DNA of 64,000 bases. It comes from Rhodanobacter thiooxydans (GTDB lineage Bacteria > Pseudomonadota > Gammaproteobacteria > Xanthomonadales > Rhodanobacteraceae). Shown here in pieces: positions 1 to 64,000 of this stretch. Below the pieces are notes generated by a model. That model worked only from the letters and a program-made list of their open reading frames with translations. It made no database searches and was not told the origin of the DNA. The DNA is taken from the NCBI RefSeq assembly GCF_021545845.1, contig NZ_CP088923.1:3224001-3288000 (forward strand), written 5' to 3'. Each line of letters starts with the position of its first letter. Position 1 is the stretch's first letter. Position numbers and translations under genes: made by a program.

Positions 1-123
1 CAGCAAGGCATCGGCGGCGGCCAGCGCACGCAGCATCGGCTCCGGCGAGGGCAGCCAGCGCAGGTCGAGTTCGGGCAGCACCGCGTCGTCGGCGCGGCGT
101 GGTAGGGAAGGCTTCGCTTGCAT
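1..123 (-). CDS. DUF2249-family protein, N-terminal fragment
   Basis: Only the first 41 codons are inside the window; the gene continues past base 1. The peptide starts MQAKPSLPRR and contains LDLRWLPSPEPMLRALAAAD, which matches the start of DUF2249 domains (LDxRxLxPPEPMxRxL). The ATG is at 123-121, with a GAGAT ribosome-binding stretch about 9 bases upstream. DUF2249 proteins often sit beside nitrite/nitric-oxide respiration genes and are thought to be small redox or assembly accessory proteins, but their biochemistry is poorly known. It lies 74 bases downstream of the porin gene and on the same strand as the nitrite reductase, so it is probably part of the same anaerobic island. The rest of the protein cannot be judged. 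Confidence 0.6.
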   Translation of the reverse strand, partial: MQAKPSLPRRADDAVLPELDLRWLPSPEPMLRALAAADALL

Positions 124-157
124 GGCATCATCTCAATCCAGTGACGTTGCGGGCGCG

Positions 158-171
158 CTGACCTGGATCAA
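158..171 (-). promoter_or_regulatory. Possible FNR/DNR-type box, weak
   Basis: On the minus strand the site reads TTGAT-CCAG-GTCAG, one mismatch from the FNR/DNR palindrome (TTGAY-N4-RTCAA). Its centre is 41.5 bases upstream of the DUF2249 start codon. That spacing would leave almost no leader for a class II promoter, so either the start codon is further in or the match is fortuitous. It gains weight from two better boxes before the next two genes. Confidence 0.35.
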
Positions 172-197
172 CACGCCCATGCGCAGTGCGACTTCGT

Positions 198-1457
198 TCA
201 ACGTGCGCCGGCCAGTGTCTGCTGGCCGCGCCACTCCAGTTGCAGCCAAAGCTTGGCGCTGTCGCGGCCGAACCCGTCGGCGCGATAGTCCGCTACCTTC
301 AGCAGGCCGCTGAGGCCCCGCGCCAGCGGAAACGCCAGCGAGGCATTCCACTCGCTGCCGTAGCGACCGCCGCGGTCGGCGCGGTAGTCGTGGTATGCCA
401 CCGCCCAGCCCAGCTTGCTGGCCGTGCCATGACGACCGAAGTTGCCGCCGACGCCGACGTAGCGATCCTCCAGACCGCCGGCCGGAGTCACGCCGAACTG
501 GTCGTCCCAGCCGTTGAACGCGTGCAGCGTGGCCAGCGGCGTCTGCAGCGCATGCCGGCCGTTGCCGCCCAGATGTTCCCAGCCCAGCTTCGCGGTGATC
601 CCGGACTGGGTCCAGCTCGGTTCCAGCAGCCAATAGCTGTGCGCGAAGCGCTGCGGGTTGTTGGCGTAGTCATATTGACGCGCCCCCTCCAGCGTCCAGC
701 CGAGGCCGTTGCCTTGGCGCAACGCCTTGCCTCTCCAGCGGACGCCGTAGGTGGCACTGGAGGCGCTGGCCACGTCGCGGTCCTCGTGCAGGTAGGCATA
801 ACCCGTCCACTGCTGTGCGTCCCGAGCCCACGCCAGATTGAGCAGATGGGTGTTCAACTTGCGCTCGCGCGCAAGCGGGTTCAGCGCATCGCGGCCGGCT
901 ACCCGGTGCACGCGGTCAAGCCAGTCGTAGCGCACCGTCAACGCCGCCAGCGGCTGCCAGCGCAACTCGACCGCATCGAAGGTCTGTTCGTGCTGGCGCC
1001 AGCCCACGTTGCCGACCCAGCGCTCGTTGTCCAGCAGCAGCCGTTGACGACCGGCGGTGGCACCGAACCGGTCGCCCTGCCAGCGCAACCAGTACTGGTT
1101 GAACTCGCCGCCGCGCGGATCGGTCACCGCCGGATACGAAGTACGGCCATTGGCACCGCTGTTGTAGTGGTCGCCGGCACTGGCCACACCGGCGCCCTCG
1201 ACCAGTCCGCTCCAGCCGTGCCCGAACTCGCCATGCAGGCCGAGGCGCAGGCGCAAGGTGTCGGCCCGGGCATCGCGCGCGAACGCGTCGTCGTCGACCT
1301 GCTCGTGGCGCAGGCGGGCATCCCACTCCAGTTGCCATGATGGTTCGGCCGATGCGGCCGGCCCACTGGCGTTGCCGGTCCCGCCGGCCGCCCAGGCCGG
1401 CGCGGCCAGGATCGTGAGCAGGCAGGCGGCCGAAAGATGATTGCGTGCATGGTGCAT
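198..1457 (-). CDS. Outer-membrane beta-barrel porin, alginate-export-like
   Basis: A 419-residue protein with a Sec signal peptide (MHHARNHLSAACLLTILAAP, cleavage after AWA) and then alternating hydrophobic/polar segments rich in W, Y, G and R, as in outer-membrane barrels. It resembles the alginate_exp porin family (LEWDARLRHEQVDDD at the mature N-terminus, many WxLEG/WRG strands). The reading frame stays open upstream to 1652, but ATG 1457 is preferred: it precedes the signal peptide and has AGGGAG upstream. A perfect TTGAC-N4-GTCAA box 61 bases upstream places it in the same regulon as nirK. The substrate is unknown; despite the family name there is no reason to think it carries alginate. 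It may pass nitrite, nitrate or another small anion, which is inference. Confidence 0.7.
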   Translation of the reverse strand: MHHARNHLSAACLLTILAAPAWAAGGTGNASGPAASAEPSWQLEWDARLRHEQVDDDAFARDARADTLRLRLGLHGEFGHGWSGLVEGAGVASAGDHYNSGANGRTSYPAVTDPRGGEFNQYWLRWQGDRFGATAGRQRLLLDNERWVGNVGWRQHEQTFDAVELRWQPLAALTVRYDWLDRVHRVAGRDALNPLARERKLNTHLLNLAWARDAQQWTGYAYLHEDRDVASASSATYGVRWRGKALRQGNGLGWTLEGARQYDYANNPQRFAHSYWLLEPSWTQSGITAKLGWEHLGGNGRHALQTPLATLHAFNGWDDQFGVTPAGGLEDRYVGVGGNFGRHGTASKLGWAVAYHDYRADRGGRYGSEWNASLAFPLARGLSGLLKVADYRADGFGRDSAKLWLQLEWRGQQTLAGAR

Positions 1458-1511
1458 GGTATCGCTCCCTTGTGGTCGGCGGCAGTCTCGGGGCGTGCAC
1501 TCGCGCCCAAG

Positions 1512-1525
1512 TTGACTCCGGTCAA
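1512..1525 (-). promoter_or_regulatory. FNR/DNR/NNR-type operator of the porin gene
   Basis: TTGAC-TCCG-GTCAA, a perfect 5-4-5 palindrome of the type bound by FNR/DNR/NNR regulators. Its centre (1518.5) is 61 bases upstream of the porin ATG, close to the nirK geometry (63 bases). An FNR-type regulator is encoded 1.9 kb away. Confidence 0.7.
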
Positions 1526-1588
1526 TCGCCACCGATGCCGGCTGCCGCTGTGACAACGCGCCGCGGCTGTGCGCCGCAAGCAAACGAC

Positions 1589-1613
1589 AACGCCGGCCAC
1601 AAGGACCGGCGTT
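1589..1613 (-). terminator. Terminator hairpin downstream of nirK
   Basis: An 8-bp perfect stem AACGCCGG/CCGGCGTT with a 9-base loop lies 65 bases past the nirK stop codon. On the minus strand it is followed by GTCGTTTG, a modest T-rich tail; on the plus strand by GCTTCTT. It separates nirK from the porin gene and supports independent transcription of the two. Confidence 0.5.
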
Positions 1614-1677
1614 GCTTCTTGCAGTTTCTCGTTTGGACGTCTTTACCTCCATACGATGCCTATTGCGACGAGCCCGA

Positions 1678-3201
1678 TCAGTGCGCGGGCGCCGCGGCTG
1701 CCGGCGCTTCGGCGCGGGCCTTGGCGACTTCTTCCTTGCTGATCTGCCCGCCCGGGTTGCCCCAGCTGTTCAGCACGTAGGTCAGGATGTTCGCCACCTC
1801 GTCGTCATTGAGCTGGCTCATCGGCGGCATCACCGAGTCGTACTCGTGGCCGTTCACCGTGACCTTGCCGGTCAGGCCGTGCGTCACGATGGTCATCGCC
1901 CGCTTCGGGTCGGCCGCCAGGTAGTCCGACTTGGCCAGCGGCGGGAACACGTTCGCCAGGCCTCCGCCGTTCGCCTGGTGGCATACCGAGCAGGTGCCGG
2001 TGAACAGCTGCTTGCCCGCCGCGATCTGCTCCGCCTTGGTCAGCGTGCCGGCCGCATGCGCCTGCGCCGCGGTGGTCACCGCCTTCAGGTTCGGCTCCGA
2101 ACGGTCGCCCAGGTACACCGAGTCGACTTCCTTGCCCGAGTAGATCGTCTTGTCTTCCGGGCCGTCCACCTTGAGGATGCCCAACGCGCCCTTGTTGAAT
2201 GCGCGGAAGATCGAGTGGTCGACCAGCACGTAGCTGCCCGGCACATCGGTGTGGAACTCCACCATCGCCGCACCGCCAGCCGGGATCAGCGTGGTCTGCA
2301 CGTTGTGCTGCGCCACCGTGCCGCCTTCGGGCTGCACCTTGTCGAAGATCTCGCCGATCACGTGGAAGCTCGATACCAGGTTCGGCCCGCCGTTGCCCAC
2401 GAACAGGCGCACCGTCTGGTCGGTTTTCGCGGTCAGCGCGTTGTCGCCGGTCAGCGCCCCTTCCTTGCCGTTGAACAGCACGTAGGTCGGGTGCTCGTCG
2501 ATCGCCTTCTCCATATCGAACGGCTGGTGGCCCTTCTGCCGGTACTTGCCGGTGGTGTAGAAGTCGCCCTGCATCACGTAGTACTCGTGGTCGACCTTCG
2601 GCAACCCTTCCGGCGGCTCGACCAGGATCAGCCCGTACATGCCGTTGGCGATGTGCATGCCCACCGGCGCGGTGGCGCAGTGGTACACGTAGATGCCCTG
2701 GTTCAACGCCTTGAAGGTGAACTGCGAGGCGTGCCCCGGCGCAGTGAAGCTGGACGCCGCGCCACCGCCCGGCCCGGTCACCCCGTGCAGGTCGATGTTG
2801 TGCGGCATCTTGCTGTCCGGCGCGTTCTTCAGGTGGAACTCCACCGTGTCGCCCTGGCGCACGCGGATGAAGCTGCCCGGCACGGTGCCGCCGAAGGTCC
2901 AGAACGTGTAGCTGACGCCTTCGGAGATCGGCATCTCCTTCTCCACCACCTCCAGCTCGACGATCACCTTGGCCGGATGGTTGCGGTTGACCGGCGGCGG
3001 CACGTGCGGCGGGCTGGTCAGCACGGCGTGGATCGGCTCGCCCTGCGGCGGACCGAAGTCGCCATGGGTGGCGGCGATCGCGGCGGGGCTGGGGCTGGCG
3101 TCAGCCTCCCCCACCGGCGATACCGCGGACGGCTTGCCGGAGCAGCCGGCAAGCGCCAACGCGCCTGCCGCGGCAAGAACAAGGAACAACGAACGTGACA
3201 T
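1678..3201 (-). CDS. nirK: Copper nitrite reductase (AniA class) with C-terminal cytochrome c domain
   Basis: Reduces nitrite to nitric oxide in the periplasm. The 507-residue protein starts with a lipoprotein signal (LALAGC, lipid Cys20), so it is probably outer-membrane anchored like Neisseria AniA, whose sequence it follows closely. Two cupredoxin domains span about 75-345. Type 1 copper ligands are H134, C175, H183 and M188; type 2 ligands are H139, H174 and H329; catalytic D137 and H280 are present. A cytochrome c domain follows (CSVCH at 404-408, Met ligand M458 or M461), which would wire the enzyme to its electron donor. ATG 3201 is chosen over the in-frame ATG 3264 because it begins the signal peptide and follows GGGAGA. 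An FNR-type box lies 63 bases upstream. Confidence 0.93.
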
Positions 3202-3257
3202 GGGTGTCTCCCTGTGGTTTCTGCGCGCAGAGCCTAGGGAGGCGTCGCGAATCGCGC

Positions 3258-3271
3258 TTGACATATGTCAT
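3258..3271 (-). promoter_or_regulatory. FNR/DNR-type box before nirK
   Basis: The plus strand reads TTGAC-ATAT-GTCAT, one base from a perfect 5-4-5 FNR/DNR palindrome, centred at 3264.5. If the box sits at -41.5, transcription would start near 3223. A TAGGCT hexamer at 3237-3232 (minus strand) then falls at the -10 position. This is the geometry of a class II activated promoter. Confidence 0.65.
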
Positions 3272-3327
3272 CCCTGCCGATGGAAAACGGCTACTGCGTC
3301 AAGCCGCCACAGCCGCCGCGGAGACGC

Positions 3328-4089
3328 TCACTGCGGCAGCAGATTCTTGCCGATCGCGCACAGCCTTTCGGGGTCGCGCAACACCATTTCGCGCCCCTCC
3401 AGTTCGATCAGGCCCTGCTGGCGGAACCGGCTGAGCACGCGGCTCACCGTCTCGGCCGCCAGCCGCAGGTAGTTGGCGATGTCGCCGCGCGACATGCTGA
3501 GATGGAAGCGCGTGCCGGAGAAGCCGCGTTCCTTGTAGCGCGCGGCCAGGTCGGTGAGGAAAGCAGCCATGCGCACGTCGGCATTGTGGTCGCCGGCCAG
3601 CAGGGTGGCCATGCCCAGCTCCTTGCTGATCAGCCGGAACAGCCGCTGCTGCACCGCCGGCATGCGCGTGGCCAGCGCGCTCATCGCGGGGAACGAGAAG
3701 CGGCAGAAATACGCAGTATCCAGCGCCATCGCATCGCACGGGAACCGATCCGGGTAGATCGCGTTGAGGCCGATCACCTCGCCGGGCAGGTAGAAGCCGA
3801 GCACCTGCTCGCGCCCGGCGGGATCGACCATGCTGGTCTTCACCGTGCCGGCGCGCACCGCGAAGATCGAGCGGAACGGATCGCCGGTACGGAAAATGTG
3901 CTCGCCGGCATGGAATGGCCCGACGTGTTCGACCAGGCAATGCAGCTCGACCAGCTCTGGCTTGCCGTAACCTTCGGCGATGCACGCGCCGGAGAACGCA
4001 CAGGTGCGGCAGAAGTGCGTCTCGTCGCCGTCGTCGGCGATCGGGCTAGGCGGTTCGGGCAGGCGGCCTGCCGGATGATTGCGGCGCAT
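3328..4089 (-). CDS. fnr: FNR-type [4Fe-4S] oxygen-sensing transcription regulator
   Basis: A 253-residue CRP/FNR-family activator. The N-terminal cysteines C27, C30 and C36 plus C118 reproduce the E. coli FNR cluster ligands (C20, C23, C29, C122), so it should sense O2 through a labile [4Fe-4S] cluster. The cyclic-nucleotide-like fold covers about 45-160. The C-terminal helix-turn-helix contains MSRGDIANYLRLAAETVSR, whose E213, S216 and R217 match the FNR residues that read TTGAT/TTGAC half-sites. The gene lies directly upstream of nirK on the same strand and is the obvious candidate to act on the boxes at 1512 and 3258. The start is at ATG 4089; its ribosome-binding site is weak. A Dnr-like NO sensor is less likely because those lack the four cysteines. 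Confidence 0.88.
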   Translation of the reverse strand: MRRNHPAGRLPEPPSPIADDGDETHFCRTCAFSGACIAEGYGKPELVELHCLVEHVGPFHAGEHIFRTGDPFRSIFAVRAGTVKTSMVDPAGREQVLGFYLPGEVIGLNAIYPDRFPCDAMALDTAYFCRFSFPAMSALATRMPAVQQRLFRLISKELGMATLLAGDHNADVRMAAFLTDLAARYKERGFSGTRFHLSMSRGDIANYLRLAAETVSRVLSRFRQQGLIELEGREMVLRDPERLCAIGKNLLPQ

Positions 4090-4124
4090 GGGGAACCTGT
4101 GGGGATCGCGCGTGGGGGCTCGGG

Positions 4125-4153
4125 CGTGATGGCGTCAGGTTGCAGCCATCACG
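4125..4153. other. Inverted repeat in the fnr leader
   Basis: Perfect 9-bp arms CGTGATGGC and GCCATCACG separated by 11 bases, 36 bases upstream of the fnr start codon. It is not an FNR box (wrong spacing). It may be an operator or an mRNA leader hairpin; nothing else in the 90-base leader looks structured. Confidence 0.4.
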
Positions 4154-4264
4154 TCAACATGAGGCGGAATATATCGCGATGATACGCAACGGCGGCGATT
4201 GCGGTGGCGATTGCCACGGGGCATGACGTCGCAGCAACGTCTACGCCCGGTTTTGCCGGCCCCG

Positions 4265-4296
4265 GAAAGAACAAGGGCCGGCATCACTGCCGGCCC
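4265..4296 (-). terminator. Rho-independent terminator of tRNA-Asn
   Basis: Nine-bp stem GGGCCGGCA/TGCCGGCCC with a TCAC loop, 12 bases past the tRNA 3' end. On the minus strand it is followed by TTGTTCTTTCC. Confidence 0.8.
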
Positions 4297-4308
4297 CTGG
4301 CTTGCATC

Positions 4309-4385
4309 TGGCGCCCGAAGTTGGACTCGAACCAACGACCCCCTGATTAACAGTCAAGTGCTCTAACCGGCTGAGCTATTCGGGC
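4309..4385 (-). tRNA. tRNA-Asn (GUU)
   Basis: A 77-base cloverleaf on the minus strand including an encoded CCA. The acceptor stem GCCCGAA pairs with TTCGGGC, and the discriminator is G. The anticodon loop CTGTTAA reads GUU (Asn). The T-arm has GGTTCGAGTCC. A sigma-70-like promoter lies immediately upstream and a terminator downstream, so it is a monocistronic tRNA gene. Confidence 0.96.
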
Positions 4386-4396
4386 GGGAGCTGCGT

Positions 4397-4425
4397 AGTT
4401 TGCTGAGCACCCGGCGAACTGTCAA
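4397..4425 (-). promoter_or_regulatory. Sigma-70 promoter of tRNA-Asn
   Basis: Consensus -35 TTGACA (4425-4420), 17-base spacer, -10 CAAACT (4402-4397). The predicted start is about 5 bases before the mature tRNA 5' end. Confidence 0.6.
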
Positions 4426-4452
4426 GCCGCGCCGGACCGTCGCCGCGCTTCG

Positions 4453-5853
4453 TCAGGCGCTCAGCACCCGGTAGCACGGCACGTATGCGGTACCGCCGGG
4501 AAGCTTCATGCGGTGCTGGTCGACAAAGGCCTGCAGCAGCTTGTCCAGCGCCCGCATGATGTCCGCGTCGCCGTCGATGGCGAACGGGCCGTGCTGCTCG
4601 ATCGCCTGTATGCCCTCTTCCTTTACGTTGCCGGCGACGATGCCGGAAAACGCCCGGCGCAGGTCGGCCGCCAGCTCGTGCCGCGGACGCTCGTGGTGAA
4701 TCTGCAGTGCGCGCATCGCCTCGTGGGTCGGGCGGAACGGCTGCTGGAACTCCAGCGGAATCCGCAGCGCCCAGTTGAAGAAGAATGCATCCTTGGTGTC
4801 GAGCCGGTTGTGGCGCACTTTCTCCAGGCCCTTGATCATCATGCGCGCCACCGTTTCCGGGTCGTCCACGACGATCTGGTAATGCCGGGCCACCCCGTCG
4901 CCCAGGCTGAGCCGCAGAAAGCGGTCAATCTGCTCGAAATAGGCGGCCGACTGGCGCGGACCGGTGAAGATCAGCGGGAACGGCGTGCTGGCGTTGTCCG
5001 GGTGCAGCAGGATGCCGAGCAGGTAGAGGATCTCCTCGGCCGTGCCGACGCCACCGGGGAACACGATGATGCCGTGGCCCAGACGCACGAACGCCTCCAG
5101 CCGCTTCTCGATGTCCGGCATGATCACCAGGTGGTTGACGATCGGGTTCGGCGACTCGGCCGCGATGATGCCCGGCTCGGTGATGCCGATATAGCGGTTG
5201 TGCCGGCGCCGCTGCTTGGCGTGCGAGATGGTGGCGCCCTTCATCGGCCCCTTCATCGCGCCCGGGCCGCAGCCGGTGCAGATGTCCAGCCCGCGCAGGC
5301 CGAGCTGGTAGCCGACCAGCTTGGTGTAGTCGTACTCCTCGCGCGAGATCGAATGGCCGCCCCAGCACACCACCAGGTTCGGATCGACCTGCGGCTTGAG
5401 GATGCGCGCGTTGCGCAGGATCTCGAACACGCTCTGGGTCAGCGCAGCGGACGCGTCCAGGTCGAAGCCGATCTGTTCCAGCTGGGTCGACACGTACACG
5501 ATGTCGCGCACCACCGCGACCAGCAGCTCGTTGATGCCGCGGATGATCTGGCCGTCCACGAACGCCTGCGCCGGCGCGTTGGACAGCTCGATCTTCATGC
5601 CGCGATCCTGCTGCAGCACCTGGATGTCGAAATCCGGGTACTGCTCCAGGATCGCGCGCGGGTCGTCGCTGACGTTGCCGGAGGTCAGCACCGCCAGTGC
5701 GCAACGCCGCAGCAGCACGTGCAGGCCCGAGCCGCTGGCACCGCGCAGGCGCGCCACTTCGTTGCGGGAAAGGACGTCCAGGCCGCCGATCGGCGAGATG
5801 CGGGCGCTGACGGTGCTGGTGGTACCGGAAGGATCGGCGTAACGGGTGTTCAT
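4453..5853 (-). CDS. ppnN: Pyrimidine/purine nucleotide 5'-monophosphate nucleosidase
   Basis: Hydrolyses nucleoside 5'-monophosphates to base and ribose-5-phosphate in the cytoplasm; the E. coli homologue (YgdH) is modulated by (p)ppGpp. The 466-residue length fits the family (E. coli 454). The central LOG/TIGR00730 domain carries the glycine-rich GCGPGAMKGPMKGA and the signature FPGGVGTAEE. PpnN-specific N- and C-terminal flanking domains are present. The start at ATG 5853 has GGAGA 5 bases upstream. It stands alone between tRNA-Asn and the TonB receptor, with no evidence of an operon. Confidence 0.92.
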   Translation of the reverse strand: MNTRYADPSGTTSTVSARISPIGGLDVLSRNEVARLRGASGSGLHVLLRRCALAVLTSGNVSDDPRAILEQYPDFDIQVLQQDRGMKIELSNAPAQAFVDGQIIRGINELLVAVVRDIVYVSTQLEQIGFDLDASAALTQSVFEILRNARILKPQVDPNLVVCWGGHSISREEYDYTKLVGYQLGLRGLDICTGCGPGAMKGPMKGATISHAKQRRRHNRYIGITEPGIIAAESPNPIVNHLVIMPDIEKRLEAFVRLGHGIIVFPGGVGTAEEILYLLGILLHPDNASTPFPLIFTGPRQSAAYFEQIDRFLRLSLGDGVARHYQIVVDDPETVARMMIKGLEKVRHNRLDTKDAFFFNWALRIPLEFQQPFRPTHEAMRALQIHHERPRHELAADLRRAFSGIVAGNVKEEGIQAIEQHGPFAIDGDADIMRALDKLLQAFVDQHRMKLPGGTAYVPCYRVLSA

Positions 5854-5971
5854 CGAGTCTCCATAGTTCTTGCGCCATGCCCCGCTTTCCGCAGAGCCGG
5901 TCGCGTAGCTTCAGGCCATACGCCGAACAGGGTCAAGTGGTAGTCCCAAGTCCGCGCATTCGCACCGGCCA

Positions 5972-6003
5972 GAAAAAAGCCGGTGCCCTCGCGGGCACCG
6001 GCT
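5972..6003 (-). terminator. Rho-independent terminator of the TonB receptor gene
   Basis: Eleven-bp perfect stem AGCCGGTGCCC/GGGCACCGGCT with a TCGC loop, followed on the minus strand by TTTTTTCTGG. It lies 32 bases past the receptor stop codon. Confidence 0.88.
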
Positions 6004-6035
6004 GATCGCTTTCGGATCGAATCCTGAAGTCAGGA

Positions 6036-9000
6036 TCAGAAGGTGTAGCGAAGAGTCAGCATGGCCGACCAGCGCGAGACGACACGGGTCGGGTTGCTGC
6101 CGGCGTCATAGCGGATCAGCTGCTGCGGCTGGTAGTTGCCGCTCTTGTCGGTCGGCAGGGAGTAGATGTACTGACCCTGCGCGTTGACGCCGTCATAACC
6201 GGCCAGCGTGCGCGTGTTGTACTGCGTGTTGACCGTCTGCCCCCATTTCTTGTCGAGCAGGTTCAGGAAGTTGTACACGTCCAGCCGTACCACGCCCTTG
6301 TTGCCCTTGAAGAGACCCGGGATCTCCTGCGAGAAGCTCATGTCGAGCTGGTTCACCCAGCCATAATGATCGCCATTGCGAGAGGCAATCTGGCCCCGAT
6401 GCGCATTGAGGTACTTGTTGCCGGAGACGAAATCCTGGAACTGCTGGATCAGCTGGGGCGAAGCCTTGCCGTAGCTGACCTTCGAATCGCCGATCGTCGG
6501 GATATAGATCGGATCCTGGTAGAAGATGCCGTCGCCGTTGGCATCGCCGGAGAAGATCCAGCTGTAGGGCAAGCCGCTGTGGCCGCTGTAGAAGGCCGAC
6601 ACTGAGGTCTTGTAGTCACCGAAGAACGCGTGCTGCCAGGTCAGCGAGGCCTTCACCGTCCTGGCGGTGTTCCGGTCGGCGGTACCGGCCACTTCGTCGT
6701 TGACATTCTTGCGCACCACGTACTGGTAACCCGAGAAGGCCTGCGAGCTGTTGCCCGGGTTGACGTCCGTCGCATGAGTCATGGTGAAACTGACGTCGCC
6801 AAACCAGTTTTCCGAGAACGGCTTGGACAAGCTCAGCGTCAGGCTGTCCGACTTGCCCTTCTGGGTGTTGGTCAGCAAGGTCGATTGCCTGTCGAACGCC
6901 TTGTTGCGATTTGCGGCAGCATCCCTGCTTGACGCAGCCTGGCCCGGCCTGGCCCAGTACTGTTCGCGACCATCCGGCAACAGGCCGGTCGGAGCGCCGA
7001 TATTGATCGCCTGGTAGAAGATGCCGTTGCGCACCTTGATGTGCTGCAACTCCACCGTGCCGACCATGCCCCACCACGGCAATTCGCGATCGAACGCCAG
7101 CGTGGCCTTCCAGACGCTCGGCAGCTTGAAGTTCGGGTCGATGGTATCGACCACTGCCGCCGGCTGGCTCTGCGTGCCTGTCGGAATGTTCTGGCCATAG
7201 GGGTTCGGGCTGAACGGTGCCGTCGCCGGATCGAACGAGGAGTAGCTCGCCACGGTCAGGCCGTTGTTCTGGTACGGGTTGGTCATCCACACCGTCGGCG
7301 GCACGGTCTGGAACAGGCCGACGCCGCCGCGCAGCTGCGTCATGCGCTCGGTGTCGAAGCTGTAGTTGAAGGCCAGGCGCGGCTCGACCACCTTGTTCTT
7401 GGTGCCCAGCTTGGTGTTGTTTGGGTAGCCGAAGGTCCGTTCGAAAGCCGCGTTGTACAGCGGTGCATGATTCGCATGCGGAATGTTCACGCGCACGCCG
7501 TAGGTCAGCGACAGGTTGTTGTTGACCTGCCAGGTATCCTGCAGGAACGGGCTGAACTGGCTGTAGGTCCAGGTCGCAGCCACGTCATTCAACGTGTAGC
7601 CCGGTGCCGGCTGGTACAGGTAATACGAGTCGTATTTGCCCTGGGCAAAGTTGTTCAGGCCGTAGAACGTGTAGTTGCCATGTTCGGTACGCCCGAACAG
7701 GTTGTAGATCTCGTTGCGCTGGTAGTCGATGCCACCCTTGATCGTATGGTCGCCGAGATAGAACGTACCGGCGAGGAAGGCGGACCATTTCTTGGTGTTG
7801 ATCGCGTTCTCGTGGCGATACTGGTCCTCGCCCAGATAGACGGACGGCCCCTTGCTGTTGGGCGACAGGTAGACCCTCACCTGCGGCTGGTTCAACGCGT
7901 TGCCCGCCAGTTGCTCGAACGACTGGTAGCTGATCTTCGCCTCGGTGGAGAAGTTGGGTGTCCAGTCGTCATAGAACTGCAGTGCGGCGTTCTTGGTCAG
8001 GCTGTTCTTGGTATACCAGTAGCTGCTCAGGCCAATGGTGTTGGACGAGTTGCCCTGCACGATTGGCTGGGTTTCCTTGGTGTACTGATAGGTCAGGCTC
8101 GCACGATGGTTGTCGGTGATGTTCCAGTCGATCTTGCCGAGATAGCGCTTGTCCTCCAGCGTGGTGCCACTGGCGCCAAGGCTGCCCGGCTGCAGACCCA
8201 ATGCCTTGGCCGTATCGATAACCTGCTGCAGGTCGCCCGGGGAAACCCTGTTGGACGTCGACGGGCCGTTGCCCAGCGACGAGTCCAGACCATTCGCCGA
8301 ATCGGCGCCGATGCCCACGGTCTTCTCCCGCTCGGCGGAGAAGAAGAAGAACAGCTTGTCCTTGATGATCGGGCCACCGACGGTCACGCCACCGGTCCAG
8401 TCCCGCTGATAGCCAGTGTAGTTGTAGCCCCGATCGCTGCTCTCCAGCCAGCCGGCGTCACCCACCATCTTGTTGGCGTTGCGGTAGGCGTAGTAGACCG
8501 ACCCGTGGAACTCGTTGGTGCCAGACTTGGTCACTGCATTGATGTCGGCGCCCACCGTGTCCGACGTGACGTCGAAATTGGCGGTGGAGATGTTGTATTC
8601 ACCGATTGTGTCGACCGAGATCGGCGACCCCTGGTACGGCAGGCCGTTGGCGTTGAGGCCAAACGGGTCGCCCTGGGAGATGCCGTCGACGCTGATGTTG
8701 TTGTAACGATTCGGCAGACCGGCCGCGGAGATCGAGCCGTCACCCTGATCCGTCACGTTGATGCGCGGATCGAGTCGCGCGATGTCGTCGATCGACCGGT
8801 TGCCCTGCGGCGTGGTCTCGAGCTTGCGCCCGGAGACGTTGGTCGAAAGACCCTTGTTGTCCGCCGAGAACGTCTGCGCCAAGGTCGATGCGGATACCGT
8901 CACCTCGCCAAGGTTCTTCGCCTCGGCCGTGCTCGCCGCCATCGTCAGGTTGATGGCTGAGGTCTGGCCCAGCTGCAGGTAAACGTTGTCCCGTTCGGAC

Positions 9001-9278
9001 TGGCTCAGACCCGCCTTGGCTGCCGTGATGTCGAACGGGCCGCCTACACGCAGACCCTGTGCGGCATAGCGACCGTCGGAATCAGTCGTCACGATCTTGG
9101 TGGTACCCGACGGCACGTGCACGATTTGCACTGTGGCCCCAGTCACCGGTTGACCGTTGGCATCCACCACTCGGCCATTCACCGCGGATGAAGTCACATT
9201 TTGTGCCATAGCCGGTGCACCCGCCAGCAACGAGGCAATGGCAAACGGCAGGAGTTTGGCGCGAATTCGATTATTCAT
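6036..9278 (-). CDS. TonB-dependent outer-membrane receptor, Oar-like, with carboxypeptidase-regulatory-like domain
   Basis: About 1,080 residues. A signal peptide (LLPFAIASLLAGAPAMAQ) is followed by a CarboxypepD_reg-like beta-sandwich (about 28-115), a plug domain (about 130-250) and a long beta-barrel ending in aromatic MLTLRYTF, the signal for outer-membrane insertion. The domain order matches Oar-type receptors of xanthomonads and myxobacteria. Substrate is not predictable; the family imports peptides, carbohydrates or siderophores using TonB energy. GTG 9281 also fits the frame, but ATG 9278 is preferred; GAGGGA lies upstream. It is monocistronic with its own terminator. Two inverted repeats lie 190-240 bases upstream. 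Confidence 0.88.
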   Translation of the reverse strand: MNNRIRAKLLPFAIASLLAGAPAMAQNVTSSAVNGRVVDANGQPVTGATVQIVHVPSGTTKIVTTDSDGRYAAQGLRVGGPFDITAAKAGLSQSERDNVYLQLGQTSAINLTMAASTAEAKNLGEVTVSASTLAQTFSADNKGLSTNVSGRKLETTPQGNRSIDDIARLDPRINVTDQGDGSISAAGLPNRYNNISVDGISQGDPFGLNANGLPYQGSPISVDTIGEYNISTANFDVTSDTVGADINAVTKSGTNEFHGSVYYAYRNANKMVGDAGWLESSDRGYNYTGYQRDWTGGVTVGGPIIKDKLFFFFSAEREKTVGIGADSANGLDSSLGNGPSTSNRVSPGDLQQVIDTAKALGLQPGSLGASGTTLEDKRYLGKIDWNITDNHRASLTYQYTKETQPIVQGNSSNTIGLSSYWYTKNSLTKNAALQFYDDWTPNFSTEAKISYQSFEQLAGNALNQPQVRVYLSPNSKGPSVYLGEDQYRHENAINTKKWSAFLAGTFYLGDHTIKGGIDYQRNEIYNLFGRTEHGNYTFYGLNNFAQGKYDSYYLYQPAPGYTLNDVAATWTYSQFSPFLQDTWQVNNNLSLTYGVRVNIPHANHAPLYNAAFERTFGYPNNTKLGTKNKVVEPRLAFNYSFDTERMTQLRGGVGLFQTVPPTVWMTNPYQNNGLTVASYSSFDPATAPFSPNPYGQNIPTGTQSQPAAVVDTIDPNFKLPSVWKATLAFDRELPWWGMVGTVELQHIKVRNGIFYQAINIGAPTGLLPDGREQYWARPGQAASSRDAAANRNKAFDRQSTLLTNTQKGKSDSLTLSLSKPFSENWFGDVSFTMTHATDVNPGNSSQAFSGYQYVVRKNVNDEVAGTADRNTARTVKASLTWQHAFFGDYKTSVSAFYSGHSGLPYSWIFSGDANGDGIFYQDPIYIPTIGDSKVSYGKASPQLIQQFQDFVSGNKYLNAHRGQIASRNGDHYGWVNQLDMSFSQEIPGLFKGNKGVVRLDVYNFLNLLDKKWGQTVNTQYNTRTLAGYDGVNAQGQYIYSLPTDKSGNYQPQQLIRYDAGSNPTRVVSRWSAMLTLRYTF

Positions 9279-9466
9279 CACTTGGGTCGTCCCTCAGGCT
9301 CACAACGAAAAAAAGACTCATGCTTGGGGTCAAGAACGCCGTCACGCCCGGCAGGTGCCAGGCGTGCACAGACGCGATGCGTAACCCCGGTTTTGGTATT
9401 GCTGCGGCCCCATGGAGCATGGACCCGCAAAAATTTCCGCTCGCTGGACCTTCCCGCCCGCGCGCT

Positions 9467-9515
9467 CGTTAAGCGATTTTAACGATATTGTGTGACATTT
9501 TTGTAACGGTCACAC
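9467..9515. promoter_or_regulatory. Two dyads upstream of the TonB receptor gene
   Basis: The 350-base gap 9282-9631 has no convincing gene. It holds CGTTAA-N6-TTAACG (9467-9484) and GTGTGAC-N12-GTCACAC (9490-9515). On the minus strand the AT-rich stretch between them contains plausible but non-consensus promoter hexamers (TTACAA, TAAAAT). The dyads may be operators for a repressor controlling the receptor, about 190-240 bases from its start codon. No regulator gene is adjacent. The rest of the gap shows nothing recognisable. Confidence 0.35.
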
Positions 9516-9631
9516 GACAACGGCGGTCATCGAATCTCCCTTGGTTGCAACGTGAATCCTTTCTGCTCAATGAGATAGAGCCAAGCTGGCGCCTTCATTG
9601 CGGCCAGGCCAGCGCCGTCGCCTATCTTGGA

Positions 9632-11344
9632 TCATTCCCTTTTGCCGAGATAACGCGCACGTTTCGCCGGTTTCAGGTTGGCCAGGTCGAGCATCACCAG
9701 GCCGTCCACGCAGCCGGAGAAACCCGGGTCCTCGCCGAAGTCGAAGAACTGCACGCCGGCGGGTTCGACCAGATCGACATACTGGCGATACAGCACCGGC
9801 ATGCTCACGCCCAGCGCGTCCAGGTGGTGTTTCAGCTTGCCCAGGCCGGCGACAGCGTCCAGCCCCTCCAGCGCCGTGCGCACCCCCTGCACCACTTCGG
9901 GCGAGACCACGAAGGGCTGGCGCGCCGCGGCCAGACCCGGTGCGCCGAAATAATGCTGATGCGCCGCGGCGATCCATTCGCGCGCCTCACGCGGCAGGCT
10001 CATCGACATGCTCACCGGGCCGAACAGATAGCGCAGCTCCGGGTGCCGCTGCAGGTACAGGCCGATGCCCTGCCACAACTGATCCAGCGCGCGCGAGCGC
10101 CAGTACGCCGGCGCAATGAAACTGCGCCCCAGTTCCAGCCCCTGCGCCAGGCGCGATTCCAGCGCTGGCGAATAGTCGAACAGACTGGAGGTGTACAGGC
10201 TGCCCATGCCGCGCTCGGCGATCAAGCGGCCGCCGTGGCCGAAGCGGTAGGCGCCGACGATGCGCAGCGCCTGCGGGTCCCACAGCACCAGGTGCTCGTA
10301 ATGCGGATCGTAGGCGTCCAGGTCGCGCCGGGCGCCGGTGCCTTCGCCGACCTTGCGGAAGGTCAGTTCGCGCAGGCGGCCGATCTCGCGCATCACCGCG
10401 CTGTCGGGCGTCCCCATGAACAGCCACGCCTGCTTGCCGTCACCCAGGTCAGCCAGTTTCTCGCAGCGCGAGAGCTCCGCCGCGACCTCCGCGGCCGGCT
10501 CGGGCAAGGCCAGCGGCGCCTGGCCGCCGAACACCAGGCCGCGATGCTGGCCGACCCGGTAGACGTGCCGGCGCATCAGCTTGGCGGCCTGCTTCGGCGA
10601 GCCGCCGCTGCGCTGCGCAAGCTCCTCGGCGCTGACCAGCGCGCCGATGCTGAAACCGATCCGCCGCTTGCCGGGCGCCACCGCCTCGCGCGGCAGCATC
10701 GCTGTGCTCAGCGGCTTGGCCAGCATCGACAGGCCATAGAACATGGCCGAATTGCGCGCCGACACGTGTACCGGCAGCACCGGCGTCTTGCTGCGCAAGG
10801 ACAACCGCGCGAAGCCGTCCGACCAGTGGCCGTCGCGCACGCCGCCGGGGCGCATGCGCGAGACCTCGCCGGCGGGGAACACGATCAGCGCCTCGCCATG
10901 TTCCAGCGCGCGATAGATGCCGCGCAGGCGCGAGGCGGCTCCCTTGCCGAACACGTCCACCGGCAGCAGCAACTGGCCCAGCTGCGGCACCGTCGCCAGC
11001 CAGTCGTTGCCGAGGATGCGCACGTCGCGGCGCACCGAGCCGATCAGCTGCAGCAGCGCCAGCGCGTCCTGCATGCCCAGCGGATGGTTGGCCACCGCCA
11101 GCAGCGGGCCGTCGATGGGAATGTTCTCGAGGTCGCCGGGGTTGACGTGGTGGCTGGTGCCGAGCACGTCCAGCACGCGATCGACGAAGTCGAAGCCTTC
11201 GGCACCACCGACCCGGGCCAGCACGCGGTTGAAGCCGTCTTCGTCGGCCAGCCGCCCCAGCATGCCCGCCATCGGTCGGCGCAGACGCGGGTATTGCGCC
11301 AACCAGGGCACTCGATCGACAAGGGACTGTTCGATGCTCAGCAT
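9632..11344 (-). CDS. Bifunctional acyltransferase, PlsC domain fused to an OlsB-like GNAT domain (OlsF-like)
   Basis: A 570-residue protein with two acyltransferase halves. Residues about 70-250 are a lysophospholipid-acyltransferase (PlsC) domain: NHPLGMQD (H87, D93), then FPAGEVSRM (156-164). Residues about 300-560 resemble the OlsB/hemolysin-type acyl-ACP N-acyltransferase fold (WDPQALRIVGAYRFG, then EGLELGRSFI-like segments). This domain order is that of OlsF, the one-polypeptide ornithine-lipid synthase described in Serratia: the C-terminal half N-acylates ornithine and the N-terminal half adds the second acyl chain. The assignment rests on architecture only. It stands alone, 99 bases downstream of marC on the same strand. 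Confidence 0.7.
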   Translation of the reverse strand: MLSIEQSLVDRVPWLAQYPRLRRPMAGMLGRLADEDGFNRVLARVGGAEGFDFVDRVLDVLGTSHHVNPGDLENIPIDGPLLAVANHPLGMQDALALLQLIGSVRRDVRILGNDWLATVPQLGQLLLPVDVFGKGAASRLRGIYRALEHGEALIVFPAGEVSRMRPGGVRDGHWSDGFARLSLRSKTPVLPVHVSARNSAMFYGLSMLAKPLSTAMLPREAVAPGKRRIGFSIGALVSAEELAQRSGGSPKQAAKLMRRHVYRVGQHRGLVFGGQAPLALPEPAAEVAAELSRCEKLADLGDGKQAWLFMGTPDSAVMREIGRLRELTFRKVGEGTGARRDLDAYDPHYEHLVLWDPQALRIVGAYRFGHGGRLIAERGMGSLYTSSLFDYSPALESRLAQGLELGRSFIAPAYWRSRALDQLWQGIGLYLQRHPELRYLFGPVSMSMSLPREAREWIAAAHQHYFGAPGLAAARQPFVVSPEVVQGVRTALEGLDAVAGLGKLKHHLDALGVSMPVLYRQYVDLVEPAGVQFFDFGEDPGFSGCVDGLVMLDLANLKPAKRARYLGKRE

Positions 11345-11443
11345 GTCTGCCTCCTCGGGTTCCCCCCATCCTGCCGGCCTATTATGACAGCCGCACGATC
11401 ATGCGAACCTTGCTCTGCGACAACAAAGCTTAAGGTCATCGTT

Positions 11444-12055
11444 TCAAACGCTCTCGTGCAGGAAGGCGGCCACGCCGGCCATGAACATCTGTACCGACAA
11501 TGCGATCAGCAGCATGCCCATCACGCGCTCCAGCGCGGTGAGCACGCTCTCGCCGAGCCAGCGGAACAGGTAGGTGGCACTGAGCAGGATCAACGAGCTG
11601 GCCAGCCACGCCAGCAGCAGCGCGATGGTCCAGTCGGCGGTGCGGCCGGGCTGGGTGTTGGTCAGCAGCAGCAACGCGGCCATCGCCGAGGGGCCGGCCA
11701 CGCCGGGAATCGCCATCGGCACGATGAACGGTTCGCCGCCGCCGGCCTTGCCGAAGATGCCGCTGCCGTCGGCCGGCGGAAACACCATGCGGATGCCGAT
11801 CAGGAACAGCACGATGCCGCCGGCGATGCTGATCGACTCCTGCTTCAGCTGCAGCAGCTTGAGGATGTACTGGCCGCCGAACAGGAACACCAGCAGCACG
11901 CCCAGCGCGATCAGCAGCTCGCGCACCATCACCCGGCGCCGGCGCTTCGGCGGCACCTCCTTCAGCAGGCTCAGGAACAACGGGATGTTGCCCAGCGGGT
12001 CCATGATCAGGAACAGCAGGATGCCCGCCGACAATGTGGTCATCTGCGATTCCAT
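11444..12055 (-). CDS. MarC-family integral membrane protein
   Basis: A 203-residue protein with six hydrophobic segments and the MarC hallmarks MDPLGNIPLFLSL near the N-terminus and PMAIPGVAGPSAMA in the middle. Length matches MarC/YhgN proteins. The family was once linked to multiple antibiotic resistance, but that was not supported; the transported substrate is unknown. It lies 48 bases downstream of the SDR gene on the same strand and may share its transcript. Confidence 0.85.
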   Translation of the reverse strand: MESQMTTLSAGILLFLIMDPLGNIPLFLSLLKEVPPKRRRRVMVRELLIALGVLLVFLFGGQYILKLLQLKQESISIAGGIVLFLIGIRMVFPPADGSGIFGKAGGGEPFIVPMAIPGVAGPSAMAALLLLTNTQPGRTADWTIALLLAWLASSLILLSATYLFRWLGESVLTALERVMGMLLIALSVQMFMAGVAAFLHESV

Positions 12056-12103
12056 CTCGACTCCCTTCTCGCTGGCAGCGCCGCAGCACCGCCGGTAAAA
12101 CCA

Positions 12104-12874
12104 TCAACCGGCCCGCAGGTCCAACACCGTGCCGCGTGCCGCGGCGCCCTGCACGCCGAGCAGGTACACCGCAGCGGCGGCGGCGGCGTCCGGCAACGGC
12201 CGCTGCAGGATGTCCTCGCCGAAATACGCCAGCTGCCGCAGCGCGGTGCGCATCGGCGCCGGCAGCATCGCATGGGTGCGCAGCGGACCGCTATCGGTCT
12301 CCTCGTGCAGGATCGCCACGAACCGTTCCAGCGCCGCCTTCGATGCGCCGTAGCCGCCCCAGTGCGCGCGCTGCAGCAGCGCGGGATCATCCAGCACGAA
12401 CACCACCGCGCTGTCGGCAGCCTGGGTCAGCAGCGGCAGGCAGGCCTGGGTCAGTGCGAACGGCGCGTTCACGTTGACGTGCATTGAGCGCAACCAGGCA
12501 TCGGGCTTGTGCATGCTGATCGGAGTCAGTCCGCCGAAGCTGACCGCCGCGTGCACGATGCCGTCGAGCCGGCCGAAGTCGCGTTCCAGCCCTTCGGCCA
12601 GCGTGGCGTAATCGCGCGGCGTGGCCACTTCCATGTCCAGCGGATGGATCACCGGCTCGGCCAGGCCCTCGGCCAGCATGGCGTCATACAGCTGCTCCAG
12701 CTGGCGCTTGCGCTTGCCGGTGATCACCACCGTGGCGCCGGCGCGCGACGCGGCCCGCGCCACCGCGCCGCCGAGCCCGCCGTAGGCGCCGGTGACCAGC
12801 ACCACGCGATCGGCCAGGGTGTCGGCGGCCGGCTGCCAGCCCGTGGGCAGGTGCGACGTGCGCAGCGTCGTCAA
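12104..12874 (-). CDS. Short-chain dehydrogenase/reductase
   Basis: A 256-residue Rossmann-fold SDR: the nucleotide-binding TGAYGGLG lies near residue 30 and the catalytic YGASK near residue 180. It probably uses NADP(H), given the basic GKRKRQ after the second strand. Substrate unknown. There is no ATG or GTG before the Rossmann fold; the only plausible start is TTG at 12874-12872, whose TG overlaps the grxD stop (TTGA). Translation is therefore probably coupled to grxD. The frame is open far upstream but that part is the antisense of grxD and sodB. Confidence 0.8.
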
Positions 12875-13194
12875 GGCGCCACCCCGGCGACGTCGCAAGC
12901 CATGCGGGCCAGCTCGCCGGAGGACTTCAGGTCCTCGATGACGTCGCAGCCGCCGATCAGTTCGCCCTGGATGAACAATTGCGGAAACGTCGGCCAGTTC
13001 GAGAAGTGCGGCAGCGCCGCGCGAACCTGCGGATCGGCCAGCACGTTCACTGCATGGAACACGGCGCCGGCGTCGACCAGCGCCCTGGCCGCGCGGCTGG
13101 AGAAGCCGCACATCGGGAACTCGGGCGTGCCCTTCATGAAAAGCACGATGGGATGCTCGGCCAGCATCGACTTGATTTGCTCGTTGATGTCCAT
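12871..13194 (-). CDS. grxD: Monothiol glutaredoxin (CGFS type)
   Basis: A 107-residue monothiol glutaredoxin with [16 protein letters not shown], the CGFS active site that holds a bridging [2Fe-2S] cluster with glutathione, and the downstream [18 protein letters not shown] motif. It works in Fe-S cluster transfer. ATG 13194 (MDINEQIK) gives the usual family length; an in-frame ATG at 13209 would add five residues, and neither has a strong ribosome-binding site. It is divergent from sodB, sharing a 112-base control region, which fits a shared link to iron and oxidative stress. Confidence 0.92.
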
Positions 13195-13306
13195 GGCTCG
13201 GTGTTTCATCTTTACAATGCAGGCAAGCCGGTATTGTACCAGTCACCCGTCGGCTGCCGTCCGCTGCGCCGACCTTTCCTCCCAGCCACCTCCAAGGAGC
13301 CCCATC

Positions 13307-13900
13307 ATGGCGATCGAACTTCCTCCGCTGCCGTACGAAAAGAACGCACTGGAGCCGCACATCTCCGCCGAAACGCTGGAATACCACTACGGCAAGCACC
13401 ACCAGGCCTACGTGACCAACCTCAACAAGCTGATCGAGGGCACCGAGTTCGCCGGTGCCCCGCTCGAGGAGATCATCCGGAAATCCTCCGGCGGTATGTT
13501 CAACAACGCCGCGCAGGTCTGGAACCACACCTTCTACTGGAATTCGATGAGCCCCCCCGCTCCTCAGGGCCGGGGCGGCGGCGCACCGAGCGGCAAGCTG
13601 GCCGACGCGATCAACAAGGCGTTCGGCTCGTTCGAGAAGTTCAAGGAGGAATTCAGCAAGTCCGCCGCCGGCAATTTCGGCTCCGGCTGGACCTGGCTGG
13701 TGCAGCGTCCGGACGGCTCGCTCGGCATCGTCAACACTTCCAATGCGGCCACCCCGATCACCGGCAGCGACAAGCCGCTGTTCACCACCGACGTGTGGGA
13801 GCATGCCTACTACATCGACTACCGCAACGCCCGCCCGAAGTACGTCGAGGCGTTCTGGAACCTGGTGAACTGGGAATTCGCGGCCGGCAACCTGGCCTGA
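13307..13900 (+). CDS. sodB: Superoxide dismutase (Fe-type)
   Basis: Dismutates superoxide in the cytoplasm. At 197 residues it matches Fe-SOD (E. coli SodB 193). Metal ligands are H27, H74, D162 and H166, in [14 protein letters not shown] and [11 protein letters not shown]. Fe preference is inferred from overall similarity to SodB; Mn or cambialistic use cannot be excluded. A short insertion ([10 protein letters not shown], about 83-92) enlarges a surface loop. ATG 13307 follows AAGGAG with ideal spacing. A strong terminator follows 20 bases after the stop. Confidence 0.93.
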
Positions 13901-13920
13901 TTCTCCCCCGGTATAGACAG

Positions 13921-13951
13921 AAAAAACGGAGCCTGATGGCTCCGTTTTTTT
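13921..13951. terminator. Bidirectional terminator between sodB and purK
   Basis: Stem CGGAGCC/GGCTCCG with a TGAT loop, flanked by AAAAAA on the left and TTTTTTT on the right. It can end both the sodB transcript (plus) and the purEK transcript (minus), whose stop codons lie 20 and 18 bases away. Confidence 0.93.
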
Positions 13952-13969
13952 GTGCCCCGCCGACCCCGC

Positions 13970-15124
13970 TCAACCGAGCGCGGACAACACCGGCGCCACC
14001 TGCGCCTCGCGCCCGAGCGCCGCGGCAATCGCGCCCAGCCGCGCGGCCAGTTGCCGGGCGTCCGGCGCGCACACCGTGGCATGGCCCACCTTGCGGCCAG
14101 GGCGGGCCTGCTTGCCGTAGTCGTGCCAGTGCGCGTCGACGGTGCGCAGCAGCGCGGACGCGTCGGGCAGCTCGCCGATCCAGTTGAACATGGCCGACGG
14201 GCTGCGCGCGCCGGTGTCGCCCAGCGGCAGGCCGAGCACCGCGCGCACGTGGTTCTCGAACTGGCTGGTATGCGCGCCCTCGATGGTCCAGTGGCCGGAG
14301 TTGTGCACGCGCGGCGCCATCTCGTTGCCGAGCAACTCGCCGTCCTTGACGAACAGCTCCAGCGCGAATACGCCGACGTAGCCCAGCCGCTCGGCCAACG
14401 TGCGCGCCAGCGCGGTGGCGCGCTGCTGCAACTGCCCGATGTCCGGCGCCGGTGCCAGGCTCATCGACAGCACGCCGTCGACGTGCCAGTTGCGGGTCAG
14501 CGGCCAGGTGCGGAAATCGCCGTCACGGCCGCGCACGGCAATCACCGACAACTCGCGCTCGAACGGCACCAAGGCTTCCAGGATCAGGCCATGCTTCGCC
14601 GCCTGGGCGCCCAGCGCGGCCCAGGCCGTCTCCGCATCCGTCAGCGCGTGCAGGCGGAACTGGCCCTTGCCATCGTAGCCGAGCCGGCGCGTCTTGAGGA
14701 TCGCCGGCACGCCGATCACGGCCAGCGCCTGATCCAGCTGCTGGCGCGTATCCACCGTCATGAAGTCGGGCGTGTGCAGGCCGCACTCGCGGAACAGGGT
14801 CTTCTCGGCCAGCCGGTCCTGCGCCACCGCCAGCGCCTGTGGCGCCGGCGACACCGCCACCCGCTCGGCCAGCCAGCGCGCCGTCCCGGCCGGCACGTTC
14901 TCGAAATCGAAGGTGACCACGTCGACCTGCGCGGCGAAAGCCTCCAGCGCGTCGTAGTCGGCCCAGTCGGCCACCACCAGCGGCGCAACCTGCCCCGCGC
15001 AGGCGTCGGCCACGTTGTCCACCACCAGCGTTTTTACGCCCAGTGGCGCCGCCGCCAGCGCCAGCATGCGCGCCAGCTGGCCACCGCCGAGTACGCCCAG
15101 CACGGGCTGCCGCCGATCGCTCAT
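13970..15124 (-). CDS. purK: 5-(carboxyamino)imidazole ribonucleotide synthase
   Basis: ATP-grasp enzyme that carboxylates AIR to N5-CAIR with ATP and bicarbonate in purine synthesis. The 384-residue protein begins with the nucleotide-binding [19 protein letters not shown], has ATP-grasp [12 protein letters not shown] in the middle and [17 protein letters not shown] near 270, all PurK hallmarks. Its ATG (15124) overlaps the purE stop as ATGA, so the pair is translationally coupled. The frame runs open to 15988, but the upstream part is antisense or intergenic. Confidence 0.95.
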
Positions 15125-15624
15125 CGGCTCGGGTCCGGCTGTTCGAGCACGGCCTCGGTCTGGCGTGCGCGCCAATGCTCCAGCGACGTAGCCAGCGCCG
15201 GATCGTGCAGCGCCAGCACCGCGGCCGCCAGCAGGCCGGCGTTCACCGCGCCGGCCCGACCGATCGCCAGGGTGCCGACCGGAACGCCGGCCGGCATCTG
15301 CACGATCGACAGCAGCGAATCCATCCCGTTCAGCGCCTTCGACTGCACCGGCACGCCGAACACCGGCAGGCGGGTCTTCGCCGCCAGCATGCCCGGCAGG
15401 TGGGCCGCGCCGCCGGCGCCGGCGATGATCACCTGCACTCCGCGTGCCGGTGCCTGTTCGGCGTAGCTGAACAGCAGGTCCGGCGTGCGGTGGGCGGAAA
15501 CCACCCGCACCTCGTGCGCCACGCCCAACTCGGTCAGCACGTTCGCCGCGTGCTGCATGGTTTCCCAGTCCGAACGCGAGCCCATCACCACGCCGACACG
15601 CGGCGCCCTGCTTGTTCCTGTCAT
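15121..15624 (-). CDS. purE: N5-carboxyaminoimidazole ribonucleotide mutase
   Basis: Converts N5-CAIR, the PurK product, to CAIR. The 167-residue protein has the class I PurE motifs [20 protein letters not shown] (catalytic His) and [14 protein letters not shown] 15624 is chosen; an in-frame TTG at 15639 would add five residues. The operon is purE-purK with a 4-base overlap, ending at the terminator at 13921. Confidence 0.95.
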
Positions 15625-15682
15625 GGCCGGGCCGTCCAAAAACGGCTATTGTAAGGGCTTTCCCCACTCCGCACATGCAAGC

Positions 15683-15952
15683 ATGGACAAGCGTCTGCTC
15701 GATATCCTGTGCTGCCCGGTCAGCAAAATGCCCCTGCGTCCGTTGGGCAAGCGCGAGCTCGACGCGCTGAACGACGCCATCGGCGCAGGCAAGGTCGACA
15801 CCGTCGCCGGCGCCGCCGTGCGCGAACGGATCGGCGAAGGCCTGATCACCACCGACCACAAGGTGATCTACCGGGTCGAGGACGGCATTCCGGTGATGCT
15901 GCCCGAGGAAGGCATCGGCACCGCCCAGCTGAACGGATTCCCCGCCGGTTGA
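15683..15952 (+). CDS. Trm112-family protein
   Basis: An 89-residue protein starting MDKRLLDILCCPVSKMPL, with the Trm112 CP motif, and ending with the conserved VEDGIPVMLPEE block (YcaR-like). Trm112 proteins bind and stabilise methyltransferases or act as zinc-ribbon adaptors; the partner here is unknown. Only part of the zinc-cysteine set remains (CC near 10; no C-terminal pair), so zinc binding is doubtful. It is divergent from purE. Confidence 0.85.
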   Translation: MDKRLLDILCCPVSKMPLRPLGKRELDALNDAIGAGKVDTVAGAAVRERIGEGLITTDHKVIYRVEDGIPVMLPEEGIGTAQLNGFPAG

Positions 15953-16075
15953 GGCCGCACAACGCTTCCCGACGGGCGCCCGAGGCATGACACGGGCCCC
16001 CGCTTTGCCTTATCGTCAACGCCTGCGCGGCGCCTTCCCAGGTCGGATCGCGTACCAACGTTGCAGGGGTTGGCG

Positions 16076-18334
16076 ATGAACGAAGCCAGTGATCCATCCC
16101 GAGTCATCCATCTCAGCCAGCGCCTGGACCCGGCCAGCGAGCGCGTCGGCGAGTTGCTCGCCTCTGTGCGCAACATCGCCGGCAAGCGCTTGCAGCAATG
16201 GGTCGGCAACGCCTTCGAGCACGTCGACGATGCCCTGTTCGACCTGGCCGAGAAGGCCGAGAACAACGCCGCGCAGATGCATTACTTCGACGGCATGCGC
16301 GAAGTGCGCAAGCGCCGGCCCGCGGTGGAGCGCAGCTTCCTCGGCGCGATCAACCGCCAGATCGGCGAGCTGATCCACCCGCAGCCCACGGGCAATCCGG
16401 CCTCGCCGTTCGGCACGCCCGAGCTGACGCTGGTGGCCGACAACGAGCTGGAGGAATCGCTGGCCATCACCAGCATGATCAGCAAGAACGACGCGCGCCT
16501 CGCGCGCGACCTGTTCGCGGTCAACCAGCGCCTGTCGGTGATCTGCGGCGGCCGCAAGATCGAGGATTCCAGCAACCCGGTGGCGCCGTCGATCCTGGCC
16601 CAGGCGTTCCGCCAGGCGCTGCACGAGCTCAGCGCCGACATGCGCGTCAAACTGATCATCTACAAGCTGTTCGATCGCTACGTGCTGTCCTCGCTGGAGG
16701 AGCTCTACCAGGAAATCAACACCGAGCTGGTCCGCGCCGGCGTGCTGCCGCAGCTGCGCCATGAAGCGCTGCGCGGTGATGCGACGGGCGCCGCGCAGGC
16801 AGCTGCCGAGACGGCCGGCGAGGCGACCGGCGAGATTCCCGGCGACCTGCTGCAGACCCTGCACGCGCTGTTCAGCGCGCGCCGCGGCCCGGCCACCGGC
16901 GGCAACGCCATGCATGCGATGCCGAGCGGGCCGCTGCCGTCGGCGAACGAGCTGCTGGGCGCGCTCAGCGTGCTGCAGAGCCAGATCGCCAGCGCCGGCC
17001 CGCTGCCATACGCGCAACCGGGCGATGCCGCCGCATTGAGCCGCGAGGTACTCCAGCTCAAGGGCCAGCTGCTGACCCAGCTGGGTGCGCTGCGCGGCGA
17101 GAAGCCCAGCCATGTCGCCACCATCGATGAAGACACCATCGACCTGGTCGGCATGCTGTTCGAATTCATCCTGGAAGACCGCAACCTGCCGGCCACGATG
17201 CAGGTGATGCTGGCGCGCCTGCAGATCCCGTATCTCAAGGCGGCGATTCTCGACCGCAAGCTGTTCGCGCACCGCCAGCATCCGGCGCGACGACTGCTGG
17301 ATTGCCTGGCCGAGCAGGCCAAGGGCTGGTCCGAAGAATCCGACCGCGACCGTCGCCTGCACGACAAGGTGAAGTCGATCGTCGACCAGTTGCTGCACGA
17401 CTTCGACGACGACATGGGCATCTTCGAACGCCTGCTGCTCGACCTGCAGCAGTTCCAGGATCTCAACAAGCGCCGTTCCGAACTGGCCGAGCAACGCGTA
17501 GCCGAATCCACCCGCGGTCGCGAGAAGCTCGAGCAGGCGCGCCGCCGCGCCGCGCGCGAAATCCTCGACCGCGTCGGCGAGCACAGGCTGCCGCCGCTGG
17601 TGCACGGCGTGCTCGCCCGCGCCTGGGCCAACCATCTGGTGCTGACCCTGCTGCGCCAGGGCGAAAGCTCACCCGAGTTCAAGAGCGCGCTGCGCTTCGT
17701 CGACGACTTCATCGCCAGCACCAAGCCGGCGACCACTGCGGAAAGCCGGCAGGCATTGCGCCAGATGCTGCCCGGCATCGAGCGCGCGCTGCGCCAGGGC
17801 CTGGCGAACGTGGCGTTCCAGGAACAGGATATCGAGCGCCTGCTGGGCCAGTTGCACACCTATTACCGGCAGCGGCTCGGCGAAACCGTGGGCGCCACCG
17901 GGGCCGTGGCGGTCGAGGAGGATGCCGCGATGCTGGCGATCCCCGACAGCATCCAGCCGGTCATCGACCAGGGCACCACGCCGCCGGACAGCGTCGAGGA
18001 GGATCTCGCCGAAGCACCGCTGGACAGTCCGGAGTGGCACCAGGTGCAGGCGCTGCAACCGGGCACCTGGCTGGAGTTCTGCCTGCCCGACGAGGCGATG
18101 ACCCGCGCCAAGCTGTCGTGGATCAGCCCGATGAGCGGTCGCTACCTGTTCGTCAACCGGCGCGGCCTGAAGGTGGCTGATTATTCGCCGCAGGAACTGA
18201 CCGTGCTGATCACCGATGGCCGTGCCCGCCTGCTTGCCGCCAACGCGCTGTTCGATCGGGCGATGAGCGCGATCGTCAACAAGCTGAGCCAGCCGGATGC
18301 CCCCACGCCGCCGGCGGACGCCACCGCCGAATGA
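16076..18334 (+). CDS. DUF1631-family protein
   Basis: A 752-residue protein matching DUF1631 along its length (N-terminal DDALFDLAEKAENNAAQMHYFDGMR-type segment, C-terminal TWLEFCLPDEAMTRAKLSW block). Such proteins are large, mostly alpha-helical and cytoplasmic; older databases mislabel them thymidine phosphorylase. The last 100 residues (KLSWISPMSGRYLFVNRRG) resemble a PilZ-like beta-barrel, but the c-di-GMP RxxxR and D/NxSxxG pair is not obvious. ATG 16076 follows AGGGG at good spacing. Its stop overlaps the nadC start by four bases (ATGA), so the two are coupled. Function unknown. Confidence 0.82.
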   Translation: MNEASDPSRVIHLSQRLDPASERVGELLASVRNIAGKRLQQWVGNAFEHVDDALFDLAEKAENNAAQMHYFDGMREVRKRRPAVERSFLGAINRQIGELIHPQPTGNPASPFGTPELTLVADNELEESLAITSMISKNDARLARDLFAVNQRLSVICGGRKIEDSSNPVAPSILAQAFRQALHELSADMRVKLIIYKLFDRYVLSSLEELYQEINTELVRAGVLPQLRHEALRGDATGAAQAAAETAGEATGEIPGDLLQTLHALFSARRGPATGGNAMHAMPSGPLPSANELLGALSVLQSQIASAGPLPYAQPGDAAALSREVLQLKGQLLTQLGALRGEKPSHVATIDEDTIDLVGMLFEFILEDRNLPATMQVMLARLQIPYLKAAILDRKLFAHRQHPARRLLDCLAEQAKGWSEESDRDRRLHDKVKSIVDQLLHDFDDDMGIFERLLLDLQQFQDLNKRRSELAEQRVAESTRGREKLEQARRRAAREILDRVGEHRLPPLVHGVLARAWANHLVLTLLRQGESSPEFKSALRFVDDFIASTKPATTAESRQALRQMLPGIERALRQGLANVAFQEQDIERLLGQLHTYYRQRLGETVGATGAVAVEEDAAMLAIPDSIQPVIDQGTTPPDSVEEDLAEAPLDSPEWHQVQALQPGTWLEFCLPDEAMTRAKLSWISPMSGRYLFVNRRGLKVADYSPQELTVLITDGRARLLAANALFDRAMSAIVNKLSQPDAPTPPADATAE

Positions 18335-19188
18335 TCGAAGCCTCGCCGTTTGCGGCTCCGAATGCCGCGCAGATCGCCGCCGACATCGACCGCGCCTTTG
18401 CCGAGGATCTCGGCCCGGGCGACGCCACCGCGGGGCTGCTGCCGGCCGCCGCCGGCGCCCATGCCGAACTGACCTGCCGCGACGCGGCGGTGATCGCCGG
18501 CACGGCATGGTTCGACGCCTGCTTCCGCCGCCTCGACCCCGCCGTGCGGATCGACTGGCAGGTGCGTGACGGCGAGCGGGCCGCCCCCGGCGCGGTGATC
18601 TGCCGCCTGTCCGGGCATGCCCGCTCGCTGGTCACCGCCGAGCGCTCGGCGCTGAATTTCCTGCAGCTGCTGTCAGCCACTGCCACGGCGACCGCCGCGT
18701 ACGTCGCCGCGGTCGCCGGCACCCCGGTGCGCGTGCTGGACACGCGCAAGACCATTCCCGGCCTGCGCGTCGCGCAGAAGTACGCGGTGCGCTGTGGCGG
18801 GGGCCACAACCAGCGCATGGGCCTGTACGACGCGGTGCTGGTCAAGGAAAACCACATCATCGCCGCCGGCGGCATCGCCGCCGCGGTACGGGCGGCGCGC
18901 CGCCTGCACCCGGACCTGCTGCTCGAAGTCGAGGTGGAGAACCTCGACGAACTGGAGCAGGCGCTGCAGGCCGGTGTGGACCGGATCATGCTGGACAATT
19001 TCGAGCCGGCGCAGATGCACGAGGCGGTGCGGCGCACCGCCGGCCGCGTGCCGCTGGAAGCCTCCGGCAACGTCGACCTGGGCACGATCGGCGAATACGC
19101 CCGCACCGGCGTGGACTTCATTTCGGTCGGTGCGCTGACCAAGCACGTGCACGCCGTCGACCTGTCGCTGCGCCTGCAACTGGACTGA
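18331..19188 (+). CDS. nadC: Nicotinate-nucleotide pyrophosphorylase (carboxylating)
   Basis: Quinolinate phosphoribosyltransferase: quinolinate plus PRPP gives nicotinate mononucleotide, CO2 and PPi, in de novo NAD synthesis. The 285-residue protein has an N-terminal open-face sandwich and an alpha/beta barrel with DTRKTIPGLRVAQKYAVRCG, KENH and LEVEVEN, and GNVDLGTIGEYARTGVDFIS near the end. The stop codon TGA is also the first three bases of the repeat element at 19186. Confidence 0.95.
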   Translation: MIEASPFAAPNAAQIAADIDRAFAEDLGPGDATAGLLPAAAGAHAELTCRDAAVIAGTAWFDACFRRLDPAVRIDWQVRDGERAAPGAVICRLSGHARSLVTAERSALNFLQLLSATATATAAYVAAVAGTPVRVLDTRKTIPGLRVAQKYAVRCGGGHNQRMGLYDAVLVKENHIIAAGGIAAAVRAARRLHPDLLLEVEVENLDELEQALQAGVDRIMLDNFEPAQMHEAVRRTAGRVPLEASGNVDLGTIGEYARTGVDFISVGALTKHVHAVDLSLRLQLD

Positions 19189-19455
19189 GAGGTTGTGTTT
19201 TTTTCGACCTCTCAGACCGGTCACGGCGAGGGCATGGCGAAGGCATGGCGAGGGCATGGATGCCCGAGTTGAGGCAACGCAGGGAGCGGTTGCCCGATGC
19301 CCGAGTTGAGGCAACGCAGGAGCGGTTGCCCGACGGCCGGGCATGAAACAGTCACGCCAGTGACTGTTTCATGTGAGCGAGTCCGGGCGTGTACCGGACT
19401 CGCGACAGAAGAAAACCACAGGAGGTGGTTTTCTTCACGAGCTCCGAGCCGAGCT
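19186..19455 (+). repeat. Modular 3'-UTR repeat element, copy A (after nadC)
   Basis: Fills the gap 19189-19489. Starting at the nadC stop it contains hairpin TGAGAGGTTG/CGACCTCTCA with a T-rich loop (19186-19214), GGCATGGCG short repeats, two tandem 36-37-bp units (GATGCCCGAGTTGAGGCAAC and so on), an extra perfect 14-bp-arm hairpin CATGAAACAGTCAC/GTGACTGTTTCATG (19342-19373), hairpin CGAGTCCGG/CCGGACTCG, and hairpin GAAGAAAACCAC/GTGGTTTTCTTC. Copies B and C share all modules except the extra hairpin, in the same order relative to the preceding gene. No coding potential is supported. Confidence 0.9.
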
Positions 19456-19489
19456 TGCGCCCATCCGCCCGCGCCCACACACTGCAGGG

Positions 19490-19885
19490 ATGAGCGATCT
19501 TTCCAATCTGTTGCTGCTGCTGGCGCTTGTCGCCGTGGTGGGGCTGTGGCTGAAACTCAGCACCGCGCGCGAACGCGCCGTGCGCGAAGCGCGCCAGCAA
19601 TGCCAGCAACACGGCCTGCAACTGCTCGACGAAACGGTCGGCCTGCGCGCCGTGCGGCTGCGCCGGATCAACGGCTTGCGCAGGGTCGAGCGCTGCTACG
19701 GCTTCGAGGTGAGCATCGACGGCCACGACCGCGAGCCGGGCCGGCTGTGGATGATCGGCGACGCGCTCAGCAGCCTGAGCCTGCCCACCATCGAACTGCT
19801 GCCGCAGGAAGAAGCCGCGGCACGGAGCACTGCGGCCGTGTCCGGCAAGGTGGTGCCGCTGCGTCCGCGCAACCGGCTGAACTGA
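19490..19885 (+). CDS. DUF3301-family membrane-anchored protein
   Basis: A 131-residue protein: one N-terminal membrane helix (LSNLLLLLALVAVVGLWLKL), then a short cytoplasmic domain with CQQHGLQLLDETVGLRAVRL and a conserved RVERCYGFEVS strand, typical of DUF3301. Function unknown. ATG 19490 is preceded by GCAGGG; an upstream in-frame extension to 19373 lies inside the repeat element and is rejected. In xanthomonads this gene commonly lies near nadC and sspAB, as here. Confidence 0.75.
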   Translation: MSDLSNLLLLLALVAVVGLWLKLSTARERAVREARQQCQQHGLQLLDETVGLRAVRLRRINGLRRVERCYGFEVSIDGHDREPGRLWMIGDALSSLSLPTIELLPQEEAAARSTAAVSGKVVPLRPRNRLN

Positions 19886-19931
19886 GTACGAGTGAAGCCC
19901 CGCCGCGCACGTTGAGCGCGGCAGCCCGTTG

Positions 19932-20387
19932 CTACTTGACCACGCGCAGGTGCGGCGTGCTGCGTTTCGGCTTGTCGCCACCGGCATCGGCAGCACCCGG
20001 CGCCGGCGTGGGATCGTCAGGTTCAGGAGCGGGTGGCGGCGTATCGCCGCCCTCTTCCTCGGCCGGAAACATCATGCCCTGGCCGTTCTCCTGCGCATAC
20101 AGCGCCAGCACCGCCGGCACCGGAATCTGGATCGCCTGGCTGACCCCGGAAAAGCGCGCCTCGAAGCTGATCCACTCGTTGCCGAGGTCGAGGTTCGCCA
20201 CCGCGCGCATGGCCAGGTTGAGCACCACCTGGCCGTTCTTGACCACCTGCGGCGGCACCCGCACACCGGCGACGCCGGCGTCGACCAGCACGTACGGAGT
20301 CAGGTTGTTGTCGCTGATCCAGTCGTAGATCGCCCGCAGCAGGTACGGGCGGTTGGAGCTCATCGGCGCCGCTTCATTCTTGCTCAT
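19932..20387 (-). CDS. sspB: ClpXP protease specificity-enhancing factor SspB
   Basis: Adaptor that delivers ssrA-tagged peptides to ClpXP. The 151-residue protein has the dimeric substrate-binding domain (RPYLLRAIYDWISDNNLTPY at the start, then AVANLDLGNEWISFEARFSG), an acidic/proline-rich flexible linker (about 110-140) and the C-terminal ClpX-binding peptide TPHLRVVK, the SspB XB motif. The start at ATG 20387 overlaps the 3' end of sspA by 14 bases; ATG 20363 (MSSNRPY) is an alternative. A CCGCGC/GCGCGG hairpin at 19902-19920 follows the stop. Confidence 0.93.
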   Translation of the reverse strand: MSKNEAAPMSSNRPYLLRAIYDWISDNNLTPYVLVDAGVAGVRVPPQVVKNGQVVLNLAMRAVANLDLGNEWISFEARFSGVSQAIQIPVPAVLALYAQENGQGMMFPAEEEGGDTPPPAPEPDDPTPAPGAADAGGDKPKRSTPHLRVVK

Positions 20388-21012
20388 GGATTTGCCGCAT
20401 CGCCTTTTCCTGATCGGTCATGCTGCGCGCAAAACCCTGACTGTGGAACAAACGCTCGCCGTAATCGACCACCGGCTTGCCCTCACGCCCCAGTTCCACG
20501 CCCAGCCACGGCAGCCGCCAGATCACCGGAGCCACCAGGCAGTCGGCCAGGCTCATCTCCGGATTGAGGAAGAATTTCGCGGCCTTGAACAGCGGCACCG
20601 AAGCCAGCAGGTGCCCGCGCAGGCGCTTGCGCGCCGCGTCCGCGGGTCGGCCGCCGGCACGGATGATGTCCACCTCGGTCAGCCAGTCCTTTTCGATGCG
20701 CACCGCGGCCACCCGCAGGCGCGCGCGCGACTGCGGGTCGATCGGCATCAGCGGCGGGTGCGGGTAGCGCTCGTCGAGGTATTCGCAGACCACCGAGGTG
20801 TCGAACAGGGTCAGGTCGCGATCGACCAGGGTCGGCGTGCTGGCATACGGATTCAGGTCGACCAGGTCTTCCGGCGGCCGCGCCGGATCCACCAGTACCC
20901 GCTCGTAGCTGACCCCCTTGGCGGCCAGCACCAGCCGGGCGCGGTGACACTGCACGTCGTCGGCGGTGGTGTAGAGCGTCAATACGCTGCGTGAGCGGGC
21001 GCTTGGGACCAT
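20374..21012 (-). CDS. sspA: Stringent starvation protein A
   Basis: Glutathione-S-transferase-fold RNA-polymerase-associated protein for stationary-phase and stress transcription. The 212-residue protein has the thioredoxin-like N-domain (SVLTLYTTADDVQCHRARLV) with NPYASTPTLVDRD, and an alpha-helical C-domain. ATG 21012 follows GGGGAA 8 bases upstream; TTG 21018 is in frame but less likely. It forms an operon with sspB, 73 bases downstream of petC. Confidence 0.92.
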   Translation of the reverse strand: MVPSARSRSVLTLYTTADDVQCHRARLVLAAKGVSYERVLVDPARPPEDLVDLNPYASTPTLVDRDLTLFDTSVVCEYLDERYPHPPLMPIDPQSRARLRVAAVRIEKDWLTEVDIIRAGGRPADAARKRLRGHLLASVPLFKAAKFFLNPEMSLADCLVAPVIWRLPWLGVELGREGKPVVDYGERLFHSQGFARSMTDQEKAMRQIHEQE

Positions 21013-21085
21013 GCGCAATTCCCCATCGGTGAGACGACTGCGGCGGCTCGTGGCCGCCGCAGTCGGATAATGCCAACCAGGCTGC

Positions 21086-21847
21086 TCAGTGGACGTCCTT
21101 CCAGTATTCCTTCTTCAGCATGGCGGACAGGAAGGTGAAGAACGCCAGGAACAGCAGCACCCAGACGCCGTAATGATGGCGCTGCAGGGCAGCCGGTTCG
21201 GAAGCATATTCCAGGAAGGTGGTCAGGTCACGGCTGGCCTGCTGGAACTGCGCCGGGGTCAGCTTGCCTGGCTGCGACAGCACCAGTTTCTCGACCCTGG
21301 CGTCCTCGCCCGGCTTGGCCTCGGTCATCACCGCGGTCTGCAGGCCCTGCAGCTCCCACAACGGGAACGGCATCGACGCATTCGGAAACACCGTGTTGTT
21401 CCAGCCCACCGGACGGTTCGGGTCCAGGTAGAACGAGTTGAGGTAGGCGTAGACCCAGTCGGCGCCCTTGGCGCGCACTTCCAGCGAGAGATCCGGCGGA
21501 GCCTTGCCGAACCACTTGGTGGCGTCGGCCTCCGGCATGTGCGAGACCACGGTCTCACCGAACTTGGCGCCGGTGAAGTTGAGGTTCTGCATCACGTCCT
21601 GTTCGGTCAGCCCCAGGTCGCTGGCGATCCGCTCGTAACGCATGTACTTCAGCGAGTGGCAGCCAACGCAGTAATTGAAGAACAGCTTGGCGCCGCGCTG
21701 CAGCGAGGCCTGGTCCTGCACGTTGGTGCCGGCATGGGGCAGGCCGCCGCCTTCCGCCGCCTGCGCCGGCGCACCGCCGACGACCAGACCGAACGCCAAC
21801 GCCACCGGGAAGATGTACCGCTTCATTAGCAGCTGCCGCTTAGTCAT
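21086..21847 (-). CDS. petC: Ubiquinol-cytochrome c reductase, cytochrome c1 subunit
   Basis: Membrane-anchored periplasmic c-type cytochrome that passes electrons from the Rieske protein to soluble cytochrome c. A signal peptide (MKRYIFPVALAFGLVVGGAP, ending AQA) leads into heme site CVGCH; a Met axial ligand is likely in HMPEAD; a C-terminal anchor helix (WVLLFLAFFTFLSAML) is followed by KKEYWKDVH. ATG 21847 overlaps the petB stop by eight bases; ATG 21826 would start directly at the signal peptide and is equally plausible. Third gene of petABC. Confidence 0.95.
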   Translation of the reverse strand: MTKRQLLMKRYIFPVALAFGLVVGGAPAQAAEGGGLPHAGTNVQDQASLQRGAKLFFNYCVGCHSLKYMRYERIASDLGLTEQDVMQNLNFTGAKFGETVVSHMPEADATKWFGKAPPDLSLEVRAKGADWVYAYLNSFYLDPNRPVGWNNTVFPNASMPFPLWELQGLQTAVMTEAKPGEDARVEKLVLSQPGKLTPAQFQQASRDLTTFLEYASEPAALQRHHYGVWVLLFLAFFTFLSAMLKKEYWKDVH

Positions 21848-23141
21848 GCGTCGTCACCCGTTCCGGAACCGGCTTGGTCTTTTCCCAGCCGTAGTATGTG
21901 TAGACCCAAAGGAATACGAAGAACCCGAAGTAGATCAGCGTCATCACGCGGCCGAACAGGTTCTCCCAGAACGTCACGTCGACATCGCCGAACCACGCCG
22001 GGATCACTTCGGCGGTAACGCCCGCGCCGACCGCGCCCAGCATGATGTACGACACCACGAACAGCCCCAGCGCCACCTTGAAGCCGGTGCCGCGGTAGCG
22101 GACCGACTTGACCTTGCCGCGGTCGACCCAGGGCAGCAGAAACAGCACCGCGATCGCACCGAACATCGCGATCACGCCCCACACGGCCGAGCCGAGGAAG
22201 GACGGAATCATGCGCACGATCGCGTAGAACGGGGTGAAATACCACACCGGCTTGATGTGCGACGGCGTCGCCAGGTTGTTCGCCGGGATGAAGTTGTCGT
22301 GCTCGAGGAACCAGCCGCCGAAGGTCGGCGCGAAGAAGATGATGAACGCGGCGATCAGCAGGAACGCGCCCACGCCGACCAGGTCCTTCACCGTGTAGTA
22401 CGGGTGGAACGGGATGCCGTCGGTCGGCTTCAACGCATCCCAGCGGTTGCCCTTGGGACCCTTCTTGATCTCCACGCCGTCGGGGTTGTTCGAACCCACC
22501 TCGTGCAGCGCGGCCAGGTGCAGCACCACCAGCAGCAGCAGCACGATCGGCAGCGCGACCACGTGCAGCGCGAAGAAGCGGTTGAGCGTGGCGTCGGCCG
22601 GCAGGAAGTCGCCCATGATCCACTCGACCAGGTCGCCGCCGATGTAGGGAATGGTGCCGAACAGCGAGATGATCACCTTGGCGCCCCAGAACGACATGTT
22701 GCCCCATGGCAGCACGTAGCCCATGAACGCCTCGGCCATCAGCACCAGGAAGATCAGCATGCCGAGCAGCCACACCAGCTCGCGCGGCTTCTTGTACGAG
22801 CCGTACATGATGCCGCGGAACATGTGCAGGAACACCACCACGAAGAACAGCGAAGCGCCGGTGGAGTGCATGTAGCGGATCAGCCAGCCCCACTCCACGT
22901 CACGCATGATGTACTCGACCGAGGCGAAGGCTCCCGCCGCGCTCGGGTTGTAGTTCATGGTGAGGAAGATGCCGGTGACGATCTGGTTGACCAGCACCAG
23001 CAGCGCCAGCGAACCGAAGTAGTACCAGAGGTTGAAGTTCTTCGGCGCGTAGTACTCGGTCATGTGCTTGCGGTACATCGGCATCATGCCGGGTGCACGC
23101 TCGGTGACCCAGTCGCCGATGCTCGTGAATACGTTGGCCAT
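21840..23141 (-). CDS. petB: Ubiquinol-cytochrome c reductase, cytochrome b subunit
   Basis: Membrane core of complex III carrying hemes bL and bH and both quinone sites. The 433-residue protein has eight membrane helices. Heme ligands are H92, H106, H193 and H208. The second pair is 15 residues apart, as in b6-type sequences, rather than the 14 of mitochondrial or Rhodobacter cytochrome b. The Qo-site motif normally PEWY reads PVWY (298-301). The start overlaps the petA stop by one base (TAATG). Confidence 0.96.
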   Translation of the reverse strand: MANVFTSIGDWVTERAPGMMPMYRKHMTEYYAPKNFNLWYYFGSLALLVLVNQIVTGIFLTMNYNPSAAGAFASVEYIMRDVEWGWLIRYMHSTGASLFFVVVFLHMFRGIMYGSYKKPRELVWLLGMLIFLVLMAEAFMGYVLPWGNMSFWGAKVIISLFGTIPYIGGDLVEWIMGDFLPADATLNRFFALHVVALPIVLLLLVVLHLAALHEVGSNNPDGVEIKKGPKGNRWDALKPTDGIPFHPYYTVKDLVGVGAFLLIAAFIIFFAPTFGGWFLEHDNFIPANNLATPSHIKPVWYFTPFYAIVRMIPSFLGSAVWGVIAMFGAIAVLFLLPWVDRGKVKSVRYRGTGFKVALGLFVVSYIMLGAVGAGVTAEVIPAWFGDVDVTFWENLFGRVMTLIYFGFFVFLWVYTYYGWEKTKPVPERVTTHD

Positions 23142-23746
23142 TAGCCAGCCTCCTTCGGATCCACGCCAATCTGGATGGTGCTGTCGTCGATGAAGTGGTA
23201 CGGCGGCACCGGCAGGTTCTTCGGCGCCGGCACGCCGGCGTAGACGCGGCCGGCCAGGTCATAGCGCGATTTGTGGCAGGGGCAGTAGAAACCGCCCTTC
23301 CAGTCCGGGTCGAACGGCTCGGGCTTGATCTCCGGCACGAAGTCGGGCACGCAGCCCAGGTGCGTGCAGATGCCGATGACCACCAGCCATTCCGGCTTGA
23401 TCGAGCGCGCTTCGTTCTGCGCGTACTTCGGCTGCTGGTCGGCGGAGCCGCCGTCGGACTTGGGGTCCACCAGGCGAGAGTCGACCATCGGCAGCGTGGC
23501 GAGCTGCGCCTTGGTGCGGTTGAGCACGAACACCGGCAGGCTGCGCCACGACACGGTGAGCATCTGCCCCGCCTCGATCTTGGCCAGCGACTGGGTGACC
23601 GGAGCACCAGCGGCCTTGGCGCGCGCGCTGGGTTCCCACGACTTGATGAAGGGCACAGCCGCCGCGACGATTCCGATGCCACCAACCACCGAGGTGGTTG
23701 CTGTCAGAAAACGACGGCGGCCATGATCGACGACTTCGTTCGCCAT
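23141..23746 (-). CDS. petA: Ubiquinol-cytochrome c reductase, Rieske iron-sulfur subunit
   Basis: A 201-residue Rieske protein. The twin-arginine signal GRRRFLTATTS and one membrane helix (about 16-36) are followed by the [2Fe-2S] ligands C127, H129, C155 and H158 in CTHLGC and CPCHKS, with the bridging disulfide C132/C157. ATG 23746 follows CGGAGAG; the longer open frame to 23917 lacks support. First gene of petABC; its promoter must lie in 23747-23908, shared with the divergent protease gene. Confidence 0.95.
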   Translation of the reverse strand: MANEVVDHGRRRFLTATTSVVGGIGIVAAAVPFIKSWEPSARAKAAGAPVTQSLAKIEAGQMLTVSWRSLPVFVLNRTKAQLATLPMVDSRLVDPKSDGGSADQQPKYAQNEARSIKPEWLVVIGICTHLGCVPDFVPEIKPEPFDPDWKGGFYCPCHKSRYDLAGRVYAGVPAPKNLPVPPYHFIDDSTIQIGVDPKEAG

Positions 23747-23908
23747 CAGGCTCTCCGGTACTTGCAATGCCATGCCAGGTGGGGTTTGGGACCCCGCAAA
23801 AAATCGCGTTAGTGTAGCGTCAGGCCCCGCCCCGTACAATAAACCGCATCGCGGCGAAGTCCAGCCGCCGCAACACTCGACACGATTGCCGGGACCTCTC
23901 CTTTCGAC

Positions 23909-25081
23909 ATGAAACATGCCGCCGGCACGCTCCTCTTCATCGCGCGCTTCGCCATCCTCGGACTGGCCATGGCTTTCGTGGTCGGCCTGTTCTGGCCCGG
24001 CAGCGGCGGGCGCCTGCGCGAACGTTTCGGCCTAAGGCCGGCGACACCGTCCGCCACGCCGGCCTCCCCGGGCCGCGGCCCGGTCTCCTACGCCGACGCG
24101 GTGGCGGCCGCGGCGCCCTCGGTGGTCAACATCTACGCCAACCGGATCGTCACCGAGCAGGCCGTGCGGATGTACGACAACCCGGTGCTGCAGCAACTGT
24201 TCGGGGGCCAGCCCACCACCTTCCAGCATCGCGAACAGACGCTCGGCTCCGGCGTGATCGTCAGCGCGCAGGGCCAGGGCTACGTATTGACCAACAACCA
24301 TGTGATCGCACGCGCCGCCGACATCCAGGTGCTGCTGTACGACGGCCGCATCGCCAAGGCCAGCCTGGTCGGCGCCGACGAGGAATCGGACCTGGCGGTG
24401 CTGAAGATCGACGCCAGCAACCTGCCGGTGATCCACATCGCCGGACAGCCGCTGCGGCCCGGCGACGTGGTGCTGGCGATCGGCAACCCGCTCGGCCTCA
24501 ACCAGACCGTCACCATGGGCATCGTCAGCGCGATCGGCCGCCAACTGAACAGTTCCAGCGCCGAGGATTTCATCCAGACCGACGCGGCCATCAACCTGGG
24601 CAACTCCGGCGGCGCGCTGGTCAACGCCGAGGGCGAACTGGTCGGCATCAACACCCTGCTGATCGGCAAGGCCGCCGGTGCCGAAGGCATCGGCTTCGCC
24701 ATCCCGGTCACTACCGCCAAGAAGGTGCTGGACCAGATCATCGCCACCGGCCACGTGGTGCGCGGCTGGCTCGGCGCCGACTACGCGTTCGTGCCGGTGG
24801 CCGCCAACGGCGGCCTGCCCGGGGCGGCGCGCGGCGCCCTGGTCACCATGGCCTATCCCGGCAGCCCGGCCGCGCTGGCCGGCATCCGCCCGCGCGACAT
24901 CCTGCTGCGCATCGGTAGCGACGACATCCTCGACCCGACCGACCTGCGCCGGCGCGAGGCGGCGCTCAAGCCGGGCAGCACGGTGACGATCTCCGGCCTG
25001 CGCAACGGCAGCCCGTTCCATCTCGAAGTCACGCCGGTTCAGCGCCCCGCCTTGAGCGCCGGCAGCATGCCGGACAGCTGA
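23909..25081 (+). CDS. degS: Membrane-anchored serine protease, DegS/AlgW type
   Basis: A 390-residue trypsin-like HtrA protease. One N-terminal membrane helix (about 8-29) and no cleavable signal, a protease domain with H131, D161 and S233 (GNSGGAL), and a single PDZ domain (about 280-375). One PDZ plus a membrane anchor is the DegS/AlgW layout; these sense misfolded porins and cleave the anti-sigma factor RseA/MucA. The gene is isolated from any rseA/rpoE locus here. The TACAAT hexamer at 23835-23840 could be its -10. The start at ATG 23909 has a poor ribosome-binding site. Confidence 0.88.
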   Translation: MKHAAGTLLFIARFAILGLAMAFVVGLFWPGSGGRLRERFGLRPATPSATPASPGRGPVSYADAVAAAAPSVVNIYANRIVTEQAVRMYDNPVLQQLFGGQPTTFQHREQTLGSGVIVSAQGQGYVLTNNHVIARAADIQVLLYDGRIAKASLVGADEESDLAVLKIDASNLPVIHIAGQPLRPGDVVLAIGNPLGLNQTVTMGIVSAIGRQLNSSSAEDFIQTDAAINLGNSGGALVNAEGELVGINTLLIGKAAGAEGIGFAIPVTTAKKVLDQIIATGHVVRGWLGADYAFVPVAANGGLPGAARGALVTMAYPGSPAALAGIRPRDILLRIGSDDILDPTDLRRREAALKPGSTVTISGLRNGSPFHLEVTPVQRPALSAGSMPDS

Positions 25082-25084
25082 TCT

Positions 25085-26197
25085 TCAGCCCGGCCCGCGC
25101 GACGCCAGCGGCGGGTGGATCGCCGTGCCATAGCGCCGGCGCAAGGTGCCTACCCGCTCCACGTAGACCTGGGTCTCGGCGTACGGCGGCACACCCTTGT
25201 AGCGCTGCACCGCACCGGGGCCGGCGTTGTAGGCGGCGGCGGCGAGCCGCTCGTTGCCGTCGAAGTCGCGCAACAGCAGGCTCAGGTAGCGCGCACCGCC
25301 GCGGATGTTCTGGTCGGAGTTGAACGCGTCCAGCACGCCCATGTCGCTGGCCGTGCCGGGCATCAGCTGCATCAGCCCCTGCGCGCCCTTGAGCGACAGC
25401 GCGCGCGGGTTGAACGCGCTCTCTGCGTGGATGACCGCGCGCAGGAACGCCTCGTCGACGCCGTACTCGATGCTGGCGGCACGGATGATGTCGGCATACG
25501 CGGTGAGGTTGAGCGACACGCTGCCCCAGCGGATGGTCGAATGCAGATTGCAGGCGGCACAGGTAGCGATGTAGGTGAACAGCATGGTCACCGCGCGCCC
25601 CTTGCCGCCGGCCGGCGCCAAGTTGGTGTACTCCACGCTGCCGTCCGCGCGCACGATGCGGTACACCGCACCGCGCAGGACCCGGTCGGCCGGGTTGTCC
25701 GCCGCCGGCGCGGCCGCCGGCGCTTCGCGATAGTCCCACCGGCCGGGTTTGCCGGCGGCGGCCGGAAGCTTCGCGCTGCTCACCGCCGAGCCTTGCACCG
25801 CGGCCAGCGACACCTGCTCCGCCGGGGCTTCGCCGATGCGGCGCGCGCTGGTCTCGACCGTGCCGCGCACGCCGGTCAGCGAGGTCGCCTCGGCACCGTC
25901 CGCCGCCAGGCGGCGCGCCGTGGGCGCGGCCGAGCCAGGTACCTTGTCCAGCGGCGCCCGACGGCGTGGCGCGGGCGCGGCGTAACTGCTGATCGCCTTG
26001 CAACCGCGGTAGCCGGCCTTGCTGCTGCTGAACACTGCTTCGCCGCTGACACCATTGCACTGGTAGAGGACACCGGCCCGCACCGCCGGCCACCACAGCA
26101 AGGCACAGCCGAACGCGATCCCGCAAAGGATCGAACGTGTTGGGAAGCCCCCGGCAGGCCGATCGGCGCTTCCCCCTTGGCTTGCGACGCCGAACAT
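25085..26197 (-). CDS. Lytic transglycosylase (SLT domain) with DUF4124-like repeats
   Basis: A 370-residue exported murein hydrolase. A hydrophobic N-terminal segment (about 21-41) is followed by a DUF4124-like module (VLYQCNGVSGEAVFSSSKAG), a low-complexity Ala/Pro linker, a second short DUF4124-like stretch (VYRIVRADGSVEYTNLAP), and a C-terminal Slt domain. The catalytic glutamate is E259 in VIHAESAFNPRALS, with GAQGLMQLMPGTA and AYNAGPGAVQRY. ATG 26197 has no strong ribosome-binding site; upstream frame extension is not supported. It is convergent with the protease gene (3-base gap) and divergent from miaB. Confidence 0.87.
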   Translation of the reverse strand: MFGVASQGGSADRPAGGFPTRSILCGIAFGCALLWWPAVRAGVLYQCNGVSGEAVFSSSKAGYRGCKAISSYAAPAPRRRAPLDKVPGSAAPTARRLAADGAEATSLTGVRGTVETSARRIGEAPAEQVSLAAVQGSAVSSAKLPAAAGKPGRWDYREAPAAAPAADNPADRVLRGAVYRIVRADGSVEYTNLAPAGGKGRAVTMLFTYIATCAACNLHSTIRWGSVSLNLTAYADIIRAASIEYGVDEAFLRAVIHAESAFNPRALSLKGAQGLMQLMPGTASDMGVLDAFNSDQNIRGGARYLSLLLRDFDGNERLAAAAYNAGPGAVQRYKGVPPYAETQVYVERVGTLRRRYGTAIHPPLASRGPG

Positions 26198-26421
26198 GGG
26201 CGCAGTGTGCCGCCGGCGGACGCCAGCGCCAAGTGCGAACCGGCGATTCCGTGCGCCATGCAGCGTTCCGGGCGCCTGCAGGCACCGGCCACACCGCGCG
26301 CCTGCTCCGCAAGTGATTGATCCGCCATGCCGAATTGCTGGCGGCGGCGCCACCAGGAGGGTAGACTGCGCGGTTCACCGGATGGTGCGTCCGGCCTCAC
26401 GAACCACGGTACCCCACGCCC

Positions 26422-27765
26422 ATGAGCGGCAAACTTTTCATCAAGACCCACGGCTGCCAGATGAACGAGTACGACTCGGCCAAGATGGCCGATGTGCTCA
26501 AGGCCTCGCACGGGCTGGAGCTGACCCAGGACGAGTCCGAGGCGGACGTGATCCTGATCAACACCTGCTCGATCCGCGAAAAGGCCCAGGAAAAGGTGTT
26601 CAGCCAGCTCGGCCGCTGGAAGCAGCACAAGCGGGACGGCAAGCCGGTGCTGATCGGCGTCGGCGGCTGCGTGGCCTCGCAGGAAGGCGCGGCGATCGTC
26701 AAGCGCGCGCCCTACGTGGATCTGGTGTTCGGCCCGCAGACGCTGCACCGCCTGCCCCAGCTGATCGAGGCGCAGCGCGCCAGCGGCAAGCCGCAGGTGG
26801 ACATCAGCTTCCCCGAGATCGAGAAGTTCGACTGCCTGCCCGAACCGCGCGCGGAAGGCCCCACCGCGTTCGTCTCGATCATGGAAGGCTGCTCGAAATA
26901 CTGCAGCTACTGCGTGGTGCCCTACACCCGCGGCGAGGAGATCAGCCGGCCATTCGACGACGTGCTGGTGGAAGTGGCCAAGCTCGCCGCGCAGGGCGTG
27001 CGCGAGGTGAACCTGCTCGGCCAGAACGTCAACGCGTACCGCGGCCCGACCTTCGACGGCGGCATCGCCGACCTCGCCGTGCTGATCCACGCGATCGCGC
27101 AGATCGACGGCATCGGCCGCATCCGCTTCACCACCTCGCATCCGCTGGAGTTCTCCGATTCGCTGATCGAGGCCTACGCCAACGTGCCGCAGCTGGCGAA
27201 TTTCCTGCATCTGCCGGTGCAGGCCGGCTCCGACCGCATCCTCTCGGCGATGAAGCGCGGCTACACCACGCTGGAATTCAAGCAGAAGATCCGCAAGCTG
27301 CGCGCGGTGCGGCCGGACATCTGCGTGTCGTCCGACTTCATCGTGGGCTTCCCCGGCGAGACCGACGAGGATTTCGGCAAGACCATGAAGCTGATCGACG
27401 ACGTCGGCTTCGACCAGAGCTTCTCCTTCATCTTCTCCGCCCGCCCCGGTACGCCGGCGGCCAAGCTCGCCGACGACACGCCGATGGCGGTGAAGCACCA
27501 ACGCCTCGAACGCCTGCAGGCCGCGATCAACGCCAACGCGAAGAAGATCAACGAGGCGATGGTCGGCAGCGTGCAGCGCGTGCTGGTGGAAAAGCCCAGC
27601 ACGCGCAACCCGCACGAACTCAGCGGCCGCACCGAGAACATGCGCTACGTGAACTTCGCCGGCCACCCGCGCCTGATCGGCCAGTTCGTCGACGTGGTGA
27701 TCACCGACGCAATGAGCAATTCGCTGCGCGGGCGGGTGAAAACAGCCGACGCCGCGACCGCTTGA
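26422..27765 (+). CDS. miaB: tRNA-2-methylthio-N6-dimethylallyladenosine synthase
   Basis: Radical-SAM methylthiotransferase that converts i6A37 to ms2i6A37 in tRNAs reading UNN codons. The 447-residue length is standard. N-terminal cluster cysteines are C12, C49 and C83; radical-SAM cysteines C157, C161 and C164 (CSKYCSYC). A TRAM domain ends the protein. First of the conserved set miaB-phoH-ybeY-ybeX. Confidence 0.96.
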
Positions 27766-27838
27766 CTCCGTCCCTCGCATGCCGACGCCGCCCCCGAAAG
27801 CGGGAGTCCGGCTTGAGCTTGATGCTTCGACGAAATGG

Positions 27839-27858
27839 ATTCCCACTGTCGCGGGAAT
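27839..27858. repeat. ATTCCC-N8-GGGAAT repeat
   Basis: In the miaB-phoH gap, ATTCCC-ACTGTCGC-GGGAAT lies in a longer stretch (GGATTCCCACTGTCGCGGGA, then ATGACG) of a type dispersed in many beta- and gammaproteobacterial genomes. The 6-8-6 format equals the dRS3 repeat of Neisseria. The preceding GAAAGCGGGAGTCCGGC is typically linked to it. Confidence 0.55.
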
Positions 27859-27893
27859 GACGCCCACAGGAACACGCATTCGACACGTATCCC

Positions 27894-28916
27894 ATGACCA
27901 ACGGCCTCAACCAGCGCGATTTCACCCTCGACCCCGAAGACAACGCCCGGCTCGCCAACCTGTGCGGGGCGTTCGACGAGCACCTGCGCCAGGTGGAGCT
28001 GCGCCTGGGCGTGGAGATCAACCACCGCGGCAGCATCTTCCAGGTGATCGGCGAGGAGGCGCCCGTGCGCGCCGCCGAGAAGGTGCTGCGCGCGCTGTAC
28101 GCCAGCACCGGGAGCGAGATGCTGACCGGTGCGCAGATCAACCTGCAGCTGGCCGAATCCGGCATCGATGCGATCACCGAGGCGGCCGTCGAAGGCGCCC
28201 AGGAGATGGTGATCAAGGTCAAGCGCGGGGTGATCAAGGGCCGCGGTCCGAACCAGGCGCGCTACCTGCACGCGATCGCCAGCCACGACATCAACTTCGG
28301 CGTGGGCCCGGCCGGCACGGGCAAGACCTACCTGGCGGTGGCCAGCGCGGTCGAGGCGCTGGAGGCGAACCGGGTACAGCGACTGATCCTGGTGCGCCCG
28401 GCGGTCGAGGCCGGCGAGAAGCTCGGCTTCCTGCCTGGCGACCTCAGCCAGAAGGTCGACCCCTATCTGCGCCCGCTGTACGACGCGCTGTACGAGATGC
28501 TCGGCTTCGAGAAGGTGGCCAAGCTGATCGAGCGCAACGTGATCGAGATCGCCCCGCTGGCCTACATGCGCGGGCGCACCCTGAACGATTCGTACGTGAT
28601 CCTCGACGAGGCACAGAACACCACCGTCGAGCAGATGAAGATGTTCCTCACCCGCATCGGCTTCGGCACGGTGGCGGTGATCACCGGCGACGTCACCCAG
28701 GTCGACCTGCCGCGCAGTACCCGTTCGGGCCTGCGCCAGGCGGTCGAGGTGCTGCGCGGGGTCACCGGCATCAGCTTCACCTTCTTCACCTCGCGCGACG
28801 TGGTGCGCCACCCGCTGGTGGCGAAGATCGTGCGCGCCTACGAGGCGTTCGAGGAAGAAGCCGGGATTCGGGATTCGGGATTGGAGATTCGGGAAAAGCC
28901 GAAACCGGCAACCTGA
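27894..28916 (+). CDS. phoH: PhoH-like ATPase (YbeZ)
   Basis: A 340-residue P-loop protein of the PhoH/YbeZ family, a partner of the YbeY RNase and thought to act in RNA or ribosome quality control. An N-terminal KH-like region (30-70) precedes Walker A GPAGTGKT (138-145) and Walker B YVILDEAQNTT. The last 18 residues, GIRDSGLEIREKPKPAT and the residue before, are encoded by a (GGGATTC)n repeat arm, so the native C-terminus has been replaced by repeat-derived sequence. Confidence 0.92.
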   Translation: MTNGLNQRDFTLDPEDNARLANLCGAFDEHLRQVELRLGVEINHRGSIFQVIGEEAPVRAAEKVLRALYASTGSEMLTGAQINLQLAESGIDAITEAAVEGAQEMVIKVKRGVIKGRGPNQARYLHAIASHDINFGVGPAGTGKTYLAVASAVEALEANRVQRLILVRPAVEAGEKLGFLPGDLSQKVDPYLRPLYDALYEMLGFEKVAKLIERNVIEIAPLAYMRGRTLNDSYVILDEAQNTTVEQMKMFLTRIGFGTVAVITGDVTQVDLPRSTRSGLRQAVEVLRGVTGISFTFFTSRDVVRHPLVAKIVRAYEAFEEEAGIRDSGLEIREKPKPAT

Positions 28917-28992
28917 TCTTCATCGCAGCCACGGATACCCGACATGCCGCACACCGCTCTTCCGAATCCCGAATCCCGAATCCCGAATCCCG
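28862..28992. repeat. (GGGATTC)n inverted-repeat element spanning the phoH/ybeY junction
   Basis: Left arm (28862-28893): GGGATTC units, then GGGAAAAGCCG. Right arm (28961-28992): TTCCGAATCCCGAATCCC and so on, preceded by CCGCTC. The arms are complementary and about 67 bases apart, so the junction can form a long cruciform or mRNA hairpin. The phoH stop and the ybeY start both lie in the loop. The copy at 56569 has the same inner flanks (AAAAGCCG and CCGCTCTT). Confidence 0.85.
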
Positions 28993-29441
28993 TTCTCGTC
29001 CACCTCGGCTACGCCGTGCCGCGCGCCGGCCTGCCCGCGCCGGCCAGCTTCCGCCGCTGGGTCGAGGCGGCGCTGCGCGGGGCGAAGCGGCGCAAAGGCG
29101 CCGAGCTGGCGATCCGCATCGTCGATGCCCACGAAGGCCGCGCGCTCAACCGCGATTACCGCGGCAAGGACTACGCCACCAACGTGCTGTCGTTCCCCGC
29201 CGAGCTGCCGCCAGGCGTGGCGCTGCCGCTGATCGGCGACCTGGCGATCTGCGCCCCGGTAGTGCTGCGCGAGGCCGCCGAGCAGGGCAAATCGCCGCGC
29301 GACCATTGGGCCCACCTCACCGTCCACGGCGTGCTGCACCTGCTCGGCTACGACCACACCGAGGAGGCCGAAGCCGAAGCGATGGAAGCGCTGGAAACCC
29401 GCGTCCTGGCCGGCCTCGGCATCGCCGACCCCTACGCCTGA
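28944..29441 (+). CDS. ybeY: Endoribonuclease YbeY
   Basis: A 165-residue metal-dependent single-strand RNase for 16S rRNA 3' processing and ribosome quality control. The zinc-binding [11 protein letters not shown] motif is near residue 130. The first 16 residues, [16 protein letters not shown], come from the right arm of the repeat element; homology begins at [13 protein letters not shown]. No other start codon exists between the repeat and the conserved domain, so the start codon itself (ATG 28944) lies in the repeat loop. Confidence 0.93.
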
Positions 29442-29453
29442 ACGCTTTGCTCC

Positions 29454-29474
29454 CTCCCCTGCAACGCAGGGGAG
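29454..29474. other. G/C-rich hairpin after ybeY
   Basis: CTCCCCTGC-AAC-GCAGGGGAG, followed by GGTCGGGGTGGGG. It has no T-tract, so it is not a standard terminator; it resembles a dispersed CCTCCCCTGC...GCAGGGGAGG repeat of xanthomonads. A possible ybeX promoter lies at 29576-29604 (CTGAAC, 17 bases, TAGAAT). Confidence 0.4.
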
Positions 29475-29643
29475 GGTCGGGGTGGGGTGCGCTTTTGATC
29501 TTCCCCGCCACCCGCCGCCACCTCCTTCCAGCCTCCCCCTGCCCGCAGGGAAAGCAGCAACAGCGCGCTTGTGCCCTGAACCGTCACGTTTTTTCCGCTA
29601 GAATCGGCCTTCCGCCCGGTTTCGGGCAGACCCCCAACGAGTA

Positions 29644-30483
29644 ATGAGCGACGACCCTGGCAGTACCAGCGGCCCGGCCCACCGAACCTGGTGGGATCGA
29701 CTGGGCCACATGTTTTCCGGCGAACCGCGCAACCGCGACGAACTGATCGAGGAACTGCGCTCCGCCCAGACCAACGGACTGCTGTCCGTGAACACCCTCA
29801 CCATGGTCGAGGGTGCGATCAAGGTCACCGAACTGAGCGTGGACGATGTGATGGTGCCGCGCATGCAGATCGTGATGCTGGCCGCCGAGTCGCCGCTGCC
29901 CGACGTCCTCGCCGCCGTGGTCGAATCCGGCCACTCGCGCTTCCCGGTGCACGGCGAGGACAAGGACGAGATCCTCGGCATCCTGCTGGCCAAGGACCTG
30001 CTGAAGTACTTCGGCGCCGCCGAGCACTTCGACATCCGCGCCATCCTGCGCCCGGCCGTGCTGATCCCCGAGTCGATGCGCCTGAACGTGCTGCTGGAGG
30101 AATTCCGGCTCAGCCGCAACCACATGGCGCTGGTGGTCAACGAATACGGCGGCGTCGCCGGCCTGGTCACCATCGAAGACGTGCTGGAGCAGATCGTCGG
30201 CGAGATCGACGACGAGCACGACGACGAGGAAGAACCCGAACTGATGCATGAACAGCCCGGCGGCGACTGGCTGGTCAGCGCGCTGACCCCGATCGAGGAC
30301 TTCAACGAACAGACCGGCGCCGATTTCCCCGACGAGGAATACGACACCGTCGGCGGCATGGTCACTGCCGAGTTCGGCCACCTGCCCGAGATCGGCGAGG
30401 AAGTCGCCGTCGGCGGCTACCTGTTCCACGTCACCGAAGCCGACGACCGCCGCGTGCAGGCCTTCCGCGTGGTCAAGCAGTAG
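29644..30483 (+). CDS. ybeX: HlyC/CorC-family protein with CBS pair (YbeX)
   Basis: A 279-residue cytoplasmic protein: two CBS domains (about 66-188, with VMVPRMQIVML at the start of the first) and a CorC_HlyC domain (about 200-275, TVGGMVTAEFGHLPEIGEEV). Once named CorC for Co/Mg efflux; recent work ties YbeX to ribosome function with YbeY and YbeZ, consistent with this neighbourhood. A possible promoter (TAGAAT at 29599) suggests some independent transcription. Confidence 0.92.
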   Translation: MSDDPGSTSGPAHRTWWDRLGHMFSGEPRNRDELIEELRSAQTNGLLSVNTLTMVEGAIKVTELSVDDVMVPRMQIVMLAAESPLPDVLAAVVESGHSRFPVHGEDKDEILGILLAKDLLKYFGAAEHFDIRAILRPAVLIPESMRLNVLLEEFRLSRNHMALVVNEYGGVAGLVTIEDVLEQIVGEIDDEHDDEEEPELMHEQPGGDWLVSALTPIEDFNEQTGADFPDEEYDTVGGMVTAEFGHLPEIGEEVAVGGYLFHVTEADDRRVQAFRVVKQ

Positions 30484-30489
30484 CACCGC

Positions 30490-31695
30490 ATGAAACTGGT
30501 CGGCCGCCACCTCCTGCTGCTCGCGCTGTTGCTGCTGGCCGCGCTTTCGCCCGCCCACGCCGGCATCGCCAACGCCCCCGGCGCGAACCTCGAGGTGTCG
30601 CTGGTCACCTACGGCCCTGGCGAAACCTACTGGGAACGCTTCGGCCACGACGCGATCGAGCTGCGCGACACGGTCTCCGGCGAGGCGGTCAACTTCAACT
30701 ACGGCGTGTTCGACTTCAGCGAGAAGAACTTCTTCGTGAATTTCGCCCGCGGCCGCATGCATTACCTGATGGACGCGGGGCCCAGCGCGCAGGATGAGAG
30801 CTACTACGTCGAGGCCGGCCGCTCGGTCACCCGTCAGACGCTGGCGCTCGGCCCCGCGCAGGCCGCCGCGCTGCGCGACTACCTGCTGTGGAACCTGCGC
30901 CCGGAAAATGCCGGCTACGCCTACGACTACTACGTCGACAACTGCACTACCCGCGTGCGCGACGCGCTGGACAAGGCGCTGGGCGGCGTGCTGGCAACGT
31001 CATTGAAGGCGCATGCCGGCGGCATGACCTACCGCCAGCAGACCGTGCGCCTGATGAGCGCACAGCCCTGGCTGGCGCTGCTGCTCGATCTGGGTCTGGG
31101 ACCGTATGCCGACCAGCCGTTGAATGCCTGGCAGGAAAGCTTCCTGCCCGAGGTGCTGCAGGCGCAGTTGCGCGAGGTGCGCGTCGACGACGGCCATGGC
31201 GCCCTGCATCCGCTGCTGCGCGACGAGCAGCTGGTCTCGCCCAACCGCCTGCAGGCGCCGCCGGCGGCCGCGCCCGACCTGCGCCTGCCACTGGCGCTGG
31301 CCGGCCTGCTGCTGGCCGGGCTGCTCCTGCTCGCCCGCCGCGGCTGGCCCGCGGGTTACGCCCTGCTCGGCACGCTATACCTGCTCGCGGCCGGTGCGGT
31401 CGGCCTGCTGCTGCTGGTGCTGTGGACGCTGACCACCCACCACTCGGCGTGGGCCAACGCGAACCTGCTGCTGTTCAACCCGCTCGCGTTCGTGCTGCTG
31501 CCGACGCTGTGGCGCGCGCGCCGCGGCCTTGCCGCCTCGCGTTTCATCGACGGCGCGATCGCGCTGCAACTGCTCGCCTGCATGGTCGCCGTGCTGCTGC
31601 ACCTGCTGCCCGGCACCGCGCAGCAGAACCAGCCGTGGCTGCTGTTCGCCCTGCCGTGCTGGCTGGCGCTGGCGTGGAGCCTGCGCCGCCGCTGA
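30490..31695 (+). CDS. DUF4105/Lnb-like membrane protein (possible lipoprotein N-acyltransferase)
   Basis: A 401-residue protein: signal or anchor helix (1-24), a periplasmic DUF4105 domain (about 30-250) with ETYWERFGHDAIELRD (H53) and YDYYVDNCTTRVRD (C152), then five C-terminal membrane helices. The N-terminal domain is the family now linked to Lnb, a lipoprotein N-acyltransferase of Bacteroides, in which a Cys/His pair is proposed to be catalytic. In E. coli the slot right after ybeX is occupied by lnt, which does the same reaction with an unrelated nitrilase fold. The function here is inferred from domain layout plus position; only 6 bases separate it from ybeX. Confidence 0.7.
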   Translation: MKLVGRHLLLLALLLLAALSPAHAGIANAPGANLEVSLVTYGPGETYWERFGHDAIELRDTVSGEAVNFNYGVFDFSEKNFFVNFARGRMHYLMDAGPSAQDESYYVEAGRSVTRQTLALGPAQAAALRDYLLWNLRPENAGYAYDYYVDNCTTRVRDALDKALGGVLATSLKAHAGGMTYRQQTVRLMSAQPWLALLLDLGLGPYADQPLNAWQESFLPEVLQAQLREVRVDDGHGALHPLLRDEQLVSPNRLQAPPAAAPDLRLPLALAGLLLAGLLLLARRGWPAGYALLGTLYLLAAGAVGLLLLVLWTLTTHHSAWANANLLLFNPLAFVLLPTLWRARRGLAASRFIDGAIALQLLACMVAVLLHLLPGTAQQNQPWLLFALPCWLALAWSLRRR

Positions 31696-31735
31696 TGCAA
31701 TTGCCGCGCCCCACCGCGCGGGGCATCATGCAGGC

Positions 31736-32752
31736 ATGAACCCGACCACGCCGCCCGCCGCGACCCCGAGCACCGACCTGCCGATGGTGGTCAACTGCGT
31801 CGCCTACCGCAACAACGGCACGCGGATCGGCGAGGTCACCATCGACGCCATCAGCGAGGTGCTGGCCGAGCCCGACACCTTCGTCTGGGTCGGCCTGTAC
31901 GAGCCGGACGAGACCTTGCTGGGCAAGATCCAGGATGAGTTCGGCCTGCACGACCTGGCGATCGAGGACGCGCACGCCGCGCACCAGCGCACCAAGCTGG
32001 AAACCTACGGCGACTCGCTGTTCCTGGTGGTGCAGACCGCGCAGCTGGTCAACGGCGAACTGGCGTTCGGCGAAACGCACATCTTCTTCGGCCCGCGCTA
32101 CCTGGTCACCGTGCGCCACGGCGCCTCGCAATCCTACGCACCGGCGCGGCGCGGCTGCGAGCAAACGCCGGAACTGCTGGCGAACGGCCCCAGCTACGGG
32201 TTGTACGCCGTGCTCGACTTCATCGTCGACAACCTGCTGCCGATCGTGCGCGACTTCCGCGAGGAGGTGCAGCAGCTCGAACACGACATCTTCGGCGAAA
32301 CGTACAAGAGCAGCACGGTGCGCCGGCTGTACGACATGCAACGCGACCTGATGACGCTGCGCCTGGCGGTGGCGCCGCTGCAGGACATCGTCAACCAGCT
32401 GATCCGGCTGCACCCAAACCTGATCCCCGAAGTGCTGCAGGCGTACTTCCGCGACGTCTACGACCACGCCTTCCGCGTCAACGAGGCGATCGGCGCGATG
32501 CGCGAGATGCTCACCGCGGCGATCAACGTCAACCTCTCGCTGGTCAGCCTGCGCCAGAACGAGGTGATGAAGAAGCTCGCCGGCTGGGCCGCCATGCTCG
32601 CCGCGCCGACCCTGCTGACCAGCTGGTACGGCATGAACTTCACCCACATGCCCGAGCTCGCCCAGCCCTGGGCCTATCCCGGCATCATCGTGGTGGTGGG
32701 CGGCGTCGTCGGCGGCATCTACCTCGGGCTCAAGCGCGCGAAATGGCTGTAA
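31736..32752 (+). CDS. corA: CorA-family magnesium/cobalt transporter
   Basis: A 338-residue divalent-cation channel: a long cytoplasmic domain, the stalk helix, and two C-terminal membrane helices separated by the signature YGMNF with a short periplasmic loop (THMPELAQPWAYPG). The C-terminus is basic (KRAKWL), as usual. ATG 31736 is chosen; the longer open frame upstream is antisense-like overlap with the preceding gene. Confidence 0.92.
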   Translation: MNPTTPPAATPSTDLPMVVNCVAYRNNGTRIGEVTIDAISEVLAEPDTFVWVGLYEPDETLLGKIQDEFGLHDLAIEDAHAAHQRTKLETYGDSLFLVVQTAQLVNGELAFGETHIFFGPRYLVTVRHGASQSYAPARRGCEQTPELLANGPSYGLYAVLDFIVDNLLPIVRDFREEVQQLEHDIFGETYKSSTVRRLYDMQRDLMTLRLAVAPLQDIVNQLIRLHPNLIPEVLQAYFRDVYDHAFRVNEAIGAMREMLTAAINVNLSLVSLRQNEVMKKLAGWAAMLAAPTLLTSWYGMNFTHMPELAQPWAYPGIIVVVGGVVGGIYLGLKRAKWL

Positions 32753-32825
32753 CGCGACCGGCGGTTGTCGCTGTCATGCGGAACGTCCAAGATGTCCGCC
32801 GGCCTTCCCCCGGACGCGATCATTG

Positions 32826-33389
32826 ATGAACGACTCCCGCAGCCACATTCCCGCCGACGCCGCCGCGCCGGTGGAAACCCTCTACGAAGGCCGCTGGCTC
32901 AGCCTGCGCAAGCGCGGCCGCTGGGAATACGCCGAGCGCAACAACCCCGGCGGGGCGGTGATCATCCTGGCGGTGACGCCGTCGGACAAGGTGCTGTTCG
33001 TCGAGCAGTACCGCGTGTCGATCCTGCAGAACACCATCGAGATGCCGGCCGGCCTGGTCGGCGATCTGGCTGGTCAGGCCGACGAGAGCGCCCAGCTGGC
33101 CGCGCGGCGCGAGCTGGAGGAAGAAACCGGCTGGCGCTGCCAGCGGGTGGAGTTCGTCCATCGCGGCCCGTCGTCCTCGGGCATGAGCACCGAGATGATC
33201 ACCTTCGTGCGTGCGTGGGAACTGGAAAAGGTCGGCCCCGGCGGCGGCGACGACACCGAGAACATCACCGTGCACGAGGTGCCGCGCCGCGAAGCGGGCG
33301 CCTGGCTGTTCGCGCGCGCCGCCGAAGGCTATTCGATCGACCCCAAGCTGTTCGCCGGGCTGTGGTTCATCGAGCACGCCAACGGCTGA
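32826..33389 (+). CDS. Nudix hydrolase, ADP-ribose pyrophosphatase-like
   Basis: A 187-residue Nudix protein with AGLVGDLAGQADE leading into RELEEETGW (95-103). The box is slightly expanded between the Gly and first Glu. The flanking IEMPAG and SSSGMSTEMITFV segments resemble ADP-ribose and nucleoside-diphosphate-sugar pyrophosphatases (NudF-like). Substrate not certain. ATG 32826 is preferred over the in-frame TTG three bases upstream. Confidence 0.85.
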   Translation: MNDSRSHIPADAAAPVETLYEGRWLSLRKRGRWEYAERNNPGGAVIILAVTPSDKVLFVEQYRVSILQNTIEMPAGLVGDLAGQADESAQLAARRELEEETGWRCQRVEFVHRGPSSSGMSTEMITFVRAWELEKVGPGGGDDTENITVHEVPRREAGAWLFARAAEGYSIDPKLFAGLWFIEHANG

Positions 33390-33417
33390 GTGCACCGGCC
33401 GCGACGGGCAGGACCGC

Positions 33418-33780
33418 TCACCAGGTGCGCACGTCGACCACGCTGATGGTGAAACTGCTCATGCCGGACTGGTAGCGGAACAGCCGGCCCAGGTCGAAGT
33501 GCACGGTTTCGCCCGGGGCAATGTTGGAGGTGCCGGCCGGCCACGCCTGCTTGCTCTGGATGACGGAACCGGCATCGTCCTTGATGTCGATGCGGATCTG
33601 CGCGGCCGAGGCCGCGGCGCAGTTGTTGACCAGGTCGCCGCGCAGGCTCATCCGTGTCGACGTTCCGGTGTTGTTGACCCCGGGCTTGAAGTCCTTGACG
33701 GCGAAGTCCTTCGGAGTGCAGTTGGCCTGGGCGGCCAGCGGGGCGAACAGGAGTACCGCGGAGAGGAGGAGCGTCTTCAT
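33418..33780 (-). CDS. Small secreted protein, FxLyD-like, paralogue 1
   Basis: A 120-residue exported protein: signal peptide MKTLLLSAVLLFAPLAAQA, mature chain starting NCTPKDF. The mature part has LRGDLVNNC, QIRIDIKDDAGSVIQSK and IAPGETVHFDL, the pattern of FxLyD-type beta-sandwich domains (NN, then iI-D--G, then PGE). Two cysteines (C21 and the NNC cysteine) may form a disulfide. It is about 80 percent identical to the gene at 33991 on the opposite strand, with a four-residue insertion (NNTGTST region). Function unknown. Confidence 0.75.
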   Translation of the reverse strand: MKTLLLSAVLLFAPLAAQANCTPKDFAVKDFKPGVNNTGTSTRMSLRGDLVNNCAAASAAQIRIDIKDDAGSVIQSKQAWPAGTSNIAPGETVHFDLGRLFRYQSGMSSFTISVVDVRTW

Positions 33781-33990
33781 GAGTTTGGGGCCATCCCGAT
33801 GTATGCCTTCGATGCGGGCATGGAAAAAGATCGGCACGCGGCGGGGATTCTTTAGCCGACGGCGCCGCCCGGCACCGCGGCGCGGCGGCGGGATCGCGGC
33901 ATGGCGCTCAAGTTCTGCGTGGTGGTGTCGATAGAGGGTGGTTCTGTTTCCCGCGTTGCGGTTCCCCCACTGTCCGATGGAGTTCCCCCC

Positions 33991-34341
33991 ATGAAGGCCC
34001 TCGTTGTTTCCGCCGTGTTGCTGTTCGCCCCGCTGGCTGCCCAGGCCGCCTGCGCACCTGGCGATTTCGCCATCAAGGATTTCAAGCCCGGCGTCGCGGC
34101 ATCGCGCCTCAGCCTGCGCGGCGATCTGGTCAACAACTGTGCCGCGGCCTCGGCCGCGCAGATCCGCATCGAGGTCAAGGACGCCGGCGGCAAGGTGCTG
34201 CAGAGCAAGCAGGGCTGGCCGGCCGGCACCGCCAACATCGCCCCGGGCGAAACCGTGCACTTCGACCTGGGCCGGCTGTTCCGCTACCAGGCGGACATGG
34301 ACAGCTACACCGTCAGCGTGGTCGACGTGCGCACCTGGTGA
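33991..34341 (+). CDS. Small secreted protein, FxLyD-like, paralogue 2
   Basis: A 116-residue exported protein: MKALVVSAVLLFAPLAAQA, then ACAPGDFAIKDFKPG. It is transcribed away from its paralogue at 33418-33780 across a 210-base gap, so the pair looks like an inverted duplication. The C-terminal SVVDVRTW is identical in both. The gene ends at a strong terminator. The role is unknown; periplasmic or secreted location is inferred from the signal peptide. Confidence 0.78.
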   Translation: MKALVVSAVLLFAPLAAQAACAPGDFAIKDFKPGVAASRLSLRGDLVNNCAAASAAQIRIEVKDAGGKVLQSKQGWPAGTANIAPGETVHFDLGRLFRYQADMDSYTVSVVDVRTW

Positions 34342-34361
34342 TACTGCCGGCAGCGTGACGC

Positions 34362-34387
34362 AAAAAGGCTCCTTGCGGAGCCTTTTT
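34362..34387. terminator. Bidirectional rho-independent terminator
   Basis: Perfect 11-bp stem AAAAAGGCTCC/GGAGCCTTTTT with a TTGC loop. It ends the plus-strand paralogue gene (stop at 34341) and, in the other direction, the chemotaxis operon that finishes with the STAS gene at 34427. Confidence 0.93.
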
Positions 34388-34426
34388 GGTATCCGCCGCT
34401 GCGCAGCGCTCCGCGCCAGCGGGCCT

Positions 34427-34726
34427 TCAGTGCAGCACGAACAGCTTGTCGAAACCGGCCACGCGCAAGGTGCCACGCAGCTCGCCGGAGGCGTTGACGA
34501 TGCGGATGTCGGCGCGGTCGGCGCCGGCGTGTTCGCGCAGCAGCAGCAGCATGCCGAGCGCCGAACTGTCCATGCCGGTGACCTCGCCCAGGTCGATCAC
34601 GTAGCTGCGCGCGGGCTTGCCGCTGCCCAGGCAGGCGTCGTGGAAATCGCGGTGGATGCTGAAGTCGAAACGCTCGCCCAGCTGCAGGGTCAGGCAATCG
34701 AGTTCGCTGTCGTGGTGGACGATCAT
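34427..34726 (-). CDS. STAS-domain anti-anti-sigma-like protein
   Basis: A 99-residue single STAS domain like SpoIIAA/RsbV. The conserved GMDSSALGM places the phosphorylatable serine at S55. Such proteins act in partner-switching; in chemotaxis islands they may couple to a response regulator or MCP. It is the last gene of the operon that begins with another STAS gene (45675), 10 bases after the MCP-like gene. No RsbW-like kinase or PP2C phosphatase is in the window. Confidence 0.88.
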   Translation of the reverse strand: MIVHHDSELDCLTLQLGERFDFSIHRDFHDACLGSGKPARSYVIDLGEVTGMDSSALGMLLLLREHAGADRADIRIVNASGELRGTLRVAGFDKLFVLH

Positions 34727-34736
34727 GGGGCAATCC

Positions 34737-35915
34737 TCAGAAGAGTTCGATTTCGCCGGCGTCCATGGTGTTCTGCAGCGCCGGGCCGCGCGAGCGCAGG
34801 CGCGCCTTCTCGCGCTGGATCGCCAGCCGGCTGCGCACGCGCTGGGCGCGTTCCTCCAGCGCGTCGGCCTCCAGCGAAGCGCAGGCCAGCTCCTCGATGT
34901 CGCGGGTGCATTCGGTGGTGACTTCCTGCAGCTCGGTCAGCCGGGTGCGGGTCTGGCTGATCAGCTGGCTCAGGATGTCCTCGAACTGCAGCGAACGGAT
35001 GGTGGTGGAGACGTCGCTGCCGAGGCCGCGATTGATTTCCACCGCCTGGTCGGCCACCGCGCTGGTGCGCGCGTCGCTCTCGGTGACATGGGCGGTCATC
35101 GCGTCGATGCCGCCCTTGGCCGACAAGGCCACGTTGAGGTCCTGCGAGGCCATTGCGCCGATCAGCCCGCGCAGTTGCTCCATCGCCGAGCGCGCGCGCT
35201 CGACGTGGCCGCCGATCTGCTCGTTGAGCTGGTTGGAGTTGCTCGCCAGGTTGCGGATCTCGCCGGCCACCACCGCGAAGCCGCGACCGGATTCGCCGGC
35301 GCGCGCGGCCTCGATCGCGGCGTTCAGCGCCAGCAGGTTGGTCTCCTCGGCGATGGTATTGACGTTGCGCAGCAGGCCGAATACCGCGTCCATCTCCTTC
35401 GCCATGCCGTCGATGCGGTAGACGATGCGCAGGCTCTCGCGCGACATCTGCACGATCATGCCGACGAAGTGCTCCAGCAGGTCGCCGGTGCGCGCGGCGA
35501 AATCCTGCACCGACACGTCGCCGTCCTGCACCTCGATGATCTGCTTGAGCAGCGACTGCTGCAGCGCGGTCTTGCTGGACAGGCCGTCGAAGCCGCCGCC
35601 CAGCTCGGACACCGCGTCGCGCAGCAGGTCCAGGCCCTGATGCAGCTCGCGGGTGGCATGGCCGAGCTCGTCGACCAGCGCGCTGCGCACATCCTCCAGC
35701 GCCTCGCGTACCGGCTCGGCGCGCGCGCCGGCAACAGTCTGCGCAACCGGCGGCGCGGCGGGTCGTGTCGGCACGGCCCAAGCCAAGGTCAGCGCAACCA
35801 CCAGCAGCGGCGCCAGCCAGGCGGGGTGCCAGGCCAGCGCCAGCAACAAGGCGACGGCGCTGGCGATCCAGCCCACAAGCTGGTGTCGGAACAACGAGGC
35901 AGGAGTGAATGACAT
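34737..35915 (-). CDS. MCP-like signalling protein without a periplasmic sensor domain
   Basis: A 392-residue chemoreceptor: two N-terminal membrane helices (about 12-30 and 33-50) with almost no periplasmic loop, no recognisable HAMP domain, and a shortened MA signalling domain whose hairpin tip reads [20 protein letters not shown]. It probably senses a cytoplasmic or membrane-energy signal. The C-terminus DAGEIELF is nearly the same as that of CheD next door (KGEVELF) and differs from the WxxF tails of the other two MCPs. ATG 35915 has a weak ribosome-binding site. Confidence 0.85.
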
Positions 35916-35932
35916 GGTCCAGTATCCGCGGG

Positions 35933-37024
35933 TCAGGCGCCGCTGGCGCCGGTATGGGGTCGGCGGGCCAGCGCCAGCAGGCGTGCCGCCATGTGGTCGA
36001 TCGGCTGCATCTCGGCGGCGGCATCCAACTTCCAGGCGGCGCCGGGCATGCCCCACACCACCGAACTTGGCTCGTCCTGCACCAGGGTGGCGGCGCCGGC
36101 CTGGCGCAACTCCAGCAAACCGCGTGCGCCGTCGTCGCCCATGCCGGTGAGCAGCGTGGCGATGGTGGCGGCGCCGGCGCTGGCCGCCAGCGAGCGGAAC
36201 AGCACATCGACGCTGGGGCGGTGCCGGTTCACCGGCGGGCCGTCGTGCAGCCGGCACACGTACTTGGCGCCGTCCCACATCACCAGCAGGTGGTGGCTGC
36301 CGGGCGCGATGTAGGCATGGCCGGACTGGACCGGCTGGCCGTCCTGCGCCTCGCACACGCGCATCGCCGAGCAGCGGTCCATGCGCGCGGCGAACGGGCC
36401 GCTGAAGGCGGCGGGTATGTGCTGGGTCACCAGGATCGGCGGCGCGTCAGGCGGCATCGCCTCCAGCACCACACGCACCGCTTCGGTGCCGCCGGTGGAG
36501 GCGCCGATCGCGATGATCGGGCTGCCGCCGCGCGTGCCCGTGGTCTGCACGCGCGGCAGCACCGCATCGGCCGACAACCGCGGCGCCACATCCAGCTTGC
36601 GCACCGTGGTGCGCGCGCGCGGCCTGGCCAGCGCCGCCAGCTTGACCTTGGCGCAGATCTCCTGCGCGCCGTCGCCGAAGCTGGACGCGAGGTCACTGCT
36701 CGGCTTGGCGAAGAAGTCCACCGCGCCCAGCTCCAGCGCACGCAGCGTCACGTCGGCCCCTTCCGTGGTCAGCGACGACACCATCACCACCGGCATCGGT
36801 CGCAGCCGCATCAGGTTTTCCAGGAAAGTCAGCCCGTCCATGCGCGGCATCTCGACGTCCAGGGTCAGCACGTCGGGGTTGAGTTGCTTGATCTTCTCGC
36901 GGGCGATCAGTGGGTCCGCCGCCGTGCCGACCACCTCGATGCCCGGATCGCAGGCGAGCATGGCCGACATCAGCTTGCGCACCAATGCGGAATCGTCGAC
37001 TACCAGAACACGCACTCTATCCAT
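35933..37024 (-). CDS. cheB: Chemotaxis protein-glutamate methylesterase/deamidase CheB
   Basis: Demethylates and deamidates MCPs. The 363-residue protein has an N-terminal receiver (D10, D11, phosphoacceptor D56 in [12 protein letters not shown]) and a C-terminal methylesterase with catalytic Ser in GASTGGTEA, His in [10 protein letters not shown] and Asp in LTGMGDDGA. It is downstream of cheD on the same strand (77-base gap). Confidence 0.95.
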
Positions 37025-37101
37025 TGCTCACCTTGCCATGCAGCCACGGCCCCGTCGCCCGCGACGGTCGCCCGGTCGATCGCCACGCCGGAACCACGGC
37101 G

Positions 37102-37752
37102 CTAGAACAGCTCGACCTCACCCTTTATCGGATCGTTTGCCAAACGCTTGAGGTAGCCGCGCTCGTCGGCCACCAGCGCCACGTCGTCGCTGCGGCGCAA
37201 CTGGCGCACGCGGACCCGGCCGCTGTGCGGGAAGAACTGCACCTGGCGCGGGTAGACGTCGCCCAGGTCCTCCGCCGCCAGCTGCAGCCTTTCGGCCTCG
37301 ATGTAGCGGTGCACGAAGTCGATGTTGCGCTGGCCCACGTCGCTCAGCTGGGCCAGCACGCGGCCACCGCCGAACACCTTCACGCGCAGGTTCGCGCGCT
37401 GGCCGCCCGCCTTCAGGACGGCGTTGATCAGCTGCTCCATCGCGTCGCTGCCATAGCGCGCCGCGCGCCCGTTGGCCGACGACCAGCTGTCGCGCTCGCC
37501 GGTGGGCTCGGGCAGCATGAAGTGGTTCATGCCGCCGACGCCGCGTTCCGCGTCGTGGATGCAGGCCGACACGCACGAACCGAGCACGGTGCTGACCAGC
37601 TCGTCGCTGCCGCTCACGTAGAACTCGCCCGGCAGCACCCGCACCACCATGCGGCCCTGGGTCGGGTCCCAGAACCGGCGCAGGTGCTCGAAGCCGGGCA
37701 TGGCCTCGGGCAGCGTGGCGCTACGGCGCTCGACCGTCACTACCGGCGTCAT
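37102..37752 (-). CDS. cheD: Chemoreceptor glutamine deamidase CheD
   Basis: Deamidates specific glutamines in MCPs. The 216-residue protein has catalytic C60 in VLGSCVSACIHD and H77 in GGMNHFMLP, spaced 17 apart as in Thermotoga CheD (C27/H44). The C-terminus extends to KGEVELF. The start (ATG 37752) overlaps the cheR stop as ATGA. CheD usually pairs with CheC; no cheC is in this window. Confidence 0.94.
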   Translation of the reverse strand: MTPVVTVERRSATLPEAMPGFEHLRRFWDPTQGRMVVRVLPGEFYVSGSDELVSTVLGSCVSACIHDAERGVGGMNHFMLPEPTGERDSWSSANGRAARYGSDAMEQLINAVLKAGGQRANLRVKVFGGGRVLAQLSDVGQRNIDFVHRYIEAERLQLAAEDLGDVYPRQVQFFPHSGRVRVRQLRRSDDVALVADERGYLKRLANDPIKGEVELF

Positions 37753-38633
37753 CCGCGCTTCCGGTAGACGGTGCGGCCGATCAGCTCGAAATCGTCGTTG
37801 ATGCCGTGCAGCGACTCGGAATGGCCGAGGAACAGGTAGCCGCCCGCCGGCAGCAGCGCGGCGTAGCGGCGAAACAGCTGCTGCTTGGTTGGCTGGTCGA
37901 AGTAGATCACCACGTTGCGGCAGAAGATCGCGTCGAACGGACCGCGCATGGGCCACTCGTGCAACAGGTTCAGCGGCTGCACGCTCACCAGTTCGCGCAG
38001 GCGCGGATGCACGCAGGCGAAGCCTTCATATTCGCCGGCGCCGCGCAGCATCCAGCGGCGCCGGCGTTCGTCGCTGACGCCGGCCAGCCGTTCCAGCGGG
38101 TAGACGCCGTTGCGCGCGGTTTCCAGCACCTGCGGCGACAGGTCGGTGGCGAGGATCTTCGCATCCAGGCCCGCCCCGCCATGGCGCTCCAGCGCCTCGG
38201 CCAGCACCATCGCCAGCGCGTACGGCTCCTCGCCGGTAGAACAGCCGGCGGACCAGATCCGCAGGCGATCGCCGCTGCGGCGCTTCTGCTGCAGCCATTG
38301 CGGCAGCAATTCGTCGACCAGCAGGTCGTAATGATGCTGCTCGCGGAAGAACGAGGTCACGTTGGTGCTGATCACGCTGGCAAGGTTGTCCAGCTCGCTG
38401 TCCGGGTCGCGCCGCAACAGCTCGCAATAGGCGCCGAAGTGGTGCAGGCCCAGCGCGCGCAGCCGCCGCGCCAGGCGCCCCTGCACCAGCTGGCGCTTGT
38501 GCTCGCCCAGCGAGATGCCGCAATACTCGTGGACGAACTCGCGCAGGAAGCGGAACTCGGCATCGCCGAGCAGCACCGCGCCGCCGTCCGCCGGCCCCGG
38601 ATCGCCTCCGATCATGCCGGCGACGGCGCCCAT
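37749..38633 (-). CDS. cheR: Chemotaxis protein methyltransferase CheR
   Basis: Methylates MCP glutamates using S-adenosylmethionine. The 294-residue protein has the N-terminal helical domain and the SAM-binding SAGCSTGEEPYALAM, plus NVVIYFD and YLFLGHSESL. It starts two bases after the stop of the upstream MCP gene and overlaps cheD by four bases. Confidence 0.95.
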   Translation of the reverse strand: MGAVAGMIGGDPGPADGGAVLLGDAEFRFLREFVHEYCGISLGEHKRQLVQGRLARRLRALGLHHFGAYCELLRRDPDSELDNLASVISTNVTSFFREQHHYDLLVDELLPQWLQQKRRSGDRLRIWSAGCSTGEEPYALAMVLAEALERHGGAGLDAKILATDLSPQVLETARNGVYPLERLAGVSDERRRRWMLRGAGEYEGFACVHPRLRELVSVQPLNLLHEWPMRGPFDAIFCRNVVIYFDQPTKQQLFRRYAALLPAGGYLFLGHSESLHGINDDFELIGRTVYRKRG

Positions 38634-38635
38634 GC

Positions 38636-40360
38636 TCAGAATTCCTTCCAGGCGCCAGCGTCCGCCGTCTCGGCGGCGGACGCCATCCGCGGCGGCGTCT
38701 TGCGCACGGCGGCGAACACCGCCTCTGTGGCCCGGCTCACGTCCTTCGCGCGATCCTGCGGCGCGGCCTCCTTCGCTGCGCCATCGCCGGCCAGGTGGAA
38801 GAAGCCGACCTGCTCGGACAGCTCGCCGGCCTGCTCCTGCATGGCGCGGGCCGCCGCCGAGGCCTCCTCGACCAGCGCGGCGTTCTGCTGGGTCATCTCG
38901 TCCATCTGCATCACCGCGTTGTTGACCTGGTCGATGCCGGCCGACTGCTCCTGGCTGGCCGCGGCGATCTCGGCCACGATGTCGGTGACCTTCTTCACGC
39001 TCTCGACGATCTCGGCCAGCGCCTTGCCGGACTGGTTGACCAGCTCCGAGCCGCTCTTCACCTTCTCCTCGCTCTCGGCGATCAGGCCCTTGATCTCCTT
39101 CGCCGCGCCGGCGCTGCGCTGCGCCAGGCTGCGCACCTCGCTGGCCACCACCGCGAAGCCGCGGCCCTGCTCGCCGGCACGCGCCGCTTCCACCGCCGCG
39201 TTCAGCGCCAGCAGGTTGGTCTGGAACGCGATCTCCTGGATCAGCCCCACGATGTCGCCGATCTTGCGGCTGGAGGCGTCGATCTCGCCCATCGCGGCAA
39301 TCGCCTTGCCGGCCACCTCGCCGCCGCGCTCGGCCTGCTCGCGCGCGCCGCGGGCGAGCTGGTTGGCGTGGCTGGCGTTCTCCGCGTTCTGCTTCACGGT
39401 GGAGGTCATCTCCTCCATCGACGAGGCGGTTTCCTCCAGGCTGGAGGCCTGCTCCTGCGTGCGCTGACTGAGGTCGTCGTTGCCGCGCGCGATCTGCTGC
39501 GCCGCGCTGCTGACCGCATCGGAGCCGTGGCGCACCTCGCCCACGATCGCGCCGAGGCGCTCGTCCATGACGCGGAAGGCCTCCAGCAGCCGGCCCAGCT
39601 CATCGTGCCGCCCGACCCTGATCGCATGGCCCAGCTGGCCTTCGGAAATGGCATGCGCCACCTTCACCACATGCGCCAGCGTGCCGCTGATCGAGCGCAC
39701 CAGCAAGGTCGACACCAGCAGTGCGAGCAGCAGGCCGCCAATAAGCGCGGCGAGCACCAGCAGCCGCACCACCTTGTAGCGGCCGACCTGGGTCTGGTAC
39801 GTCTGCTTCACCTCGTCGCTCTGCGCCTGCGTGAGCTTGTCGAGCGTGTCCACGCGCAGCATCAGCTGCGGGCGCACCTGCATTTCCAGCAGGTCGCTGG
39901 TGCCTTCATCGGCCTGGCGCAGGGCATCGTAGATGTCCTTCAGGCCGCTCTCGTACTCCGCGTCGGTGGCGCGGTAGGCCTTGTACTTCGCCGCGATCTG
40001 CGGGCTCATCGGCAGCGCCGACAGCTGCTTGTCGATCCCGGCGACCTCCTGCTGGAGCTTCTCGGACTCCGCAACCTTCTGCCTCACCTGGTCAGGCTTC
40101 TTGATCGCCCCCGCCGCCTCGCCGAGCACGACGAAGTTCATCAGCGACCTGGCGCGCAAGGTGGCCATCAGCTGCGCCGGCACCATACCCTCCTCGTAGC
40201 TGTGGCGCAGGCCCTCGTTCTGCCATTGCATCATGCCGAGGCCGACCGCCGCGCCCGCCGCGAGCATCAGCCCGAGCAGCGCGAACGTGCCGATCAGGCG
40301 CGCCCTGACGGACAGCGTCGGCAGCCTGGTAAAACGTGCCATGAATTTCTTGATGTTCAT
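38636..40360 (-). CDS. Methyl-accepting chemotaxis protein, 4HB-type sensor
   Basis: A 574-residue classical MCP: membrane helix (about 21-42), a four-helix-bundle periplasmic domain, a second helix (about 195-215), HAMP, and MA domain with the hairpin tip [20 protein letters not shown]. The C-terminal AWKEF is a WxxF pentapeptide, the tether for CheR/CheB, which are encoded immediately downstream. The ligand is unknown. It is second-to-last of the receptors in this operon. Confidence 0.93.
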
Positions 40361-40378
40361 CGTGATTCCCGGATCGGA

Positions 40379-40885
40379 TCAGGCGGCAACTTCGACATCC
40401 CGGACGTCCGTCAGCGCGGCGTCCAGGGTTTCAACGTCTTCCGGACGCATCAGCTTCTCCACGTCCAGCAGCATCACCATGCGTTCGGCATGGGTGGCCA
40501 GGCCCTTCAGGTAGCGGGTGTCGACGATCGCGCCCATGTCGGGCACCGGCCGGATCGCCGCCATGTCGATGTCCACCACGTCGGACACCGCATCCACCAC
40601 GATGCCGAACAGGCGCTCGGCCACCGCCACGACGATCATCACCGTGCTGTCGCCGTAGCTCTCACGCTCGAGCCCGAAGCGCAGGCGCAGGTCCATCACC
40701 GGCACGATCGCGCCGCGCAGGTTCAACACGCCGAGCACATAGGCGGGCGTCTGCGGAATGCGGGTGACCCGCGTCCAGCCGCGGATCTCGCGTACCGTCA
40801 GGATGTCGACGCCGTACTCCTCGCCAGCCAGGCTGAAGGTGAGCTGCTGCACGGTGGGCGCCGTGTCCGCGTTGTTTTCATGCAT
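40379..40885 (-). CDS. cheW: Chemotaxis coupling protein CheW
   Basis: A 168-residue CheW that links MCPs to CheA: QQLTFSLAGEEYGVDILTVREI at the start, VLGVLNLRGAIVPVMDLR in the middle. ATG 40885 is preceded by AAGG; the longer frame to 40984 lacks support. The 399-base gap upstream (40886-41284) holds a GGCAGC-type short tandem repeat (about 41001-41040) and repeat element copy B. Confidence 0.94.
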   Translation of the reverse strand: MHENNADTAPTVQQLTFSLAGEEYGVDILTVREIRGWTRVTRIPQTPAYVLGVLNLRGAIVPVMDLRLRFGLERESYGDSTVMIVVAVAERLFGIVVDAVSDVVDIDMAAIRPVPDMGAIVDTRYLKGLATHAERMVMLLDVEKLMRPEDVETLDAALTDVRDVEVAA

Positions 40886-41051
40886 GGATCGTCTACCTTG
40901 TGAGGGGTGTCTGCAGGCACCCGGCCTCGATGCCTGTATCGGCCTTGCCAGGGAGGACTTGAGTACAGCGCAGTCGCCGGGCAAAACCGCTACTGCCGGC
41001 CTCGCGGCAGCAGCGGCAGCAGCGGCAACAGCGGCAGCGGAAAACGGCTAC

Positions 41052-41287
41052 GCTCAGAGCTTGTGAAGAAAACCACATCCTGTGGTTTTCCTCAGTCGCG
41101 AGTCCGGTACACGCCCGGACTCGCTCACATGCGTTGCCTCAACTCGGGCATCGGGCAACCGCTCCCTGCGTTGCCTCAACTCGGGCATCGGGCAACTGCT
41201 CCTGCGTTGCCTCAACTCGGGCATCCATGCCCTCGACATGCCCTCGCCGTGGCCGGCCTGAGCGGTTGAAAAAATCACAACCTCTCA
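41052..41287 (-). repeat. Modular 3'-UTR repeat element, copy B (after an mcp gene)
   Basis: Same modules as copy A, reading from the stop codon of the gene at 41285 on the minus strand: hairpin TGAGAGGTTG/CAACCGCTCA with an A/T-rich loop (41260-41287), short CATGCCCTCG repeats, three tandem units (41131-41167, 41168-41203 and a third starting 41204), hairpin CGAGTCCGG/CCGGACTCG and hairpin GAAGAAAACCAC/GTGGTTTTC. The first three bases TGA (41287-41285) are the mcp stop codon. Not coding. Confidence 0.9.
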
Positions 41288-42991
41288 GAACTCGGTCCAG
41301 CCGCCAGCCGCCGCGGTCGACCGGGTCGGTTCGGCCGTGCGAGTCGCCGGCTTGCGCGGCAACGCCACCACGCGCGCCGAGGCCGACGCCGCCTGCGCGG
41401 GCTTTGCCGGCGCGCCGTCCAGCCGGAAGAACCTCATCTGCCGCTGCAGTTGGCCGGCCTGCTCCTGCATCGCCCGCGCCGCCGCCGCGGCTTCCTCCAC
41501 CAGCGCCGCGTTCTGCTGGGTCACTTCGTCCATCTGCATCACCGCGCGGTTCACCTGGTCGATGCCGGCCGACTGCTCGTGGCTGGCTGCCGCGATCTCC
41601 GCCACGATGTCGGTGACCTTCCTCACGCTGTCCACGATGTCCGCCAGCGCCGCACCGGACTGCTCCACCAGCGCGCTGCCGGCCTGCACCCGATCCACGC
41701 TTTCGCCGATCAGCACCTTGATTTCCTTCGCCGCCGCTGCGCTGCGCTGCGACAGGCTGCGCACCTCGCTGGCCACCACCGCGAAGCCGCGGCCCTGCTC
41801 GCCGGCGCGTGCCGCCTCCACCGCTGCGTTCAACGAGAGCAGGTTGGTCTGGAACGCGATCTCGTCGATCAGACCGACGATATCGGCGATCCGGCGGCTC
41901 GATGCGCTGATCTCGCCCATCGCCGCCACTGCCTGCGCCACCACCTGGCCGCCGCGCTCGGCCTGTTCGCGCGCGCCGTTCGCCAACTGATTGGCGTGGC
42001 TGGCGTTCTCCGCGTTCTGCCTCACGGTAGAGGTCATTTCCTCCATCGACGAGGCGGTTTCCTCCAGGCTGGAGGCCTGTTCCTGCGTGCGCTGGCTCAG
42101 GTCGTCATTGCCCTTGGCGATCTGCTGCGCGGCACTGCTCACTGCCTGCGAGCCATGTTGCACCTGGCCCACCACCTCGATCAGTTTCAGGTGCAGCCGT
42201 TGCATCGCGTGCATCATGCTGCCCGGCGCCAGCTTCACGCCCTCGGCGCCTTCCACCGACAGATTGCCGTCAGCCATGCGGCCCACCATCTTCACCGCGA
42301 ATGTCGGCTCGCCGCCGATGCTGCGACGAATGCTTTGCATGGTCAACCACACCACCAGCACCACCAGCAGCGCCATCAACGCCACCCTGGCCATGCGCAC
42401 TTTCATCATGTGCACGAATTGCGCATCGACCTCGTCGAGGTAGGCGCCGGCGCCAAAGTGCATGCCCCAAGGCTTGTACAACGCCGAGTAGGTGATCTTG
42501 CCCACGATCTTCTTGCTGGTGGGCTTCGGCCAGTCGTAATAGGTGACGCCGCTGCCGTCCCGAGCGTCCACTTCGCGCATCAGCTGGAAGATCGGCTTGC
42601 CATTCCGGTCCACCATGTCGCGTACGCTCTTGCCGAGCCTGTCCAGCATTATCGGATGCTCGGCCAGCGTGTAGTCGTCGCCGAAGGCGAACACGTAGCC
42701 TGCACCATCGCCCCACCGCATGTCGTGGATCTGCGCCAATGCGTGCTTCTGCGCCTCGGCCCGACTCAATTCGCCCCTGGCGGCACGTTCATCCCAGGCC
42801 GTGGCGATGGAGATCGCCGATTCCACGTTGTTTTGCAACGCCCCCTGCACGCCACGCACCAACAGATCGCGGCCCTGGAAGGTGTTCATCACAGTGAGCG
42901 CGACCAAGCCGACCAGCACCACGGCCACCACCAGCATCACCTTGATATTGAGACTCAAGCGATGAAAAAAGTCGTGCACATTGGAAAACAT
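41285..42991 (-). CDS. Methyl-accepting chemotaxis protein, Cache-type sensor
   Basis: A 568-residue MCP: membrane helix (about 14-35), an sCache_2-like periplasmic domain ([20 protein letters not shown], then VTYYDWPKP), a second helix (about 195-215), a weak HAMP, and an MA domain with hairpin tip [20 protein letters not shown]. The C-terminal GWTEF is a CheR/CheB-tethering WxxF pentapeptide. ATG 42991 follows GGGAGGGAGGC. Its stop codon is part of repeat copy B. Confidence 0.92.
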
Positions 42992-43101
42992 GCCTCCCTC
43001 CCGTTGGAGTATGCGGACCCCATGGCCTCGATTGATTTGATACCCTCCTTCACGTCGATGACGGCTCCCTGGCTGCTTGGGCACAGACCGGCCGACTCCT
43101 G

Positions 43102-43275
43102 CGCTCAGGGCTTGTGAAGAAAACCACTTCCTGTGGTTTTCTTCCGTCGCGAGTCCGGTACACGCCCGGACTCGCTCACATGCGTTGCCTCAACTCGGGC
43201 ATCCATGCCCTCGACATGCCCTCGCCATGCCCTCGCCGTGGCCGGCCTGAGAGGTTGAAAAATCACGACCTCTCA
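43102..43275 (-). repeat. Modular 3'-UTR repeat element, copy C (after cheA)
   Basis: Shortest copy: hairpin TGAGAGGTCG/CAACCTCTCA with an A/T-rich loop (43248-43275), three CATGCCCTCG repeats, a single 36-bp-type unit (43181-43203), hairpin CGAGTCCGG/CCGGACTCG and hairpin GAAGAAAACCAC/GTGGTTTTCTTC (43116-43144). The TGA at 43275-43273 is the cheA stop codon. The remaining gap 42992-43101 shows nothing recognisable. Confidence 0.9.
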
Positions 43276-45288
43276 GGCAGCGGCCTTGCTGCGCTGTCCC
43301 AGCCGCACCACGCCGCCCACGTCGACGATCAACGCCACCGAGCCGTCGCTGAGGATGGTTGCGCCGGAGATGCCCTGCACGCGGCGGTAATGCGCATCCA
43401 GCGACTTGATCACCGCCTGCTGCTGGCCCAGCAGGTCGTCCACCAGCAGGCCCATGCGCCGGCCGGCGTCCTCGATCACCACCACGATGCCGCGTTCGAT
43501 CTCGGTGACCGCGTCGGCGCAACCGAAGGCGCGGTGCAGGCGCATGATCGGCAGGTATTCCTCGCGGAAATGAAACACCTCGCCGCCGCCGGTGATCCGG
43601 CGCACCGCCTCTGGCTTGAGCCGCAGCGACTCGACGATCGAGGTCAGCGGCACGATGTAGCGCTCATCGCCCACCGCGGTCACCAGCCCGTCGATGATCG
43701 CCAGGGTCAGCGGCAGCGCGATGGTGAACACGCTGCCCTTGCCCGCTTCGCTCTTCACGCCGACGCTGCCGCCGAGATCGCGCACGTTGCGCCGCACGAC
43801 GTCCATGCCGACGCCGCGGCCGGACAGGTCGGTGGCCTGCGCGGCAGTGGAGAAGCCCGGCTGGAAGATCAGCTCGGCTACCTCGGCGTCGCTGGGTTCC
43901 TGGCCGGCGCCGAGCAGCCCGCGCTGCTGCGCCTTGGCCACGATGGCGGCGCGGTTGAGCCCGGCGCCGTCGTCGCTGATCTGCACCACGATGTTGCCGC
44001 CTTCGTGGTAGGCGTTGAGCTTGAGCGTGCCGTTCTCCGGCTTGCCGGCGGCCTTGCGCTGCGCCGGCAGCTCCAGGCCGTGGTCGATCGCGTTGCGCAC
44101 CAGGTGCACCAGCGGGTCGCCGATCTTTTCCAGCACCGTCTTGTCCAGCTCGGTATGTTCGCCGTGCAACTCCAGCCTGACCTGCTTGCCGAGCTTGCGC
44201 TCCAGGTCGCGCACCAGCCGCGGGAAGCGGTTGAACACCGAGCCGATCGGCAGCATGCGGATGCGCATCACGCTCTCCTGCAGCTCGCGGGTGGTGCGTT
44301 CAAGCTGCAGCAGGCCTTCGCGCAGGCGCTCCAGCTGCGACGGCCGGAAATTCTCGCCGATGTCGCTGAGCATCGACTGGGTGATCACCAGCTCGCCCAT
44401 CATGTTGATCAGCGCATCGACCTTGTCGACGCCCACGCGGATCGAACTGCCTTCGCCGGAAGCGGCGCGAACGGTGGCCGTCTCGCGCGCCGGCGGCGCA
44501 GCAGCTGCGGGCACGGGTGCCGTTGCCGGCGCGGCCATCGCCACCGGATCCGCCGCGGTCGCCGACGTCTCCCCGGGCAACGCCTCGATGGCCAGTTCGC
44601 AGTCGCCGTCGAGCCAGTCGAACACCGCGTCGACGTCGCCGCGCGCCACCGCGCCGTGCAGGCGCAGCTCCCAGCCCAGGTGGCACTGGCTGGGATCGAG
44701 CTCGGCCAGCCGCGCCGGCGCACTGTCGAGCACGAACGCGCGCCGCACCTCCAGCCGACCCAGCTGCTCCAGCTCGCGGAACAGCCGCAGCGGATCATTG
44801 CCGGTCTGCAGCAGGTGCGGCAGCGCGACGAAACGGATGTCCCAGCCGCTTGCCGATGCGACTCCGGACGCGACCGCGGCGGGCGCCGCCACCGCCTCGC
44901 CACTGGCCAGGCGCAGCAGTTCGCCGCGCAGCGTCTCGCTGTCGGCATCAGCTGCCGGCTGGCCGCCGGCGGATCGCGCCAGCATCGCGCGCAGGCAGTC
45001 GACCGAGCGCAGCAGCAGGTCGACCAGTGCCGTATCCACCGCGCGGCGCTCGCTGCGCACTTCTTCGAGCAGCGATTCGGCCACGTGGGTGAACGCGGCG
45101 ACGTCGGCGAAGCCGAAGGTCGCCGCGCCGCCCTTGATCGAATGCGCCGCGCGGAAGATCGTGTGCACCAACTCGTGGTCGGTCGAACCCGAGTCCAGTG
45201 CCAGCAACGCCGCCTCCATCGCGTCGAGCCCTTCCAGGCTTTCCTCGAAGAAGGTCTTGTGGAACTGGGTCAGGTCGACCGTCGCCAT
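43273..45288 (-). CDS. cheA: Chemotaxis histidine kinase CheA (first system)
   Basis: A 671-residue CheA: P1/Hpt with H49 in FRAAHSIKGGAATFG, a CheY/CheB-binding P2-like domain (about 150-240), dimerisation P3, ATP-binding P4 (LVHLVRNAIDHGLE, DDGAGLN, GRGVGMDVV) and a C-terminal CheW-like P5. It phosphorylates the CheY encoded 10 bases upstream and CheB. The stop codon TGA is the first codon of repeat copy C. Confidence 0.95.
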   Translation of the reverse strand: MATVDLTQFHKTFFEESLEGLDAMEAALLALDSGSTDHELVHTIFRAAHSIKGGAATFGFADVAAFTHVAESLLEEVRSERRAVDTALVDLLLRSVDCLRAMLARSAGGQPAADADSETLRGELLRLASGEAVAAPAAVASGVASASGWDIRFVALPHLLQTGNDPLRLFRELEQLGRLEVRRAFVLDSAPARLAELDPSQCHLGWELRLHGAVARGDVDAVFDWLDGDCELAIEALPGETSATAADPVAMAAPATAPVPAAAAPPARETATVRAASGEGSSIRVGVDKVDALINMMGELVITQSMLSDIGENFRPSQLERLREGLLQLERTTRELQESVMRIRMLPIGSVFNRFPRLVRDLERKLGKQVRLELHGEHTELDKTVLEKIGDPLVHLVRNAIDHGLELPAQRKAAGKPENGTLKLNAYHEGGNIVVQISDDGAGLNRAAIVAKAQQRGLLGAGQEPSDAEVAELIFQPGFSTAAQATDLSGRGVGMDVVRRNVRDLGGSVGVKSEAGKGSVFTIALPLTLAIIDGLVTAVGDERYIVPLTSIVESLRLKPEAVRRITGGGEVFHFREEYLPIMRLHRAFGCADAVTEIERGIVVVIEDAGRRMGLLVDDLLGQQQAVIKSLDAHYRRVQGISGATILSDGSVALIVDVGGVVRLGQRSKAAA

Positions 45289-45298
45289 CGGCGTTTCC

Positions 45299-45661
45299 TC
45301 AGCCCAGCACGCGCTTGACGGTGGCCAGCAGCTGTTCCGGATCGAACGGCTTGACCAGCCAGCCGGTGGCGCCGGCCGCCTTGCCTTCCATCTTCTTCTC
45401 GGTGTGCGACTCGGTGGTCAGCATCAGGATCGGCACGCCCTTGTAGGCATCCATCGCACGCAGCTCGCGCACCATCGCGATGCCGTCCATCACCGGCATG
45501 TTGACGTCGGCCAGCACCAGGTCGAACGAGCTGCCGCGCGCGACGTCCAGCGCCAGCTGCCCGTTCTCGGCCTCGGCCACCTCGTGTCCCGCGCCGCGCA
45601 GGGTGAACGCCACCATGCCGCGCATCGAAACCGAATCGTCCACCGCAAGAATCTTTGCCAT
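45299..45661 (-). CDS. cheY: CheY-like response regulator (first system)
   Basis: A 120-residue single receiver domain: acidic pair D8/D9, phosphoacceptor D52 in LADVNMPVMDG, conserved T/S near 82-83 and K104 in LVKPFD. It resembles the CheY partners of accessory chemosensory systems more than the flagellar CheY at 52882. It lies between the STAS and cheA genes. Confidence 0.92.
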   Translation of the reverse strand: MAKILAVDDSVSMRGMVAFTLRGAGHEVAEAENGQLALDVARGSSFDLVLADVNMPVMDGIAMVRELRAMDAYKGVPILMLTTESHTEKKMEGKAAGATGWLVKPFDPEQLLATVKRVLG

Positions 45662-45674
45662 GCTGCCACCTCGT

Positions 45675-46019
45675 TCAGGCCGGCCCCGCGGCCGGCAGTT
45701 CCAGAATCCGCGCCAGGCCGAGCAGGCCGGCCGCCTCGTTGAAAGCCGCGCTCGCGCCACGCCACGCCAGCGCGCCGTCGCGTGACGCAAGCTCACGCCG
45801 CAGCAGCACCAGCAACTGCAGCGCCGCGGTGTCGACGCGCTCCACCGCGCTGGCGTCCAGCACCACACCGGCGCCGCGTTCGAGCGCTCCGACCAGCTCC
45901 GCCTGCAGCGCGGCCTGGGCGGCGAGGCGGCAGTCCGCGGGCAGCACCACCGCGGCCGCGCCGTCCGGCGCCGCTGGCCGCTCGTCCTGTTTCTGCGTCG
46001 CCGCTCGTTTGCCGGCCAT
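45675..46019 (-). CDS. STAS-domain protein, first gene of the chemotaxis operon
   Basis: A 114-residue protein: a short charged N-terminus and a STAS domain (VVLPADCRLAAQAALQAELV, then VLDASAVERVDTAALQLLVL). Unlike the STAS gene at the operon's other end it lacks the DSS serine motif (VDTAALQ), so it is probably not phosphorylated in the SpoIIAA way; it is closer to the MlaB-like subgroup. ATG 46019 follows GGAG at 7 bases. A consensus sigma-28 promoter lies 41 bases upstream. Confidence 0.8.
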   Translation of the reverse strand: MAGKRAATQKQDERPAAPDGAAAVVLPADCRLAAQAALQAELVGALERGAGVVLDASAVERVDTAALQLLVLLRRELASRDGALAWRGASAAFNEAAGLLGLARILELPAAGPA

Positions 46020-46059
46020 GCCGCCGCTCCACGCGCGCTCGTTGGCGCTGACGAATTGC

Positions 46060-46086
46060 TTATCGGCCACCGGCGCGATCGCTTTA
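46060..46086 (-). promoter_or_regulatory. Sigma-28 (FliA) promoter of the chemotaxis operon
   Basis: On the minus strand: TAAA (46086-46083), exactly 15 bases, GCCGATAA (46067-46060), a perfect match to the FliA consensus TAAA-N15-GCCGATAA. Predicted start about 46053, giving a 34-base leader to the STAS gene. fliA itself is in the window at 53616. The rest of the 285-base gap 46020-46304 shows no other clear signal. Confidence 0.88.
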
Positions 46087-46304
46087 GGGCGCCTCGGCAA
46101 CCTTCGTCACCCAGGCGAAGGCCGCCTGCAGACCCTTGCAGGACAACGGCACTGAATCCCTGCTTGCGCAGCAATGGCGAGCGAAAATGCCGGTGGCGCA
46201 TCCGCCGTGCGTCCGCTGCCGACCGCGGCTCAAGTTCGGCCGCGCGCGGCCGATGTCCTGCAGGACGGACCCGATCGCCCACCGCCCCGCGCGCAGGAAC
46301 CGAC

Positions 46305-47447
46305 TTGATCATCCAACCGACCAGCCTGGCCGCCCTCACCTGGGCCGGTGCCGCCTCCGGCACCACGGCGCAAAGCTGGCGCATCGGCACGGTGCTGTCG
46401 GCGCGCCCGCTGGGGGTGAATCCGCAGGGCCTGCTGGTGCTGCAGGTTGGCGCGCTCGCGGTGGAGACGGAGCTGCCCGGCGGCCAGTTGCCGGCGCAGT
46501 TCCAGGTGCGCGTGCTGAGCTTGGGCGCGCAGCCGCAACTGGAGATGCTGCCGCAGCCGGCCGACGCCACCTTCCAGCGCGTGCTGCGCGAGCGCCTGCC
46601 GCAGCAGAACGGCTACGCGCCGCTGCTCGCCACGCTGGGCACGCTGGCGCAACGACCGGTGCTGCGCCAGTTGCCGCCGGAGCTGCGCACGGCGCTGGCG
46701 CTGCTCGAGCAATCGCTGCGCACGCCGGCCGAAATCACCCGTGGCGAAGGCCTGCGCGAGGCCATCAATCGCAGCGGACTGTTTTTCGAGTCGCGCCTGG
46801 CCAGCCCGCACGGCAACCTGGCAGCGCTGGCCGAGGACGACTGGAAAGGCGCGCTGCTGCGCCTGGCCGCGCTGCTCGACCGTCGCGCGCCGGCGCCCGT
46901 GCCAGCCAACCGCAACGATGCCGCGCCGCCGATGCTGCAGCGTGGCATGCATGCGCAGCCGCGCGTGCCGCTGCCGCTGGCGCCCGCCGACGATGGCGTG
47001 GGTCCGCTGCTGGACCGCCTGCATGGCGAGGTGAAGGCGGCGCTGGCGCGGGTGGAGGTGGCCCAGCTGGACGCCAGCGCCAGCCCGCTGCCAGCCTGGA
47101 TGATCGAGATTCCGCTGCAGGGCGAGGATGGCCGCGACGTGCTGCAACTGCAGCTGGAGCTCAGCATCGATCCCGCCGACGGCGGCCACGGCTGGACGCT
47201 CGGTTTCGCGCTGGACCTGCCCGCGCTGGGCCCGCTGCAGGGCGAGCTGCAACTGCGCGAACCGCGGCTGACGGTACGCCTGTGGGCCGAGCAGATGGAA
47301 ACCGCGCAGCGGCTGGAACGCCAGTTCGGCCCACTGCGCCAGCGGCTGGCCGCCTGCGGCGTACTGCTCGACCAGCTGAGCTGCCAGGTCGGCCTGCCGC
47401 AACCGCCGGGCCGGCACAGCGCCGTGCTGCTGCAGGCCACCGCATGA
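46305..47447 (+). CDS. FliK-like flagellar hook-length control protein
   Basis: A 380-residue protein, Ala/Leu/Gln-rich, with a C-terminal Flg_hook-like region (about 285-365: LPAWMIEIPLQGEDGRDVLQ, then LPALGPLQGELQLREPRLTVRLW). Probably a secreted molecular ruler or a FliK paralogue. No ATG fits; TTG 46305 follows AGGAA at 6 bases. It is the only flagellar gene pair on the plus strand, transcribed away from the STAS gene. Confidence 0.72.
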   Translation: MIIQPTSLAALTWAGAASGTTAQSWRIGTVLSARPLGVNPQGLLVLQVGALAVETELPGGQLPAQFQVRVLSLGAQPQLEMLPQPADATFQRVLRERLPQQNGYAPLLATLGTLAQRPVLRQLPPELRTALALLEQSLRTPAEITRGEGLREAINRSGLFFESRLASPHGNLAALAEDDWKGALLRLAALLDRRAPAPVPANRNDAAPPMLQRGMHAQPRVPLPLAPADDGVGPLLDRLHGEVKAALARVEVAQLDASASPLPAWMIEIPLQGEDGRDVLQLQLELSIDPADGGHGWTLGFALDLPALGPLQGELQLREPRLTVRLWAEQMETAQRLERQFGPLRQRLAACGVLLDQLSCQVGLPQPPGRHSAVLLQATA

Positions 47448-47704
47448 ACGCGCCGCCCTACTCGCCCCCGCGCCGAGTCAGCCTGCGGCTGGCCGGCGCC
47501 AACCAGGCCGAGACCAGGCCGATGCCGCCCGAGGCACTGGAAGCGCTGCTGGCACGCGCGCAGGTGCTGGGCCTGCCGCTGCATCACGATCCGCAGATCG
47601 CCGCATTGCTGGCTTCGCTGCGCCTGCGCGATGACGTGCCGGCGTTGCTCTACGCGGCAGCGGCCTCGGTATTGGCCGCGGTGTACGACGCGGCGGAAGA
47701 ATGA
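47444..47704 (+). CDS. FhlB-like protein (FlhB C-terminal cytoplasmic domain homologue)
   Basis: An 86-residue protein resembling the cytoplasmic C-terminal part of FlhB/YscU (PPEALEALLARAQVLGLPLH, then DDVPALLYAAAASVLAAVY). It lacks membrane helices and the NPTH autocleavage site. FhlB proteins can partly substitute for the FlhB C-terminus in the export switch. The ATG overlaps the FliK-like stop as ATGA, tying hook-length control to the export-switch homologue. Convergent with DUF2802, 16 bases apart. Confidence 0.82.
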   Translation: MNAPPYSPPRRVSLRLAGANQAETRPMPPEALEALLARAQVLGLPLHHDPQIAALLASLRLRDDVPALLYAAAASVLAAVYDAAEE

Positions 47705-47720
47705 CCGCCCCGATCCACGT

Positions 47721-48068
47721 TCAGGAACCGGCCGGATGCATCTGCAGCACCAGCTTCGCCTCGTCGCGCGACAGGCCGCAGCGGCTGACCAGTTGCTCGA
47801 CGTCGGCGCCTTCGCGCGCCAGCCGCTGGGCCAGTTCATAGGACTGCCGTAGCGGCGGCTGTTCGGCCCGGCCGAGCTGGCGCTCCAGCCGCCCCAGCAC
47901 CGTCACCAGCATCGAGGTCGGCACGTCGGTGCAGGCGAAGCCCGCCTCGTGCGACAGCGCAGCGACGCGCCGCTGCAGCTCGCGCAACTGGCGCCCGCCA
48001 TGCCACAGCAGCAACGACTGCGCCAGCGCCAACAGCAGCAGCACGGCCACGCCAAGCTCAAGCCACAT
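47721..48068 (-). CDS. DUF2802-family protein
   Basis: A 115-residue protein: one N-terminal membrane helix (LGVAVLLLLALAQSLLLW), a short coiled-coil and a C-terminal helix-turn-helix-like segment (EQLVSRCGLSRDEAKLVLQM) typical of DUF2802. In Pseudomonas-type flagellar loci a DUF2802 protein follows cheW and is linked to polar chemotaxis complexes. It is the last gene of the flagellar block here, overlapping the cheW-like gene by 11 bases. Confidence 0.8.
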   Translation of the reverse strand: MWLELGVAVLLLLALAQSLLLWHGGRQLRELQRRVAALSHEAGFACTDVPTSMLVTVLGRLERQLGRAEQPPLRQSYELAQRLAREGADVEQLVSRCGLSRDEAKLVLQMHPAGS

Positions 48069-48537
48069 GGCTGCCGCCATCGTCCGCCCGGCACAGCCGG
48101 CGCACGTCGAGCAGGGCCACGAAACCGCCCTGCCAGGCCAGCACGCCGCTGACCGGGTCGTCGTCGCGACTGGCGCGACCCGGCGGCGGCGGCGCGATGT
48201 CGATGCCGTCACTGCACAGCAGCTCGCCGACCGCATCCACGCGCAGGCCGACCCGCTGGCCCGCCTGCGACAACATCACCACGCGCACGCTTGCCGGGTT
48301 GGCCTCCGGCAGCGCCGGCAGGCCGAGCCGGCGGCGGCCGTCCATGACCGGCACGATGCGCCCGCGCAGGTGGCGTACGCCGAGCAGGTCGGCGGCGGCG
48401 CCCGGCACCGGGGTCAGGTCGCCGTCGCGGATGACTTCGCCGACCTCGTCCAGCGGCGCTGCATACAGCTGCGCGCCGATGCGGAACGACAGCCAGTGGC
48501 GGGCGGGCGACGCGGACGCGGGGGCGGTGGCGCTCAT
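48058..48537 (-). CDS. cheW: CheW-like coupling protein (flagellar system)
   Basis: A 159-residue CheW-domain protein: HWLSFRIGAQLYAAPLDEVGEV, then LLGVRHLRGRIVPVMDGRRRLG. It is less canonical than the CheW at 40379 and serves the second CheA (50328). It is 37 bases downstream of motD and overlaps DUF2802. Confidence 0.85.
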   Translation of the reverse strand: MSATAPASASPARHWLSFRIGAQLYAAPLDEVGEVIRDGDLTPVPGAAADLLGVRHLRGRIVPVMDGRRRLGLPALPEANPASVRVVMLSQAGQRVGLRVDAVGELLCSDGIDIAPPPPGRASRDDDPVSGVLAWQGGFVALLDVRRLCRADDGGSHVA

Positions 48538-48574
48538 GCTTGTGCTCCTTGGCCGGGTAAGGCATTCATCGGCT

Positions 48575-49585
48575 TCACTTGCTCATGCCGGCCTGGTGCG
48601 CACTGCCGGCGACCGGTGACGGCGCGGGAGTTCCCGCGGCGTCCGCCGGCGCGCGCGCGGTGGCCGGCTCGCCACTGGTGACGCGCACGGTGGGCAGCAC
48701 GTCGGACGTCGGCGGCGGGTCCGCCAGGCCGGCGAGCTGGCCGACGTTCTCCGGGGCGGCGTGGTCGCGCGGCGCGGTCGGGTGGTCGCTCATCACCACC
48801 ACCACCACGCGCCGGTTCTGGTTGCGGCCCTCCACGGTGGCGTTGTCGGCGATCGGGCGCGTCTCGCCCCAGCCGATGATGCCCAGTCGCGCGGGGGCGA
48901 TCCCGCTGGTGGAAAACAGCCGCGCCACGCTGGCCGCGCGCGCCGCCGACAGTTCCCAGTTCGACGGGTACAGCGTGTTGCTGATCGGCATGTCGTCGGT
49001 GAAGCCTTCCACCCGCAGCGGGTTGCCGAAGCTGGCCAGGATCGCCGCCAGGTCGTGCAGCACCTCGGTGGCCGGCTCCGACAGCTGCGCCACGCCGCTG
49101 GGGAACAGGATGTCGGTGCGGATCTCGATCTCCAGCCAGTCGGGCTTGTGCCGCACCACCACCAGCTTGCGGTCGATCAGCGGCTGCAGCGCCTTGCGCA
49201 CCTGGTCCTCGATGCGCCCCAGGGTTTCCGGCGGCTTCGCCTTGTGGCCCGCTTCGCGCCCGCTGCCGCCGCTGGCCGGCACCGGATGCGGCGGGATGGG
49301 CACCGCGATCGGCACGATCGACGAACCGGACTGCCCGCTCGGCGCGGCGATCGCCGGGGCGATGTTGTGCGGCCGGATCTTGGTCGGCGGCAGCGGCGCG
49401 ATGGCGCGGCTGGAGCCGTTGAACGCCTCGATCAGCGACTCGGACATGACCCGGAACTTGCCCTCGTTGACCACCGAGACCGCGTACATCACCACGAAGA
49501 ACGCCAGCAGCAGGGTCATCAGGTCGGCGTAGGGAATCGCCCAGGCCTCGTGGTTCTGGTGCTCCTCGTGCCGTCGCCTCCTCAT
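48575..49585 (-). CDS. motD: Flagellar motor stator protein MotD
   Basis: A 336-residue MotB-type stator subunit. The proton-conducting Asp is D21 in IPYADLMTLLLAFFVVMYA. A C-terminal OmpA-like peptidoglycan-binding domain (about 160-270) includes GFTDDMPI and NQNRRVVVVV. The proline-rich tail (about 275-336) is family-variable. It overlaps motC by four bases (ATGA). MotCD stators drive swarming or motility under load in Pseudomonas. Confidence 0.93.
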   Translation of the reverse strand: MRRRRHEEHQNHEAWAIPYADLMTLLLAFFVVMYAVSVVNEGKFRVMSESLIEAFNGSSRAIAPLPPTKIRPHNIAPAIAAPSGQSGSSIVPIAVPIPPHPVPASGGSGREAGHKAKPPETLGRIEDQVRKALQPLIDRKLVVVRHKPDWLEIEIRTDILFPSGVAQLSEPATEVLHDLAAILASFGNPLRVEGFTDDMPISNTLYPSNWELSAARAASVARLFSTSGIAPARLGIIGWGETRPIADNATVEGRNQNRRVVVVVMSDHPTAPRDHAAPENVGQLAGLADPPPTSDVLPTVRVTSGEPATARAPADAAGTPAPSPVAGSAHQAGMSK

Positions 49586-50322
49586 GGGACATAACCCTGC
49601 AGGCGCGCCTCGATCTGCCGCGGGTTGTCGCCCTGGGCGATCGACACCAGGCCCTCGATCAGGATCTCGCGCATCCGCGTCTGTTTACTGATCAGGCCCT
49701 TCAGCCGTGCCGCCATCGGCAGCATGAACAGGTTGGCCAGCGCCACGCCATAGATGGTGGCCACGAACGCGGCGGCGATGCCGTGGCCGAGCTTGCTCGG
49801 GTCGGCCAGGTTCTGCATCACCGCCATCAGCCCCATCACCGCGCCGATGATGCCCAGCGTGGGCGAGTAGATGCCGGCCATCTCGTACACCTTGGCGCCG
49901 GCCAGGTCGATCGACTCGCGGGTTTCCAGGTCCACCTCGAGCACGCTGCGGATGGCCTCCGGCTCGCCGCCGTCGACCAGCAGCTGCAGCCCCTTGCTGA
50001 CGAACGGGTCGGGCTCCGCCTCGATCTGCGGTTCCAGCCCGAGCAGGCCCTGCCGGCGCGAGATCTCGCTCCAGCCGACGATGCGGCTGATCAGGTCGCC
50101 CGGCTGGTGCTGCGGCGGCCGGTAGATCATCGAAAGCATCTTGAACGCATGCCTGAGCACCTTGCCCTGGGTCTGCACCAGCAAGGCGGCGGCGGTGCCG
50201 GCAAAGACGATCACGAACGCCGCGGCGTTCCACAGCGCACCCACGGTGGAGCCCTTCAGGATGGTGCCGAGGATGATCACCACGAAGGCCAGAATGGTGC
50301 CGATGATGCTTACCAGATCCAT
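49582..50322 (-). CDS. motC: Flagellar motor stator protein MotC
   Basis: A 246-residue MotA-type stator with four membrane helices and the large cytoplasmic loop. The conserved prolines are in the motif YSPTLGIIGAVMGLM. It pairs with MotD in the next reading frame. It begins five bases after the cheA stop, so the operon order cheY-cheZ-cheA-motC-motD is intact. Confidence 0.94.
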   Translation of the reverse strand: MDLVSIIGTILAFVVIILGTILKGSTVGALWNAAAFVIVFAGTAAALLVQTQGKVLRHAFKMLSMIYRPPQHQPGDLISRIVGWSEISRRQGLLGLEPQIEAEPDPFVSKGLQLLVDGGEPEAIRSVLEVDLETRESIDLAGAKVYEMAGIYSPTLGIIGAVMGLMAVMQNLADPSKLGHGIAAAFVATIYGVALANLFMLPMAARLKGLISKQTRMREILIEGLVSIAQGDNPRQIEARLQGYVP

Positions 50323-50327
50323 GCCGA

Positions 50328-52232
50328 TCAGCCGGTCGATTGCAGTGAAGTGGAAGGTTGGTCGTCGTCACCGGCCAGGCCGGCCAGACTAGCCAGGTCC
50401 ATCACCAGCGCCAGCCGGCCATCGCCGGTGACGGTGGCGCCGGCGATGCCCGGCACGCCGCCGAACAGCGGCCCCAGCGGCTTGACGATGACGTCCTCGC
50501 GACCGAGCACCTCGTGCACCAGGCAACCCAGCCGCCGGTGGCCGATGTGCAGCACCACCACGTGGCGGCCCGCCGCCGCCGGCGCCCCGGCCCAGCCGGT
50601 GAGGTCGAGCAGCGGCAGCGCGCGGCCGCGATGGCGGGCGACCAGGCGGCCGTCCAGCAGGCAGTCCTGGCCCGCGTCCAGCTCGAACACCTCCGCCACG
50701 TTGCCCAGCGGCAGCGCGAACAGCCGCGTGTCCACGCGCACCATCAGCACGCGCAGCACCGCCAGGGTCAGCGGCACGGTCAGCTCCAGTTCGCTGCCGT
50801 GGCCCAGCTGCGAGCGCACCTGCAAGGTGCCGCCGAGTTCGGCCACACGGGTCTTCACCACGTCCATGCCGACGCCGCGGCCGGAGATGTCGGACACCAC
50901 CGCGGCGGTGCTGAAACCCGGGCGGAAGATCAGCTCATAGCATTCGGCCTCGCTCAGCCGTGCGGCCTGCACGGCGTCGATCACGCCCTTCTCGACCGCC
51001 TTGCGGCGCAGGATCTCCGGGTCCATGCCGCGACCGTCGTCGCGCACCGCGATCACGATGCGCTCGCCGCGCTGGCTGGCCGACAGGCACACGCGGCCCT
51101 TGCGCGGCTTGCCGGCCCGCTCGCGCTCGGCCGGCAGCTCCACGCCGTGGTCGAGCGCATTGCGCAGCAGGTGGATCAGCGGGTCGGCCAGCGCCTCGAC
51201 CAGGCCGCGGTCGAGGTCGGTGCCCTCGCCTTCCAGCACCAGTTCCACGTCCTTGCCGAGCTGGCGCGCCAGGTCGCGCACGATCCGCGGGAAGCGCTGG
51301 AACAACCGGCCCACCGGCTGCATGCGCATGCCCATCACCGCGCCCTGCAGCTCGTCGGTGACCCGATCCAGCTCGTTCGCCGCCGCGGCCAGGGCCTCGC
51401 TGCCGTGGCGCGCGGCCAGGCTGAGCAGGCGGTTGCGCAGCAGCACCAGTTCACCGGCATGGTTGACCAGGAGGTCCAGCCGCGCGGTGTCGACCCGCAC
51501 GCTGTTCTCCACCGGCGCCGCGTGGTGTGCGGGCGCCGCGGCCGGGGTGGTGGTGGCGGCATTGGCCGGGGTGCCGGGCGCGGCCGGCGCGGGTACGGCG
51601 ACCGGCGCCGGCATCGGCGCAGCCGGCTGGCCGGGCTTGCCGTGCAGCGTATCCAGCAGGGCCTCGAACTCGTCGTCGTCGATCGTCCTCGTCGCCGACG
51701 CCGGTGGCGCGGCGGGCAACGGCGCCGGCGCAACCGCGCCCGGCGCGGCGTTGCCGTACATGCTGTCCAGCAGCGCCTCGAACTCGCTGTCGTCGATGCT
51801 GCCGCCGGCGGCGGCCACCGGCGGCGCCGGCGCAGCGACCGCCACCGGTCGGGCTTCCGGCAGCAGCGCGGCCAGCAACGCCGGCGGCGGCATCTGCAGC
51901 GGCGCGGCGGCGCCCACGGCGGCCATCATGCCGTTGAGCAGGTCCAGCGCGTGCAGCAGCGCGTCCATCTGCACGGCGCCCAGCACCAGCTTGCCGTTGC
52001 GCGCCTCGTTGAGCAAGTCCTCGGCGTGGTGGCACAGCAGCACCATCGGCTCGAGGGCGAGAAAGCCGGCGCCGCCCTTGACGGTGTGAAAGGCGCGGAA
52101 CACGGCATTCAGCAGCTCGCCGTCGCCCGGCGCCGCCTCCAGCCCGACCAGCTGCTCGTCCAGGCGCTGCAGCAGTTCGCCCGCCTCGACCAGGAAGTCC
52201 TGGCGCAACTCGTTGTCCAGTTCCGCATCCAT
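50328..52232 (-). CDS. cheA: Chemotaxis histidine kinase CheA (flagellar system)
   Basis: A 634-residue CheA: P1/Hpt with H49 in FRAFHTVKGGAGFLA, a long Ala/Pro linker (110-245) instead of an obvious P2 fold, then P3, P4 (LIHLLRNALDHGVE, DDGRGMD, GRGVGMDVVK) and P5. The linker carries two copies of a 15-residue motif, IDDSEFEALLDSMYG (146-160) and IDDDEFEALLDTLHG (184-198), probably short docking motifs. It signals to the CheY/CheZ pair directly upstream. ATG 52232 is used; upstream frame is antisense-like. Confidence 0.94.
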   Translation of the reverse strand: MDAELDNELRQDFLVEAGELLQRLDEQLVGLEAAPGDGELLNAVFRAFHTVKGGAGFLALEPMVLLCHHAEDLLNEARNGKLVLGAVQMDALLHALDLLNGMMAAVGAAAPLQMPPPALLAALLPEARPVAVAAPAPPVAAAGGSIDDSEFEALLDSMYGNAAPGAVAPAPLPAAPPASATRTIDDDEFEALLDTLHGKPGQPAAPMPAPVAVPAPAAPGTPANAATTTPAAAPAHHAAPVENSVRVDTARLDLLVNHAGELVLLRNRLLSLAARHGSEALAAAANELDRVTDELQGAVMGMRMQPVGRLFQRFPRIVRDLARQLGKDVELVLEGEGTDLDRGLVEALADPLIHLLRNALDHGVELPAERERAGKPRKGRVCLSASQRGERIVIAVRDDGRGMDPEILRRKAVEKGVIDAVQAARLSEAECYELIFRPGFSTAAVVSDISGRGVGMDVVKTRVAELGGTLQVRSQLGHGSELELTVPLTLAVLRVLMVRVDTRLFALPLGNVAEVFELDAGQDCLLDGRLVARHRGRALPLLDLTGWAGAPAAAGRHVVVLHIGHRRLGCLVHEVLGREDVIVKPLGPLFGGVPGIAGATVTGDGRLALVMDLASLAGLAGDDDQPSTSLQSTG

Positions 52233-52243
52233 GGCCGGTGCGC

Positions 52244-52885
52244 TCAGAAGCCGAATTCGCTCAGCAGGCGGTCGGCATCCTCCTGACTGGACACCTTGGC
52301 CGCGCTGGCCGGCGCCTCGCTGCCGGCCAGCGCGCCGGTCAGCCGCACCAGTTCCAGCAACGAGGATTCGACCGTGCCGATGAAGCTGGCGACCTTCTTG
52401 ATGCGTTGCCCGGTAAGGTCCTGCCACGACTGCGCCAGCACCATGTCGGCCAGGCCTTCGCGGCAGCTGCCGGCGAAGGCCACCGCCTCGCGCGCCAGCA
52501 CCGCGGCGGCGTCGTTGCCGTTGGTCCACTCGAGCACCTGGCCGGCGTTGCGCGTCAGCGATTCGGCCTGGGGCCGCATGCGATCGGTGAAATCGAGGCT
52601 GCGGTGGGCCGCCTGCGCGCTCATCTCCAGCACGTCCTGCAGATGCTGGCGCGCGTCGGCCACGATGCCGGGCACGCCCTCCTGGGCCAGTTCGCCGCCG
52701 AGCCGGCGCACCGCGTCGTGCAGGTCGCGGGCCAGCTGGCCGAGCGCGCGGAACAGGCGCTGCTCGCGCTGGCGCACCATCACGTCCAGCGCCTGCTCGA
52801 ACGCCGGGCCCTCGGGACTGTTCAGCAGATCACGCAGTTCCGGCGGCAGCATCTCGTCGATGGCAAGGGGTGAAGTGACGTTCAT
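52244..52885 (-). CDS. cheZ: Chemotaxis protein phosphatase CheZ
   Basis: Dephosphorylates CheY-P. The 213-residue protein has the long helical hairpin with [11 protein letters not shown]156 and Q160 match the E. coli catalytic D143 and Q147. The C-terminal [10 protein letters not shown] is the CheY-docking helix. The start overlaps the cheY stop (ATGA). Confidence 0.94.
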
Positions 52886-53277
52886 GCGCTGACTCCGCTG
52901 GCGGCGATCCGTTCGAAGATCTTGGTGAGCTTTTCCTTGAGCGTGACCGCGGTGAACGGCTTGACGATGTAGCCGTTCACGCCGGCCTGTGCGGCGGCGA
53001 TGATCTGGTCACGGTTGTTCTCCGCGGTGACCATCAGCACCGGCAGGCATTTCAGCGCGTCCTCGCCGCGGATCGCGCGCAGCAGGTCGATGCCGGTCAT
53101 GTTCGGCATGTTCCAGTCGGTCACCACCAGGTCGAACGGCTGGCTGCGCAGCATCGCCAGCGCGCTCTCGCCGTCGTCGGCCTCCTGGATCAGCGGGTTG
53201 CTGAAGCCAAGCTCGACCAGCAGGTTGCGGACGATCCGACGCATGGTGGAAAAGTCGTCCACCACCAGGATTTTCAT
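52882..53277 (-). CDS. cheY: Chemotaxis response regulator CheY (flagellar system)
   Basis: A 131-residue receiver that binds FliM when phosphorylated to reverse the motor. Phosphoacceptor D54 in [13 protein letters not shown]84, and K106 in YIVKPF. Closely follows the E. coli CheY pattern ([13 protein letters not shown]). ATG 53277. Upstream lies the MITE-like element, which separates it from fliA. Confidence 0.95.
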
Positions 53278-53348
53278 GTTCTTGTCCAAACGCTTTCTCC
53301 ACGTGCGGTACAGGCCGAGGTCCGGCCGCGGGGATTCATGGGGTTCTA

Positions 53349-53616
53349 AGAGCCTGTTTATGACCTCCAAGTGCTCCGCGCCGGGAACTGTTTGCGCGCA
53401 GGCCAAGGAAGAACGAGGGAGTGGACGTCCGTCCACGACCGAGTGATGACGCCGGCATGCGGGCAAACAGACCCGGCCCGAAGGGTTGCCATCGAGTGGC
53501 CGCCATGCGGCAGCGCGCGGCTTGGCCTGACAGCCAGTCAGGCGCTGCGCCACGCACTACCACCTGGCGGCCACTCGATGACAACGCGGAGTACTTGGAG
53601 GTCATAAACAGGCTCT
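53349..53616. mobile_element. MITE-like element with 32-bp terminal inverted repeats between fliA and cheY
   Basis: Ends 53349-53380 and 53585-53616 are inverted copies (AGAGCCTGTTTATGACCTCC and onward) with one mismatch in 32. The 268-bp interior codes for nothing convincing and folds extensively: CATCGAGTGGCCGCC (53490-53504) pairs with GGCGGCCACTCGATG (53566-53580), GTGGAC with GTCCAC, CTGAC with GTCAG. The right end overlaps the fliA stop: T53616 belongs to both. No target-site duplication is obvious. This explains nearly all of the 338-base gap 53278-53615. Confidence 0.85.
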
Positions 53617-54344
53617 CAGCTTCGCCACCCGGTGAGCCGGGCACGCAGCCGGATCACCGCCTGGCCGTGGATCTGGCACACGCGCGACTCGCTCACACCG
53701 AGCACGGCGCCGATTTCCTTGAGGTTCAATTCCTGCTCGTAGTACAGCGACATCACCAGCTGCTCGCGCTCGGGCAGGCCACCGATCGCCCCGGCCAGCG
53801 CCTCGCGCATGCCGTCGCGCTCGACGTTCTCGGCCGGCCCGAGGCTGCCTTCGTCGACCACGTCGAGCACCGTGCTTTCCTCGCCGTCGTCCGACGCGGT
53901 GAGGCTGAGCAGGCGCACGCAGGCCGCGTCGGCCAGTACCTGGTGGTACTCCTCCGCGCTGATGCCGAGCCGGCGGATCACCTCGGCGTCGTCCGCCTCG
54001 GCGCCGGTCTCGGTTTCGATCTGGCGGATCGTCTCGGCCACCTCGCGGGTCTTGCGGTGCACCGAGCGCGGGGTCCAGTCGGTGCGGCGCAATTCGTCCA
54101 GCATGGCGCCACGGATGCGGATGCCCGCATACGTCTCGAAGCTGGCCCCCTTGTCGTGGGCAAAATGGCGCGCCGCCTCCAGCAAACCGATCATTCCCGC
54201 CTGGATCAGGTCACCCACGTCGACGCTGGCCGGCAACCGCCCCATCAGGTGATAGGCGATCCTCCGCACCAGCGGCGCGTGCCGACGCACCAGTTCGTCG
54301 GCACTCTCGCGGGAGAGTTGCAGATATTCCGAAGCCACGCTCAT
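53616..54344 (-). CDS. fliA: Flagellar sigma factor FliA (sigma-28)
   Basis: A 242-residue sigma-70-family factor for late flagellar and chemotaxis genes, with regions 2 (VDVGDLIQAGMIGLLEAARH), 3 and 4 (LNLKEIGAVLGVSESRVCQI). ATG 54344 overlaps the flhG stop (ATGA); the upstream in-frame extension is rejected. A consensus FliA promoter is present at 46060. Its stop codon is immediately followed by the MITE-like element. Confidence 0.96.
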   Translation of the reverse strand: MSVASEYLQLSRESADELVRRHAPLVRRIAYHLMGRLPASVDVGDLIQAGMIGLLEAARHFAHDKGASFETYAGIRIRGAMLDELRRTDWTPRSVHRKTREVAETIRQIETETGAEADDAEVIRRLGISAEEYHQVLADAACVRLLSLTASDDGEESTVLDVVDEGSLGPAENVERDGMREALAGAIGGLPEREQLVMSLYYEQELNLKEIGAVLGVSESRVCQIHGQAVIRLRARLTGWRS

Positions 54345-55294
54345 CTCGGCATCCCACCCACCGGTGTTGTCCGGCCAGCAAAAAAAGCAATCCGGTCGAG
54401 ACCTGCGCGGTCGGGCTCCACCCACTTATCGGCCGCGGTGGCCAATCGCTTGAATGCCAGTGCGGAATGGCTGGACGGCCACAGGTCGACCACCGCGCCT
54501 TGGCGGCGGATGGCCTGGCGCAGGCGCTCGTCGTGCGGCACCCAGCCGCCGAACTCGATCACCACGTCGAGGAAGCGGTCGCTGACCCGCGCCAGCTTCT
54601 GGTGCAGCGCCCGCGCGTCGCCCTCGTTGCGCACCATGTTGGCGACCATGCGGATGCGCCGCACGCCGAAGTCGCGGCTGAGCACCTTGGTCAAGCCGTA
54701 GGCGTCGGTCAGCGACGCCGGCTCGTCGCACACCACCACGATCACCTCGGCGGCGGCCGCGGCGAACATCGTCACGTTGTCCGACAGGCCGGCGGCGGTA
54801 TCCACCAGCAGGTATTCCGGCGGCTGCGCCAGTTCGTCGAAGGCGCGGATGATCGCCGCATGCTCGCCGCTGGAGAGCTGCGCCAGCCGACGCGCGCCGG
54901 AGCCGGCCGGCACCACGCGCAGGCCGCGCGGCGCGCTCAGCATCAACTCGTCCAGCGTGCACTCGCCGTCGAGCAGGTGGCCGATGTGGCGCGACGGCGT
55001 CAGGCCGAGCATCACGTCGACGTTGGCCAGGCCCATGTCGGCATCCAGCAGCACCACGTCGCGCCCGGCCACCGCCAGCGCCACGCCCAGGTTCACCGCC
55101 ACCGTGCTCTTGCCCACGCCGCCCTTGCCGCCGGCCACCGCGATCGTGCGGCAGTGCCGGCGCGCGACAGGCGCCGCGGCCAGCAGGCTGCTGGCCTGGT
55201 GCGCGGACGGCGGCTCCGCGGCGGACCGGCTGGTCATCGCCGCCAACATCTGCTGCAGCCCGGAAGCCTGATCCATCGCCAATACTCCGCTCAT
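54341..55294 (-). CDS. flhG: Flagellar number regulator FlhG (FleN), MinD-like ATPase
   Basis: A 317-residue ParA/MinD-family ATPase that limits flagellar number and antagonises FleQ. Walker A AGGKGGVGKST (54-64) with the deviant lysine, D86 in LLDADMGL. The N-terminal DQASGLQQML (8-17) is the FlhF-activating DQxxxL helix. ATG 55294 overlaps the flhF stop as ATGA. Confidence 0.95.
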   Translation of the reverse strand: MSGVLAMDQASGLQQMLAAMTSRSAAEPPSAHQASSLLAAAPVARRHCRTIAVAGGKGGVGKSTVAVNLGVALAVAGRDVVLLDADMGLANVDVMLGLTPSRHIGHLLDGECTLDELMLSAPRGLRVVPAGSGARRLAQLSSGEHAAIIRAFDELAQPPEYLLVDTAAGLSDNVTMFAAAAAEVIVVVCDEPASLTDAYGLTKVLSRDFGVRRIRMVANMVRNEGDARALHQKLARVSDRFLDVVIEFGGWVPHDERLRQAIRRQGAVVDLWPSSHSALAFKRLATAADKWVEPDRAGLDRIAFFAGRTTPVGGMPR

Positions 55295-56553
55295 GCGCCG
55301 GCCACCGCGAAGCCGAAGCGTTCGGCCATCAGGCCGTCGTCGGGCGCCGGCAGCCTCATCGACTGCGCGGCGCGGCACACCAGCACGCGCGCATCCGCCG
55401 CGGCGATGTCCTCGGGCACGCGCTGGCCGTCGGTGGTGTACTCCAGCGGCAGCCGGTGACGGATCAGCACCGACAGCGCGCCGCCCAGCACCGGCGCCTC
55501 GTCCAGCTTGGTCAGGATGCAGGCCTGCGGTTTCAGCGGCAGGTAGGCGCGCACCGCCTCGTCCAGCGCCTGCGACTGCGCGTTCGCCGCCAGCACCAGA
55601 CAGGTGCGCAGGCCGCCGGCGTCGGCGAGGATTTCCAGTTGCTGGTTGAGCCGCGGGTCGCTGCCGGCGACGCCGGCGGTATCGATCAGCACGGTATGGC
55701 TGCCGCGCAGCATCTCCAGCACCTTGCGCAGGCTCGCCGCGTCGTAGGCCGGGTAGACCCGCGCGCCGAGCAGCCGGCCGTAGTGCTCCAGCTGCGCGGC
55801 GGCGCCGATGCGGTAGTGGTCGGTGCTGACCAGCGCCACCTGGTCGGCGCCATGACGCATCACCGCGCGGGCGGCCAGCTTGGCGATGGTGGTGGTCTTG
55901 CCCACGCCGGTCGGCCCGACCAGCGCGACGACGCCATTGTCATCGCCGGACAGGTCGCGGCCGCTCACCGCCAGGCTGCGGCTGAGCATGCCCAGCGGCA
56001 GGTAGCGCGCCTGCGCGGCGTTGATCTGCTCGGGCAGTCCGGCCACCAGCGTGCGCGCCACGTCGGGCTCGATGCCCAGCCGGGTCATCTCGCGCAGGAT
56101 CCGCGCGCGCAGCGGCTGGCGCCGCTCCATGTCGTTCCAGGCCAGGCTGGACAGCTGCATCTCCAGCATCTCGCGCAGGCTGCCGAGTTCGCTGCGCAGC
56201 TGCGCGGTGTCCTGTGCCGCCTGTTCCATCAGCGGTCGCATCGCCGGCATCTCGTTGGCCGGCGCCGCCGGCAGCGGCACGGCGGCCTTGCGCTGACGCG
56301 GCGCGACCACCTCGACGGCGGCGGCACGCGGATCGGCTGTCGCCGCCTCCGTCTCGGCTGGTGCCGCGGCGAGCGGCGCGCCATGCCGTACGGCCTCGCG
56401 CACCAGCGATTCGTCGTAGTCGATCGCGGCGACCAGCTCGATGCCTTCGTCCAGTCGGCGGGTGGACAGGATCACCGCCTCCGGTCCCTGCTCCTCGCGC
56501 ACTTCGCGCATCGCCTGGCGCATGTCCGGCGCCACGAAACGTTTGATTTTCAT
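55291..56553 (-). CDS. flhF: Flagellar placement GTPase FlhF
   Basis: SRP-type GTPase that sets the polar site of flagellar assembly. The 420-residue protein has a basic N-terminal domain (MKIKRFVAPDMRQAMREVRE), a linker, then NG domains with P-loop GPTGVGKTT (213-221) and TDHYRIGAAAQLEHYG. ATG 56553 follows GGAG; the frame stays open upstream through repeat sequence ([11 protein letters not shown]), which is rejected as coding. Confidence 0.95.
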   Translation of the reverse strand: MKIKRFVAPDMRQAMREVREEQGPEAVILSTRRLDEGIELVAAIDYDESLVREAVRHGAPLAAAPAETEAATADPRAAAVEVVAPRQRKAAVPLPAAPANEMPAMRPLMEQAAQDTAQLRSELGSLREMLEMQLSSLAWNDMERRQPLRARILREMTRLGIEPDVARTLVAGLPEQINAAQARYLPLGMLSRSLAVSGRDLSGDDNGVVALVGPTGVGKTTTIAKLAARAVMRHGADQVALVSTDHYRIGAAAQLEHYGRLLGARVYPAYDAASLRKVLEMLRGSHTVLIDTAGVAGSDPRLNQQLEILADAGGLRTCLVLAANAQSQALDEAVRAYLPLKPQACILTKLDEAPVLGGALSVLIRHRLPLEYTTDGQRVPEDIAAADARVLVCRAAQSMRLPAPDDGLMAERFGFAVAGA

Positions 56554-56568
56554 TGCTCGCTCCGCGAG

Positions 56569-56670
56569 CGGGATTCGGGATTCGGGATTCGGGATTCGCA
56601 AAAGCCGTTCGCGCCAGTTCGTAGCGCACCCGCTCTTTCCGAATCCCGAATCCCAAATCCCAAATCCCGG
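56569..56670. repeat. (GGGATTC)n inverted-repeat element between flhA and flhF
   Basis: Left arm 56569-56599 (four GGGATTC units, then GCAAAAGCCG) and right arm 56639-56670 (CCGAATCCCGAATCCC and onward, preceded by CCGCTCTTT), complementary and 39 bases apart. It fills the 124-base gap and shares its inner flanks with the element at 28862, so the two belong to one family. Confidence 0.85.
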
Positions 56671-56677
56671 CTCCTAG

Positions 56678-58768
56678 TCATCGCCCCAAGGCCTGTACCA
56701 GTCGCACCCGGCGGTTGTCGGGCACTTCGTTGTAGGCGAGTACGTGCAGGTTTTGTGCCACGTGGCGGGTGAAGCGTGCGAGCCATGGCCGCAGCAGCGG
56801 TGCGACCAGCAGCACCGCCGGTTCGCCGCTCAACTCCTGGCGCCGCGCGGCATCGGCCACGCTCTGCTGCAGGCGGTCGGCCAGGCCCGGTTCCACCGCG
56901 GCGCCGGCCACGCCGCCGCCGGACAGCGAGCCCAGCAGGATCTGTTCGAGCTCGGGCGCCAGCGTGATCACCGGCACTTCGGTGCCCAGCCCGGTGATCT
57001 CCTGCACGATCTGCCGGCCCAGCGCCACGCGTACGGCGGCGGTCAGAACGCCGGGATCCTGACTCTGCCCGGCGTGCTCCGCCAAGGATTCGACGATGCT
57101 GCGCATGTTGCGGATCGGCACCCGCTCGGCCAGCAGGTTCTGCAGCACCTTGACCACCACGCCCAGCGTCAGCCGCTTCGGCACCAGGTCCTCGACCAGC
57201 TTCGGCGCGGTGGCGGCGAGCCGGTCCAGCAACTGCTGCACGTCCTGGTGGCTGAGCAGTTCGTGCGCGTGGCCCTGCAGGATGTGCGACAGGTGAGTGG
57301 CGATCACCGTGGCCGGGTCGACCACGGTGTAGCCGTAGCTCTGCGCCAGCTCGCGCTGGCCGCTCTCGATCCACACCGCTTCCAGGCCGAACGCCGGATC
57401 CTGCGTGGCGATGCCCTGCAGCGTGCCGTGCACCTGGCCGGGGTTGATCGCCATCAGCCGCTCGTTGTGCACCTCGGCCTCGCCCATCGGCACGCCCATC
57501 AGGGTGATGCGATACGTGTTCGGGCCCAGGTCGAGGTTGTCGCGGATATGCACCGCCGGCACCAGGAAGCCCAGCTCCTGCGACAGCTTGCGGCGCACCG
57601 ACTTGATCCGCCCCATCAGCTCGCCGCCCTGGTGCACGTCGACCAGGGGGATCAGCCGGTAGCCCACCTCCAGCCCCAGCGGATCGACGCTGGCCACGTC
57701 TTCCCAGCCCAGCTCGACGCGCTCGGGCGCCACCGTGGGGGCCGGCTTCTCGGCGGTCGACTCGGCCAGCCTGGCGCGCGTTTCGCGCTCGCGCTTCAGC
57801 AGCAGCCACGCCACGCCGCCGCAGCTGGCGCCGAGCAGCAGGAACGCCACGTTCGGCATGCCGGGGATCAGCCCCATCACGGTCAGCACCGCCGCCGCCA
57901 CGCCGAGCGCGCGCGGCTGGCCGAACACCTGGCCGATCACCTGCTTGCCCATGTCCTGCGACTTGGACACGCGGGTGACGATGATCGCCGTCGCCACCGA
58001 CAGCATCAGCGCCGGCACCTGCGCGACCAGGCCGTCGCCGATGGTCAGCAAGGTATAGGTCTTGGCCGCCTCGCCAGCCGACAGGCCGTGCTGCATCACG
58101 CCGACGAAGAAGCCGCCGACGATGTTGATGATGAGGATCAGGATGCCGGCGGTGGCGTCGCCGCGCACGAACTTCGAGGCGCCGTCCATCGAGCCGTAGA
58201 AGTCCGCCTCCTCGCGCACTTCCTGGCGACGCTCGCGCGCCTGATCCTGGGTCAGCAGGCCGGCGTTCAAGTCGGCGTCGATCGCCATCTGCTTGCCGGG
58301 CATCGCGTCCAGGGTGAACCGCGCGGTCACTTCCGACACGCGGGTGGCGCCCTTGGTGACCACCACGAAGTTGATGATGGTGATGATCGCGAACACCACC
58401 AGGCCCACCGCGAAGTTGCCGCCGATGACGAACTCGCCGAACGCCTCGATCACCTTGCCGGCCGCGCCGGGGCCGTCGTGGCCGTGCAGCAGCACCACGC
58501 GGGTGGAGGCGATGTTCAGCGCCAGGCGCAGCAAGGTCGCCATCAGCACCACGGTGGGAAACGCGGCGAACTCCAGCGGGCGCATCACGTAGACCACCGC
58601 CAGCAGGATCACCAGCGACAGCGCGATGTTGAAGCTGAACAGCATGTCGAGCAGGAACGGCGGCAGCGGCAACATCAGCATCGCCAGCATCACCAGCATC
58701 ATCACTGGCGCGCCAAGACCCCGTCGCGCAAGTTGTTTGAAGTTGCCTAGTACGTCTGCACCCGTCAT
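56678..58768 (-). CDS. flhA: Flagellar export apparatus protein FlhA
   Basis: A 696-residue core of the flagellar type III export gate: eight membrane helices (about 18-320), the conserved FHIPEP-region segment TLDAMPGKQMAIDADLNAGL, and a large cytoplasmic domain. Length matches E. coli FlhA (692). The start at ATG 58768 has a weak ribosome-binding site and lies 15 bases after the flhB stop. Confidence 0.96.
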   Translation of the reverse strand: MTGADVLGNFKQLARRGLGAPVMMLVMLAMLMLPLPPFLLDMLFSFNIALSLVILLAVVYVMRPLEFAAFPTVVLMATLLRLALNIASTRVVLLHGHDGPGAAGKVIEAFGEFVIGGNFAVGLVVFAIITIINFVVVTKGATRVSEVTARFTLDAMPGKQMAIDADLNAGLLTQDQARERRQEVREEADFYGSMDGASKFVRGDATAGILILIINIVGGFFVGVMQHGLSAGEAAKTYTLLTIGDGLVAQVPALMLSVATAIIVTRVSKSQDMGKQVIGQVFGQPRALGVAAAVLTVMGLIPGMPNVAFLLLGASCGGVAWLLLKRERETRARLAESTAEKPAPTVAPERVELGWEDVASVDPLGLEVGYRLIPLVDVHQGGELMGRIKSVRRKLSQELGFLVPAVHIRDNLDLGPNTYRITLMGVPMGEAEVHNERLMAINPGQVHGTLQGIATQDPAFGLEAVWIESGQRELAQSYGYTVVDPATVIATHLSHILQGHAHELLSHQDVQQLLDRLAATAPKLVEDLVPKRLTLGVVVKVLQNLLAERVPIRNMRSIVESLAEHAGQSQDPGVLTAAVRVALGRQIVQEITGLGTEVPVITLAPELEQILLGSLSGGGVAGAAVEPGLADRLQQSVADAARRQELSGEPAVLLVAPLLRPWLARFTRHVAQNLHVLAYNEVPDNRRVRLVQALGR

Positions 58769-58783
58769 GGATTTGACTCGTCG

Positions 58784-59920
58784 TTATTCGCGGTAAGGCC
58801 CCATCAGGTCGGGGTCGACCTCGGGGGTTGGCGCTGCCGGTGGTGCCTCGCCCTGCGCCGTGGCCTGCTTCAACTGGTAGACGTAGGCCAGCACCTGGGC
58901 CACCGCCACATACAGCGCGGCGGGGATTTCCCGGCCCAGTTCAGTCGTGGCATACAAGGCGCGTGCCAACGGCGGCGCTTCGACCAGCGGGATGCGGTGG
59001 CTGCCCGCCACCAGGCGGATCTGCTGGGCCAGCACGTCGACGCCCTTGGCGATCACCCGCGGCGCGCCGGTGCGGCCTTCGTCGTAGCGCAAGGCCACCG
59101 CGAAGTGGGTGGGGTTGACCACCACCACATCAGCCTTGGGCAGTTCCTCCATCATGCGGCGGCGCGCCTGCGCCTGCTGCACCTGGCGGATGCGTCCCTT
59201 TATTTCGGGGTTGCCCTCGCTTTCCTTCATCTCATCCTTGATCTCCTGCCGGGTCATGCGCAGGTTCTTCGTGTGGTCGAACTTCTGGTACAGCGCGTCG
59301 ATGCCACCGATCAGCGCCAGCATGGAGCCGAACCACAGCGCGGCGCGGCCTAGCAGGCTGATCGACTGCGCGATGCCGGCCAGCACCGGGCCGCGGCCGG
59401 TGGCTTGCAGCTCGCTCTGCCAGTGCCGCAGCAGCAGCACCAGCACCGCACCGATGAACAGCAGCTTCAGCAGCGCCTTGCCCAGCTCGACCAGACCGCG
59501 CATGGCGAAAATCTTGCCCAGTCCCTTGATCGGGTCGAGCCGCTCGAATTTCGGCTGCAGCGCCTGCGCGCTGAAGTTCAGCCCGCCCAGCAGCAGCGGC
59601 GCGGCCAGCGTGGCCAGCATCGTGGCCAGCGCCACCGGCCAGAACAGTCCCAGCGCCTCGTATACCACCGCATGCAGCGTGCGGCCCGGCAGGTCATCGC
59701 TGAACAAGGCGTCGCGCGAGTAGTGCATGCCCAGCGAGAAAATTCGCCTGGCATGCGCGAACGCCTGCTCGCCACCGCTCATCAGTGCCGCCACGCCGGC
59801 CAGCACCACCATGGCGCCGGACAGGTCGCGCGAGCGCGGGACCTCGCCTTTCTCGCGCGATTCGCGAAGTTTCTTCTCGGTTGGCTGTTCGGTTTTTTCC
59901 TGGTCGCTGTCGTCGCTCAC
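58784..59920 (-). CDS. flhB: Flagellar export switch protein FlhB
   Basis: A 378-residue export-switch protein with four membrane helices and a cytoplasmic domain. The autocleavage site NPTHFAVALRY is present, so it should undergo N-P cleavage. A small FhlB homologue is at 47444. It starts three bases after the fliR stop. Confidence 0.96.
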   Translation of the reverse strand: MSDDSDQEKTEQPTEKKLRESREKGEVPRSRDLSGAMVVLAGVAALMSGGEQAFAHARRIFSLGMHYSRDALFSDDLPGRTLHAVVYEALGLFWPVALATMLATLAAPLLLGGLNFSAQALQPKFERLDPIKGLGKIFAMRGLVELGKALLKLLFIGAVLVLLLRHWQSELQATGRGPVLAGIAQSISLLGRAALWFGSMLALIGGIDALYQKFDHTKNLRMTRQEIKDEMKESEGNPEIKGRIRQVQQAQARRRMMEELPKADVVVVNPTHFAVALRYDEGRTGAPRVIAKGVDVLAQQIRLVAGSHRIPLVEAPPLARALYATTELGREIPAALYVAVAQVLAYVYQLKQATAQGEAPPAAPTPEVDPDLMGPYRE

Positions 59921-59923
59921 GGA

Positions 59924-60694
59924 TCAACCTCCCAGCAGGTTGCGCATCAGCGACCAGGCGTCGTCCTGCAACGCCGCGAATGCGCCCGGCAAGCTGCGCA
60001 GCGCCAGCCACAAGGCGATGAAACCCAGCGACACGGTGATCGGAAAACCCACCGCGAACAGGTTCATCGACGGCGCCGCGCGGCTGATCGCGGCAAAGCC
60101 GACGTTCACCACCAGCAGCGAGGTCATTGCCGGCAGGGCGACGCGCACGGCACCGGAAAACAGCTCTGCTGCGAAACTGGCCACCGCGTGCAGGCCGCTG
60201 GCGTCGATCGCTGGCATGCCCGGCGGCAGGCTGTGGAAGCTGTCGGCAAGCAGCGCGATCAGGCGCAGATGGCCGTCCATCGCGAGGAACAGCAGGGTCA
60301 CCAGCAGCAGGTAGAACTCGCTCAGCACGTTCGCGCTGCCGCCGGCCTGCGGGTTGACCACCTCGGCGAAACCCAGGCTCATGCTCTGTCCCACCAGCTC
60401 GCCGCCGAACGACACCGCCTCGAACACCAGCTTCAGCACGAAGCCCACCGCCGCGCCGACCAGCACCTGCCCCGCCATCGTCGCCACGCCGTCGCCGCTG
60501 AGCGGATCGATCGTCGCCGGCGCCAACGGCGCCAGCACCAGCGACAGCACCACCACCACGCCGATACGGATCCGCGCCGACACCACCGTCGCACTGAACA
60601 CCGGCGCCACCAGGCACAGCCCGCTCACCCGGCCGACCGCCCAGAACAGGCTGCCCAGCCACGTCGGCAACTGCGCCAGGTCCAGCGCCGTCAT
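59924..60694 (-). CDS. fliR: Flagellar export protein FliR
   Basis: A 256-residue membrane protein of the export gate with several hydrophobic helices; the motif GFVLKLVFEAVSFGGELVGQ and NPQAGGSANVLSEFYLLLVT are FliR-typical. ATG 60694 overlaps the fliQ stop (ATGA). Confidence 0.93.
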   Translation of the reverse strand: MTALDLAQLPTWLGSLFWAVGRVSGLCLVAPVFSATVVSARIRIGVVVVLSLVLAPLAPATIDPLSGDGVATMAGQVLVGAAVGFVLKLVFEAVSFGGELVGQSMSLGFAEVVNPQAGGSANVLSEFYLLLVTLLFLAMDGHLRLIALLADSFHSLPPGMPAIDASGLHAVASFAAELFSGAVRVALPAMTSLLVVNVGFAAISRAAPSMNLFAVGFPITVSLGFIALWLALRSLPGAFAALQDDAWSLMRNLLGG

Positions 60695-60960
60695 CTGACT
60701 GCGCCCGGCAGGCTCTCGATCAGCTGCGTGGTGTACTGCACCAGCAGGCGCAACATCCACGGCCCGGCGATCAGCGCCACCAGCGCCATCGCGATCAGCT
60801 TGGGGATGAAGCTGAGCGTCATCTCGTTGATCTGCGTGGCCGCCTGGATCACGCCCACCAGCAGACCCACCACCAGTGCGGCGAGCAGCAGCGGCGCGGC
60901 CACCAGCATCGCCACGTACAGCGCATGCTGACCGATTTCCATGATGGATTCGGGGGTCAT
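60691..60960 (-). CDS. fliQ: Flagellar export protein FliQ
   Basis: An 89-residue protein with two membrane helices and the conserved VGVIQAATQINEMTLSFIPK. It normally follows fliP within a few bases; here 955 bases of repeat sequence (60961-61915) intervene, so fliQRflhB may need their own promoter or depend on read-through. Confidence 0.95.
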   Translation of the reverse strand: MTPESIMEIGQHALYVAMLVAAPLLLAALVVGLLVGVIQAATQINEMTLSFIPKLIAMALVALIAGPWMLRLLVQYTTQLIESLPGAVR

Positions 60961-61018
60961 GCGCGGGTTCCAATGGCGTGCTTCGCCGCAGCGGCGGTGG
61001 AGAGCTGTCGTGCCTGCG

Positions 61019-61893
61019 CCTGTAGGAGCGCACTCGTGCGCGATGCTCTTGCTTCGTTCGAGGTGAGAGTTTTTAGAGCCAAGAGCTTTCGTGCGCCTGC
61101 GGCGCCCGAGTTACTTCTCTTTTGCTTGTCCAAAAGAGAAGTAACCAAGAGAAAACGACACCCCGCTTGGCGCTTGCCGGGCTCGGGCAACTGCTCCTGC
61201 GTTGCCTCCACTCGGGCATCCATGCCCTCGCCATGCCCGGCAAGTCCGTGAGCCGGGGCCGGGCTTTTCGAGCGGGCATCCTGCCCGCGCGAAAAGGCGT
61301 TGCCATCCCTGGCAACGCCCGCTGCGCGGCCTGTCGACCCCGCCTCACCGCCGCGCAAGGGACCCCGGGTAGAGCAGCGGGCCATCCTGGCCCGCACTCG
61401 GTGATGAAGCGAAAAGCAACAGCCACAGCAAAACGCCGCTCCGCTGTTGCCTTGCTCTTGATCTGGCTCCTCTGAAGAGTGCGCGCAGGATGCGCGCCGC
61501 TCTACCCGGGGTCCCCTCTGCAGCGGCGGGCGGGCGAAGGAGAAGCCCGCAGGGTGGCCGGCAGGGATGCCGGCCAGTTTGTCGTCAGGGCAGGATGCCC
61601 TGTCGACAAACCCCGTAGCCCGCACGCGAACCTTGCGGGCAGGATGCCCGCAAGGCGCGGAAGCGGGGTGGCCTTTCTCTTGGGTTACTTTCTCTTTGGC
61701 CACGCAAAGAGAAAGTAACTCGGCTGCCAAAGGCAGACGAAAGCTCTTGCTCTGAAAGCTCTTGCTCTGAAAGCTCTTGCTCTGAAAGCTCTTGCTCTGA
61801 AAGCTCTTGCTCTGAAAGCTCTTGCTCTGAAAGCTCTTCGCTCCGAACGCGGAGACAAGCGAGAGCATCGCCCGCGAGCGGGCTCCTACGAGG
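61019..61893. repeat. Composite REP-flanked palindromic element between fliP and fliQ
   Basis: Occupies most of the 955-base gap 60961-61915. Outermost inverted pair: CCTGTAGGAGCGCACTCGTG (from 61019) against its counterpart at 61857-61893, a REP-like sequence. Next pair: 61084-61169 against 61658-61757, including hairpins GTTACTTCTCTTTTG/CAAAAGAGAAGTAAC (61110-61145) and GTTACTTTCTCTTTG/CAAAGAGAAAGTAAC (61684-61719). Inside are a perfect 17-bp inverted pair (61359-61375 with 61499-61515), six small hairpins sharing a CAGGATG/CATCCTG core, and a 56-bp module (61183-61238) shared with elements A-C. Open frames here are repeat artefacts. Confidence 0.88.
61741..61841. repeat. 15-bp tandem repeat array
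   Basis: Six perfect copies of a 15-base unit (AAAGCTCTTGCTCTG in one phase) plus a degenerate seventh (AAAGCTCTTCGCTCCG). The unit equals the outer tip of the inner inverted repeat of the composite element, whose left end reads AGAGCCAAGAGCTTT in the other orientation, so the array looks like an amplified element end. Confidence 0.92.
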
Positions 61894-61915
61894 GCTCCGG
61901 GCCGCCGATGCGCGG

Positions 61916-62662
61916 TCACGTGTAGAAGCTCCCGGCCAGGGTCCCGAGCAGCAGCGTCCACCCATCCACCAGCACGAACAGCATGATCTTGAACGGCAGC
62001 GAGATGATCACCGGCGAGACCATCAGCATGCCCATCGACATCAGCACGCTGGCCACCACCAGGTCGATGATCAGGAACGGAATGAACAGCAGAAAGCCCA
62101 TCTGGAACGCGGTCTTAAGTTCCGAGGTGAGGAACGCCGGCATCGCCACCTTGAACGGCACCTCGGCCTTGCTGGCATAGGGCTTCTCGCCGGCCAGCCG
62201 GGTGAACAGCGCCAGATCCGCCTCGCGGGTCTGATCCAGCATGAATTGCTTGAACGGCGCGGAGGCCACCGGCAGCGCCTGCTCGGCGGTGAGCTGGCCG
62301 TCCATGTACGGTTTCACGCCGTCGGCGTAAGACTTGTTCAGCACCGGCGACATCACGAACAGGGTGAGGAACAGCGCCAGCCCCAGCAGCACCTGGTTCG
62401 GCGGGGTCGATTGCGTGCCCAGCGCCTGGCGCAGGAAACCGAGCACGATGATGATGCGGGTGAACGAGGTCATCATCAGCGCGATCGCCGGCAGCAGGGT
62501 CAGCGCGGTCATCAGCGCCAGCACCTGCAGCGACAGCGTCCAGTTCTGCCCGCCGCCGGGCACGTTCTGCACGTTGACCAGCGGAATGCCAGGCGGCGCC
62601 GCCAGCGCCGCCAGCGGCAACAGCAGCAGCGACACGGCAACGATCCAGCGCCAGATCCTCAT
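61916..62662 (-). CDS. fliP: Flagellar export protein FliP
   Basis: A 248-residue protein: signal peptide [20 protein letters not shown], then FliP helices with [19 protein letters not shown] and [20 protein letters not shown]. With FliQ and FliR it forms the export channel. ATG 62662 overlaps the fliO stop (ATGA). Confidence 0.95.
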
Positions 62663-63069
62663 GCGCCGCGCTTCCAGCGCGCCAGCAGTTCGCCGAACGC
62701 AGGCAGCGGCGCCGCGGCGGGTTCGGCTGCCGCGGGTTCGGTCGGTACGCCCTCGTAGACGTGCAGCGTGCGCATGCCGCCCGGACCCACGCCGACCAGC
62801 AGGCGCTTGCCGTCGGCGTCGAGCAGCAGCACGCGGTCGCGCGCGCCCACCGCCATCGCCTCCACGCAGCGAATGCGCCGCCCGCCCGGCCGGCTGCGCG
62901 CCTGCAGCCGACGGCTCAGCCAGCCCGCCACGAAGATCATCGCCACCACCGCCGCCAGGCTGAGCAACACACGGAACAGCTCGCCGCCCACATTGACGTC
63001 GGCGGCGGGCAGCGCCGCCGGCGCCAGCGCCGCGACGACCCCATTCCCTATTCCCCATTCCCTATTCAC
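62659..63069 (-). CDS. fliO: Flagellar assembly protein FliO
   Basis: A 136-residue protein with one membrane helix ([20 protein letters not shown]) and a small cytoplasmic domain ([20 protein letters not shown]), as in FliO; it stabilises FliP. The first ten residues [10 protein letters not shown], and the GTG start (63069), come from a GGGAAT-type short repeat. No better start is seen before the membrane helix. Confidence 0.88.
63042..63069. repeat. Short GGGAATA/GGGAATG tandem repeat at the fliO start
   Basis: About four imperfect units (CATTCCC, TATTCCC, CATTCCC, TATTCAC) that encode the N-terminus of FliO. Related in style to the (GGGATTC)n arms elsewhere. Confidence 0.6.
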
Positions 63070-63076
63070 GGCTCTG

Positions 63077-63424
63077 TCACCGCAACTTGCGCACGCGCTC
63101 GGCCGGGCTGATCACGTCGGTCAGGCGGATGCCGAACTTCTCGTTGATCACCACCACCTCGCCGTGCGCGACCAGGGTGCCGTTGACGAACACGTCCAGC
63201 GGCTCGCCGGCGGCGCGGTCCAGTTCCACCACCGAGCCCTGGTTCAACTGCAGCAGGTTGCGGATACTGATGCGGGTGCGCCCGACTTCCATCGCCAGGG
63301 TCACCGGCACGTCGAGGATCATGTCGAGGTTGACGTCGCCGCTGCCGGCGGCGAGGCCGTGCAGCGAATCGAACTCGACGCGCTCGCCGGCGGGGGCCGA
63401 CGCAACTTCTGTGGGCTGGCTCAT
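63077..63424 (-). CDS. fliN: Flagellar motor switch protein FliN
   Basis: A 115-residue C-ring protein; the SpoA domain covers about 35-112 (ILDVPVTLAMEVGRTRISIR, LNQGSVVELDRAAGEPLDV, EVVVINEKFGIRLTDV). ATG 63424 overlaps the fliM stop (ATGA). It begins the run fliN-fliO-fliP. Confidence 0.95.
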   Translation of the reverse strand: MSQPTEVASAPAGERVEFDSLHGLAAGSGDVNLDMILDVPVTLAMEVGRTRISIRNLLQLNQGSVVELDRAAGEPLDVFVNGTLVAHGEVVVINEKFGIRLTDVISPAERVRKLR

Positions 63425-64000
63425 GCTGGATTCTTCTCTTTGAATTGATCGCCGGCCGCGCGCTTCTCGCGCCGACCGGCCTGGGCATGGAAACGCACGG
63501 CGTTGCGGCCGCCTGACTGGCCGTAGTGACCGCGGAACACCGGCACGTCCTCGGCGTAGACGGTGGCCAGCTCCGGCAGTTGCACCGGGATCACGTCGCC
63601 CGGGCGCAGGTGCAGGAACTCGCCGAGACTGAGGCGCACGTCGAGCAGCAGCGAACTCAGGTCTACCTCCGCGTCGAACACTTCCTCCTGCAGCATCTCC
63701 GCCCAGCGGTCGTCGCGGTCGGCGCGGTCGCTCTGCACGCCGGCGTCGAGCAGGGTTCGGATCGGCTCGACCATCGCGTACGGCAGGGTCAGGTGGATCT
63801 CGCCGCCACCGCCGTCGAGCTCGACGTGGAAGCGCGACACCACCACCGTCTCGGTCGGGCTGACGATGTTGGCGAACTGCGGGTTGATCTCGGAGTTTTG
63901 GTATTCGAACTGCAGTTCCAGCACCGGCGCCCATGCTTCGACCATCGCACCGAACAGCTCCTCCAGCATGATCTGGATCACCCGGTTCTCGGTGGCGGTG
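63421..64000 (-). CDS. fliM: Flagellar motor switch protein FliM, C-terminal part
   Basis: The C-terminal about 192 residues of FliM; the gene continues beyond base 64000. The middle-domain segment TENRVIQIMLEELFGAMVEA, FANIVSPTETVVVSRFHVEL and the SpoA domain with LSLGEFLHLRPGDVIPVQLP are visible. The CheY-P-binding N-terminus is outside the window. Confidence 0.95.
   Translation of the reverse strand, partial: TATENRVIQIMLEELFGAMVEAWAPVLELQFEYQNSEINPQFANIVSPTETVVVSRFHVELDGGGGEIHLTLPYAMVEPIRTLLDAGVQSDRADRDDRWAEMLQEEVFDAEVDLSSLLLDVRLSLGEFLHLRPGDVIPVQLPELATVYAEDVPVFRGHYGQSGGRNAVRFHAQAGRREKRAAGDQFKEKNPA

Follow-up and report, generated by a model that had tools for sequence, protein, structure and literature searches.

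A probable MITE-like mobile element of Rhodanobacter placed mainly at TGA stop codons

In this work we describe a dispersed, modular repeat of a Rhodanobacter genome, whose first TGA is the exact sense stop codon of a gene in 35 of the 41 copies whose left end is present, the other 6 not being at stops. We regard the repeat as a probable MITE-like element of the Rhodanobacter family that is mobile but not autonomous, with a stop bias owed mostly to target choice and purging. Its preference for stop codons seems to be due mainly to a short target sequence, and a smaller excess at stops persists beyond target choice and purging (34/40 versus about 52% expected). An earlier note on three copies (A, B and C) in the window, that is, the whole 64,000-nucleotide stretch analysed, had described a placement of the first TGA on the stop codon of the upstream gene and a fixed orientation to that gene. 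The genome-wide set bears out the former, and the latter is supported as well; the orientation is fixed because the target, CTGAG and not CTCAG, is non-palindromic.

All three copies in the window start with C-TGAGAGG, in which the TGA ends the upstream gene in frame, as first noticed. Copy A (19186..19449, plus strand) lies 3' of nadC (18331-19188; PF02749/PF01729), its left TGA (19186..19188) being the nadC stop codon and the first of two flanking TGA positions, while the right-hand triplet (19445-19447) reads CGA in place of TGA. The right end given before, 19455, lay about 6 bp too far. This copy has all five hairpins and two tandem units of 36-37 bp (19259..19332, GATGCCCGAGTTGAGGCAACGCAGG(G)AGCGGTTGCCC). 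Hairpin 1 (19185..19215, CTGAGAGGTTG / CGACCTCTCAG) contains the stop codon in its 5' arm; hairpins 3 (19343..19372, ATGAAACAGTCAC / GTGACTGTTTCAT) and 4 (19377..19403, GCGAGTCCGG / CCGGACTCGC) follow, and hairpin 5 (19408..19436, GAAGAAAACCAC / GTGGTTTTCTTC) adjoins the right end, all on the plus strand. Copies B and C are on the minus strand and have no hairpin 3. Copy B (41051..41287, three units) is located 3' of an MCP gene (ORF 41285-43084; PF00015), with the left TGA at 41285..41287 as the stop codon and the right TGA at 41054-41056. Copy C (43102..43275, one unit) is located 3' of cheA (43273-45288; PF01627/PF01584), with the left TGA at 43273..43275 as the stop codon and the right one at 43105-43107; it had no match in the plasmid collection or in the phage collection. 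The unit numbers of 2, 3 and 1 were thus counted correctly, but the hairpin taken as an extra of copy A is the common state, as the third hairpin is present in 34 of the 39 copies scored by motif and missing in 5, B and C included.

At least 42 dispersed copies are present in this genome; this lower bound comes from 69 BLAST matches merged by eye into 41 places plus one further copy, with 40 of 104 first-look candidates scored. Together with the share of 35 of 41 at a sense stop and fold z-scores of -6.4 for copy C and -7.9 for copy A, this puts the pattern far outside chance. The set of 41 with a left end leaves out 1565493 and 1894723, which have no left end, and right-end fragments; its 41st copy, 2230211, with the right end cut off, stands outside the 40-copy test and outside all P values. 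Four other one-mismatch left-end matches were inspected and are not elements. Among 39 copies measured, the length is 138-299 bp, with a simplest form of about 157 bp, zero to three tandem units, and hairpin 3 in two versions or absent, in line with the earlier idea of module gain and loss. Judged from the ORF list, the element has no coding capacity. The median nearest-neighbour identity of element pairs is 97.2%, and none of 39 reaches 99%. The element ends are GAGGTTGTGA...TCACAAGCTC, and the terminal inverted repeats, GAGGTTGTGA / GAGCTTGTGA, differ by one mismatch in 10 as read from copies.

Comparison with the close relative G197 (cheA identity 94%, versus 90% for G039, hence the closer one) indicates whose stop codon it is. 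At 15 of 17 comparable sites G197 has the gene's own CTGA without the element, and the remaining two empty sites have TAG and TAA, one each; for the other 23 of the 40 sites the G197 stretches gave no upstream match that could be used (83087 has a downstream match only). A clean junction reads GGC-TGA-cccggg when empty and GGC-TGA-[element]-TGA-cccggg when filled, and the empty nadC and MCP sites end GGAC-TGA and GAGTTC-TGA, respectively. The stop therefore belonged to the gene, which rules out an element that supplies the stop and favours insertion recreating it, one of the explanations put forward in the earlier note. The note had listed such a gene-owned stop, free of element sequence, as an outcome that would refute its reading; instead it speaks for insertion. 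At filled sites a TGA flanks the element at either end, which fits both target duplication and a 3' TGA intrinsic to the element. Since the element is found at none of 29 cheA loci examined, nor at the cheA end in G197, copy C at cheA is, by this comparison, a gain. At site 147241, one of the 15, G197 is clean and empty but the more distant G039 has the element (locus L262, with 95% identity of the upstream flanks over 498 bp); some of the empty sites may therefore be precise losses or exchanges, and such events may occur besides gain.

Across 13 relatives in 4 genera, most of them brought in by a pattern that required TGAG and CTCAG, the element's first TGA is a sense stop at 23 of the 29 loci (58 matches gave 30 loci and 29 distinct ones, L258 and L269 being one place). 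These loci overlap the own-genome set by one, L262 being the site of copy 147241.

The preferred target, read from the flanks, is CTGA|GC. After the right-hand TGA there is G in 26 of 32 flanks and then C in 25 of 32, two of the 32 (716981 and 2745119) having damaged right ends. Beyond CTGAGC no strong signal was seen in 21 bases upstream (33 flanks) and 25 bases downstream (32 flanks) of the element. The left border reads TTGA and the right one CTGA in copies 83087 and L265, and copy 3178920 has GTGA at either border. For the target null, 1.24 Mb of G197 stood in for the own genome, and genes were called by a home-made program; there, CTGAGC occurs at 110 stops, 70 intergenic and 573 coding positions, so that 76% of all sites are coding and 61% of those outside coding DNA are stops. 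In convergent gaps the share of stops is 81% (46 stop, 11 inner). The motif-weighted expectation at stops is 0.515 (weights 21/5/6), or 0.535 when the two rows with damaged right ends are left out. Against it, 34 of 40 copies at stops are a surplus (P 9e-6, or P 0.001 when the CTGAGC share of 0.61 is taken as the expectation), as are the 23 of 29 loci of the relatives (P 0.002).

In the 40-copy test, no copy fell within a called gene. Likewise, more than 20 bp separate the element from the following gene at all 17 co-directional stop sites, compared with 60 of 244 background co-directional pairs spaced at 20 bp or less (P 0.008). In convergent gaps, as defined by the gene caller, 17 of 17 copies are at a stop versus 0.71-0.81 expected (P 0.003-0.076); 12 of these have the neighbour within 500 bp, three have the IS described below in between, and for 897184 and 2235537 the called neighbour is over 1.4 kb away.

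The position of copies, the empty sites, the flanking TGA copies, the target preference and the covariation of the hairpins described below were observed directly. Transposition by a trans-acting transposase is our inference, as is the view that purging accounts for most of the bias. The element (about 140-300 bp) would enter CTGA, preferably CTGAGC, in one orientation, leaving TGA on both sides, moved by a transposase acting in trans. On landing in the sense CTGA of a stop, it would restore the stop at once and leave the protein intact, while insertions inside genes or between tightly packed gene pairs would be purged by selection. Surviving copies would be mostly at stops because non-coding CTGAGC is mostly at stops and harmful insertions are lost. 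The five hairpins would be maintained by selection, either as ssDNA serving the mobiliser or as 3'-UTR RNA.

The surplus at stops, the convergent-gap copies and the absence from called genes despite the mostly coding CTGAGC sites could also mean that stops are actively sought, by a mobiliser or by base pairing of the element that recognises them, tied to the sense strand through transcription or translation termination. We regard this as quite unlikely, given the 6 of 41 copies away from stops, the lack of a strong flank signal beyond CTGAGC, a motif that is itself stop-rich, and the avoidance of close co-directional pairs, as under selection. In one variant the target CTGAG would find its pairing partner in the element's internal CTCAG, located in the 3' arm of hairpin 1. 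Across 4 genera, this hairpin has near-constant outer CTGAG/CTCAG pairs and inner pairs in which both partners change, but the constancy of the outer pairs is partly built in by the search pattern, which required TGAG and CTCAG. A stop-codon-homing element guided to sense-strand stops by such pairing is very unlikely; if true, it would spread without harm to the host and turn ordinary gene ends into structured 3' UTRs. The hairpins bear on a further explanation, an RNA element selected in the 3' UTR, where it would influence termination, the decay of the mRNA or the release of ribosomes for the upstream gene, with helpful insertions surviving. All five covary: 21 of 54 base pairs vary in both partners (86 cells versus 25 in shuffles) and 96.7% of cells are paired; a set of 21 sequences was hand-picked from intact, unit-free copies. 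G-U cells outnumber A-C cells (41 versus 13), which hints at folding of the sense strand, although this count is biased by a structure drawn on one sense strand. Such a role is nevertheless unlikely to explain the placement: nadC, MCP and cheA are unrelated, most compared copies are missing in G197, hairpin 3 is lost in some copies, and no intrinsic terminator (GC stem followed by a T run) was found around B and C. At gathering scores, the Rfam scan of the window returned one tRNA only and no ERIC or other known RNA family.

The genome carries an IS5-type IS of 1,216 bp (DUF4096 and DDE_Tnp_1, 376-aa transposase), and all 4 copies found are lodged in an element's right TGA; like the element, they lie in CTGAG with TGA on both sides. 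IS and element ends, GAGGGTGT and GAGGTTGT, have 7 of 8 bases in common. The element could be a DDE MITE that depends on an IS5-family transposase such as the one of this IS; this would be compatible with our best explanation, and we consider it possible but doubtful. The target rule of IS5-family transposases is TNA, of which the N should vary. Among 45 genus genomes the intact IS is confined to the own genome, with a broken relative in one other, while the element is widespread, and G164 has 18 left-end matches of the element and no such IS. The IS also looks younger than the elements, because its copies differ at no more than 4 of 1,216 bases and element copies differ more. It is distinguished from the element by encoding a transposase, by non-identical ends and by its 4 copies, all within elements; as a general mobiliser it is disfavoured. 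The same applies to a RAYT (Y1, PF01797) transposase. In G000 there are 7 Y1 matches, 3 of them in reading frames of 254-576 aa, but the element-rich G164 has a single sub-threshold match with two stops, and G018, G126, G155 and G173 have element matches and no Y1 match. Among the left-end matches examined there was neither another kind of element nor a partner transposase with ends matching those of the element.

Pneumococcal BOX elements are likewise modular with a variable number of middle units. The earlier note knew of no named element with the stop-codon property, yet a near precedent exists: GTAG-tagged REPs are reported often to provide the terminal TAG as a stop to neighbouring ORFs (PMC3733652). 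These REPs/REPINs with RAYT are likewise palindromic and dispersed, with a tag at the hairpin base doubling as a stop (PMC3733652). The tag here is CTGA(G), not GTAG or CGTC, the stop is TGA instead of TAG, and the element is a string of five hairpins, about 157 bp or more, with one element-rich relative devoid of an intact Y1. Bacterial MITEs (ERIC/RU-1, RUP, Correia, YPAL/RU-2), as reviewed in PMC2229807, are similarly small and protein-less with short inverted ends, and have target duplication and a structured transcript, which may hold here too; most have TA at their ends, unlike CTGA(GC), mainly at stops, in the present case. Among the listed titles and abstract openings of open-licence PMC papers, no stop-codon repeat was mentioned for Rhodanobacter or its family.

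The element offers a natural case in which target preference and flanking TGA would make a mobile element harmless at gene ends, at dozens of genes in several genera. It lets one separate the target motif from later selection in the site 'choice' of a mobile element, and supplies existing pairs of genes that differ in having or lacking a structured 3' UTR right behind the stop codon. One tandem pair of elements (3563466 and 3563717) is present in this genome, and in locus L273 of a relative an element-like right end lies just 5' of the left end, which suggests that the element's own right CTCTGA can also serve as a target.

The three window copies claimed by the earlier note, A (after nadC), B (after an MCP gene) and C (after cheA), were confirmed in the sequence as members of a larger family; the 3.99-Mb contig to which the window belongs has at least 42 of them. 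Judged by its cheA relatives, the genome belongs to Rhodanobacter. The copy number, composed of 41 places (69 BLAST matches merged) and one place found on rechecking, is a lower bound, with 40 of 104 first-look candidates scored, and further copies may be present. A search of the genome with a less strict pattern for the left hairpin yielded 29 matches and, as the only new place, the one just mentioned. Element matches were obtained in 50 of 197 genomes of the bacterial family (E 0.001), many of them covering single hairpins only.

The simplest copies, of about 157 bp, consist of five hairpins of fixed order, each different in sequence, and end in short inverted GAGGTTGTGA and GAGCTTGTGA, each flanked on the outside by TGA. 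In larger copies, the stretch from hairpin 1 to hairpin 3 also carries one to three 36-37-bp units together with short GGGCATGGCGA units. Hairpin 3 is present as ATGAAACAG in 30 of 39 copies and as CGCGGATC in 4, and is missing from 5. An extra module, CAGCCGCAGGCTGGCCC..., with a GCATGCCATGGATGGCATGC palindrome, was noticed in the hairpin 4 loop of some copies (L270, L274 and G000:C1:364581). Copies B (window 41047-41288) and C (43099-43276), 2 kb apart, have an identical junction at the missing hairpin 3 and therefore may be related through a local copy event, which nearest-neighbour identities favour for B, not for C. An isolated tandem-unit fragment without element ends lies at window 61183-61238.

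In 21 copies chosen from 4 genera, 96.7% of the pairs in the drawn structure are standard, falling to about 40% once partners are slid by one column as a control; both partners changed in 21 of 54 pairs (86 such cells vs 25 in shuffles). Against shuffled sequences, the folds of copy A and copy C are better by 7.9 and 6.4 standard deviations, respectively. An Rfam scan of the window gave no family match to the element, one tRNA elsewhere being the sole match.

The genome-wide tabulation against stop codons proposed in the earlier note revealed a non-random distribution: in 35 of the 41 copies with a left end, the left TGA coincides exactly with the sense stop codon of a called gene. The six others are 546581 (11 bp downstream of a stop), 659850, 1738259 (with TGC), 3087693 and one tandem pair. 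In 13 relatives from 4 genera the element is at a stop in 23 of 29 distinct loci, found with a pattern that left reading frame unconstrained and required TGAG, so that other left ends are invisible to it. For 34 stop copies the next called gene is as often convergent as co-directional (17 each); it is convergent for 140 of 384 background CTGA stops.

Empty sites, the other comparison suggested earlier, were examined in G197, a relative with a complete genome that is 94% identical at cheA and has 13 element matches, four of them with E <1e-19. Of 17 sites with the upstream gene alignable to its end, 15 have CTGA at the same place without element sequence; at the other two the gene stops with TAG and TAA. 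At the cheA end the element is absent from all 29 loci examined (of 56 found), and their stops are 28 TGA and one TAG. These element-free sites show that the stop codon belongs to the gene, not to the element. Evidence against simple gain at every site comes from copy 147241, common to the window's genome and G039 (L262), with a cleanly empty site in G197; since G039 is more distant than G197 at cheA, G197 appears to have lost the copy precisely or exchanged the region.

C precedes TGA in 31 of 33 upstream flanks, and on the right TGA is followed by G (26/32) and then C (25/32); the flanks thus show a short target motif, CTGAGC. A count in 1.24 Mb of G197 gave 573 CTGAGC sites within coding DNA, 110 that coincide with sense stops and 70 in other positions, stops being 61% of the sites left after removing coding ones; convergent gaps hold 46 stops vs 11 inner sites. 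The element would insert preferably at CTGAGC, and hits in coding DNA would be purged, leaving mostly stop sites. As CTGAGC is stop-rich outside coding DNA, motif and purging probably account for most of the stop-codon bias, and the uniform orientation to the gene needs no separate cause, because CTGAG and CTCAG differ. A residual excess at stops remains: 34 of 40 copies vs 51.5% expected when weighted by targets used (P 9e-6) or vs the 61% share (P 0.001). All 12 to 17 convergent-gap copies (depending on strictness) are at stops vs 71-81% expected (P 0.003-0.076).

The element works like a bacterial MITE, and two mobilisers were considered, both disfavoured. A 1,216-bp IS5-type IS encodes a 376-aa DUF4096/DDE_Tnp_1 transposase, and every copy found (L045, L062, L064 and L065, at G000:C1:933402, 3473394, 3700812 and 3823460) sits at one and the same position, within an element's right-hand TGA; however, this IS looks young, with no more than 4 bases of difference between its copies, and is hardly found in the genus, and it may simply share the element's target, using the element as a safe haven. 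Y1 transposases, with seven matches in the same genome, are present in the genus in a manner that does not follow the element. The nearest precedent is the GTAG REPs, whose end is reported to double as a TAG stop codon (PMC3733652); the GTAG tag was not found on our element. E. coli REPs near stops are reported to influence translation (PMC12306157), which lends a plausible form, by analogy, to a 3'-UTR effect of the element.

The window also contains other repeats. At 61739-61843 a 15-bp unit, GAAAGCTCTTGCTCT, is repeated head to tail about seven times, and inverted GGGATTCGGGATTCGGG runs lie at 28853-29001 and 56563-56669. A 231-bp inverted repeat, 89% complementary (33418-33648 and 34111-34341), with a second pair nested within, is possibly an invertible or duplicated coding segment. 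The 35-bp inverted repeat CTAAGAGCCTGTTTATGACCTCC..., 94% complementary with about 204 bp between its arms (53346-53380 and 53585-53619), is a candidate for another MITE-like element.
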